Assembly (NCBI GenBank): GCA_934792625.1
Contig: CAKVON010000012.1
Coordinates: 1 to 38,585, forward strand
Length of the DNA: 38,585 nucleotides
Source: an uncultured Atopobiaceae bacterium
GTDB lineage: Bacteria; Actinomycetota; Coriobacteriia; Coriobacteriales; Atopobiaceae
Direction: 5' to 3'
A program made the position numbers and the translations under genes. Positions 1 through 38,585 of the stretch are shown here, piece after piece; position 1 is the first letter of the stretch; the number at the start of each line of letters is the position of its first letter. The notes under the pieces are model-generated. The model ran no database searches and was not told where the DNA came from. It saw only the letters and a list, made by a program, of their open reading frames with translations.

Positions 1-241
1 CTCCAACACCGCCGAGTACGGCGAGTACTACGCCGGCCCGAAGGTCATCAACGAGCAGTCCCGCGAGGCCATGAAGCAGATCCTGCACCGCATCCAGAAT
101 GGCGAGTTCGCGCAGGAGTTCGTCGACGACTGCAACAACGACCACAAGTGGCTCCTCGAGCAGCGTGAGGCCATCAACACGCACCCCATCGAGGTCACCG
201 GCGAGAAGATCCGCTCCATGTTCAGCTGGATCAAGAAGTAG
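1..241 (+). CDS. ilvC: Ketol-acid reductoisomerase, C-terminal fragment
   Basis: This is the last 79 codons (reading frame starting at base 2) of a gene that begins upstream of the window. The enzyme converts acetolactate or acetohydroxybutyrate to the dihydroxy acid with NADPH and Mg2+ in valine/isoleucine synthesis. The visible part begins [16 protein letters not shown], a conserved block of the C-terminal knotted domain of IlvC. It continues through a helix with [17 protein letters not shown] and ends with [19 protein letters not shown], which matches the usual HPIE...LR.M..W family ending. The stop is TAG and a strong terminator follows 42 bases later. Only the C-terminus can be judged; the N-terminal NADPH domain is outside the window. 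Confidence 0.93.
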
Positions 242-282
242 GGACGTCCTACGCGCTCGCGCGGACGCATCACGTTCCGCTT

Positions 283-317
283 GGACCCGCTCCGCCTTCC
301 GGCGGGCGGGTCCTTTT
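283..317 (+). terminator. Rho-independent terminator of ilvC
   Basis: GGACCCGC-T-CCGCC pairs with GGCGG-GCGGGTCC around a TTCC loop, and is followed directly by TTTTT. It ends where the convergent aldo/keto reductase gene stops (318), so it separates the two genes. Confidence 0.88.
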
Positions 318-1562
318 TCATGGCTGGCGCAAGCGGGCGTTGCGCGCCACCAGCCCCAGGAACGGGTCGACGATCGCGGGCTGAAGGCGGCGGCGGACGT
401 CGGCCAGGCGGGCGGGGATGTCGATGTGCTGCGGGCAGTGCCGCGCGCACTTGCCGCAAGCGACGCAGTTGCTGACCAGGCGTGGGCTCTCGGTCCGAAC
501 GCCACTTGCCGTGAAGTACTGCTGGACCCCCGCGAACCAGCCGTACGCGTACGAGGCGTTATATGCCGAGAAGCACCCGGGGATGTTGATGCCCCTCGGG
601 CAGGGCATGCAGTAGTTGCAGCCCGTGCAGGGCACCCGGTTGCATCGCTCGAACTCGGCGACCACGCGCGCGATGACGTCAAGGCCCTCCCGTCCGAGCG
701 CCCCGGGAAGCGCGAGCTCCGCCACGTCGCAGTTCGCATCCACCTGCGCGGGCGACGCCATGCCCGAGAGAAGCATCGTGACCTCGGGATGGTTCCAAAC
801 CCAGGACAATCCCCAGGCGGCGGCGTTGGCGGCAGGCGACGTAGCGCCATCCCCGCCCGCCACCGCAAGCCCGGGCAGGGGCGCGCCCGCCGCGTCGAGG
901 ATGCGACGGGCGCGATCGGGCATCTTGTCGGCAAGACGGCCGCCGAGCAGCGGCTCCATCACGAAGACCGCCATGCCACGCTCGTGCGCGGCCATAAGGC
1001 CTGCGGTTCCCGCCTGGTACCGCTCGCCGACGTAGTTGTACTGGATCTGGCAGAAGTCCCAGTCGTAGGCGTCCAACAGGACCGGGAAGTCCCCCTCGCT
1101 GCCGTGAAACGAGAACCCGACCTCGCGGATACGCCCGCTCGAGCGCTGCCTGTCCAGCCAACCCTCGATGCCGATGGAACGCAGGCGCTCCCACTGCGCC
1201 GGACTCGTGACGTTGTGCATGAGGTAGTAGTCGACGTGGTCGCGACGCAGGCGGCGCAGCTCCTCGTCGAAGAAGCGGTCGAAGTCGCCCGCCTCCACGC
1301 ACGACGCGTGCGACAGCTTCGTGGCAACGAGCACCCTCTCCCCCAGCCCAAGCCTCTCGAGCGTGGCGCCCACCAGCTCCTCGTTCCCCGGGTAGAGATA
1401 CGCCGTGTCCAGGTAGTTGATGCCACGCTCGGCCGCGCGCGAGATCACCGCCTCGGCAGCCACGGGGTCGGGACGGCCGACGGCATAGCCGGGAAAGCGC
1501 ATGCAGCCCAGCCCCAGGGCCGAGATCTTGTTGCCGCTGCGCGGGTCGACGCGATACTGCAT
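318..1562 (-). CDS. Aldo/keto reductase with C-terminal [4Fe-4S] ferredoxin-like domain
   Basis: A 414-residue predicted oxidoreductase. Residues 1-270 are an AKR barrel with the full catalytic tetrad: Asp52 and Tyr57 (in YLDTAYLYPGNEE), Lys82 (in VATKLSH) and His116 (in YLMHNV). Residues 310-400 carry two cysteine clusters, CTGCNYCMPCP (C-x2-C-x2-C-x2-C-P) and CVACGKCARHCP (C-x2-C-x2-C-x3-C-P), typical of anaerobe AKRs that probably couple the barrel to ferredoxin-type electron transfer. The substrate cannot be told from the sequence. The ATG at 1562 is preceded by AAAGGAA at good spacing. It lies about 100 bases downstream of the ABC exporter genes on the same strand, but with a possible terminator between, so it may be its own unit. 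No signal peptide; cytoplasmic. Confidence 0.9.
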   Translation of the reverse strand: MQYRVDPRSGNKISALGLGCMRFPGYAVGRPDPVAAEAVISRAAERGINYLDTAYLYPGNEELVGATLERLGLGERVLVATKLSHASCVEAGDFDRFFDEELRRLRRDHVDYYLMHNVTSPAQWERLRSIGIEGWLDRQRSSGRIREVGFSFHGSEGDFPVLLDAYDWDFCQIQYNYVGERYQAGTAGLMAAHERGMAVFVMEPLLGGRLADKMPDRARRILDAAGAPLPGLAVAGGDGATSPAANAAAWGLSWVWNHPEVTMLLSGMASPAQVDANCDVAELALPGALGREGLDVIARVVAEFERCNRVPCTGCNYCMPCPRGINIPGCFSAYNASYAYGWFAGVQQYFTASGVRTESPRLVSNCVACGKCARHCPQHIDIPARLADVRRRLQPAIVDPFLGLVARNARLRQP

Positions 1563-1583
1563 GGGATTCCTTTCGCGAGGGTA

Positions 1584-1619
1584 CGACGGGTGAGAAGGGC
1601 CGGCGGGCCAACCCCGTCG
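1584..1619 (-). terminator. Possible terminator after the ABC exporter operon
   Basis: Seven-base arms CGACGGG (1584-1590) and CCCGTCG (1613-1619) enclose a second GC-rich dyad (GGCC..GGCC). There is no clean T-run, so termination is only suggested by its position between the exporter stop (1662) and the next start (1562). Confidence 0.35.
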
Positions 1620-1661
1620 GACGGGACATCCCGAATGGCGCGGGATTGCCTGTCGCCTTCG

Positions 1662-3482
1662 CTACGCGAACTGCGATCGGTACAGCTCGGCGTAGGCACC
1701 GTCCGCGGCAAGCAGCTGCTCGTGGGTACCCTGCTCGATGATGTCGCCGTGGTCCATCACCAGGATGAGGTCCGCGTCGACGACCGTGGAGAGGCGGTGC
1801 GCGATGACGAAGCTCGTGCGGTTCTCCATGATGGCCTCCATCGCGCGAACGATGGCCTGCTCGGTGCGGGTGTCGACGCTCGAGGTCGCCTCGTCCAAGA
1901 TCAGGATCGCAGGGTCGCACAGCATGGCGCGCGCGATGGTGAGCAGCTGGCGCTGGCCCTGGCTCACGCTCTCGGCGTCGTCGGTGAGCACGGTGTCGTA
2001 ACCGTGCGGCAGCGTCCTGACGAAGAAGTCGACGTGGGCAGCCTTGGCCGCGGCGACAACCTCCTCTCGCGTGGCGTCAGGCCTGCCGTAGGCGATGTTC
2101 TCGGCGATGGTGCCGCCGAACAGCCACGCGTCCTGGAGGACCATGCCGAACTGGCGGCGCAGGTCCGCGCGGCGCATGCGCGACGTGTCCACGCCATCCA
2201 ACAGGATCTGTCCGCCGTCGACCTCGTAGAAGCGCATGAGCAGGTTGATGAGCGTGGTCTTGCCGGCGCCCGTGGCACCGACGATCGCGACCTTCTCGCC
2301 AGGCTCGGCGACGAGCGAGACGTCGTGCATGAGGCGCTTCTCGGGCGTGTAGCCGAAGGCCACGTGTCTGAACTCGACGCGGCCGCGCGCGGGGGTGACG
2401 GGCGCGAGGGGCTCGGCGGGGTCGGGCACCTGCTCGGGGGCGTCCAGCAGGCGGAACACGCGCTCGGCGGCGGCAAGGGCGCCCTGCAGCATGTTGGTCG
2501 TCTGCGACAGCTGGGTCAGAGGCTCGCTCGCCTGTGTGCAGTACTGGAAGAATGCCTGGAACACGCCGACCGACAGGCGACCGGACACGAGCATGCCGCC
2601 GGCGAGCACACCGAGAAGGACCTGGCCGAGCCTGCCGACGAAGCGGACGGCGGGGCCGACGGCGTTGGTCAGGAAGTCGGCGGTGGCACTCGCATCGGCG
2701 AGCTCGGCGGCCGAGGTCGCGATCGAGTCGGTGGTAGAGGCCTCCAGGCCGAACGACTTGACGATCAGGCGGCCCGAGTAGGCCTCCTCGACGCTGCCGG
2801 TGAGCTCGCCGGTGACACGCTGCCTGAGCGCGGCGACACGCAGGGTGCGCGAGGCGACGAACTTGGTCAGCACGAGGCCGCCCGCGGCGAACACGAGGAA
2901 GACCAGCGTGAGGGGCACGCTGTAGCGGCACATCATCGACACGGCACCAACGAGGGTCACGACCGAGATAATCAGCTGGGTCACGGCCCTCTGCAGGACC
3001 TCCGAGATCTTGTCGAGGTCGTTGGTGGCGCGGCTGATGGTGTCGCCGGGCTTGTGGGCGTCGTAGTAGCCCAGCGGCAGGCGTCCCATCTTGGAGGAGA
3101 TTCGCTTGCGCAGGTTGAGGTTCAGACGCTCGGCAAAGCTCGCCATGACCAGGACCTGAACCGAGTAGAAGGCCCAGGCGGCGGTCCAGATGCACAGGTA
3201 GGTGAGTACCTGCGGGCCACCGTCGGCCATGGTCACGCTGAAGGGCCTGCCCTCGGCGAAGGCGACCTGGATGCGTCCCCACAGGTAGTCGATCACGTGC
3301 GCGCTGTAGGCGGGCGCCGCGACGGAGAAGCAGACATAGGCGACAGAGGCGACCGCGGCGACCACGAGCCTCCAGCGGTCGGGCCCGGCCTCGACCCACA
3401 GGCGCCTGGCGGACGCCAGCGCGTTCTCGGGGATCTCGAGCTCCTCGTTCTTCTCGGCAGCGCGGTCCTTCTTACTACTCAT
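1662..3482 (-). CDS. ABC exporter subunit B (membrane domain plus ATPase with intact catalytic Glu)
   Basis: A 606-residue half-transporter: an N-terminal six-helix exporter domain (about 35-330) fused to an ATPase domain. Walker A GATGAGKT lies near residue 405, the signature is VSQGQRQ instead of LSGGQ near 503, Walker B ILILDEATSSVD near 525-536 keeps the catalytic Glu, and the H-loop AHRLST is intact. The altered signature marks it as the partner of the upstream subunit in a heterodimeric exporter of the BmrCD/TmrAB/LmrCD kind. Exported substrate unknown (drug, lipid or peptide). The ATG at 3480-3482 follows GGGAGGTG at seven bases and overlaps the upstream stop (ATGAGTAG), indicating translational coupling. 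A longer in-frame start at 3521 lacks a better site. Confidence 0.92.
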   Translation of the reverse strand: MSSKKDRAAEKNEELEIPENALASARRLWVEAGPDRWRLVVAAVASVAYVCFSVAAPAYSAHVIDYLWGRIQVAFAEGRPFSVTMADGGPQVLTYLCIWTAAWAFYSVQVLVMASFAERLNLNLRKRISSKMGRLPLGYYDAHKPGDTISRATNDLDKISEVLQRAVTQLIISVVTLVGAVSMMCRYSVPLTLVFLVFAAGGLVLTKFVASRTLRVAALRQRVTGELTGSVEEAYSGRLIVKSFGLEASTTDSIATSAAELADASATADFLTNAVGPAVRFVGRLGQVLLGVLAGGMLVSGRLSVGVFQAFFQYCTQASEPLTQLSQTTNMLQGALAAAERVFRLLDAPEQVPDPAEPLAPVTPARGRVEFRHVAFGYTPEKRLMHDVSLVAEPGEKVAIVGATGAGKTTLINLLMRFYEVDGGQILLDGVDTSRMRRADLRRQFGMVLQDAWLFGGTIAENIAYGRPDATREEVVAAAKAAHVDFFVRTLPHGYDTVLTDDAESVSQGQRQLLTIARAMLCDPAILILDEATSSVDTRTEQAIVRAMEAIMENRTSFVIAHRLSTVVDADLILVMDHGDIIEQGTHEQLLAADGAYAELYRSQFA

Positions 3483-5352
3483 CGTTGGCACCTCCCTTGG
3501 CCTGGGACTCCGCAATGGCACGGTACGTGGGGCACGACGCCATCAGCTCGTCGTGGGTGCCCTGGCCCACGATGCGGCCGTCGCGCAGGACGACGATGCG
3601 GTCGGCGTCGTGGATGGTCCCCACGCGCTGGGCCACGATCAGCTGCGCCGCGTCGGCGAGGTCGGCGCGCAGGGCGTGGCGCAGCGCCGCGTCGGTCTTG
3701 TAGTCCAACGCGCTGAACGAGTCGTCGAACACGTACAGGTCGGAACGGCGGACCAGGGCGCGGGCGATCGCCAGGCGCTGGCGCTGGCCTCCCGAGAAGT
3801 TCGTGCCGCCCTGGGCCACGGTCGTGGCGAGCCCGTCGGGAAGCTCGCGCACGAATCCAGCCTGCGCCACGTCGATGGCGTGCCACAGCTCCTCGTCGGT
3901 GGCGTCGGCGCGGCCATGGCGCAGGTTGTCGGCGATGGTTCCCGAGAAGAGCCAGGCGCGCTGCGGGACGTAGGACACGTGCGAGCGCAGGTCGGCCTGG
4001 GTAACGTCGCGCACGTCGACGCCGCGGAACAGGACCCTGCCCTCGGTCGCGTCGTGCAGGCGGAGGAGCATCTTGGCGATGGTCGACTTGCCCGAGCCGG
4101 TGTTGCCGATGATGGCCACGACCTCGCCGCGGCGCAGCGGGAAGTCGAGGTCGAACAGCGTGCACTCGTCGGCGTCGGGGAAGCGCAGCGACGCGTGGTC
4201 GAAGCGGAAGACCTCGGACGGGTCGTCGAGAAGCGCGCTCCTCTCGGCGGAGCGGTGGTCGAGCTCGACGGGATTCTCGGGGTCGCGGACGCTGGGCACG
4301 TGGGTGAGGACCTCGTTGGCACGGGCCAAACACGCCATGGCGCGCGGGACCGACAGGATCGCGAACTGCATCATCATCATGAAGAAGAGGATGAGCATCG
4401 CGTACTCCACCAGCGCCGAGATCGAGCCGATCTGCATCGCGTGGGCGCCCACGCGGTCGGCGCCCAGCCACACGACGACGACCTCGGCCATGTTCATGAC
4501 GAAGAAGGTCAGGGAGTCGGTGACCGAGAACACGTAGTTGACCTTGATGGCGTTGTCCGCGTACTCGGAGAAGGTGCGGTCCAGGCGGTCCTTGTCGGCA
4601 GCCTCGCGACCGAACGCGCGGATCGGCCGGACGCCGGTGATGCTCTCGCGCATGCGGACGTTCATGCGGTCGATGAAGCCCTGGAGCCTGGTGAAGACCG
4701 GCGCGGTGCGACCGACCGCCGCCAGCGAGACGGCGCCGACGACGATGGCGATGGCCAGCAGGACGAGGCCCATGACATGGTCGACCGACCAGGCCAGGCA
4801 CACCGAGATGACGCACAGGATGGGCACCGGGAAGATCATGAGGATGCTCATGAGCAGCGTCTGCTGGATGACGTTGATGTCGGAGAGCGTGCGCGTGATC
4901 ATCGAGCCGGTGCCGAACTGCTCGAAGTCGGCGCCCGAGAAGGACAGGGACGCCTCGTAGACCGCCACGCGGATGTCGCGGCCGACGTTCGCGGACAGGC
5001 GCGCGGCGAACCAGCTGCTGGTCACGGCGCCACCCGAGCCAACGATCGAGGCGACGAGCATGGCCGCGGCGGACTTGCCCACCACGGCGGGGTCGCCGCT
5101 GTTGACCGCGGCGTTGATGAGGGCGGCGAGCTCGGTGGGGACGAAGAGCATGCCCGTCATGTCCAGAAGGACCGTGAGCACGGTCATCGCCACAAGGCCG
5201 CGATGCCTGCTGACGAAGCTCCACAGCAGCGCGAGCGACGCGCCCCAGTCGATGTCGCGGTCGACGGACCGCACGCCGGACGCGGCCTTGCCGTCAGATA
5301 CGGCCTTGCCGTCCGCAACAGCTTTGACCTGCGTTTTGTTCTCTTGCTCCAC
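3475..5352 (-). CDS. ABC exporter subunit A (membrane domain plus degenerate ATPase)
   Basis: A 625-residue half-transporter. The N-terminal 340 residues form a six-helix exporter domain; the ATPase domain has Walker A IGNTGSGKST (about 415), a canonical signature FSGGQRQRLAIARAL, but Walker B LYVFDDSFSALD has Asp where the catalytic Glu belongs and the H-loop reads VAQRVGTI with Gln for His. These changes are expected for the non-hydrolysing site of heterodimeric exporters. The chosen start is GTG at 5350-5352, because GGGGAGGA sits just upstream; the first possible GTG (5367) would lie upstream of that site. First gene of a two-gene operon, divergent from the ArsR-family gene. Confidence 0.92.
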   Translation of the reverse strand: MEQENKTQVKAVADGKAVSDGKAASGVRSVDRDIDWGASLALLWSFVSRHRGLVAMTVLTVLLDMTGMLFVPTELAALINAAVNSGDPAVVGKSAAAMLVASIVGSGGAVTSSWFAARLSANVGRDIRVAVYEASLSFSGADFEQFGTGSMITRTLSDINVIQQTLLMSILMIFPVPILCVISVCLAWSVDHVMGLVLLAIAIVVGAVSLAAVGRTAPVFTRLQGFIDRMNVRMRESITGVRPIRAFGREAADKDRLDRTFSEYADNAIKVNYVFSVTDSLTFFVMNMAEVVVVWLGADRVGAHAMQIGSISALVEYAMLILFFMMMMQFAILSVPRAMACLARANEVLTHVPSVRDPENPVELDHRSAERSALLDDPSEVFRFDHASLRFPDADECTLFDLDFPLRRGEVVAIIGNTGSGKSTIAKMLLRLHDATEGRVLFRGVDVRDVTQADLRSHVSYVPQRAWLFSGTIADNLRHGRADATDEELWHAIDVAQAGFVRELPDGLATTVAQGGTNFSGGQRQRLAIARALVRRSDLYVFDDSFSALDYKTDAALRHALRADLADAAQLIVAQRVGTIHDADRIVVLRDGRIVGQGTHDELMASCPTYRAIAESQAKGGANDE

Positions 5353-5377
5353 GGGTCCTCCCCTCACAGGAAAAGGT

Positions 5378-5402
5378 ATGCACGGTTCTTCCTATCGTGC
5401 AT
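5378..5402. promoter_or_regulatory. Dyad upstream of the ABC exporter operon
   Basis: ATGCACG (5378-5384) and CGTGCAT (5396-5402) are perfect 7-base inverted arms with an 11-base spacer, 26 bases upstream of the exporter start codon. This could be an operator for a local repressor, or a leader hairpin. No regulator gene with an obvious match is adjacent other than the ArsR-type gene, whose own sites look different. Confidence 0.35.
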
Positions 5403-5493
5403 GAAACACCCCGCCCGTAGCAACAGCCAAGGCGGCGGAAAGGCAACTATCCGACGAACGGCACCACTGGCGAGAAGTGCGCCGAGATTGCTA

Positions 5494-5521
5494 TTGACAT
5501 ATGAGCGATCGCTCATATACT
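5494..5521 (+). promoter_or_regulatory. Sigma-70-type promoter of the metal-resistance operon
   Basis: TTGACA (5494-5499), a 16-base spacer and TATACT (5516-5521) make a near-consensus vegetative promoter pointing at the ArsR-family gene. The spacer is almost filled by operator 1, so bound repressor would exclude RNA polymerase. Confidence 0.8.
5499..5518. promoter_or_regulatory. Operator 1: perfect 20-base palindrome
   Basis: ATATGAGCGATCGCTCATAT is a perfect palindrome lying between the -35 and -10 boxes. It resembles the ATATGA-N8-TCATAT class of sites bound by zinc-sensing ArsR/SmtB repressors such as CzrA and NmtR (family knowledge). Confidence 0.8.
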
Positions 5522-5536
5522 CATTCTCAACAGTAC

Positions 5537-5556
5537 ATATGAGCGTTTGTTCACAT
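5537..5556. promoter_or_regulatory. Operator 2: imperfect copy of operator 1
   Basis: ATATGAGCG-TT-TGTTCACAT repeats the left half of operator 1 exactly and has a diverged right half. Its centre is 38 bases downstream of that of operator 1, in the transcribed leader. A short perfect palindrome TGTTCGAACA (5556-5565) abuts it. Two sites suggest cooperative repression. Confidence 0.6.
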
Positions 5557-5591
5557 GTTCGAACAAACAGAGAGCGTAAGGGAGGAACGAC

Positions 5592-5957
5592 ATGGCAGAC
5601 ACGCGTGACAGCGCAACCCCGGGCGACGCCGGCGCGGCGCGGCCCATCCCCGCGGGACAGGCGCCCGACCAGCTACCCGACGAGGAGCTTCTCTACGACC
5701 TCGCCGACCTGTTCAAGGTCTTCAGCGACACGACGCGCATCAAGATCCTGTTCACGCTGATGGGCCGGGACCTGTGCGTGGCCGACATCGCCGACGAGAC
5801 GGGCACGACGCAGAGTGCCGTCTCGCACCAGCTGCGCACCCTCAAGCAGGCCCACCTGGTCAAGTTCGAGCGCGACGGCCGCAACGTCGTCTACTCGCTG
5901 GCCGACGACCACGTCTACACCATGCTCAACGTCGGGCTCAGCCACATCTGCGAATAG
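5592..5957 (+). CDS. ArsR/SmtB-family metal-responsive repressor (alpha5-site, probably zinc)
   Basis: A 121-residue winged-helix repressor. Residues 33-104 form the ArsR fold with DNA-reading helix TTQSAVSHQLRTLKQ. The last helix carries Asp105, His107, His118 and Glu121, which matches in spacing the inter-subunit alpha5 zinc/cobalt site of SmtB and CzrA (D-x-H-x10-H-x2-E); the protein ends at Glu121. The alpha3 region has a single Cys (DLCVAD), so a CadC/ArsR-type thiolate site is unlikely. Predicted to leave its operators when Zn(II) (or Co/Cd) binds. The ATG at 5592 has GGGAGGAA seven bases upstream. First gene of the operon with the HMA protein and P-type ATPase. Confidence 0.92.
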   Translation: MADTRDSATPGDAGAARPIPAGQAPDQLPDEELLYDLADLFKVFSDTTRIKILFTLMGRDLCVADIADETGTTQSAVSHQLRTLKQAHLVKFERDGRNVVYSLADDHVYTMLNVGLSHICE

Positions 5958-5999
5958 CAAGGGAGGCGCCGCCGGCGCCCCGCGAGAAGGGAAACCACC

Positions 6000-6218
6000 G
6001 TGAGGAAGTCTTTCAAGCTGGACGAGATCGACTGCGCCAACTGCGCCCGCGAGCTGCAGGACGAGCTCTCCAAGCTCGAGGGCGTCAAGTCCGTCTCGGT
6101 CAACTTCATGACCCAGAAGCTCACCCTCGAGGCCGACGACGCCGAGTTCGACGACGTGCTCGACCGCGTTGTCGACTTCACCGCCGACGCCGAGCCCGAT
6201 TGCGAGATCCTGCGCTAG
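6000..6218 (+). CDS. Free-standing HMA-domain metal-binding protein
   Basis: A 72-residue single heavy-metal-associated domain with the CxxC motif (Cys12-Ala-Asn-Cys15) in the first loop and a beta-alpha-beta-beta-alpha-beta size and pattern. It starts with GTG at 6000 behind AAGGGA. Such domains bind soft metal and pass it to, or sense it for, a P1B ATPase. The downstream ATPase lacks an N-terminal HMA domain, so this small protein probably supplies that function in trans. The GMxCxxC signature of Cu chaperones is replaced by IDCANC, which is closer to the HMA domains of Zn/Cd ATPases. It follows the repressor gene by 42 bases and is probably co-transcribed. Confidence 0.88.
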   Translation: MRKSFKLDEIDCANCARELQDELSKLEGVKSVSVNFMTQKLTLEADDAEFDDVLDRVVDFTADAEPDCEILR

Positions 6219-6235
6219 CGGGTCCGCTCCCCCGT

Positions 6236-6312
6236 GGTTGTCCCATAGGGGGCGCCGCTCAGCTTCGCCGCTGGCGCGGCTCAGAAATCGCGGCACCCCC
6301 TATGGGACAACC
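6236..6312. repeat. 77-base interrupted palindrome between the HMA and ATPase genes
   Basis: Arms 6236-6258 and 6290-6312 pair over 17 perfect bases (GGTTGTCCCATAGGGGG with its complement), one mismatch and five more bases (GCCGC/GCGGC). The inner 31 bases are GC-rich and partly self-complementary. No T-run follows, so it is not a plain terminator. It could be an mRNA-stabilising or attenuating hairpin within the operon, or a small palindromic mobile element. I see no second copy of the arms in the window. Confidence 0.75.
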
Positions 6313-6395
6313 TGCGCGCAAACCACTGGCGCAGCGGAACGACCGAGGGGCGGGCGTCCGCGCCCGCCAAGCTCACGTACCTTGAGGACAACACC

Positions 6396-8375
6396 ATGGC
6401 AGCAAGCAAGCAGACTCCCAAGAAGAGGCGCCGCAAGAAGGAGTCGCTCACCCACAAGCGCAATCGCATCCTGTGCGCGCTCGCGGTGTTCGCGGTCGTC
6501 TTCGCCCTCGACGAGACGGGTCTTCTCGACAGGCTCTTCGGTGGGGTCGGCAGTGTCTACGCCAGCTTCGCGCTCTACCTGGTCCCGTTCGCGATTGCCG
6601 GCCACGACGTGCTTGCCAAGGCAGCCAACAACATCCGTCGCGGCAAGGCCTTCGACGAGAGCTTCCTGATGGCCGTGGCCACGCTCGGCGCGTTTGCCAT
6701 GGTCGCGTTCCCCGACACCGACCCGCACATGGCCGAGGGTGCCGCCGTCATGCTGTTCTACCAGGTCGGCGAGCTGTTCCAGGCCTACGCCGTCGGCAGG
6801 AGCCGCAAGTCGATCGCGGCCATGATGGACATCGCGCCCGACTACGCCAACGTCGAGAGGGACGGCGGGCTCGTGCAGGTGGACCCCGACGAGGTCGCCG
6901 TGGGCTCCACCATCGTGGTCAAGCCCGGCGAGCGCGTCCCCATCGACGGCGTGATCGTCGAGGGCGCCACGCAGCTCGACACCGCCGCCCTCACCGGCGA
7001 GTCGGTCCCGCGCCACGCCGAGGCCGGCGACGGCGTCGTCAGCGGCTGCATCAACATGACGGGCCTCGTCAGGGTCCGCACGACCAAGCCCTTCGGCGAC
7101 TCCACGGTCAGCCGCATCCTGGAGCTGGTGGAGAACGCCAGCGAGAAGAAGGCCAAGACCGAGAACTTCATCACCCGCTTCGCCCGCGTCTACACGCCCG
7201 CGGTCACCGGCGCCGCGGCACTTCTCGCCATCGTCGGCGGGGCCGTCACGGGCTGCTGGGGCGACTGGATCTTGCGCGGCCTGACCTTCCTGGTGGTCAG
7301 CTGCCCGTGCGCCCTGGTGATCAGCGTGCCCCTGTCGTTCTTCGGTGGGATCGGCGGGGCAAGCCGCATCGGCGTGCTGGTGAAGGGGTCCAACTACCTC
7401 GAAGCGCTCTCCGAGGTCGACACCGTCGTGTTCGACAAGACCGGCACGCTCACCAACGGCACCTTCAACGTGGTGGCCATCCACCCCGAGGCCGGCATCG
7501 ACCCCGACTACGTCCTGAGCCACGCCGCCTACGCCGAGGCGTTCTCGGACCACCCGATCGCCCTGTCGGTCAAGGCCGCCTACAGCGGCAAGATCGACCG
7601 CGACCTCGTCCGCGACGTCCAGGAGCAAAGCGGCCACGGCGTCTCGGCACGCGTTGCCGAGAAGACCCGCGAGGCCGAGCACGTGGTCTTGGTGGGCAAC
7701 GACAAGCTCATGCGCGAGCACGGCACGAGCTGGCACGACTGCGAGCTCACCGGCACCATCCTGCACGTCTCGGTCGACGGCGCCTACGTCGGCCACATCG
7801 TCATCGCCGACGTCGTGAAGGACGACGCCGCGCAGACGATCCGCGACCTGCATGCCTGCGGCGTGCGCCGCTGCGTCATGCTCACCGGCGACCGCGAGGA
7901 GGTCGCCGCCGCGGTGGCCGCTCAGCTCGGGCTCGACGAGCACCACGCGCAGCTGCTCCCGGGCGACAAGGTCGACCGCGTCGAGGCGCTTCTGGCTGCC
8001 GAGAAGAACGGCCGCAAGCTGGCCTTCGTTGGCGACGGCATCAACGACGCGCCCGTCCTGACCCGCGCCGACGTGGGCATCGCCATGGGCGCGATGGGCT
8101 CGGATGCCGCCATCGAGGCCGCCGACGTCGTCCTTATGGACGACAAGCCGTCCAACATCGCCCGCGCAATCGGCGTCGCACGCAAGACCATGCGCATCGT
8201 GTGGGAGAACATCGTCTTCGCCCTGGCCGTCAAGCTGATCATCCTGGCGCTGGCCGCCCTCGGCATCGCCAACATGTGGCTGGCCGTCTTCGGCGACGTG
8301 GGCGTGGCGATCATCGCCATCCTCAACGCGATGCGTGCCATGCGCGTGGGCAGCAGCGAGGCTGCGGGCAGGTAG
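6396..8375 (+). CDS. P1B-type heavy-metal-translocating ATPase (Zn/Cd/Pb type)
   Basis: A 659-residue membrane pump that exports soft divalent metals at the cost of ATP. After a very basic N-terminus (KKRRRKK) come the first membrane helices, the actuator motif TGES (200-203), the metal-binding membrane motif Cys303-Pro-Cys305, the phosphorylation site Asp347 in DKTGT, the P1B marker His386-Pro387 in SDHPIAL, and GDGIND (546-551). The block around the CPC motif (SVPLSFFGGIGGASRIG) resembles Zn/Cd pumps rather than Cu pumps. No N-terminal HMA domain is present; a separate gene upstream supplies one. ATG at 6396 with a modest GAGGA. Regulation by the alpha5-site repressor supports zinc or cadmium efflux. 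Confidence 0.93.
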   Translation: MAASKQTPKKRRRKKESLTHKRNRILCALAVFAVVFALDETGLLDRLFGGVGSVYASFALYLVPFAIAGHDVLAKAANNIRRGKAFDESFLMAVATLGAFAMVAFPDTDPHMAEGAAVMLFYQVGELFQAYAVGRSRKSIAAMMDIAPDYANVERDGGLVQVDPDEVAVGSTIVVKPGERVPIDGVIVEGATQLDTAALTGESVPRHAEAGDGVVSGCINMTGLVRVRTTKPFGDSTVSRILELVENASEKKAKTENFITRFARVYTPAVTGAAALLAIVGGAVTGCWGDWILRGLTFLVVSCPCALVISVPLSFFGGIGGASRIGVLVKGSNYLEALSEVDTVVFDKTGTLTNGTFNVVAIHPEAGIDPDYVLSHAAYAEAFSDHPIALSVKAAYSGKIDRDLVRDVQEQSGHGVSARVAEKTREAEHVVLVGNDKLMREHGTSWHDCELTGTILHVSVDGAYVGHIVIADVVKDDAAQTIRDLHACGVRRCVMLTGDREEVAAAVAAQLGLDEHHAQLLPGDKVDRVEALLAAEKNGRKLAFVGDGINDAPVLTRADVGIAMGAMGSDAAIEAADVVLMDDKPSNIARAIGVARKTMRIVWENIVFALAVKLIILALAALGIANMWLAVFGDVGVAIIAILNAMRAMRVGSSEAAGR

Positions 8376-8473
8376 CACAACCCCACGACCTCGCGGCTGG
8401 GCGCCACGAGATAGGCACGGCCCCCGCCGCGTTGCTACCATGGTCCGTACGAGACGCGAGCGAGGGGACTGAC

Positions 8474-10696
8474 ATGGCCAAGCACACAGGCGGCAAGGCG
8501 GGCGCGCCCGAGCGTCCTTCTCGGCAGGCTTTCCTGCCCGTCTCGCGCGCCGACATGGACGAGCGCGGCTGGGACCGGTGCGACTTCGTCTACGTCTGCG
8601 GCGACGCCTACGTCGACCACCCCAGCTTCGGCATGTCGATCGTCACCCGCACGCTCGAGGCGCACGGCTTCCGCGTGGGCGTGATCTGCCAGCCCGACTG
8701 GAACGACCCGGACAGCGTCTCGGCACTGGGCGAGCCGCGCCTGGCCTTCCTGGTGAGCGCGGGCAACATGGACTCGATGGTCAACCACTACACTGTGGCC
8801 AAGCGCCGCCGCGGCAAGGACTTCTACTCCCCCGGCGGCAAGACGGGCATGCGCCCCGACCACGCCTGCGTCGTCTACGGAAACCTAATACGCCGCAGCT
8901 ACAAGCACGTGCCGATCCTGATGGGCGGCGTCGAGGCGAGCCTGCGTCGCCTTGCCCACTACGACTACTGGTCCGACTCGCTCAAGCGCTCCGTCCTTCT
9001 GGACTCGGGCGCCGACATGATCTTGTACGGCATGGGCGAGAAGTCCATCGTCGAGGTCGCGGAGGCCCTGGACTCGGGCCTTCCCGTCAACCAGATCACC
9101 TGGATCGCGGGCACGGTCTACCGCACGCGCACGACCGACGACCTCGTCGATTACGAGACGCTGCCCGCATACGACGAGCTACGGCGCGACCGGATGGCCT
9201 ACGCGCGCAGCTTTGCCGTCCAGTACCGCAACATGGACTCGATCACCGCGCATTGCCTGGTTGAGCCCTACCCCGACGACAACCTGCTGGTGGTGCAGAA
9301 CCCGCCTCAGCCGCCCCTGACCACCCCCGAGCTCGACGCCGTCTACGAGCTGCCCTACGCCCGCGCCTGGCACCCCGACTACGACGCGGCCGGCGGCGTG
9401 CCCGCCTTCGACTTCGACGAGGTGCGCTTCTCGATAGCGGCCAACCGCGGCTGCTTCGGCGAGTGCAGCTTCTGCGCGATCACCTTCCACCAGGGCCGCG
9501 TCCTGCAGGTGCGCAGCCACGACAGCATCATGCGCGAGGCCGAGGCGCTCACGCACGACCCCAGCTTCAAGGGCTACATCACCGACGTCGGGGGCCCGAC
9601 GGCGAACTTCGGCCGCCCCGCCTGCGACAAGCAGGCCACCCGCGGCGTGTGCTCCAACCGCCGCTGCATGTGGCCGACCATCTGCAAGAACATGGTCGTC
9701 GAGGAGGACTCCTACGCACGTCTGCTGCGCGATTTGCGCCAGCTTCCCGGCGTGAAGAAGGTCTTCGTCCGCAGCGGCGTGCGCTTCGACTACACCCTGG
9801 CCGACAAGTCCGACGAGTTTTTGGACGAGCTCGTCCAGCACCACGTGTCGGGCCAGCTGCGCCTGGCGCCCGAGCACGTGAGCGACACGGTGCTCGCCGC
9901 CATGGGCAAGCCGCCGCGCTCGGTCTACGAGGCGTTCTGCCGCCGCTTCGAGCGCGTGACGCGCGCGGCCGGGCTCGAGCAGTACGTCGTGCCGTACCTC
10001 ATCTCCAGCCACCCCGGCTCCACCATGAAGGAGGCCGTCGAGCTGGCCGAGGCAGTCCGCGACATGGGCTACATGCCCGAGCAGGTGCAGGACTTCTACC
10101 CCACCCCCTCGACCATGAGCACGTGCATGTTCTACACGGGCGTCGACCCGCGCACGATGGAGCCGATCTACGTGCCGCGCGACCCCCGCGAGAAGGCCAT
10201 GCAACGAGCCCTGATCCAGTACCGCAAGCCCGAGAACTGGCACCTGGTGCGTGAGGCCCTTCGCCGCGCGGGCCGCGAGGACCTGGTCGGGTTCGGCCCC
10301 AAGTGCCTCATCCGCCCCTACCCGCCCAAGGACGCGGGTGCCGACGGGCGCGGCGGCAGGGGCGCGGCAGGCGGCAAGGGCTCAGCCGGCGGGCACGGGC
10401 AGCGCGCGGGCAAGGGCTCGGCGTCCGGCAAGGGTCGCGGCGGCAAGGGCTCGGCGTCCGGCAAGGGTCGCGGCGGCAAGGGCTCGGCCGCGGTTGGCGG
10501 ACCCAAGGGTCGTGGCGGCAAACCCGCGCCTGGTGGCGGCCACAATCCCAGTGGGATGCCCAAGGGCCCGAAGGGTCCGGGCAGCCCGAAGGGACCCAAG
10601 GGACCCAAGGGCATGAGCCGATCGCAGAACGCCGCCGCGCGCAACCGCGCCGCACAGGGCCGCCAGGGGGCCAACCGCGGCGGGCATCGCCACTAG
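8474..10696 (+). CDS. YgiQ-family radical SAM protein with Gly/Lys-rich tail
   Basis: A 740-residue member of the UPF0313/YgiQ family. The N-terminal third begins FLPVSRADMDERGWDRCDFV, the family's conserved opening; the radical SAM cluster is Cys-x3-Cys-x2-Cys in NRGCFGECSFCAITFHQGR, near residue 325. The exact reaction is not established for the family. From about residue 625 the protein becomes low-complexity, rich in Gly, Lys, Ser, Pro and Arg (GKGSASGKGRGGKGSASGKG), a disordered, probably nucleic-acid-binding tail; E. coli YgiQ also has a basic tail, but this one is long. ATG at 8474 preceded by GAGGGG. The open frame extends far upstream but overlaps the ATPase gene and is not coding there. 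Confidence 0.9.
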   Translation: MAKHTGGKAGAPERPSRQAFLPVSRADMDERGWDRCDFVYVCGDAYVDHPSFGMSIVTRTLEAHGFRVGVICQPDWNDPDSVSALGEPRLAFLVSAGNMDSMVNHYTVAKRRRGKDFYSPGGKTGMRPDHACVVYGNLIRRSYKHVPILMGGVEASLRRLAHYDYWSDSLKRSVLLDSGADMILYGMGEKSIVEVAEALDSGLPVNQITWIAGTVYRTRTTDDLVDYETLPAYDELRRDRMAYARSFAVQYRNMDSITAHCLVEPYPDDNLLVVQNPPQPPLTTPELDAVYELPYARAWHPDYDAAGGVPAFDFDEVRFSIAANRGCFGECSFCAITFHQGRVLQVRSHDSIMREAEALTHDPSFKGYITDVGGPTANFGRPACDKQATRGVCSNRRCMWPTICKNMVVEEDSYARLLRDLRQLPGVKKVFVRSGVRFDYTLADKSDEFLDELVQHHVSGQLRLAPEHVSDTVLAAMGKPPRSVYEAFCRRFERVTRAAGLEQYVVPYLISSHPGSTMKEAVELAEAVRDMGYMPEQVQDFYPTPSTMSTCMFYTGVDPRTMEPIYVPRDPREKAMQRALIQYRKPENWHLVREALRRAGREDLVGFGPKCLIRPYPPKDAGADGRGGRGAAGGKGSAGGHGQRAGKGSASGKGRGGKGSASGKGRGGKGSAAVGGPKGRGGKPAPGGGHNPSGMPKGPKGPGSPKGPKGPKGMSRSQNAAARNRAAQGRQGANRGGHRH
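10409..10488 (+). repeat. 33-base tandem repeat (2.4 copies) in the ygiQ-like gene
   Basis: Two identical 33-base units (10409-10441 and 10442-10474) and a 14-base partial copy encode GKGSASGKGRG repeats in the disordered tail. Identity at every base implies recent duplication, so length may vary between strains. Confidence 0.85.
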
Positions 10697-10719
10697 ACGG
10701 GTGGCGTCGCGGCTCGCGC

Positions 10720-12156
10720 CTACCCCAGGGTGACCGCGTCGGCGCCGTCGATCACGACGTTGGCCGAGAGGAACGCGCGCAGGGCCGCCTCGCCCAGGGC
10801 CACGTCGGCCACGCCCGCCGTCTCGAAGCAGGAGTGCATGGCCAGCTGGGGCAGGCCCACGTCGACGGCGTGCATGCTCACCTGCATGTTGGACAGGTTG
10901 CCCAGGGTCGAGCCACCCGCCATGTCGGAGCGATTGGCGAAGACCTGGTGCGGCACGCCGGCGTCGTCGAGGATCGCCGCGAACACGGCACGACTGAACG
11001 CGTCGGTGCAGTAGTGCTGGTTGGCGGCCTCCTTGATCGCGATGCCCCCGTTCAGACGGCACCTGTTGGCCTCGTCGTGCTTCTCGGCATGGTTGGGGTG
11101 GACGGCGTGGGCGTTGTCGCAGCTCACGAGCATCGAGCGGGACAGGGCGCGCAGGTGCTGCTCGCGCGTCAGGCCCAAACGGCCGCTCACGCGCGACAGG
11201 GTGTCGCGCAGAAGGGTCGACATGGCGCCCTGCTTGGTGTTGGAGCCGACCTCCTCGTTGTCGAAGATGGCCACGACGCTGACCGAACGGTCGTTGTCAG
11301 ACGCCACGAGCGCGCGAAGGGCCACGTAGGCGCACATGAGGTCGTCGAGCCTGGGCGCCGAGACAAACTCCGACGCCTCGCCCCACACCAGCGGCCGCTG
11401 GCGGTTGACCAGAAACAGGTCCCTGGCGAGAAGTGCGTCCGGCTCGCAGCCGGCCTCGCGGGCGACCATCCGGTCGAACGCGCCGGCGGAAAGGGCGCCG
11501 GCGGACATGACGGGGCACAGGTCCACCTGGCGGTTGGGCGAGAAGGACTCGTTGACCGAGTGGTCCAGGTGGATGGCCAGGCTCGGGATGACGGCGATGT
11601 CGCGGTCGGGCGCGACCAGGCGGCTCTCGACGCGCGCGCCGTCGCGCACCAGGGCGCGGCCGGCGACCGAGAGGGGTCGGTCGAACCAGGTGTGGTCGAT
11701 CATGCCGCCGTAGGCCTCGACGTCCAGACGCAGGTAGCCCTCGGGCCCGGACAGCTCGGGCGAGGCCTTGACCTTGAACGTCGGCGAGTCGCTGTGGGCG
11801 GCCAGCAGCTGGAAGTGGTAGCCCGCCGTGGGGTCGACGCCAGCCGCGGGGTCGGCCGCGGCCGCGTCGCCCAGCGCGTTCGCGCCCACGCGGAACGCGA
11901 CGATGCTCGAGTTGTTGCGCGTGACGTAGTAGCTCCCGCCCGGCTCGACGTCCCAGGCGTCGCCCTCGCGCAGGGGCACGAAGCCCGCCTCGGCCAGGCG
12001 ACGCTCGCAGGCGGCAACGGCGTGGAAGGCGCTCGGGCTCTCGGCGACGAAGTCGCACAGGCCGCGGGCGGCCTCGACGTCGGCGGCGGTCGGCTTCACG
12101 GCGGTGGCGTCGGTCGCGGCGGTGGTGGCGACCTCATGGTTCTTCTCGGCAGTCAT
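10720..12156 (-). CDS. M18-family aminopeptidase
   Basis: A 478-residue dinuclear zinc aminopeptidase that removes N-terminal, often acidic, residues from peptides in the cytoplasm. Family blocks seen in order: AAHSDSPTFKVK (first metal-ligand His), the segment with DDLMCAYVAL, DNEEVGSNTKQGA (acidic catalytic/metal residues), SCDNAHAVHPNHAEKHD, SDMAGGSTLGNLSN, and LPQLAMHSCFETAG (C-terminal His ligand). The first 25 residues are an Ala/Thr-rich extension. ATG at 12156 has GGAGGAAA at good spacing. It follows the flavin reductase-like gene by nine bases and is probably co-transcribed. Converges with the ygiQ-like gene, only 23 bases apart and with no obvious terminator. Confidence 0.93.
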   Translation of the reverse strand: MTAEKNHEVATTAATDATAVKPTAADVEAARGLCDFVAESPSAFHAVAACERRLAEAGFVPLREGDAWDVEPGGSYYVTRNNSSIVAFRVGANALGDAAAADPAAGVDPTAGYHFQLLAAHSDSPTFKVKASPELSGPEGYLRLDVEAYGGMIDHTWFDRPLSVAGRALVRDGARVESRLVAPDRDIAVIPSLAIHLDHSVNESFSPNRQVDLCPVMSAGALSAGAFDRMVAREAGCEPDALLARDLFLVNRQRPLVWGEASEFVSAPRLDDLMCAYVALRALVASDNDRSVSVVAIFDNEEVGSNTKQGAMSTLLRDTLSRVSGRLGLTREQHLRALSRSMLVSCDNAHAVHPNHAEKHDEANRCRLNGGIAIKEAANQHYCTDAFSRAVFAAILDDAGVPHQVFANRSDMAGGSTLGNLSNMQVSMHAVDVGLPQLAMHSCFETAGVADVALGEAALRAFLSANVVIDGADAVTLG

Positions 12157-12165
12157 GGTTTCCTC

Positions 12166-12690
12166 CTAATCGGCGACGAGGACGCGCTCGACCTCGGCGA
12201 CGTACATGGTGTGGTAGTCGGGGTCATCCGACCCCGCGAACTCGGGATAGTGGTCGGCGGCGGGGGCCGGGTCCAGCATGCACTCGGGGCGGATGTCGTC
12301 GGCATACAGCTTGCGGCACACGAACACCATGTTAGCCTCGGCAAACGCGCAGGTCCCGTCCATGAAGACGGGCGTGAAGCCGACCTCGGCCACCTTGTCG
12401 GCGTCGCGGCCGCTCTTGGCGCCCAGAACGCCCAGCGCGCGCCTGTGCCCGGGCGCGTAGAACGAGACGGTGAAACGCTCGGCGGCGTCGACGAAGGCCT
12501 TGGTGTGGCGGGAGGGGCGGATGTAGACGGTCACGACGTCGCGGCCCCACAAGGTACCCATCTGGCCCCAGCTGACCGTCATGGTGTTGAGGCCGGACTC
12601 GTCGCCGGCCGTGACCAGGGCCCAGTCGCTGCCGAACCTGGTAAACGGGTTGAGGCTCAGCCCCCGGATGTCGATCTCGCGAAACGCCAT
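12166..12690 (-). CDS. Flavin reductase-like FMN-binding protein
   Basis: A 174-residue protein with a flavin-reductase-like split-barrel pattern: WALVTAGDESGLNTMTVSWGQMGTLWG near the N-terminus is the typical FMN-binding stretch, followed by VVTVYIRPSRHTKAFVDA and FTVSFY. Members reduce flavin with NAD(P)H or act as FMN oxidoreductases; the partner is unknown. The start chosen is ATG at 12690, with GGAGGAAATCC before it; the frame stays open to 12834 but that part lies in the promoter region. First gene of a pair with the M18 aminopeptidase, divergent from the molybdenum hydroxylase genes. Confidence 0.87.
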   Translation of the reverse strand: MAFREIDIRGLSLNPFTRFGSDWALVTAGDESGLNTMTVSWGQMGTLWGRDVVTVYIRPSRHTKAFVDAAERFTVSFYAPGHRRALGVLGAKSGRDADKVAEVGFTPVFMDGTCAFAEANMVFVCRKLYADDIRPECMLDPAPAADHYPEFAGSDDPDYHTMYVAEVERVLVAD

Positions 12691-12742
12691 GGATTTCCTC
12701 CTGTCGCCACGCGCGGCCCACGGGTCGCGCACACCTTCCCAC

Positions 12743-12750
12743 ACTATACT
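12743..12750. promoter_or_regulatory. Possible divergent -10 elements
   Basis: ACTATACT holds TATACT (plus, 12745-12750) and, on the other strand, TATAGT (12743-12748), midway between the flavin reductase-like gene and the FAD-subunit gene. No good -35 box is seen on either side, so the call is tentative. Confidence 0.4.
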
Positions 12751-12785
12751 GTCGAGAAGAACGTGCACGTCGGGAAGGAGACGCG

Positions 12786-13571
12786 ATGCTGAGGTTCGAG
12801 CGCTACGAGACGCCCGAAACGCCGCAGGCGGCATACGAGCTGTTGCAGGAAACGAGGGGCGCCACCGTCATCGGCGGCATGATGTGGCTTAGGCTCGCCA
12901 GCCGCGTCGCCCCCATGGGAATCGACCTGTCTCGCTGCGGGCTCGACAAGATCGAGCACGAGGGCGGCGAGTGGCGGATCGGCGCCATGGTCACCCTCGA
13001 GCGCCTGAGCGCGCACACGGGCTTTGCCGAGGCCACGCGCGGCTGCTTCACGCAAGGCGTGCGCGACATCGTGGGCGCGCAGTTCCGCAACCTCGCGACC
13101 GTGGGCGGCAGCGTCTACGCGCGCATGGGCTTCTCGGACATCCTGACCGCGCTTCTGCCCCTGGACTGCGACGTCGAGCTGGTGGGCGCGGGCAGGGTCG
13201 GGCTCGCCGAGTTCGCGGCGAAGGGCGCCCCCAAGGACGTGCTGACGCACGTGGTCGTGCGCGACCACGACTACCGCGCGCGCTTCGAGAGCGTGCGCAA
13301 CTCCGCCACGGACTTCTCGGCGGTCAACGCCTGCGCCGCGCTGTGGGACGGACGCTGGCGCGTCGCCGTGGGCGCGCGCCCGTCGCGCGCCACGCTCGTG
13401 GGCGAGGGCGGCGTCGCCCTGCCCGAGCACTTCTCGGCAGACGAGCTCGAGGCACTTCTCGCCAGCGTCGCCGGGGTCAAGTTCGGCGACGACCGCCGCG
13501 CTTCCGCGGCATACCGCGCCCAGGTGGCGCCCGTCCTGGTTCGCCGCGCCATCGAGGAGGCACTCGCATGA
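12786..13571 (+). CDS. Molybdenum hydroxylase FAD-binding subunit (xanthine dehydrogenase family)
   Basis: A 261-residue FAD subunit that passes electrons from the iron-sulfur clusters to NAD+ or another acceptor. It has the FAD_binding_5 pattern: TVIGGMMWL near residue 30 (equivalent to the VGGGTDL segment) and NLATVGGSVYARMGFSDILTALL near 105-125 (pyrophosphate-binding loop), then the CO-dehydrogenase flavoprotein C-terminal domain. ATG at 12786 follows AAGGAG. Its TGA overlaps the next ATG in ATGA (13568-13571), so the two are translationally coupled subunits of one enzyme. Confidence 0.9.
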   Translation: MLRFERYETPETPQAAYELLQETRGATVIGGMMWLRLASRVAPMGIDLSRCGLDKIEHEGGEWRIGAMVTLERLSAHTGFAEATRGCFTQGVRDIVGAQFRNLATVGGSVYARMGFSDILTALLPLDCDVELVGAGRVGLAEFAAKGAPKDVLTHVVVRDHDYRARFESVRNSATDFSAVNACAALWDGRWRVAVGARPSRATLVGEGGVALPEHFSADELEALLASVAGVKFGDDRRASAAYRAQVAPVLVRRAIEEALA

Positions 13572-16432
13572 TCACCCTGACCCTCAACGGCCGCGAGGTC
13601 ACCTCCGACGTCTCGCCCGACACCACGCTGTTCGACTTCTGCCGCACGCACGGCCTCAAGTCGGTCAAGTGCGGCTGCGAGACGAGCAACTGCGGCCTGT
13701 GCACCGTGTGGCTCGACGGCAAGCCCGTCCTGTCCTGCTCCGTCATGATGGGCCGCGTGGACGGCCACGAGGTCACGACCCTCGAGGCCTTGCAGGCCGA
13801 GTCGGCCGAGTTCGCCCGCTGCATGGCGGAGGAGGGCGCCGAGCAGTGCGGCTTCTGCTCGCCCGGCCTCGTGATGGCCGTGCTTGCGCTGGACCGCGAC
13901 TTCCCCGACGCCGACGAGCAGACCATCCGTCGCGAGCTGTCGAACAACCTGTGCCGTTGCTCGGGCTACGCGGGCCAGATGCGCGCCATCCGCCGCTTCC
14001 TGGCACGCAGGCACAACGCCGACGGCCGGGTGGCCGACGTCGTCGACTCCACCGTCGAGAACGCCCGCTCGATCGCCGAGCGCGGTGGCCAGGTCGACGG
14101 CGCCGAGCGTGGGGAGACGCTGTCGCGCCCCGTGGTCAAGAAGGACGCCGCGTCGCTTCTGGCGGGCAAGCCCGTCTACGCGGGCGACCTGGCGCCGGAC
14201 GACGCGCTGGTCGTGAAGATGGTCCGCTCCCGCGAGGCCCACGCGCGCGTGACCTCGATCGACTGCGAGGCCGCGCGCGCCCTGGAGGGCGTGGTGGCCG
14301 TGTTCACCCCCGATGACGTCCCGCACACCCGCTACACCCTGGCGGGCCAGTCGCTCCTCGAGTCGAGCCCGTACGACACCGCGATCCTGGACACCACCGT
14401 ACGCTACGTCGGCGACGAGGTCGCCATGGTCGTCGCCGAGAGCGAGCGCGTGGCCGAGGACGCCGTGCGCCTGGTCAAGGTCACCTACGAGAAGCTCCCC
14501 GCCATCGTCGACATGGAGCAGTCCCTGGACAGCGACGTCGTCATCCACGACGAGGACGACTGGAGGTACGGCTCGGACGAGTCGGGCGACCCCAAGCGCA
14601 ACCTCGTCGCGCACGGCGGCCACGAGTACGGAGACGTCGAGGCGGCGCTGGCCGCGGCCGACGTCGTGATCGAGCGCAGCTACCACACGCAGGCCACCCA
14701 GCAGGCCATGATGGAGCCCATGACGTCGTACGCCTACGTCGACGCCTTCGACCGCCTGACCGTGGTCAGCTCCACCCAGGTCCCGTTCCACATCCGCCGC
14801 CAGGTGTCCAACGCCCTGCAGATCCCGCAGTCGCGCGTGCGCGTGGTCAAGCCCCGCGTGGGCGGTGGCTTCGGCGCGAAGCAGACGGGGCACAACGAGG
14901 TCTTCTCGGCATTCGCGGCCCTCAAGACCGGACGCCCCTGCAAGTGCGTCTACACGCGCGAGGAGACCATGTCGTGCTCCAACACGCGCCACGAGATGAG
15001 GATGGACGTGCGCGTCGGCGCCATGCGCGACGGCACGATCACCGGCATCGACCTGTACACGCTCTCCAACGCCGGCGCCTACGGCTACCACGGCCCCACC
15101 ACCATCTGGCTGGTGGGCGGCAAGGGCCTGAGCCTGTACAACCGCGCCGCGACGCGCTTTGCCTTCGACGTCGTCTACACCGACACGACTCCCGGAGGCG
15201 CCTACCGCGGCTACGGTGCCACGCAGGGCTGCTTCGCCGTCGAGTCCGCCCTCAACGAGCTGGCCGACGAGCTTGGCATGGACCCGGGCGAGCTGCGCCT
15301 GAAGAACCTGGTAAAGCCCGGCGAGAGGCTCCACCAGCTGGACGAGGAGCCCCTGTACAGCTGCCGCGCCGACGAGTGCCTCGAGCGCGCGATGGAGATG
15401 GTCGGCTGGAAGGACCGCCCGCTTCGCGAGGACCTGGGCGATAAGGTCCGCGGCATCGGCATGGCGCTGACCATGCAGGGCTCGGGCATCTCCAACGTCG
15501 ACATCGCCAGCGTCGACATCCGCCTGGCCGACGACGGCTTCTACCTGCTGTCCATTGGCGCCACCGACGTCGGCACCGGTGCCGACACGATTCTGGCCCA
15601 GATTGCGGCGGAGGTTCTGGGCTGCGACGTCGACCACGTGGTCACCAAGGGCGTCGACACCGACGTCTCCCCCTACGACACGGGCTCCTACGCCTCGTCG
15701 GGCACCTACACCTCCGGCGGGGCCGTCCTGCGCGCCGCCAACGAGCTGCGCGACGTCATCCGAGCGCAGGTCGCCAAGTGGTGGGGCGTGGACGTCGAGA
15801 AGGTCGAGTTCGGCGGCGGCCGCGTCTGGTGCGTCGAGCCGGCGGCCGACGGCGGCGAGCTCGCCATGAGCGTCGCCGAGGTCGCCAACCGCTCCATCGG
15901 CGTCGGCAACCAGCCCGGCTCGCTCACCGCGCATGCCTCCAACACCCAGCCGCAGTCGCCCCCGCCCTTCATCGCGGGCATCGCCGAGGTCGAGGTCGAC
16001 AAGACCACCGGCAAGGTCGAGCTAACCGACTACGCCGCCGTCGTCGACTGTGGCACGGTCATTAACTCGAACCTCGCGCGCATCCAGGCCGAGGGCGGCC
16101 TGGTGCAGGGCATCGGTATGGCGCTGTTCGAGGACGTCGCCGTCGACGCGCGCGGCCACCTCAAGACCAACAACTTCATGCAGTACAAGCTGCCCACCCG
16201 CATGGACGTGCCCGACGTCCGCGTCGAGTTCATGCCCAGCTTCGAGCCGACCGGCCCGTTCGGCGCCAAGTCCGTCGGCGAGGTCGTCATCAACACCCCC
16301 TCGCCCGCCATCGCCAGCGCCGTGGCCCACGCCACCGGCAACTACGTCCGCTCGCTGCCCATCACCCCCGAGAAGGCACTTCTCGGCGAGCCCGAGCCTG
16401 CCGAGAAGAACGCCGGGGCGGCCGAGGCCTAA
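13568..16432 (+). CDS. Fused [2Fe-2S] and molybdopterin subunit of a xanthine dehydrogenase-family hydroxylase
   Basis: A 954-residue fusion. Residues 1-80 are a plant-type ferredoxin (Cys37, 42, 45, 57), 85-150 a second [2Fe-2S] domain (Cys94, 97, 129, 131 in CGFC...CRC), and from about 195 to the end the Mo-cofactor domains. Visible Mo-site motifs are GGGFGAKQ near 432, GGAYRGYGATQG near 541 and GAKSVGE ending in Glu905, the residue that acts as base in the family. Small and large subunits are usually separate or all three fused; here small and large are joined while FAD is separate. The substrate may be a purine or another N-heterocycle or aldehyde and cannot be settled. The frame is open upstream to 12971 but that part overlaps the FAD gene. 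Confidence 0.92.
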   Translation: MITLTLNGREVTSDVSPDTTLFDFCRTHGLKSVKCGCETSNCGLCTVWLDGKPVLSCSVMMGRVDGHEVTTLEALQAESAEFARCMAEEGAEQCGFCSPGLVMAVLALDRDFPDADEQTIRRELSNNLCRCSGYAGQMRAIRRFLARRHNADGRVADVVDSTVENARSIAERGGQVDGAERGETLSRPVVKKDAASLLAGKPVYAGDLAPDDALVVKMVRSREAHARVTSIDCEAARALEGVVAVFTPDDVPHTRYTLAGQSLLESSPYDTAILDTTVRYVGDEVAMVVAESERVAEDAVRLVKVTYEKLPAIVDMEQSLDSDVVIHDEDDWRYGSDESGDPKRNLVAHGGHEYGDVEAALAAADVVIERSYHTQATQQAMMEPMTSYAYVDAFDRLTVVSSTQVPFHIRRQVSNALQIPQSRVRVVKPRVGGGFGAKQTGHNEVFSAFAALKTGRPCKCVYTREETMSCSNTRHEMRMDVRVGAMRDGTITGIDLYTLSNAGAYGYHGPTTIWLVGGKGLSLYNRAATRFAFDVVYTDTTPGGAYRGYGATQGCFAVESALNELADELGMDPGELRLKNLVKPGERLHQLDEEPLYSCRADECLERAMEMVGWKDRPLREDLGDKVRGIGMALTMQGSGISNVDIASVDIRLADDGFYLLSIGATDVGTGADTILAQIAAEVLGCDVDHVVTKGVDTDVSPYDTGSYASSGTYTSGGAVLRAANELRDVIRAQVAKWWGVDVEKVEFGGGRVWCVEPAADGGELAMSVAEVANRSIGVGNQPGSLTAHASNTQPQSPPPFIAGIAEVEVDKTTGKVELTDYAAVVDCGTVINSNLARIQAEGGLVQGIGMALFEDVAVDARGHLKTNNFMQYKLPTRMDVPDVRVEFMPSFEPTGPFGAKSVGEVVINTPSPAIASAVAHATGNYVRSLPITPEKALLGEPEPAEKNAGAAEA
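16376..16408. repeat. Inverted pair of the dispersed motif inside the 3' end of the hydroxylase gene
   Basis: GCACTTCTCGGC (16376-16387) and GCCGAGAAG (16400-16408) face each other with a 12-base loop and could form a nine-base stem. The stretch encodes the last residues of the enzyme (KALLGEPEPAEK). No T-run follows. Confidence 0.6.
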
Positions 16433-16467
16433 CGACGCCACGAAGCCAGGCAGACAATGCCCCGTAC

Positions 16468-16557
16468 ACGGGCCCCACGCTCGCTCCGCAGGTAGATGAC
16501 GTGGCAACCAATAGTTGCCACAAATTCCAACCAGAGTCGGTCGCGCGTGGGGCCCGT
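16468..16557. promoter_or_regulatory. Nested concentric dyads after the hydroxylase gene
   Basis: Outer arms ACGGGCCCCACGC (16468-16480) and its exact complement (16545-16557) enclose inner arms GTGGCAAC (16501-16508) and GTTGCCAC (16514-16521). The two dyads are nearly concentric. The right outer arm is followed by CTTTC, so the outer dyad may end the hydroxylase transcript; the inner dyad looks like a repressor operator for the HTH gene downstream. Confidence 0.6.
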
Positions 16558-16587
16558 CTTTCGTAGCGTGCCACATGAGGAGACGAC

Positions 16588-16610
16588 CACGGCGCCCCAC
16601 GGGCGCCGTG
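16588..16610 (+). promoter_or_regulatory. Leader hairpin just upstream of the HTH gene
   Basis: CACGGCGCC-CCACG-GGCGCCGTG is a perfect nine-base stem with a five-base loop that ends 18 bases before the start codon and about nine bases before the GGAAGGG ribosome binding site. It could modulate translation or be part of an attenuator. Confidence 0.5.
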
Positions 16611-16628
16611 CCCAAACAGGAAGGGAAC

Positions 16629-17465
16629 ATGATGGACGCAACGATGGCGGACAGGCTCATCGCCAGGCGCAAGGCCGCGGGCCTCTCGCAGGAGGCGCTC
16701 GCCGACAGGCTGGGCGTCAGCAGGCAGGCGGTCTCGAAGTGGGAGCGCGTCGAGTCCTCCCCCGACACCGACAACCTGATCGCCCTGGCGGCGCTCTACG
16801 GGATCACGCTCGACGAGCTCCTCTACGCAGACCCGCACGCCGACGCTGCCGAGAAGGACCGCGGGCACGTCTCGGTCTCGTGGCGCGAGGGCATCCACGT
16901 GGTCGACCCCAAGAAGGGCGAGGAGGTCCACATAGGTTGGAACGGCATCCACGTGGACAACCCAGGCAAGGGCGAGAGCGTCCACGTGAGCCCGGGTGGC
17001 GTGCACGTGGACACGCCGGACGACGGAGGGCACTCCGTCCACACGCGACCCGACGGCGGCGTCACCGTCGACGGCCACGACTTCAAGAGCTGGGGCGAGG
17101 CCCACGACGCCCTCGGGCACGGAGGCAAGGGACCCAGCGCCTTCCTTCGCGGGTGGCGACGCTTCCCGTTCCCGGCGATCGTGGGGGCAGCGTACCTTGC
17201 CCTGGGGGTGGCGCGCAGCCTGTGGGCATGGGGCCTGCTGCTGTTCCTGCTGGTCCCCGTCTACTACACCCTTGGCAAGGCCATCGACAGGCGCGACCCG
17301 TTCGGGTTCGTGGCGGGAGCGTGGCCATGGGCCGCCGTCTGCCTGGCAACCGTCGCGCTGGCCGCGCAGGGCAACGCGCTTCAGGCGCTCATGTGGATTG
17401 TCGTGGGCATCCCGGTGGTCTCGGGACTCGCGGGGTCGCTCTCGAGGTGGTGGCGCCACCGCTGA
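16629..17465 (+). CDS. HTH (Cro/CI-type) regulator with beta-repeats and membrane helices
   Basis: A 278-residue protein of uncommon layout. Residues 4-60 are an XRE-type helix-turn-helix (LIARRKAAGLSQEALADRLG, then VSRQAVSKWER). Residues 80-150 hold about four or five short repeats around G-x-HV (GIHVVDPKKG, GIHVDNPGKG, GVHVDTPDDG, GGVTVDG), predicted extended beta structure. The C-terminal 100 residues form about four hydrophobic helices. It may be a membrane-tethered DNA-binding sensor. The start is ATG at 16629 (or the adjacent ATG at 16632) after GGAAGGG; the frame open from 16515 begins inside a dyad. It sits behind nested dyads that may be its operator. Target genes are unknown; the hydroxylase operon just upstream is one candidate. 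Confidence 0.85.
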   Translation: MMDATMADRLIARRKAAGLSQEALADRLGVSRQAVSKWERVESSPDTDNLIALAALYGITLDELLYADPHADAAEKDRGHVSVSWREGIHVVDPKKGEEVHIGWNGIHVDNPGKGESVHVSPGGVHVDTPDDGGHSVHTRPDGGVTVDGHDFKSWGEAHDALGHGGKGPSAFLRGWRRFPFPAIVGAAYLALGVARSLWAWGLLLFLLVPVYYTLGKAIDRRDPFGFVAGAWPWAAVCLATVALAAQGNALQALMWIVVGIPVVSGLAGSLSRWWRHR

Positions 17466-17489
17466 CGAACACGTCGTCGGATAGCTCCG

Positions 17490-17545
17490 AACGAGAAGTG
17501 CGGGCCACGTACCCCCCCGTACGCGGCCCGCACGCTCTTCTCGTT
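17490..17545. terminator. Bidirectional terminator built from an inverted pair of the dispersed motif
   Basis: AACGAGAAG plus TGCGGGCC (17490-17506) pairs with GGCCCGCA (17525-17532) and, after a four-base bulge, CTTCTCGTT (17537-17545). The loop holds a further small dyad. It lies between convergent genes (stops at 17465 and 17575). The left arm includes the motif GAGAAGTGC. Confidence 0.75.
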
Positions 17546-17574
17546 AGTGTTTGGCCGTCCCTGTGGCGGCTTGG

Positions 17575-18426
17575 CTACTTCTGCACCAGCGCGAGACCGA
17601 AGGTGCCCGGCCCGCAGTGCGAGGTGATCACGTTGCCGGTGTCGAACCAGCTGACCTGCTCGAAGCCGAGGTCGAGGGCGTGCTTCTCGGCGGCCTCCTG
17701 GATCTGGAGCGGCAGGCCCGGCGAGCGCACGAAGAAGATGCGCTCGAGGTCGACGGCACCCTGCTCGACGACGATGTCGATCAGCCTGAGCACGGCCGAC
17801 TGCTTGGAGCCGCGGAGCTTGCTCGTGGCCACGAGGCGGCCGTCGACGATCTGGATGACCGGCTTGATCTTGAGCAGCGTGGCACCCAGGAACGCGACGT
17901 TGGACAGGCGGCCGCCGGCGCGCAGGTAGCCCAGGTCGCCGGGGATGAAGGCCATCTGGACCGAGGCGGCCAGGCCGTCGGCGTAGGCGATGAGCTCCTC
18001 GGGGCCAGCCTCGGGATGCTCGGCGAGCCACCTGGCGGCGCCGGTCACGATGAGGCCCTGGCCGATGGTCACCTGGGCGGTGTCGGTCGCGAAGACGTAG
18101 TCGCGACCCTCGGCTGCGGTCAGCGCGTTGTCGTACGAGCAGGTGGTCACGGCCGAGTAGGCCAGAACGACGATCTTGGCCTCGGGGTCGGCGTCGTGGA
18201 TCTCGTCGAACACGCGGGCGTAGTCGCCGGGCATGGCCGCCGAGGTGTGCGGCATGACCACGAGCTGGCGGCAGTCCTCCAGCATCTCGGCGGGGTCCAT
18301 GTCGCCGTCGTTGATCGTGCGGTCGCCGATCGAGACGTGCATCGGGACGATGTGGATGCCGAGCTCCGCCGCAAGGTCGGCGGGGATGTCGGAGCCGCTC
18401 TCGGCGACGATGACGGTCCTTGCCAT
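17575..18426 (-). CDS. DegV-family fatty-acid-binding protein
   Basis: A 283-residue DegV protein. In Firmicutes such proteins (FakB) bind a fatty acid for phosphorylation by the kinase FakA; no FakA is seen in the window. Signature parts are MARTVIVAESGSDIP at the start, the lipid-carboxylate loop HTSAAMPGDY (about 80-90), and DLGYLRAGGRLSNVAFLGATLLKIKPV (about 165-192). ATG at 18426 is preceded by AAGGGGGC. The gene is flanked by the bidirectional terminator on one side and two copies of the dispersed motif upstream. Cytoplasmic. Confidence 0.92.
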   Translation of the reverse strand: MARTVIVAESGSDIPADLAAELGIHIVPMHVSIGDRTINDGDMDPAEMLEDCRQLVVMPHTSAAMPGDYARVFDEIHDADPEAKIVVLAYSAVTTCSYDNALTAAEGRDYVFATDTAQVTIGQGLIVTGAARWLAEHPEAGPEELIAYADGLAASVQMAFIPGDLGYLRAGGRLSNVAFLGATLLKIKPVIQIVDGRLVATSKLRGSKQSAVLRLIDIVVEQGAVDLERIFFVRSPGLPLQIQEAAEKHALDLGFEQVSWFDTGNVITSHCGPGTFGLALVQK

Positions 18427-18457
18427 GTTGCCCCCTTATGCGAGACGCGGGCTCGCC

Positions 18458-18528
18458 GCACTTCTCGCCAGTCGAAATTCGAAAGTCAGTCAGTTTATGC
18501 GCACGAACCCACGCCAGGTGAGAAGTGC
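18458..18528. repeat. Two facing copies of the dispersed motif upstream of the DegV gene
   Basis: GCACTTCTCGCCA (18458-18470) and GAGAAGTGC (18520-18528) lie in opposite orientation 49 bases apart in the spacer between the DegV gene and the tmRNA terminator. A dyad TTGAC-GA-GTCAA (18548-18559) lies nearby. The spacer (18427-18596) must also hold the DegV promoter; I could not place it with confidence. Confidence 0.6.
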
Positions 18529-18596
18529 CACGCAATTGTACGACATGTTGACGAGTCAAAAAGTAGTCACACATATGCCACAGGACTCGCGACACG

Positions 18597-18632
18597 AAAA
18601 GACCCCGCCCCGCGGCATGCGGGACGGGGTCG
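18597..18632 (-). terminator. Rho-independent terminator of ssrA
   Basis: On the minus strand GACCCCG-TC-CCGC pairs with GCGG-GG-CGGGGTC and is followed by TTTTC, 10 bases after the tmRNA 3' CCA. Confidence 0.85.
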
Positions 18633-18641
18633 CTGCACTCA

Positions 18642-19006
18642 TGGTGGAGGCGCGGAGAATCGAACTCCGGTCCAAAGCAATCCCCTGGCAGGTGTCTCCA
18701 GGCTCAGTCGCCGATTAGGTCTCGGGCGCGTCACACTCGGTGACCCGCGTTCGGCGCCCCAGTTGGTTCGGTCTTAGCGCGCGGCATACCAACGACGTCC
18801 GCGCGAGCGTCTCCCTAAGATGACGTCTCCGCGGGGGCAGGAGAAACCCCCGCCTCGACGGCCACTAATTAATTAAGCGGCGAGGGCGTAAGAGCCCTGG
18901 AAAGAGTTGTCGTCAATTCAATTTGACGGGACCCCTGTTTAGCGTGGCGAGGAGACCACGGCCTGCTGCCCACCTCAGGACCACCCTGTCGAAACCAGTC
19001 GCCCCC
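18642..19006 (-). ncRNA. ssrA: Transfer-messenger RNA (tmRNA)
   Basis: About 365 bases. The 5' end reads GGGGGCGACTGGTTTCGACAG, the classic tmRNA opening, and pairs with the 3' CGCCUCC before ACCA to form the acceptor stem. The T-arm GGAGTTCGATTCTCC precedes it. The tag reading frame lies at 18914-18873 and ends with codons for the tag DDNSFQGSYALAA and TAA; the exact resume codon is uncertain by one or two codons because the conserved Ala codon is not obvious. With SmpB (encoded 2.7 kb away) it frees ribosomes stalled on broken mRNA and marks the product for proteolysis through the ALAA end. Confidence 0.96.
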
Positions 19007-19174
19007 ACATAGGGTCGGGGCCGATTGCCACCATGCGAGTGTCAGTGTTCGGGCCCGCGACGAGCGCGGGTCTGTCCATTCTACCCACTTTGCGTCCCAC
19101 CATGCACGGCGCCGTGCCGAGAAGGACGTCGCGTGGGCCATGGCGCGAACGACGGCAGCACGGCCCGGCGGCGC

Positions 19175-20140
19175 CTAGCGGCGGGCGCGCCAGCCGCCAC
19201 GGGCGATGTGGTCGCGCAGGTCACGCTCGATCTGGGCCTCGACCTCGCGCGAGACGGCGTCGGCGGGCTCGTCGCCCTCCTGGGAGGTGAGGCCCATGTC
19301 GTGCAGGACGTCGAGCTCGATGTCGGCGGCGTGGCGACGCTCGATGCCATGCGCGACGCGCTCCTCGGCACGGCGCTCCGCCGCGGCAAGGCCGACTGCG
19401 GGCAGGCTGGCATCCTGGGACGCGGGCTCGACGCCTGCGAGGTCGGCCTCGAGGTCCTTCTCGACGATTCGCTCGACGTGGCGACGCTCGCGGTCGACGA
19501 ACATGATGAGGAAGCACGCGAGCAGGAGCGCGGGTGCGACCAGGATCATGAGCGTGCCCATGGCCGGGATCAGGGTGCTGCCGATAACCGCGCCGAGCAC
19601 GAAGCAGACGATGGTGAAGTAGCTCAGCAGGCCGCCGCGCAGCTGGTCGGAGTCGTGGTCGTGCACGTAGCCCACCATCGACTGGGTGCCGCTGCGCAGG
19701 TTGCCGATGCACATGGTCGTGGCCAGGGCTCGTCCGTGGAACTTGCGGAACGCCTGGACCTGGATGCCGCACGCGAACGAGGTGATGCCGTTGGCCCACA
19801 GGCTGTGACCGACGGGCACCTGCGACACGACCACCAGGGCCACGATCTCGACCGCCAGGGCAACCTGGCGCCAGTGCAGGTGGCGCTCGTGCGAGGCGAG
19901 CTTGATCGCATGGCACAAGGCGATGCCCAGGGCAAAGCAGACGACGGGCACCGCGTAGTGAAGGCACATGCCCCAGTTGCGCTCGGCCACGCTGACGCCA
20001 AACAGCAGCATGTTGCCCGTCTGCGCATTGGCGAAGACCTTGTCGCGCACCAGGTACGAATAGCAGTCCATCGTGCCGCCGGCCAACGCCAGAAGCACCG
20101 CGAGCTCGATCGACTCGGACTCCTGCCTCGCGAGGTTCAT
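19175..20140 (-). CDS. YoaK/DUF1275-family membrane protein
   Basis: A 321-residue protein. Residues 12-225 form about six membrane helices with the family pattern: GGTMDCYSYLVRDKVFANAQTGNMLLFGV near the start, FALGIALCHA, and the second-half segment FRKFHGRALATTMCIGNLRSGTQSMV. Function of the family is unknown. The C-terminal 95 residues are soluble, charged and Ala/Glu/Arg-rich, longer than the usual member of about 220-230 residues. The start chosen is ATG at 20140 with GGGAAGG upstream; the frame extends to 20230 but without a better site. Divergent from the ThrE-like gene. Confidence 0.85.
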   Translation of the reverse strand: MNLARQESESIELAVLLALAGGTMDCYSYLVRDKVFANAQTGNMLLFGVSVAERNWGMCLHYAVPVVCFALGIALCHAIKLASHERHLHWRQVALAVEIVALVVVSQVPVGHSLWANGITSFACGIQVQAFRKFHGRALATTMCIGNLRSGTQSMVGYVHDHDSDQLRGGLLSYFTIVCFVLGAVIGSTLIPAMGTLMILVAPALLLACFLIMFVDRERRHVERIVEKDLEADLAGVEPASQDASLPAVGLAAAERRAEERVAHGIERRHAADIELDVLHDMGLTSQEGDEPADAVSREVEAQIERDLRDHIARGGWRARR

Positions 20141-20321
20141 CCGCCTTCCCTCCCGCGGCGCCACGAGGTGGCGCACGCCCGTTCTTCTCGGCATCCGACG
20201 TGGATGCATACCAGAAGCACGATACTCCAAAGTGTCGATGTCTCAATCGGCGAACGGCACCTGGTTGGACTACGATTGGAGAGAAGTGCGCCCCGTGGCG
20301 GGCGCCGCGTATCCGCGGGAG

Positions 20322-21707
20322 ATGGTCCGAACGGCACAGAGGGTCACGAGGGCACGACACGACGGCATTGGCCGCCAGCACATGCAGGCAAACTGGGGGG
20401 AGGTCGTCGACGGGGGCGAAACCCTCGCGCGCGAGGCCTCGCTGGCCGACAAGTCCACCATCATCTGCCGGACGGGACAGCTCATGCTCGCCTCGGGAAC
20501 GGGCGCCTGGCGTGTGCGCGACTCGATGAACCGCGTGGCCCGCGTGCTGGGCGTCACGGTCCACGTGGACCTCTCGCTGCTGTCGATCGAGTGCACCTGC
20601 ATCGAGGGGCACGAGACATTCAGCGAGGTCGTGAGCCTGCCCACCACGGGCGTCAACACGCACCGCATCTGGCTGCTGGAGGACTACGTCCACGAGGTGG
20701 AGCAGCGCGGTCGCTCGCTGAGCGTCAACGGCTACCACCGCCTGCTCGACGTGGTGGAGAACTCGTCGCCGGACTACAGCCACGCCCAGCTGGGCCTGGC
20801 CGCGGCGTGCGCCTGCGCCGCGTTCGTCTTTTTGCTCGGCGGCGGCCCCGTCGAGATGGCGTGCGCCTTCGTGGGTGCCGGCCTGGGCAACTACGTGAGG
20901 GCGAGGATGCTGTCGCGCAGGCTCGGGCAGTTCAGCTGCATCGCCTGCGGCGTCACCGTGGCATGCGTCAGCTACCTCGCGGCGCTTCTCTGCATGGCGC
21001 GACTGACGAGCGGGGCCATGGCGCACGAGGCGGGCTACATCGGCGCGATGCTGTTCGTGATCCCGGGGTTCCCGCTCATTACGGCGGGGCTCGACATCGC
21101 CAAGCTCGACATGCGCAGCGGCATCGAGCGGCTGACCTATGCGATGGCCGTGATCGTGCTCGCGACCCTGATGGGCTGGCTGGTGGCCGAGGCGGTCGGC
21201 CTGAGGCCGGACGACTTCGCGCCGCAGGGCCTGGGGCCGGCGTCGCTGACCCTGCTGAGGCTCGCGATGAGCTTCGTGGGCGTCTTCGGGTTCTCGGTCA
21301 TGTTCAACAGCCCGCGCCCCATGGCGGCGACCGCGGGCCTGATCGGCGCGGTGTCCAACACGCTGCGCCTGACGCTCGTGGACCTCCCGACCATGATGCC
21401 GTTTCTGGGCCTGGCGCACGGGTGCCCACCCGAGGCGGCCGCGCTCGTGGGCGCCATCGCGAGCGGCCTTCTGGCCAACGTCGCCGAGCTAGGCACGAGC
21501 TACCCACGCATCTCTCTCACGGTTCCCTCGATCGTGATCATGGTGCCGGGCCTGTACCTGTACCGCGCCATGTACTACATGTGCGTGTTCGACACGGTGG
21601 GCATGCTCAACTGGCTCGTGCGCGCCGTGCTGATCGTGGCGTTTCTGCCGGTGGGGCTGGGCGTTGCCAGGACCCTGACCGACCCGCGCTGGCGCCGCAC
21701 CAGCTGA
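20322..21707 (+). CDS. ThrE-like threonine/serine exporter family protein
   Basis: About 461 residues. The N-terminal half has the soluble ThrE domain (LADKSTIICRTGQLMLASGTG to about residue 150: amphipathic, no membrane helices), followed by ten or so hydrophobic helices covering both the DUF1212-type and DUF3815-type halves, fused in one chain. The family exports threonine or serine, or has unknown small substrates. The start is uncertain: ATG at 20322 is used, but GTG at 20295 (behind GAGAAG), ATG at 20237 and ATG at 20382 are all in frame and none has a perfect ribosome binding site. A copy of the dispersed motif (20281-20289) lies right upstream. Convergent with smpB, 21 bases apart. Confidence 0.82.
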   Translation: MVRTAQRVTRARHDGIGRQHMQANWGEVVDGGETLAREASLADKSTIICRTGQLMLASGTGAWRVRDSMNRVARVLGVTVHVDLSLLSIECTCIEGHETFSEVVSLPTTGVNTHRIWLLEDYVHEVEQRGRSLSVNGYHRLLDVVENSSPDYSHAQLGLAAACACAAFVFLLGGGPVEMACAFVGAGLGNYVRARMLSRRLGQFSCIACGVTVACVSYLAALLCMARLTSGAMAHEAGYIGAMLFVIPGFPLITAGLDIAKLDMRSGIERLTYAMAVIVLATLMGWLVAEAVGLRPDDFAPQGLGPASLTLLRLAMSFVGVFGFSVMFNSPRPMAATAGLIGAVSNTLRLTLVDLPTMMPFLGLAHGCPPEAAALVGAIASGLLANVAELGTSYPRISLTVPSIVIMVPGLYLYRAMYYMCVFDTVGMLNWLVRAVLIVAFLPVGLGVARTLTDPRWRRTS

Positions 21708-21728
21708 CGTCGGACAAGGGGCCGCGCG

Positions 21729-22196
21729 CTACCGGTTGCGCTGCTTGATGGCGCGGGCGATCTCGCGGTCGACGTCGCGGCGGGCCATGTCGGCGCGCTT
21801 GTCGTAGAGCTTCTTGCCGCGGCCGAGGCCGATGCAGAGCTTGACGCGGTTGTGCTCGTCGAAGTACAGCTCCAGCGGCACGAGCGCGGCTCCACGGACG
21901 CGCAGCTTGCCGTCCAGGTAGTCGATCTGCCTGCGGTGCAGCAGCAGCCTGCGCTTGCGGTCGGGGTCGACGTTCCAGATGTTGCCATGCGAGTAGGGGT
22001 GCAGGTGCACGCCATGCAGCCAGCACTGGCCACCCCTGATCAGGCAGAAGGCGTCGGTGATCTGACAGGGGCGCTCGCGAAGGGAGCGCACCTCGGTGCC
22101 ACGTAGCTCGATTCCCGCCTCGAACGTCTCGTCGATGAAGTACTCGTGGCGGGCGGAGCGGTTACGGGCGATGGTCTTCTTCTCACGCTTGGGCAT
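21729..22196 (-). CDS. smpB: SsrA-binding protein SmpB
   Basis: A 155-residue tmRNA-binding protein needed to bring tmRNA to stalled ribosomes. Conserved blocks: IARNRSARHEYFIDETFEAGIEL with GTEVRSLR, then HLHPYSHGNIWN, PDRKRRLLLHRRQI and GLGRGKKLYDKR. The C-terminal tail (ARRDVDREIARAIKQRNR) is basic and would lie in the mRNA channel. The start codon overlaps the end of the TPR gene by 14 bases, so translation is coupled. Its RNA partner ssrA lies 2.7 kb downstream on the same strand. Confidence 0.96.
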   Translation of the reverse strand: MPKREKKTIARNRSARHEYFIDETFEAGIELRGTEVRSLRERPCQITDAFCLIRGGQCWLHGVHLHPYSHGNIWNVDPDRKRRLLLHRRQIDYLDGKLRVRGAALVPLELYFDEHNRVKLCIGLGRGKKLYDKRADMARRDVDREIARAIKQRNR

Positions 22197-23034
22197 CGTC
22201 GGCCGCCTCGTCGGTGTTGTGGATGAGCTCGATCAGGGCAGTGGCCGCGGGTCCGCCCACCAGGTCGCGCGCGCGAACGGTGAGGTCGGTGGCCAGGTCG
22301 CGGTGGCCGGTCTTGGCGGCGTCCGAGGCACACATGAGCATGCAGACGGCGATCTCGGCGTTGGCACCCTCGGGCAGACCCTCCTGGGCAAGAAGGTCGC
22401 GCGCCTGCTCGTCGGTGATGGAGTCGGGGTCGGCGTCGGTGCCGGCCACGGCCGCGATGGCGTCCTCGAGGGCGGTCGACGGCATCTCCAGCCTGCGGGC
22501 GCAGCGAAGGCAGGCGGCCTGCTGCTTGGGACGGTCCGTCTGCGAGAAGAACTGGGCGAAGTTGAGGTAGGCGCGCACCAGGTGGCGCGCGTCGCTCGCG
22601 CGCTCGAACACCGAGAAGCTCAGGCCGAGCCACTCGTCGATGTCACCGTTGGTGCGGAAGAGGTCCGCGAGGTTCAGTCGGTGGGCGCAGTCCATCGGGT
22701 TCCAGCGCACGGCCTGCTTGAGCGCCTCGGTCGCGCGGGCGTAGTCGCCCTGGCGCACGCAGGCCAGGCCCAGGTCGGAGTACATGCGGTCCAGGGGCTC
22801 GTCCATCTCGCGCAGCTCGCGCGGGTCGTTCTCGACGCGGCGGTACGCCAGGCGCTCGAACAGCGTGGGGAAGCTGAACCACTGCACGTGCTCGGTCGTC
22901 GGGCAGTTGGCCGCCACGTACTCCTCGGCGTCCGCCGCCATCCGGCTGAGCAGCGACTCGGCGAGGTCCGTCTCGCCCTGGACGAGAAGCCCCTCGGCCT
23001 GCATCAGGTCTTCGTTCATGCTTGACTGGTTCAT
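22183..23034 (-). CDS. TPR-like helical protein of unknown function between rnr and smpB
   Basis: A 283-residue all-helical, acidic, soluble protein. A clear TPR unit appears near residues 95-130 (YSDLGLACVRQGDYARATEALKQAVRWNPMD), with weaker helical pairs before and after. I recognise no enzyme motif. ATG at 23034 follows AAGGGAACC; an in-frame upstream Met at 23100 overlaps rnr. It begins 28 bases after rnr and overlaps smpB, so it is embedded in an operon for RNA quality control and may be an adaptor there (inference). Confidence 0.82.
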   Translation of the reverse strand: MNQSSMNEDLMQAEGLLVQGETDLAESLLSRMAADAEEYVAANCPTTEHVQWFSFPTLFERLAYRRVENDPRELREMDEPLDRMYSDLGLACVRQGDYARATEALKQAVRWNPMDCAHRLNLADLFRTNGDIDEWLGLSFSVFERASDARHLVRAYLNFAQFFSQTDRPKQQAACLRCARRLEMPSTALEDAIAAVAGTDADPDSITDEQARDLLAQEGLPEGANAEIAVCMLMCASDAAKTGHRDLATDLTVRARDLVGGPAATALIELIHNTDEAADDAQA

Positions 23035-23062
23035 CTGGTTCCCTTCGTGCCGTCGTAGTGAA

Positions 23063-25114
23063 CTAGTGTACCCCGTCGGGCACGCGCCCCACAGCCCCAC
23101 CCACGAGCGCGAGGCCGATTCTGCCGCGCGCGGGGCAGGCGTCGGTCACGCGGACGGCGACACGCATGCCCGGGCGCCACACCCGGCCCGTCGACTCGCC
23201 GCGAAGCGAGAGTCGCGCCTCGTCGAACGAGAACCACTCCTCCCCCATCGCGCGCACCGGCACCAGGCCCTCGGCCAGGGTCTCGTCCAGCGTCACGAAC
23301 ATGCCGAAGCGCTCGCAGCCGGACACGACGCCCGAGACGACCTCGCCCACGCGGCCCGCATAGAGCTCGGCGAGCTTGACCCTCTGCGAGGCACGGGCCG
23401 CCGAGTCGGCCACCCGCTCGCGGTCCGAGCAGGTGCGGCAAAGCTGCGCGAGCTCGCGGTCCTGCTCGGCACGCACGCGCGGCGAGTCGCCATGGCCCAG
23501 GGACAGCTTGAGCGCGCGATGTACGATCACGTCGGGATAGCGCCTGATGGGCGAGGTGAAATGGCAGTACGCGCGGGCGGCCAGCGCGTAGTGGCCACGG
23601 TTGTCGGGCATGTAGGTCGCGCGCGCCTGGGCACGAAGCAGCAGCGCGTTGACCAGCGCCGCGGCAGGCGTGCCATGGACACGACGCAGCACCGCCTGGA
23701 TGGCAAACTGGTCGCCCGCGGCCACGAGGTCCGCGTCGGCACCACGTGCCAGGCCCAGCTCGCCGAGCACGGGAAGCGTGGCGAGAAGTGCGTCGGGCAT
23801 CGGCGGCTCGTGCACGCGGAAGGCCGCCGGCGCGCCGTCGCGCCACAGGCGCTCGGCCACGCACTCGTTCGCCAGCAGCATTGCCTCCTCGACGAGCGAG
23901 GTCGCGCGGGTGCGGGAGCGAATGCACACGCCGGTGGGGCGGCCATGCTCGTCGAGCGTGACCTTGGACTCGCTGGTCTCGAAATCCACCGAGCCACGGC
24001 GCTCGCGCACGGCCAGGCGCCTCTGGGCGAGCTCGTCCAGAAGGGCGAGCGCCTCGGCAACCTCGTCGCGCACCCCGGCATCGCAGTCCAACCCTGGCGC
24101 GTCGAGCCTGCCCTCCAGCAGGTCGTCGACCGAGTCGTAGTCCAGCCTGGCCTTGGACCTGATTGCCGAGGCGCACTCGCGGTGCGACGTAACCTCTCCC
24201 GCGGGCGTCAGACGCACGAAGACCGACATGGCAAGGCGGTCCTCGCCCGGGCGCAGCGAGCACACGTCGTTGCACAGGCGCTCGGGCAGCATCGGGATCA
24301 CGCGGTCGGCAAGGTATACGGAGCAGGTGCGCTGCCTGGCCTCGAGGTCGACCGACGTGCCCCACCCGACGTAGTGCGACACGTCGGCGATGTGGACGCC
24401 CAACTCGTAACCGCCATCTTCCAGCCGACGGCACGACACCGCGTCGTCAAAGTCGCGCGCGTCGGCCGGGTCCACCGTCACGCAGAGAAGGTCGCGCAGG
24501 TCGCGGCGCCACGGCTGGCGACTCAGCGCGTCGTCGACGTTCGCGCGAATGGCCTCGGCCTGCTCGAGCGCCGGTGGCGGGAAGGCGACCGGAAGGTCGT
24601 ACGAGGCCACGACGGCCTCGACGTCGAGGTCGAGCTCGGAGCCCGATCCCACGCGACGGTCAAGCGTGACCACCCCCGCCTCGCGACGAGCCGGGTAGGT
24701 CAGAATACGCGCGACGACGACGTCACCCTCGGCGACGCCCAGGCGCTCGGCCGAGTCGTCCTGCGGCAGCACGAAGAAGTCGCGACGGATGCGCTCGTCG
24801 AGCGGCACGACCGCGCCCAGGGGCTCGGCCACGCCATAGGTGCCCAGGAAAGTCGCGACATTGCGCTGCATGACGGACTGGACGTAGGCCTGCGGCTGGC
24901 CACCGCCCACGAGCGAGACGCGCACGACGTCGCCATTCATGCCCTCCCGAAGGCCACGACGGGCGACCTCGAAGGTCCCCTCCTGCGTGTCGACGAAGGC
25001 ATGGCCCGGTCGCAGCACGCGCAGCGTGCCCTCGACGAGCCTGCTGGCGGACCGCCCGCGACGAGCGCCGTTGCCGCCGCGGGCACGCGACGAGCGCGAA
25101 CGCTTCCTGCCCAT
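23063..25114 (-). CDS. rnr: Ribonuclease R (RNB/S1 exoribonuclease)
   Basis: A 683-residue 3'-to-5' exoribonuclease. The order is: basic N-terminus (about 25 residues, RKRSRSSRARGG), cold-shock domains (to about 190), the RNB catalytic domain with DPADARDFDDAV (metal-binding Asp cluster, about 215-226) and CHFTSPIRRYPDVIVHRAL (about 530), then an S1 domain with GVVSGCERFGMFVTLDETLAEGLVP. Shorter than the 813-residue E. coli enzyme, lacking its N-terminal helix-turn-helix and long Lys-rich tail. RNase R degrades defective mRNA released by tmRNA-SmpB, which fits its place upstream of smpB. ATG at 25114 follows GGGGGAG. Confidence 0.94.
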   Translation of the reverse strand: MGRKRSRSSRARGGNGARRGRSASRLVEGTLRVLRPGHAFVDTQEGTFEVARRGLREGMNGDVVRVSLVGGGQPQAYVQSVMQRNVATFLGTYGVAEPLGAVVPLDERIRRDFFVLPQDDSAERLGVAEGDVVVARILTYPARREAGVVTLDRRVGSGSELDLDVEAVVASYDLPVAFPPPALEQAEAIRANVDDALSRQPWRRDLRDLLCVTVDPADARDFDDAVSCRRLEDGGYELGVHIADVSHYVGWGTSVDLEARQRTCSVYLADRVIPMLPERLCNDVCSLRPGEDRLAMSVFVRLTPAGEVTSHRECASAIRSKARLDYDSVDDLLEGRLDAPGLDCDAGVRDEVAEALALLDELAQRRLAVRERRGSVDFETSESKVTLDEHGRPTGVCIRSRTRATSLVEEAMLLANECVAERLWRDGAPAAFRVHEPPMPDALLATLPVLGELGLARGADADLVAAGDQFAIQAVLRRVHGTPAAALVNALLLRAQARATYMPDNRGHYALAARAYCHFTSPIRRYPDVIVHRALKLSLGHGDSPRVRAEQDRELAQLCRTCSDRERVADSAARASQRVKLAELYAGRVGEVVSGVVSGCERFGMFVTLDETLAEGLVPVRAMGEEWFSFDEARLSLRGESTGRVWRPGMRVAVRVTDACPARGRIGLALVGGAVGRVPDGVH

Positions 25115-25133
25115 GGTCTCCCCCTAACAAGAA

Positions 25134-25167
25134 GGGGCGGCCCGACCACGCTGGCCGATGCCGCCCC
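25134..25167 (-). terminator. Terminator or attenuator between ftsX and rnr
   Basis: On the minus strand GGGGCGGC and GCCGCCCC form an eight-base stem with an 18-base loop and are followed by TTCTTGTT, 22 bases after the ftsX stop. It may partly separate ftsEX from the rnr operon. Confidence 0.7.
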
Positions 25168-25189
25168 AGAGCCTACGAAGTACTTCTCG

Positions 25190-26113
25190 CTACACCTTGA
25201 GGTAGCGGCGCATGGCGATCAGCGAGCCAAACAGGCCGATGAACACGCCGACCGCCACGAGCATGCCGTAGATCTTGACCATGGTCTCGGCAGGAAGCGA
25301 GAAGGTCAGGAACGACAGGCTGCTCTCGAGCTTGGGGATGGCGACGTTGCAGACGCCCTGCAGGACACCGATGGTGAGAAGCGCGCCGAGAAGTGCCTCG
25401 AGCACGCCCTCGGTGATGAAGGGCCCGCGGATGAAGCCGTTGGACGCGCCGACCAGGCGCTCGATCGCGATCTCGCGGCGACGGGCGGTGATGGCGAGCC
25501 TGATCGTGTTGTTGATGAACACGAAGGCGACGAACACGAGAAGCAGGACGAGCACGCCGGCAATGGCGCGGACGTAGTTCGTGACACTGAAGAGGCGCTC
25601 GACCGTGCCCTGGCCGTAGAGCACCGAGGCGCTGGCGTCGCCGTCGTCGGCGATGGCCTGGAAGTCTGTGTCGTCGATCAGGTTCTGGGCAATGGTCGTG
25701 ACCTGCTTGGGGTCGCGAAGCTTGACCACGAGCGACGCGGGGACGGGGTTGGTGCCGTCGAGGGCGGCGACGGCCGCCTCCGCGTTCTTGTTGGACATGG
25801 TGTCCTTGTACTCCTGAAGAGCCTCTTCCTTGCTTTTGTAGGTGACGGACTCGACCTCGCTCCAGCCCTCGATCTTGGACTTGAGCGAATCGACGGCGGT
25901 TTGGTCGGCCCCGTCGGCAATGAACGCCTGGATCGTGACCTTGTCCTCGACGCTGCCGACCATGTTGTTGAGCATGACCGAGCCGATGACGAACAGGCCG
26001 ATGATGAACAGGGACAGGAAGATCGTGACGACGGCGCCGAGGACCGTGGACCAGTTCCTGCGGAAGTGGTGTGCGGCCTCGCGCAGCGAGTAGCCGATGT
26101 TAGTAGGAGCCAT
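25190..26113 (-). CDS. ftsX: Cell-division ABC transporter permease FtsX
   Basis: A 307-residue membrane protein: a short cytoplasmic start (IGYSLREAAHHFRRNW), one membrane helix (about 24-46), an extracytoplasmic domain (about 50-180) that in other bacteria activates a peptidoglycan hydrolase, then three more helices with RREIAIERLVGASNGFIRGPF between them. FtsX forms a complex with the ATPase FtsE. The start overlaps the end of ftsE by 14 bases. The hydrolase partner is not encoded in the window. Confidence 0.94.
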   Translation of the reverse strand: MAPTNIGYSLREAAHHFRRNWSTVLGAVVTIFLSLFIIGLFVIGSVMLNNMVGSVEDKVTIQAFIADGADQTAVDSLKSKIEGWSEVESVTYKSKEEALQEYKDTMSNKNAEAAVAALDGTNPVPASLVVKLRDPKQVTTIAQNLIDDTDFQAIADDGDASASVLYGQGTVERLFSVTNYVRAIAGVLVLLLVFVAFVFINNTIRLAITARRREIAIERLVGASNGFIRGPFITEGVLEALLGALLTIGVLQGVCNVAIPKLESSLSFLTFSLPAETMVKIYGMLVAVGVFIGLFGSLIAMRRYLKV

Positions 26114-27152
26114 AGTAGCCGTAGCCTCCCCTCTCCTGGTCGCGGACGACGTGGCCGCCCTCGAGGGCGATGACGCGCTTGCGCATGGTGTCGACCATCT
26201 CGCGGTCGTGCGTGGCCATGAGCACCGTCGTGCCGTTGCGGTTGATCAGCTCGAGGAGGTTCATGATGCCGCGCGAGATCGCGGGGTCGAGGTTGCCCGT
26301 GGGCTCGTCGCAGACGAGCAGCGGTGGGCGGTTGACCATGGCTCGGGCGACAGAGACGCGCTGCTGCTCGCCACCAGAGAGCTGGTCGGGGTAGCTGTCC
26401 ATCTTCTCGCCCAGGCCGACGAGGCGAAGCACCTCGGGGACCTGCGCCTTGATGACGGAACGCGGCTTGCCGATGCACTCGAGCGCGAACGCGACGTTCT
26501 CGTAGGTGGTCTTGTCGGGCAACAGCTTGAAGTCCTGGAAGACGCAGCCAATCTGGCGACGCAGGTACGGAACCTTCCAGTTTCGCAGCGCGGTGAGGTC
26601 CTGGCCGGCGACGATGACCTTGCCATGCGTGGCCTTGAGCTCGCGCGTAAGCAGCTTGAGGAAGGTCGACTTGCCCGAGCCGGAGTGACCGACGAGGAAG
26701 ACGAACTCGCCGGGATAGACGTCGAGGGTGACGTCATCGAGCGCCGGCTTGTTGGGCTGCGCGGGATAGATCTTCGTGACGTTGCGCATGGAGATCACGG
26801 GGTTGGACGAGCGCGGGACGACGGGGCTGTCGTCGGAGGGCTCGGGGAAGCCTGCCGAGAAGGACGGGTCGGCAGCGGCGGGCGCCGCGACTGCCAGGCC
26901 ATCGTCCACAACCTGGAAGGCACCCGTGGATGCGGCGTCATCGACCTGCGGAACGCTCAGGTCGACCTGGGTGGCCTGCTGCTGGACAGGCTGGGCGACA
27001 GGCTCGAAGGGCTGCTGGTCCTGATACCCGGCGTCGACGCTCGTGTCGGGCTCTGGGGCCATGGGCGGAACCTGGGAAGACAGAGGCGCCTGGGGCGCCT
27101 GGTCGACCTCGGGCAGGTCCTGCGGGCCCCGGTTGGCGAAGTGGTTTGCCAC
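26100..27152 (-). CDS. ftsE: Cell-division ATP-binding protein FtsE with 121-residue N-terminal extension
   Basis: A 350-residue protein. Residues 122-350 are a full-length Fts[18 protein letters not shown], Walker [10 protein letters not shown], the FtsE-typical [24 protein letters not shown], signature [15 protein letters not shown], Walker [13 protein letters not shown] and a Tyr/Gly-rich end. The first 121 residues are Pro-, Gln-, Asp- and Ala-rich with no predicted fold. GTG at 27152 is chosen because AAAGGAG lies six bases upstream, whereas the internal Met122 has no such site. The frame is open to 27572 but enters the transketolase gene. First gene of ftsEX. Confidence 0.93.
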
Positions 27153-27175
27153 AAGAGCTCCTTTGGTGCGTTTAG

Positions 27176-27203
27176 AGTACAGATACGCTGCAAATTCTAG
27201 CAA
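27176..27203 (-). promoter_or_regulatory. Possible promoter of ftsEX
   Basis: On the minus strand TTGCTA (27203-27198), 16 bases, then TGTACT (27181-27176), about 24 bases upstream of the GTG start of ftsE. The match to consensus is partial. Confidence 0.4.
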
Positions 27204-27251
27204 AGCGAGGGACCATGCCACGCAAACCCACGCCATGCACGCATATAAGCA

Positions 27252-27286
27252 GAGCCTCCCCACACCACGATGGTACGGGGAGGCTC
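27252..27286 (-). terminator. Hairpin after the transketolase genes
   Basis: GAGCCTCCCC (27252-27261) and GGGGAGGCTC (27277-27286) form a perfect 10-base stem 60 bases after the transketolase stop. The trailing sequence (TCTGCTTAT) is only weakly T-rich. Confidence 0.6.
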
Positions 27287-27348
27287 GAATGCGCTGGTGC
27301 TTCTCGGCAGGGGCCTTCTTGGCGGCGACCCCACCCGTGGGAGAGGCG

Positions 27349-28290
27349 CTAGGCCATGAACTCCCTGACGAAGGCCTCGACACCGTCGGCGTCCAGGCCG
27401 TACTTGTGCAGCAGGTCGACGGCGGGACCGGACTCGCCGAACACGTCGTTGACGCCCAGCTTGCGCACGGGGACGGGGAAGCGCTCGGCCAGGACGTCGC
27501 ACACGGCGCTGCCGAGGCCGCCGATGACGGAGTGCTCCTCGCACGTGACGACACGGCCGGTCTTCTTGGCACTCTCGACGATCAGGTCGGCATCGATCGG
27601 CTTGATCGTGTGCATGTCGATGACCTCGGCCGAGATGCCGTCGGCGGCCAGGCGCTCGGCGGCCTCGAGGGCGGACTGGACCATAAGGCCGCAGGCCACG
27701 ATCGTGACGTCAGTGCCCTCGCGCATGACGATGCCCTTGCCAATCTCGAACTCGAAGTCCTCGGCGTCGTTGACGACGGGCACTGCCAGACGGCCGAAAC
27801 GCATGTAGACGGGGCCGTCGAGCTCGTAGGCGGCACGGACTGCGGCCTTAGCCTCGACGTCGTCGCACGGGGCGATGACCGTCATGCCGGGGATGGTGCG
27901 CATGAGGGCAAGGTCCTCGTTGCACTGGTGGGTGGCGCCGTCCTCGCCGACGGAGATGCCGGCGTGCGTGGCGCCGATCTTGACGTTGAGGTGCGGGTAA
28001 CCAATCGAGTTGCGAACCTGCTCGAAAGCACGACCGGCGGCGAACATCGCGAAGGTGCTCGCGAAGGCCTTGTGGCCCGCGGCGGCGATGCCGGCCGCGA
28101 CGCCCATCAGGTTGGACTCGGCGATGCCCACATCGAAGAAGCGCTCGGGGTGGACGGCCTTGAACTTGCCGGTCTGAGTGGCGGCCGCGAGGTCGGCATC
28201 CAGGACGACGAAGTCGTCGTGGTCCTGGGCCAGCTCGAGGAGGGCCTCGCCGTAGCTCTGGCGGGTGGCGATCTTCTTAACGTCTGCCAT
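27349..28290 (-). CDS. Transketolase, C-terminal subunit
   Basis: A 313-residue half-enzyme carrying the pyrimidine-binding and C-terminal domains of transketolase. It has the PP-motif around DADLAAATQTGKF and FDVGIAESNLMGVAAGIAAAG (with the ThDP-activating Glu), then THAGISVGEDGATHQ and the C-terminal domain with ALEAAERLAADGISAEVIDMHTIKPID. Together with the upstream N-terminal half it moves two-carbon units between sugar phosphates in the non-oxidative pentose-phosphate path. It starts only three bases after the stop of the N-terminal gene. Confidence 0.95.
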   Translation of the reverse strand: MADVKKIATRQSYGEALLELAQDHDDFVVLDADLAAATQTGKFKAVHPERFFDVGIAESNLMGVAAGIAAAGHKAFASTFAMFAAGRAFEQVRNSIGYPHLNVKIGATHAGISVGEDGATHQCNEDLALMRTIPGMTVIAPCDDVEAKAAVRAAYELDGPVYMRFGRLAVPVVNDAEDFEFEIGKGIVMREGTDVTIVACGLMVQSALEAAERLAADGISAEVIDMHTIKPIDADLIVESAKKTGRVVTCEEHSVIGGLGSAVCDVLAERFPVPVRKLGVNDVFGESGPAVDLLHKYGLDADGVEAFVREFMA

Positions 28291-28293
28291 CGG

Positions 28294-29115
28294 TTATGCC
28301 TCCTTCGCGAGATCGGCCATGGCCTGCTCGTACTGCTCGTCGTTGGGGGCCTTGCCGTGCCAGCCGACCTGGTTCTCCATGAAGGAGACGCCCTTGCCCT
28401 TGACCGTCTCGGCCACGATGCAGGTGGGCTGGCCCTTGGTGGCGCGGGCCTCAGCGAACGCGGCGCGCAGCTGTGCCATGTCGTTGCCGTCGGCGACCTC
28501 GATGACGTGGAACTTGAAGGCGCGGAACTTCTCGGCGATCGGCATCGCGGAGTTGACCTCGTCGATGGTGCCGTCGATCTGCAGGCCGTTGTGGTCGACG
28601 ATCACGCAGAGGTTGTCCAGCTGCTGGTTGCCCGCGAACATGGCGGCCTCCCAGACCTGGCCCTCCTCGCACTCGCCGTCACCCAGCAGGGTGTAGGTGC
28701 GGTAGTCGTCGCCCCAGTGCTTGGCGGCAAGCGCCATGCCCACGGCGGCGGAGATGCCCTGGCCCAGCGAACCGGTGCTCATGTCGACGCCGGGGGTGTC
28801 GTTCATGTTGGGGTGACCCTGCAGGTGGCAGCCGATGTGGCGCAGGGACTCAAGGTCGGACTTGGGGAAGTAGCCCTTCTCAGCAAGCGCGGAGTACAGG
28901 CCGGGGGCAGCGTGGCCCTTGGAGAGCACGAAACGGTCACGACCGGCCCAACGGGGCTCGTCGGGGCGGACGTTCATCTCCTCGAAGTACAGGTAGGTGA
29001 GAATGTCGGCGGCGCCGAGGGAACCACCGGGGTGGCCGGACTTGGCGGCGTGGACGGCGGTGACGATGCCGCGGCGAATCTCGCGCGCGACCTTGGTGAG
29101 CTCGTCGTCAGTCAT
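28294..29115 (-). CDS. Transketolase, N-terminal subunit
   Basis: A 273-residue half-enzyme with the ThDP diphosphate-binding domain: HAAKSGHPGGSLGAADILTYLYF, then DRFVLSKGHAAPGLYSALAEKG, and the metal/diphosphate motif GDGECEEGQVWEAAMFAGNQQLDNLCVIVDHN (GDG...N). Split transketolases are common in anaerobic bacteria. ATG at 29115 follows AAAGGAGGAGG; the frame continues to 29187 but into a hairpin. Second gene after transaldolase. Confidence 0.95.
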   Translation of the reverse strand: MTDDELTKVAREIRRGIVTAVHAAKSGHPGGSLGAADILTYLYFEEMNVRPDEPRWAGRDRFVLSKGHAAPGLYSALAEKGYFPKSDLESLRHIGCHLQGHPNMNDTPGVDMSTGSLGQGISAAVGMALAAKHWGDDYRTYTLLGDGECEEGQVWEAAMFAGNQQLDNLCVIVDHNGLQIDGTIDEVNSAMPIAEKFRAFKFHVIEVADGNDMAQLRAAFAEARATKGQPTCIVAETVKGKGVSFMENQVGWHGKAPNDEQYEQAMADLAKEA

Positions 29116-29136
29116 GTCCTCCTCCTTTCGTATAAC

Positions 29137-29164
29137 GGGCCGGACGGGTTTCCCCGCCCGACCC
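29137..29164 (-). promoter_or_regulatory. Twelve-base-pair GAAA-loop hairpin between transaldolase and transketolase genes
   Basis: On the minus strand GGGTCGGGCGGG-GAAA-CCCGTCCGGCCC pairs fully (two G-U pairs) with a tetraloop. No T-run follows, so it is more likely an mRNA processing or stability element, or an attenuator, than a terminator. It ends about 22 bases before the transketolase start. Confidence 0.55.
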
Positions 29165-29193
29165 ACGCAATCATCTGCTGTTGGCACGAACGC

Positions 29194-29877
29194 CTACTGG
29201 GCGGCGACGACCTTCGCCCAGTCGGCGGCGAAGCCCTCGAGGCCCTTGTCGGTGAGCGGGTGGTGCACGCACTTCTTGAGCGCGCCGAACGGCACGGTGG
29301 CGATGTCGGCGCCCATGAGGGCAGCCTGCGTCACGTGGTTCGGGGTGCGGACGGAGGCGGTGATGATCTCGGGGCCACCCTCCTGCTCCCAGTAGCCGTA
29401 GTCGAAGTTCTTGACGGCCTCGACGACCGTCTCGAGCTGGGACAGGCCGTCGTCGCCGATGTCATCGAAGCGACCGACGAACGGGGAGATGTAGCGGGCG
29501 CCGGCGCGGGCGGCGAGAAGAGCCTGCGGGGCCGAGAAGACCAGCGTCATGTTGACGCGGACGCCCTCCTTGGCAAGGGTGTGGGTCGCGGGCAGCGAGG
29601 CCTCGCAGATGGGGAGCTTGACGACGATGTTGGGGGCGAGTGCGGCGAGGCGACGGCCCTCGGCAATCATCTCCTCGGTGGTCTCGGCAGTAGACTCGGC
29701 CGAGACGGGAAGGCCCTCGCAGATCTCGCAGATCTTGACCATGTGACCCTCGAAGTCAGCGAGCTTGCCGCCGGTGCGGGCGTAAAGGCTCGGGTTGGTG
29801 GTCACGCCGGAGAGAATGCCCCAGCTGGCCGCCTCCTTGATCTCGTCGAGGTCCGCGGTGTCGATGAAAAACTTCAT
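29194..29877 (-). CDS. tal: Transaldolase of the short FSA/TalC type
   Basis: A 227-residue class I aldolase fold. It starts MKFFIDTADLDEIKEA, contains GVTTNPSL near 24-31, the Schiff-base lysine Lys87 in NIVVKLPI, TLVFSAPQALLAARAGARYISPFVGRFDD, and ends with the KKCVHHPLTDKGL family tail. Transaldolase of this short type moves three-carbon units between sugar phosphates; some relatives are fructose-6-phosphate aldolases and the two cannot be told apart with certainty here. ATG at 29877 follows GGAAAGGA. Beside the two transketolase halves it completes the non-oxidative pentose-phosphate branch. Confidence 0.92.
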   Translation of the reverse strand: MKFFIDTADLDEIKEAASWGILSGVTTNPSLYARTGGKLADFEGHMVKICEICEGLPVSAESTAETTEEMIAEGRRLAALAPNIVVKLPICEASLPATHTLAKEGVRVNMTLVFSAPQALLAARAGARYISPFVGRFDDIGDDGLSQLETVVEAVKNFDYGYWEQEGGPEIITASVRTPNHVTQAALMGADIATVPFGALKKCVHHPLTDKGLEGFAADWAKVVAAQ

Positions 29878-30029
29878 TGCATCCGTCCTTTCCAAACGAA
29901 ACGTGCTGACTTTGCCCTACGGGTATGACTATATCGCCTACCCGCCTAAGCTGCCTGTTTCTTTGCTCAATGCCAACTCGGCGCATAAAACATGCGCAAC
30001 ATCATGATAGTAATAGCAAGATATTGCAA

Positions 30030-30908
30030 TTAGGCGCCAAGCTGTCCGAAGCCCTGGCCCAACGCCTCGTACACCTCTGTGATGACGACAAGCGCCTCGG
30101 GGTCGATGTCGGAGACAAGCGTCTTGATGCAGTTAATCTCGGAGCGGCTCAACACCACGAACAGGACAGGCCTGCTGTTGCCCGACCAGACGCCGCGCGC
30201 CTGCAGCTCGGTGCAGCCGCGGTGCATCTCGTACATGACCTGGTTGGCAATCCGATCATGCTTGGTCGAGATGATATAGGCGGCTCGGGAGGTCGAGGGG
30301 CCGTCGATCACGTAGTCGACGACCTTGCTTGCCACGTACATGCAGATCAGCGCATAGAGGGCATTTCTCACCGAGAAGACCGGGATGGACACGCCGATGA
30401 CGATCGCGTCGAGAATGGCCGACGCCACGCCGATGCTGATTGCGGTCTTTCCCGAGAAGAGCTGCGCGATGATGTCAGTGCCACCGGTGTTGCCGCCCGA
30501 GCGGAAGACGAGTCCCAAACCCAAGCCAGAGATGACGCCGCCCCACAGCGCGCACAGCAGGATGTCGCCGCCGCCAAGCGTTGGGGCCACGGGCGCCAAG
30601 GCGTCGACGAACAGGTTCGAGAACAGGATTCCCGCAAGGGTCCTCACCAGATAGTGCTTACCACCGGTACGGATGACCGGGATAAGGAGAAGTGCGTTGA
30701 CGACCAGGCCCTGAAAGCCGATGGGAATGTTAACGCCGGCGCGCAGGCCCACGGCGTTGATGACCGTCGCCAGGCCCGTAATGCCACCAGCGGCCAGTCC
30801 ATTGGGCACCTGGAAGCAATCGACACCGACGGCATACAGGAAGCTGCCGACGATGATGAGCAGTGCGTCGAAAATGGCCCTTCTCTGGATGACGGGCGGA
30901 CGAACCAT
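30030..30908 (-). CDS. YitT-family membrane protein
   Basis: A 292-residue protein with five to six membrane helices in the first 200 residues (the YitT/DUF161 repeat, with GNTGGTDIIAQLF and GLAAGGITGLA as conserved glycine-rich loops) and a C-terminal soluble DUF2179 domain (residues 215-285) ending ...DIDPEALVVITEVYEALGQGF. Its function is not known. The start chosen is ATG at 30908 behind GAGAGAGG; an upstream TTG at 30950 is in frame. It lies 54 bases after prfB, possibly in the same operon. Confidence 0.9.
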   Translation of the reverse strand: MVRPPVIQRRAIFDALLIIVGSFLYAVGVDCFQVPNGLAAGGITGLATVINAVGLRAGVNIPIGFQGLVVNALLLIPVIRTGGKHYLVRTLAGILFSNLFVDALAPVAPTLGGGDILLCALWGGVISGLGLGLVFRSGGNTGGTDIIAQLFSGKTAISIGVASAILDAIVIGVSIPVFSVRNALYALICMYVASKVVDYVIDGPSTSRAAYIISTKHDRIANQVMYEMHRGCTELQARGVWSGNSRPVLFVVLSRSEINCIKTLVSDIDPEALVVITEVYEALGQGFGQLGA

Positions 30909-30962
30909 CGGCGAGACCTCTCTCCCACTCGCTATGAACTCTTGCGTCAAGGCGCCGTGCGC

Positions 30963-32087
30963 CTAGGCCTCGGGCTCCGACTTCCTGCCGTCAACCACCC
31001 AACGATGGTAGCCGACAACGAAGTCATCAAGGTCGCCGTCATCAAGAACCGCCTCGACATTACCCGTCTCAACGCCCGTTCTCAGATCCTTGACCATCTG
31101 GTAGGGATAAAGGACGTAGCTGCGAATCTGGTTGCCAAAGCCAATGTCGTGCTTCGGGCCGCGAAGCTCGTCGAGCTCTGCCTCGCGCTTCTCGAGCTCC
31201 ATCTCGTAGAGGCGACTGCGAAGGATGTTCATCGCAAAGGCCTTGTTTTGAATCTGGCTGCGCTCGTTCTGGCAAGTCACGACCGTGCCCGTGGGCAGGT
31301 GCGTGATGCGGACCGCCGAGTCGGTGGTGTTGACACCCTGGCCACCGTGGCCCGAGGCGTGATAGACATCGATCCTCAGATCCTTGGGGTCGATGTCCAC
31401 CTCGACGTCCTCGGGCAGGACGGGAAGCACCTCAACGCCGGCGAAGGTCGTCTGACGTCGCTTCTTGTCATCGGTCGGCGAGATGCGCACAAGCCTATGG
31501 ACGCCACGCTCCGAACGGAACATGCCGTAGGCGTTCGTCCCAGAGACGGTGAACGTGGCGCGGTCGATGCCAATGACCTCAGCCGCAGGCGCATCGTTGA
31601 CGGTGACCTTCCATCCACGACGATCGCAATAACGCAGGTACATGCGGAAGAGCATCTCGCACCAATCCTGCGCCTCCAGACCGCCCTGCCCGGGGGTAAC
31701 CGTGACGATGGCATCCCCGTGGTCCAAGTCATCCGTAAACCAACTGGCCAACTCGAGCTCGGAAAGGTCACCCTCGAGAGTGTCGAGAAGGTCGGACGCC
31801 TCGGCGAGGAAGTCGGCATCGTCCATCTCGGATGCGAGCTGGAAGGCCGCCTCGGCATCCTCTAGCTTGGAGCGTGCAGAGTCCACCCCCTCGACGTCCT
31901 GCTTGTTCGCCGCGAGCTTAGCCATGTGCGCACGTGCCGCCTCGGCATCGTCCCAGAAACCAGGCTCGGCGCTCTTGGCCTCCATCTCGGCGATCTCGAT
32001 GCGACGCTCCTCGATATGAAGGTAGCCCTCCACACGAGCGAGCTTATCGCGCAGGGCGCCTATTCGCTCCGCCGTGACGTCGGCCAT
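30963..32087 (-). CDS. prfB: Peptide chain release factor 2 with SPT in place of SPF
   Basis: A 374-residue class I release factor that reads UGA and UAA. The peptidyl-hydrolysis motif GGQ is present (SGHGGQGVN, about residue 246). The stop-codon-reading tripeptide, Ser-Pro-Phe in nearly all known RF2, reads Ser-Pro-Thr here (HRLVRISPTDDKKRRQTTF); the codons TCG CCG ACC are clear. The gene is one uninterrupted frame, with CTT CAT where E. coli has the CUU UGA frameshift site, so the autoregulatory frameshift is absent. Its ATG directly follows the secA stop with no spacer, so its ribosome binding site lies in secA. Confidence 0.95.
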   Translation of the reverse strand: MADVTAERIGALRDKLARVEGYLHIEERRIEIAEMEAKSAEPGFWDDAEAARAHMAKLAANKQDVEGVDSARSKLEDAEAAFQLASEMDDADFLAEASDLLDTLEGDLSELELASWFTDDLDHGDAIVTVTPGQGGLEAQDWCEMLFRMYLRYCDRRGWKVTVNDAPAAEVIGIDRATFTVSGTNAYGMFRSERGVHRLVRISPTDDKKRRQTTFAGVEVLPVLPEDVEVDIDPKDLRIDVYHASGHGGQGVNTTDSAVRITHLPTGTVVTCQNERSQIQNKAFAMNILRSRLYEMELEKREAELDELRGPKHDIGFGNQIRSYVLYPYQMVKDLRTGVETGNVEAVLDDGDLDDFVVGYHRWVVDGRKSEPEA

Positions 32088-34841
32088 CTAGGCGTTCCTG
32101 CCGTGGCAGTTCTTGAACTTCTTGCCGCTGCCGCAGGGGCAGGGATCGTTGCGGCCAACGCCGACGTAGGGGTTGGGGTCATCGGACTTGCGATAGGTCA
32201 TCGCCTTGTCGGCAGAGGGCTTTGGGGCCTCAGGGGGCATACCCGCGGCACGACGCGGCGCGCTCGCGCGGCGAAGCGTCGACTGGGATCCCTGATCGCC
32301 ATCAACCTCGGACGGGCCGGAGTAGGTGGCACGAGACAGGCCGTCATCCAGACGCTCCTGGGGGGCTGCAGCGAGCTCGACGTGCAGAATCGTACGGAGG
32401 AAGTCCTCGTACATGGTGTTGACCAGCTCGGTGAACGCCTGATATGCCTCGCTCTTGTACTCAACCAGGGGGTCACGCTGGCCAAAGCCACGCAGGCCGA
32501 TGCCAGTCTTGAGGTAGTCCATCTCCTGGAGGTAGCTCATCCAGCGAGTGTCAATAACGCGAAGCATGACCTGGGTCGAAAGCTCGCCCATAATCTTGTC
32601 GCCCAGACGCTCTTCCTTGCTCTTATAGCAGCCGAAGACGAAGTCGTTGATCCTGTCGACGATTTCGGAAGACTCGAGTTCGTCCGAGCCCTCGGGCAGG
32701 TCGTCGCGACCAGTCAGGTCGCGCACCCACTTTGCCAGGCCCTCATAGTCCCAGTCCTCCGGAGAGGTCTCGGCGGAGCAGTAGTTGGCAACCTCGCGCT
32801 CGACGGTGTCGTAGGTAACATCCGCGACGTGCTCGATCAGGTCCTTGCCATCGAGGATCTTGTTCCTCTCCTCGTAGATGACCTGACGCTGCTTGTTCAT
32901 AACGTCGTCGTAGTCCAGTACGTTCTTACGCATCGAGAAGTTGATTTCCTCGACCTTGCGCTGCGAGTTCTCGACAGCCTTGGTGACCATCTTCGACTTG
33001 ATGGGCTCGTCGGCGGGCATCTCCGCGCGCTCCATCCACTCGGCAATGCGATCCATGCGATCGCCACCGAACAGACGCATGAGGTCGTCCTCAAGCGAGA
33101 GGTAGAACTGGGTCTCGCCAGGATCACCCTGACGGCCAGAACGACCACGAAGCTGGTTATCGATACGACGGCTCTCGTGCCTCTCGGTGCCGATGACGCA
33201 CAGGCCGCCCGCCTCCATAACGTTCTTACGCTCACGGGCACAGGTCTCACGGGCACGGGACAGGGCCTCGGCACGCTGCTCCTCGGTAGCCTCCTCGGGC
33301 TCGATGCCCTCGTCGCGGAGAAGGTCGTCCGCGAGGAAGTTCGGGTTGCCGCCAAGCAGAATATCCGTACCACGGCCCGCCATGTTGGTAGCGATGGTAA
33401 CCGCGCCCTCACGACCGGCTTGTGCGACGATAGCGGCCTCGCGCTCGTGGAACTTGGCGTTGAGAACACTGTGCTTCACGCCGCGCTTGTCCAGAATCCT
33501 GGAAATACGCTCGGAGTTTTCGATCGAGACGGTACCGACGAGGCAGGGCTGGCCCTTCGCGTGACGGCGAACGACGTCCTCGGCAACCGCCTCGAACTTG
33601 TACTGGATGTTTCGGTAGACAAGGTCGACGTTGTCCTTGCGGATAACGGGCTTGTTGGGCGGAATCGCCTGAACGGGCAGGTTGTAAATCTCGCGGAACT
33701 CGGCGTCCTCGGTCATGGCCGTACCCGTCATGCCGGAGAGCTTGTCATACAGACGGAAATAGTTTTGCAGGGTGATGGTTGCGAGCGTCTGGTTCTCCTC
33801 GCGAACAATCACGCCTTCCTTAGCCTCAATCGCCTGATGCAGACCCTCGGAGTAGCGCCTTCCCTCCATGATGCGACCAGTGAACTCGTCGACGATCTTG
33901 ACCTCGCCATCGGCGACGACGTACTGCTGGTCGCGGTGGAACATGTACTGCGCCTTGAGAGCCTGCTGGAGGTGGTTGACCAGCTGGCCGGACATGTCAC
34001 CGTAGATGTCGTCAATGCCAAGCCTGGACTCAACCTTCTTGAGGCCCTGCTCGGTGGTCGCAATGGTGTGCTTGGCTTCGTCCATCTCGAAGTCAACCTC
34101 GGGCTCCAGGCCACGAACCGCCTTGGCGAAGTCCTTGTAGGTGCTTGCCGACTTGGAGCCGGCGCCCGAGATAATCAGGGGCGTACGTGCCTCATCGATG
34201 AGAATGGAGTCGACCTCGTCGACGATGGCGAAATGGTGGCCGCGCTGCACGCGCATGTCGGCGCGCGTGACCATGTTGTCACGCAGATAGTCGAAACCGA
34301 ACTCGGAGTTCGTGCCATAGGTGACATCGGCAGCATAGGCGGGCTTCTTCAGCTCCAGGCGCATGCCATTCTGAAGAATGCCTGTGCTCATGCCCATGTA
34401 ACGGTAAACCTGGCCCATCCACTCACTATCGCGCTTAGCCAGGTAGTCGTTAACGGTGACAACGTGGACGCCCTTACCCTCAAGCGCGTTCAGATAGCCG
34501 GCGAGCGTCGAGACGAGCGTCTTGCCTTCACCCGTCTTCATCTCGGCAATCATGCCTCGGTGCAGAGCGATGCCACCAATAACCTGAACGTCGAAGTGAC
34601 GCATGCCAAGAGTCCTGGAGGAAGCCTCCCTCACCGCGGCAAACGCCTCGGGGAGAAGCTCGTCAAGTGTCTCGCCGTTATCCAAACGCTCGCGGAAGAG
34701 CTTGGTCTGGCTCTTCAGCTCGGCCTCGTCCATCTTCTCGAAAGACGGACCAAAGTCGTTGACTCGTGCGGCGATCTTCTCGAACTCGCGCAGCTCTTTG
34801 TCGGAGCCAGCGGAGAGCAACTTGGAAAAGAAGCTAGGCAT
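32088..34841 (-). CDS. secA: Preprotein translocase ATPase SecA
   Basis: A 917-residue motor that pushes unfolded preproteins through SecYEG. It has Walker A (AEMKTGEGKTLV, near residue 105), the DEVD-type Walker B (VDEVDSILIDEARTPLIISG), the second nucleotide domain with TNMAGRGTDI and GRSGRQGDPG, the helical scaffold, a long linker, and a C-terminal zinc-binding tail CPCGSGKKFKNCHG that docks to SecB or the ribosome in other bacteria. ATG at 34841 follows GAGGG. Size is normal for actinobacteria. It is followed without a gap by prfB. Confidence 0.97.
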   Translation of the reverse strand: MPSFFSKLLSAGSDKELREFEKIAARVNDFGPSFEKMDEAELKSQTKLFRERLDNGETLDELLPEAFAAVREASSRTLGMRHFDVQVIGGIALHRGMIAEMKTGEGKTLVSTLAGYLNALEGKGVHVVTVNDYLAKRDSEWMGQVYRYMGMSTGILQNGMRLELKKPAYAADVTYGTNSEFGFDYLRDNMVTRADMRVQRGHHFAIVDEVDSILIDEARTPLIISGAGSKSASTYKDFAKAVRGLEPEVDFEMDEAKHTIATTEQGLKKVESRLGIDDIYGDMSGQLVNHLQQALKAQYMFHRDQQYVVADGEVKIVDEFTGRIMEGRRYSEGLHQAIEAKEGVIVREENQTLATITLQNYFRLYDKLSGMTGTAMTEDAEFREIYNLPVQAIPPNKPVIRKDNVDLVYRNIQYKFEAVAEDVVRRHAKGQPCLVGTVSIENSERISRILDKRGVKHSVLNAKFHEREAAIVAQAGREGAVTIATNMAGRGTDILLGGNPNFLADDLLRDEGIEPEEATEEQRAEALSRARETCARERKNVMEAGGLCVIGTERHESRRIDNQLRGRSGRQGDPGETQFYLSLEDDLMRLFGGDRMDRIAEWMERAEMPADEPIKSKMVTKAVENSQRKVEEINFSMRKNVLDYDDVMNKQRQVIYEERNKILDGKDLIEHVADVTYDTVEREVANYCSAETSPEDWDYEGLAKWVRDLTGRDDLPEGSDELESSEIVDRINDFVFGCYKSKEERLGDKIMGELSTQVMLRVIDTRWMSYLQEMDYLKTGIGLRGFGQRDPLVEYKSEAYQAFTELVNTMYEDFLRTILHVELAAAPQERLDDGLSRATYSGPSEVDGDQGSQSTLRRASAPRRAAGMPPEAPKPSADKAMTYRKSDDPNPYVGVGRNDPCPCGSGKKFKNCHGRNA

Positions 34842-34926
34842 TTGACCCTCTTTTTCGAGCGACTAACCTGTCGCGGATTACGTTGAGACTGTCAGGTTTC
34901 CACTCTAGCCATCCGAGGGCCAGGCC

Positions 34927-34981
34927 GCGCGTCCCGCTGGACGCAACACGATAAAAGCGCAGCGTTATCGGCGGGACGCGC
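34927..34981. terminator. Nested dyad between the BTAD regulator and secA
   Basis: Outer arms GCGCGTCCCGC (34927-34937) and GCGGGACGCGC (34971-34981) are perfect over 11 bases; inner arms CGATAA (34949-34954) and TTATCG (34965-34970) abut the right outer arm. It lies 12 bases after the regulator's stop, the place of a terminator, but lacks a T-run on either strand. It also lies upstream of secA and may act there. Confidence 0.55.
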
Positions 34982-34992
34982 GAAATCAGCCG

Positions 34993-37900
34993 TCAGTAAC
35001 AGATCTGGGCCTCCGCCTCACCTTCCACGCATTCGGCCTCCTCAGGGTCAGCCATCTTGCCCGGAAGCCCCTCGCTTAGCTCACTGACCGTCCTTCTCAA
35101 CGCAATGGACGGCGGCAACCCCGTCATTTCGATGAGCCTCTTTGCGTAGCGCTCATATTCCGCACGAGCCTCAACGCCGCGCCCTTGCGCGAACAAGGCA
35201 CGGATCTCGAGTTCCGCCACGTCCTCTCGAAGCGGATCGACCCTATAGGCCGCATTCGCGAACCACTCGGCCTGCGCATACGAGCCCATCCTCATGCAAG
35301 CTTGCGCGCCCACGGACATGACGTTGGTGAAACGGCGCCTCTCTTCCTCTCCCCTCGCGACAAACGAGCCAGTCGATTCGTTCATCTCGGCAACGTCACC
35401 AACGTACTGATCCCGTATGTCAACGCAACATGCCACCAACGCCTCGTCATTCCCGAGAATGGCAAGCGCCTCGTCACACGCCTCGGCAAACTCGTCCAAA
35501 TCGACGGTCACGCAATCCGGATTCAGCCGAAGCCTGCCGTCGACTCCCTGCACATACTGCGGACCGTCCGGCGTCTGCCCGATGGCCTTCCTCAATGCCC
35601 CGAGAGTAACGTAGAGCCTGTCTCGCCCGGCCACGTAGTCGCAGTCAGACCACAGGGCGGATACCGCCGCCGCACGCGTAATTTCATGCCCCTCGGTCAC
35701 CGCAAGCAGCCCGAGAAGTACGCGCGCCTTACGCCTCTTCCAGGCCGCATGGGGAATCGGCACGCCATCTCGACTCGCCTCGAAACCTCCCATAAGGCGA
35801 ATGCGCAAACGAGCATCCCCTTGATTGCCCGCCTCCTCGATCCCATGCGAGAGGTCGACACCATATAGACTACTCGTGGCTTTGCGGAACTCAGTCACTG
35901 CCGCGCGGCAACCCCTTGGCAACCTTGACCAAAGCCTGTCAGACAAATCTCCGCAGGATTGAGTCAGGAGGGACAGGACGGGAATATCGGACTCGTTACG
36001 CTTCCGAACGGAATCGCGACGATTGGCTTTCGAAGTTTGTTCCGCATCCACGGCGTTGGCAAGCCATGCGCAGACGGGAGTCAGGTCCTTCGAGGGGCAC
36101 GTGTTCCACAGCTCGATGGCCTCTCGTCCGCCTAGGCACGCATCGGCAGCACACTCGAGCAACCTTGCCTGAGTCGCGACGTGAGATAGCCCGGCAGCAG
36201 CCGCACGCACCGCGGCATTTGCCGCTCTCACATGAGCATGCAAGTAGCTTCCGCACCTCAGGTCGCTCATGCTCCTCGCCAGCAGAACAATCGATTCCGT
36301 TACGTCTTCGCCGTTACGCGATGCCCTTGAAAGCGTGGCGTCCAATTCCCCTGGCTTTTCGATATCCCCACACAGGATTGCCAACACCCTACGCTCAATC
36401 ACCTGCCTAGCCGAATGCTCGGTCATTCCGGCAAACAGGTAGAACGACGTCGAACGCGCCAGCGATTCACCGCCTCTGGAATCTGAGTCACCGGCCAAGG
36501 CACCGGCGATGAAGTAGTCCGTCGCAATGATCGAGGAGAGAAGGTCGGTGCCATCACGCCTGACGCCTGACAACAGCAGCCTCTTCAGCGCATCCGAGTA
36601 CTCGCCGTTCAGCAGACACTGGCGAACCCTCACATGCATCGCAAGGGATTCGAGCAAGTCGCTCCCCGAACCATCCCACAGGTCGAGCAACCCTTCAACA
36701 AGCCCTGGGCCATAGGGGGAGCGACGGCAAAGGGTATCGTCATGACTCTCGTCCAAAGCACGCTGGTCACCCATTTGTCCAACTGCATCGGAGTTGTTTG
36801 CGCCATTCGCCCATCCGAACTTCTCGATACCCCGCAGATATTGCCCCGCACGAGAAGGGGAAGCGAGCGAACAGATCTCGAGCTGGGTCGAAAGAAGCAC
36901 CGCAACCGCCTGGCTAAACATCTCACCTTGCCTAATGCCGACAGGCTCGGGCAGCCTAGCAAAGCTAGAGAGCAGCTGATCGCGAGAGCAATCCACCCAT
37001 GCGACAAACACCTCGGACGCCGCCTTGTAGAATTCCATCTCACCCTCGAGAGACACCTCCGACGCAGCAGCTTGCCTGACAAGTCTATGCTCGCCCGCAT
37101 TAATCAGCTCAAGCGGGCAAACGAGCGCAAGCCTCTCAGCATCGGTGGGATTACACAGCCTGCTAAGAACGAGACCAGCCCTAGCAAAGTCCCCTCTATG
37201 AAGAAGAACCTGCGCGCAACGCAGAGAAACGTCTCGAAACTCGCAAGACAGGGGAACGAGATCGGCGATACAGGCAGCAAAACTAGTCCTGTCGCACAGC
37301 CTTATGCATTCAAAAGTTTCTGAGGCAGAATCAATTCCAAAGAACGGAGCTCGAAGACCCATGGAATTGACAAGCTCTGTTGTATCACGGCCAACGGCAC
37401 ATGCCACATCGCTAACGTCACCAGAACCAAGCAGCATCATCGAATAACGGATGGAACGCTCCTCGGCCATCAAAGTACGACGCAAAGAATCGACAACCAT
37501 GGAACGAAGTCCGGCAGAACAAGCAAGCGAGTCCGCCTCTTTTCCCTCTTTCAGACTTGAGAAACGCAGGCGAGCGTCATCAAGCAACGCCGCAATTCCA
37601 CCAGTCAAACGATGAGCTTCCTCAGGATCATGCCGAGAGGAATCATCGAGGAGAAAATCGATCTCGTCTGGCTCAAGGCTAAAGTACTCCGTCGAGTAAG
37701 CGTGCGCACCAGGAATTTGCTCCAAAAGCGCCGACGCCTCAGGACGAATCGCAACCACGACACGATGTCCCTCGTCGCAGAGTTTTCCAAGCGCCTTTGT
37801 CGCACGCATGGCATCCGCCTCATCCATCGCAGGCATGTCATCGAGCGCCACGAGCGCACCGTGCAATCCCTCAACATGAAGGTGCTTGGAAATTGCATAG

Positions 37901-38166
37901 ACCCTATTAATAACCCTGGATGTTTCTACTCCAGAAAAGTACTCGCGACAAACAGGAAGACCCTTGCTGGACCAATGATTAACGAGCAAATCAAGCAGGC
38001 AGGACTTACCAGAACCTGGCTCAGCACACAGAACAAAGGGCGGAAGATTCTCCAAAGGTGCATCAAGGGCTTCAAACATCACTGAGTAACGATTTCGAAG
38101 CCAGAGGTTGCTAACATTCGTGCTTGACACAGCAGCGCCAAGACGTGGCATGACGTGAGTCGCCAT
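34993..38166 (-). CDS. Large ATPase regulator with C-terminal OmpR-type wHTH and BTAD (SARP-like) domain
   Basis: A 1057-residue putative transcription activator. Residues 40-115 have a P-loop (AEPGSGKS, 48-55) and a Walker B-like strand LVALDD (105-110) of an AAA/STAND-type ATPase. About 330-770 is helical and probably TPR-like. Residues about 785-880 form an OmpR-type winged helix (IRLMGGFEASRDG to LYVTLGALRKAIG), followed by a bacterial transcriptional activation domain (about 890-1035). In AfsR the DNA-binding part is N-terminal; here the order is reversed, more like MalT. GC content drops from about 60 percent at the 3' end to near 50 percent at the 5' end, unlike the neighbours. Start ATG at 38166 (GGAG ten bases upstream). 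Targets unknown. Confidence 0.88.
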   Translation of the reverse strand: MATHVMPRLGAAVSSTNVSNLWLRNRYSVMFEALDAPLENLPPFVLCAEPGSGKSCLLDLLVNHWSSKGLPVCREYFSGVETSRVINRVYAISKHLHVEGLHGALVALDDMPAMDEADAMRATKALGKLCDEGHRVVVAIRPEASALLEQIPGAHAYSTEYFSLEPDEIDFLLDDSSRHDPEEAHRLTGGIAALLDDARLRFSSLKEGKEADSLACSAGLRSMVVDSLRRTLMAEERSIRYSMMLLGSGDVSDVACAVGRDTTELVNSMGLRAPFFGIDSASETFECIRLCDRTSFAACIADLVPLSCEFRDVSLRCAQVLLHRGDFARAGLVLSRLCNPTDAERLALVCPLELINAGEHRLVRQAAASEVSLEGEMEFYKAASEVFVAWVDCSRDQLLSSFARLPEPVGIRQGEMFSQAVAVLLSTQLEICSLASPSRAGQYLRGIEKFGWANGANNSDAVGQMGDQRALDESHDDTLCRRSPYGPGLVEGLLDLWDGSGSDLLESLAMHVRVRQCLLNGEYSDALKRLLLSGVRRDGTDLLSSIIATDYFIAGALAGDSDSRGGESLARSTSFYLFAGMTEHSARQVIERRVLAILCGDIEKPGELDATLSRASRNGEDVTESIVLLARSMSDLRCGSYLHAHVRAANAAVRAAAAGLSHVATQARLLECAADACLGGREAIELWNTCPSKDLTPVCAWLANAVDAEQTSKANRRDSVRKRNESDIPVLSLLTQSCGDLSDRLWSRLPRGCRAAVTEFRKATSSLYGVDLSHGIEEAGNQGDARLRIRLMGGFEASRDGVPIPHAAWKRRKARVLLGLLAVTEGHEITRAAAVSALWSDCDYVAGRDRLYVTLGALRKAIGQTPDGPQYVQGVDGRLRLNPDCVTVDLDEFAEACDEALAILGNDEALVACCVDIRDQYVGDVAEMNESTGSFVARGEEERRRFTNVMSVGAQACMRMGSYAQAEWFANAAYRVDPLREDVAELEIRALFAQGRGVEARAEYERYAKRLIEMTGLPPSIALRRTVSELSEGLPGKMADPEEAECVEGEAEAQICY

Positions 38167-38194
38167 GAGAAATCAACTCCATAAATTGGTTTTG

Positions 38195-38223
38195 ACAATA
38201 CCCGCAGCGCTGCTTAACTACAA
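38195..38223 (-). promoter_or_regulatory. Possible promoter of the BTAD regulator
   Basis: On the minus strand TTGTAG (38223-38218), a 17-base spacer containing the palindrome GCAGCGCTGC (38204-38213), then TATTGT (38200-38195). It would start RNA about 20 bases before the ATG. A second palindrome lies upstream at 38231. Confidence 0.5.
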
Positions 38224-38230
38224 AGCTACT

Positions 38231-38244
38231 ACTGATGCATCAGT
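38231..38244. promoter_or_regulatory. Perfect palindrome upstream of the regulator promoter
   Basis: ACTGATGCATCAGT, 14 bases, directly upstream of the proposed -35 box. A candidate activator or autoregulation site. Confidence 0.45.
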
Positions 38245-38508
38245 GCATTACCAAGAAAACGAAGTTCAGCAAGAAGAGGAATGCGAAATATCAGCAATTC
38301 AAAGACTGCTATGCAGAAAAAGGACAAGAACCAAGCAGTTTGCTGAATCGAATCACCAAATAACAGTCAGAATTCTCAGTAAATATCTAACAGTGAACTA
38401 TCAAGAATAAAATAGAATATGGCAAGAAATTGATATATTCTCACCCTGAACGGTAGAAATACGCCGCGAACGTAACATGAAACGATCAACGCATACAGAC
38501 ATACAAAA
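38245..38508. other. AT-rich spacer without recognisable genes
   Basis: Together with the promoter region this is about 340 bases between the regulator start and the rRNA terminator, with roughly 38 percent GC against about 65 percent elsewhere. I see no tRNA, hairpin of note or convincing coding frame. A frame from 38165 to 38410 on the plus strand (81 residues) has no ribosome binding site and no recognisable protein features. Confidence 0.6.
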
Positions 38509-38538
38509 GCAGGGCCCCGCCGCGAGGCGGGGCCCTGC
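38509..38538 (-). terminator. Terminator of the rRNA operon
   Basis: GCAGGGCCCCGCC and its exact complement form a 13-base stem with a four-base loop; on the minus strand it is followed by TTTTGT. It lies about 20 bases after the 5S rRNA 3' end. Confidence 0.9.
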
Positions 38539-38559
38539 CCTGGCCAAATGCCCGTCGTT

Positions 38560-38585
38560 GGTCGGAGGCGCCCTGCTCTCCCACG
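38560..38585 (-). rRNA. rrf: 5S ribosomal RNA, 3' end (partial)
   Basis: The minus strand at the window edge reads GTGGGAGAGCAGGGCGCC followed by TCCGACC, which matches the conserved end of bacterial 5S rRNA (helix IV/V followed by the 3' strand of helix I). A strong terminator follows. The rest of the gene, and presumably 23S and 16S rRNA, lie beyond the window. Confidence 0.75.

Follow-up and report, generated by a model that had tools for sequence, protein, structure and literature searches.

Described uptake sequences and competence pili

Among examples of self-recognition in bacterial sex, uptake sequences are the classic one. They have been described in two Gram-negative families, the Neisseriaceae and the Pasteurellaceae (PMC3630211, PMC12616744). 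As presented in PMC3630211, the DUS of the Neisseriaceae is a short, non-palindromic and dense tag that lies in genes and spacers, varies by clade in dialects with a conserved inner core, CTG, and forms terminator-linked inverted pairs; its receptor is the type IV minor pilin ComP, and its role in uptake is proven. The USS of the Pasteurellaceae exists in two types that track phylogeny (Hin and Apl), is built on a GCGG core (AAGTGCGGT), also forms terminator pairs and reaches about 1000 copies per Mb in H. influenzae (1014 USS10 per Mb in strain 86-028NP; PMC7811141); its predicted receptor is the type IV minor pilin ComN/PpdA (PMC12616744, PMC7811141). Competence by way of a Flp/Tad pilus is described for the actinobacterium Micrococcus luteus, whose tad cluster and comEA-comEC genes are laid out as in G095, one of the Atopobiaceae genomes analysed here (PMC4322843, PMC6370729); the term "uptake sequence" is absent from the main text of PMC4322843.

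The stretch of 38,585 bases analysed here (the window) comes from the chromosome of an Atopobiaceae species and carries a motif with features of both families. The motif shares with the DUS its density, its asymmetry, its presence in genes and spacers, its dialects and its inverted pairs, and with the USS its abundance, its terminator pairs and word types that go with phylogeny. It differs from the DUS in that most dialects are centred on CGAGAA and not on CTG, and in that its hosts are actinomycetotes, for which directed uptake is proposed. Its constant part, CGAGAAG..C, has neither the invariant CTG of the Neisseriaceae nor the GCGG core of the Pasteurellaceae in the form of AAGTGCGGT or ACAAGCGGT; by its core it falls outside both families.

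The motif in the window

A sequence-only reading of this DNA had proposed an uptake or genome-architecture signal from 13 copies of GAGAAGTGC and 22 of TGSCGAGAAG. Both counts proved exact on recounting, against shuffle means of 0.46 and 0.22 and a shuffle maximum of 2 in each case. The extent given there, 5468-30695 in 30 kb, was too narrow, as TGSCGAGAAG copies begin at 564 of the full window, and the consensus TGSCGAGAAGTGC resolves into two flavours rather than a single motif. The first, TGCCGAGAAG-NAC, is found in 12 of the 15 TGCC copies and the second, TGGCGAGAAG-TGC, in six of the seven TGGC copies (Fisher p = 6e-4 for a pattern spotted post hoc). Jointly they give TGSCGAGAAGNRC, a 13-mer that fits 19/22 TGSCGAGAAG copies and is the better motif for the species of the window. 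Position 13 is C in all 22 copies (0.332^22 = 3e-11 at base frequency), and the third base after GAGAAG is C in 74 of 86 cases. The motif is asymmetric and non-palindromic, with a constant part flanked by variable positions; the density of CGAGAAGNRC in the window is 1.01/kb. The copies are distributed as follows.

564..576, plus strand: 13-mer TGSCGAGAAGNRC, in gene 318-1562, an aldo/keto reductase with a 4Fe-4S domain
2292..2301, minus: TGSCGAGAAG followed by GTC (10-mer only), in ABC transporter gene 1662-3482
3447..3459, minus: 13-mer, in the same ABC transporter gene
5468..5480, plus: 13-mer, TGG..TGC flavour, spacer between two divergent genes as called
7218..7230, minus: 13-mer, TGG..TGC, in P-type ATPase gene 6396-8375
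7655..7664, plus: TGSCGAGAAG followed by ACC (10-mer only), in the same P-type ATPase gene
7997..8009, plus: 13-mer, in the same P-type ATPase gene
8514..8526, minus: 13-mer, in gene 8474-10696 as called; may be spacer, since it lies just upstream of 8531, where the match to the first position of YgiQ begins
11077..11089, minus: 13-mer, in M18 aminopeptidase gene 10720-12156
11424..11436, plus: 13-mer, TGG..TGC, in the same aminopeptidase gene
12139..12151, minus: 13-mer, 5' end of the same aminopeptidase gene
13427..13439, minus: 13-mer, TGC..TGC, in gene 12786-13571
13452..13464, minus: 13-mer, TGG..TGC, near the 13427..13439 copy and on the same strand
14902..14911, minus: TGSCGAGAAG followed by ACC (10-mer only), in xanthine-dehydrogenase-like gene 13568-16432
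16376..16388, minus: core copy CGCCGAGAAGTGC, back to back with the 16399..16411 copy
16399..16411, plus: 13-mer, in the same xanthine-dehydrogenase-like gene
16847..16859, plus: 13-mer, in HTH gene 16629-17465
17489..17547: inverted core pair (17492-17501 plus, 17534-17543 minus) in a terminator-like hairpin, convergent-gene spacer
18458..18470, minus: 13-mer, TGG..TGC, spacer between degV and tmRNA
18516..18528, plus: degenerate copy AGGTGAGAAGTGC, same degV/tmRNA spacer
19115..19127, plus: 13-mer, spacer between tmRNA and gene 19175-20140
20181..20193, minus: 13-mer, divergent-gene spacer with uncertain starts
20277..20289, plus: degenerate copy TGGAGAGAAGTGC, same divergent-gene spacer
23779..23791, plus: 13-mer, TGG..TGC, in rnr
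25384..25396, plus: core copy CGCCGAGAAGTGC, in ftsX
26853..26865, plus: 13-mer, in gene 26100-27152 as called; may be spacer, since it lies upstream of about 26798, the beginning of the FtsE match
27297..27309, minus: 13-mer, spacer upstream of ftsE
30683..30695, plus: degenerate copy TAAGGAGAAGTGC, in a YitT-family gene

The eight copies that had been named as lying in spacers (5472, 17493, 18458, 18520, 19115, 20184, 20281 and 27300) are all outside called genes. For 20184 and 20281 this status depends on the starts of the divergent genes, because longer frames extend into the spacer, and for 27300 it depends on the chosen ftsE start.

Abundance, dialects and alternative readings

We scored 140 Atopobiaceae genomes, taking as motif-rich those in which CGAGAAGNRC occurs at least 0.4 times per kb and at least 3-fold over its reversed control. 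The excess recurs genome-wide in 49 of these relatives, far over control, at 0.4-1.2 per kb; the other 91 genomes fall below the threshold (median 0.146/kb). In Thermophilibacter provencensis (G001, 2.2 Mb, contains L004), for example, there are 2237 CGAGAAGNRC sites and 377 of the reversed control. A de novo word search showed that the enriched word differs by clade. Most dialects are built around the CGAGAA core with tolerance in the flanks and drift toward CGAGAAACCC or CGAGAGGAAC; the words of G026 (CGAGAGGAAC) and G009 (TGCCGATAA) are off-core. Words ending in TGC are again enriched in G031 and G061, whereas this end is absent from the top words of G095, G060, G033 and G049. The latter finding, together with 0 copies of the Haemophilus word AAGTGCGGT in the window, leads us to take as chance the kinship with Haemophilus at which the sequence-only reading had hinted; the AAGTGC overlap is confined to motif copies ending in TGC.

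Some inverted pairs form terminator-like hairpins, as at window positions 17478-17560, which fold at -43.1 kcal/mol (z -5.14). Nine samples gave 17 converging pairs within 40 bases, 11 of which sit in spacers; G122 and G049 contributed no such pair. Motif density peaks in convergent spacers in 8/9 samples, on counts that are mostly 2-4; in G031 these spacers amount to 2979 bp and contain 0 sites. Converging pairs are a minority of the close pairs in G095 (6, next to 1 diverging and 12 same-way, with 2.9, 2.9 and 5.8 expected), and motif spacing is about random (CV 0.95-1.75), with no evening-out. Relaxase-bearing stretches carry 9 sites in 65.3 kb, where the G095 rate predicts 55.9 and a Markov model 4.4. 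Codon-atypical genes showed no motif depletion in four of five samples.

These data bear on two alternatives to an uptake sequence. The stronger, which we nevertheless consider unlikely, is a chromosome-architecture word, a site for a nucleoid or chromosome-organising protein spread without direction in a role like that of HIP1. The wide spread of the motif and the likeness of both strands, and of genes and spacers, agree with such a site, and the clade-specific change of word could track a changing DNA-binding protein equally well as an uptake receptor. HIP1 of cyanobacteria is likewise a hyper-abundant chromosomal word, but it is a palindromic octamer, whereas the Atopobiaceae motif is asymmetric, and we know of no terminator pairs or comparable dialects of HIP1. 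Moreover, relaxase-bearing DNA is motif-poor, and terminator inverted pairs combined with core-sharing dialects form the pattern published for uptake sequences (PMC12616744, PMC3630211). It is considerably less probable that the motif is a modification signal, the asymmetric site of a DNA methyltransferase held in excess for regulation or restriction self-recognition. Scarcity in relaxase-bearing DNA would fit a self mark, and type IIG, type III and BREX-like enzymes usually target asymmetric words of such length. However, the tolerated flanks and the drift into CGAGAAACCC or CGAGAGGAAC dialects are unlike enzyme specificity, and restriction sites are rarely found in comparable chromosome-wide excess.

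Plus and minus copies in the window number 10 and 12 for TGSCGAGAAG, 8 and 5 for GAGAAGTGC, 9 and 10 for the 13-mer and 21 and 18 for CGAGAAGNRC. The forward fraction is 0.473-0.528 across the 49 motif-rich genomes, and a contiguous 400-kb stretch of G095 carries 167 and 175 sites on its two strands; 19 of its 20 bins contain sites in either direction, and the remaining one contains a single site. The balance claimed from the window thus extends to whole genomes, and it argues against signals like Chi or KOPS. A signal for recombination or segregation, such as Chi, KOPS or matS, that acts on its own strand or region might well be a short, frequent and non-palindromic word like this one, and whole-genome balance alone would be compatible with a replichore-wise bias, but the absence of strand bias already within one 400-kb stretch makes this reading highly improbable.

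Coding copies of the 13-mer in the window number 14, compared with 0.4 ± 0.6 in 60 synonymous shuffles; the corresponding values for the core are 274 and 104 ± 8 in G095, and those for G031, at 53% GC, are 105 and 12.6 ± 3.2. Spacers hold 9 core copies where 0.4 are expected in the window, 68 where 4.2 are expected in G095 and 18 where 0.6 are expected in G031; in G060 and G122 they are no denser in motif than genes, and the G009 word is confined to genes (0 copies in 12,180 bp of spacer). Although coding copies favour certain frames and a mild codon-pair effect may exist (29 copies in the genes of motif-poor G044, 20 ± 4 and at most 29 in shuffles), the survival of the excess under synonymous shuffling and its persistence in spacers refute codon choice, so that codon use (Ala-Glu-Lys, Phe-Ser) together with high G+C has next to no credibility as the source of the motif. 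Neither of the two outcomes that the sequence-only reading had named as refuting it, counts near expectation genome-wide (judged here in relatives) and an excess owed wholly to codon choice, was observed.

Competence machinery and a candidate uptake system

Of the com/pil genes to which the sequence-only reading had pointed, ComEC, ComEA and a pilus locus are present in relatives; no competence genes lie in the 38-kb window. ComEC is encoded in 137/140 family genomes. The motif-rich G095 has ComEA-ComEC and a Tad/Flp locus, and its sole T2SSE ATPase is located in the latter. A T2SSE ATPase of Tad-kind size is present in all 22 genomes examined, motif-rich and motif-poor alike, and is accompanied by no second T2SSE ATPase in 11 of them. 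The machinery is therefore no predictor of the motif, since ComEC is near-universal and the Tad-size ATPase occurs on both sides of the threshold. Strong PilB matches were obtained in motif-rich G026 and G051 and also in G049. Among the 31 genomes G001-G003 and G088-G115, taken as one genus from order and density, the PilB model gives weak matches or none (14 have a listed match, the best at 8e-29). The cut-off of that model was reached in 0/140 genomes and also in 0/14 controls and is thus uninformative.

Collectively, the genome-wide excess, strand balance, codon independence and spacer excess support the uptake-sequence reading, and we consider the motif a probable DNA-uptake sequence, with directed uptake what we infer from its distribution. 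Weighing against this reading are the near-random spacing, the undepleted codon-atypical genes, the 91 genomes below the threshold and the similar machinery of motif-poor relatives. The motif shows the general marks of such tags: an excess of about 1/kb, no strand bias, spacer enrichment, terminator pairs, dialects that track phylogeny around a common core, scarcity in mobile DNA as represented by the relaxase stretches, and competence genes in the host group. The motif would then make up a new family of such sequences, whose reader may be the Tad pilus. On balance we favour a third, independently evolved family in the Atopobiaceae, for which our searches revealed no precedent in Actinomycetota or in any other Gram-positive-type bacterium, with the dialects TGSCGAGAAGNRC, GGCGAGAAGRAC, TGGCGAGAAGNNC, GGGCGAGAAG, TGCCGAGAAACCC, CGAGAAGAGC and perhaps CGAGAGGAAC, and with a Tad/Flp pilin or ComEA, not a type IV minor pilin, as reader. 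The most likely binder would be a pilin-like or ComEA protein at the cell surface; the Tad/Flp pilus would bring DNA in and ComEA-ComEC would pass one strand into the cell. If the machinery prefers tagged DNA, tag-rich DNA of dead kin would be pulled in and recombined such that tagged alleles displace untagged ones, the tag would accumulate up to about 1/kb chromosome-wide, and tag-poor foreign DNA would mostly be left outside.

A literature search returned no report of natural competence in Coriobacteria with comEC and, in the one open-licence library searched, no uptake sequence for the Atopobiaceae. If our reading is correct, these bacteria take up kin DNA, and a third origin, unrelated to the other two and set among actinomycetotes, would mean that such tags evolve repeatedly. 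Genera that differ in motif density and have similar pilus and ComEC genes would allow a natural comparison bearing on how receptors gain sequence specificity and why tags accumulate. In practice, tagged DNA might render these hard-to-engineer bacteria transformable.

In a CpaF tree, in which 7/19 inner branches are well supported and most dialects are known from one genome each, related genomes share motif density or dialect. Counting against the uptake reading, an RNase R tree places the window next to the motif-poor MAGs L001 and L002 (support 82/96).

A DNA-level motif in the window

The motif over-represented in the window is a real DNA-level signal. Both motif counts given by the sequence-only reading, which had proposed a DNA-uptake or genome-architecture signal, proved exact and far beyond chance. 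Under a third-order Markov model of the window, GAGAAGTGC (13 copies versus 0.55 expected) and TGCCGAGAAG (15 versus 0.66) took the top rank among the window's 9- and 10-mers. The excess in that reading stands but its consensus does not; the motif is better written TGSCGAGAAGNRC, because C occupies position 13 in all aligned copies, in 28 of 28 places matched by either earlier pattern and in 22 of 22 picked by TGSCGAGAAG, which ends short of that position. The window holds 19 copies of TGSCGAGAAGNRC, 9 on the plus and 10 on the minus strand, and 39 copies (1.01 per kb) of the core, CGAGAAGNRC; GGCGAGAAGGAC is one written form of the candidate tag. Two flavours, TGCC...NAC and TGGC...TGC, were spotted in the window after the fact (p = 6e-4), and this coupling reached no significance in six relatives.

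Codon choice, which the earlier reading had named as the explanation that could undo its claim, is ruled out by synonymous shuffling together with the excess in spacers. Genes were called with a simple codon-model caller, so that starts are approximate, and 60 synonymous shuffles served as the null. Coding copies of the 13-mer in the window number 14 against 0.4 ± 0.6 in the shuffles (maximum 3), and those of the core 30 against 8.9 ± 2.6 (maximum 15). The core behaves likewise in two relatives, G095 (274 versus 104 ± 8) and G031 (105 versus 12.6 ± 3.2), as does the own variant word, or dialect, of G049 (33 versus 5.5 ± 1.7). Spacer copies also exceed expectation in the window (9 versus 0.4, the tmRNA counted as spacer), G095 (68 versus 4.2), G031 (18 versus 0.6) and, for its own word, G033 (21 versus 0.4). 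In the window, G095, G031, G061, G033 and G049 (own word) the density is higher in spacers than in genes; the two are equal in G114, genes are the denser in G060 (core) and G122, and the spacers of G009 are empty of its word. The motif-poor G044 lies near expectation (spacers 2 versus 0.8; coding 29 versus 20.1 ± 3.8).

The window carries chromosomal housekeeping genes, among them secA, a peptide-chain release factor, a YitT-family gene, a fructose-6-phosphate-aldolase-like gene, transketolase halves, ftsE, ftsX, rnr, tmRNA and ygiQ. Two further genes drew attention:
20073–21707, ThrE-type exporter with ThrE and ThrE_2 domains in one 544-aa frame
34993–38166, 1057-aa gene with a BTAD domain and a single core site at 35712
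The lowest GC of the window (0.605, 32001–36000) coincides with the BTAD-domain gene, which is possibly a recent arrival.

Abundance and dialects among relatives

We counted the core across 140 family genomes, with the pattern read backwards as control. The genome-wide excess that the sequence-only reading had called for is present in 49 of them (0.4 per kb or more and no less than threefold over the control; hereafter motif-rich), the remaining 91 having a median of 0.146 per kb. G049 falls among the 91 since its control is inflated by overlap of the reversed pattern with its own dialect, CGAGAAGAGC. The 2.2-Mb genome of Thermophilibacter provencensis contains 1064 + 1173 copies against 377 of the backwards pattern. 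Outside these 140, only G238, G292, G310 and G332 reach 0.4 per kb (396 class genomes, family members included, table read by eye), and in the 35 kb taken from G292 and G310 GGCGAGAAG ranks third among 9-mers (12 versus 1.9). The balanced orientation claimed from the window holds genome-wide, with a forward fraction of 0.473–0.528 in the 49 motif-rich genomes, and a Chi- or KOPS-type signal was rejected on strand balance.

De novo word counts on 100–400 kb per genome, made without use of the window motif, showed CGAGAA-type words leading, or nearly leading, the ranking for one word length or more in six genomes: G095 (GGCGAGAAGRAC, its other leading words being part of an interspersed repeat), G031 (53% GC; TGGCGAGAAG, 31 versus 1.0), G060 (GGGCGAGAAG, 48 versus 2.1), G061 (GGCGAGAAG, 43 versus 6.1), G033 (TGCCGAGAA, 41 versus 1.4, lengthened by CGAGAAACCC) and G049 (CGAGAAGAGC, 48 versus 1.6). 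Such words are weaker in G122, G114, G008 and G092; G026 has CGAGAGGAAC (13 versus 0.5) and G009 a mixture of TGCCGATAA and TGACGAGAA. G044 yielded no such word, and a strong one was absent from 80 kb each of the motif-poor G004, G036, G063, G024 and G056, with weak hints in G004 (CTTCTCGGAC, 6 versus 0.4), G024 (AACGAGAAGG, 7 versus 0.4) and G056 (GGTCGAGAA, 8 versus 1.1). The likeness to the Haemophilus core AAGTGCGGT raised earlier is taken as chance: the window has 0 copies, and several dialects lack the TGC end.

The same counts brought up other words. An unrelated GGGAGTAAA occurs 12 times versus 0.4 expected in 80 kb of G036 (54% GC, L243–L246), and the palindromic TGCGTACGCA (16 versus 0.5) and GCGTACGCAC (18 versus 0.6), with no relation to the CGAGAA motif, occur in G122:C2:200001–400000 (L147–L156). 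Hairpin-like, REP-like interspersed repeats surround TGACAAAGGT (31 copies) and TGCAAAAGTG (22 copies) in G095:C3:1–400000 (L097–L116).

The best matches of the window's RNase R lie in Atopobiaceae (Coriobacteriia; 64–65% identity). Its SecA matches the 140 genomes at up to 80% full-length and up to 84% partially, and therefore no close relative of the window is among them. In the RNase R tree the window adjoins two motif-poor MAGs (support 82/96), a position that may reflect either an ancestral device lost in places or one gained more than once. A tree of CpaF-type ATPases, in which 7 of the 19 inner branches have good support, groups G029/G031, G118/G122, G001+G003+G095+G104+G114+G092, and also the motif-poor pair G004/G044.

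Site layout and mobile DNA

Spacing of the sites is about random. Of all classes, convergent spacers have the highest density in the window, G095, G114, G060, G061, G122, G033 and G049, mostly on 2–4 sites; in G095 they carry 2.51 per kb on 19 sites and tandem spacers 0.69 per kb. The convergent spacers of G031 hold 0 sites. Nine samples contained 17 converging pairs at most 40 bases apart, 11 of them in spacers, beside 7 diverging and 21 same-way close pairs. Perfect stems occur among the converging pairs, for example GGCGAGAAGAAC-GTTCTTCTCGCC in G095; three overlapping copies of CGAGAAGCGCTTCTCG stand in G061. A single converging pair occurs in the window; it lies between the ends (17465 and 17575) of two convergent genes, and this stretch folds at -43.1 kcal/mol (z -5.14). 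Inverted pairs at terminator positions are described for the Neisseriaceae (DUS) and Pasteurellaceae (USS) uptake sequences in passages of PMC3630211 and PMC12616744.

The sole long motif-free gap in 400 kb of G095 had the look of an island and proved to be three rRNA gene sets. This tandem array (3x 16S, 3x 23S, 3x 5S) lies beside secA at about 265–283 kb of G095:C3 (L110:5412–20000, L111:1–3438), its third 23S spanning both loci; long motif-free gaps at secA also occur in G060 and G114.

Relaxase matches were found at 10 loci in 8 of 30 motif-rich genomes. The stretches bearing them (65.3 kb non-overlapping; two loci inside the two longer stretches were counted once) contain 9 sites, versus 55.9 at the G095 rate and 4.4 under the Markov model, a deficit with a Poisson probability of 1e-14; each stretch was counted whole and may be mobile only in part. 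Phage portal (PF04860) and TerL (PF03354) models gave no match in the 30 genomes (G001–G003, G088–G091, G093–G115) and matched 4 and 3 of 14 control genomes; the 30 may be prophage-poor or their phages unusual. Codon-atypical genes showed no general depletion of the motif, G122 (2 in 20.7 kb) being the exception, and less codon-biased genes mostly had a higher ratio over shuffles.

Probable uptake sequences and uptake machinery

The motif most likely represents a family of DNA-uptake sequences that is new and arose independently, its uptake step and reader protein being inferred. It acts like DUS and USS on most features tested; mixed or negative points are the random spacing of the sites, the codon-atypical genes, the terminators of G031, the spacers of G009 and the presence of machinery in motif-poor genomes. 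Having neither core, it is no member of either sequence family. In the portions of the open-licence literature searched, no uptake sequence in Atopobiaceae was found, and an earlier description is possible. On balance we lean towards a third independent uptake family, as far as searched the first in Actinomycetota or any Gram-positive-type bacterium, that would be read by a Tad/Flp pilin or ComEA rather than a type IV minor pilin. We lower the odds of this slightly because PilB-class genes occur in some motif-rich genomes.

The search for competence and pilus genes suggested earlier recovered ComEC, comEA and a Tad/Flp locus in relatives. ComEC (PF03772), present in 137 of 140 family genomes, is useless as a discriminator of motif-rich genomes. 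The tag does not follow from the machinery alone, which is what one would expect were sequence preference an additional property. The PilB model TIGR02538 matched 95 of 140 genomes, 0 above its cut-off, as also in 14 controls. As to a link with classical type IV pili, its strong matches (E below 1e-100) lie mostly in motif-poor genomes, though G049 and the motif-rich G026 and G051 have them too. Each of 22 genomes carries one or more secretion ATPases, with open frames of 439–488 aa (608 in G049), and a single such match is present in 11 (G095, G104, G001, G003, G060, G061, G118, G122, G004, G023 and G012). According to passages of PMC4322843 and the review PMC6370729, the transformation machine of Micrococcus luteus consists of tad genes plus comEA/comEC. 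The G095 ATPase sits in a Tad/Flp locus, in which T2SSE, two T2SSF and TadE score above Pfam cut-offs and RcpC/CpaB and Flp1 below. A separate G095 locus has the order comEA-comEC-holA (ComEA helix-hairpin-helix, ComEC N-terminal and holA above cut-off; full ComEA and ComEC below). Comparable gene orders are seen, by eye and from translated starts, in G031, G061, G033 and the motif-poor G044.
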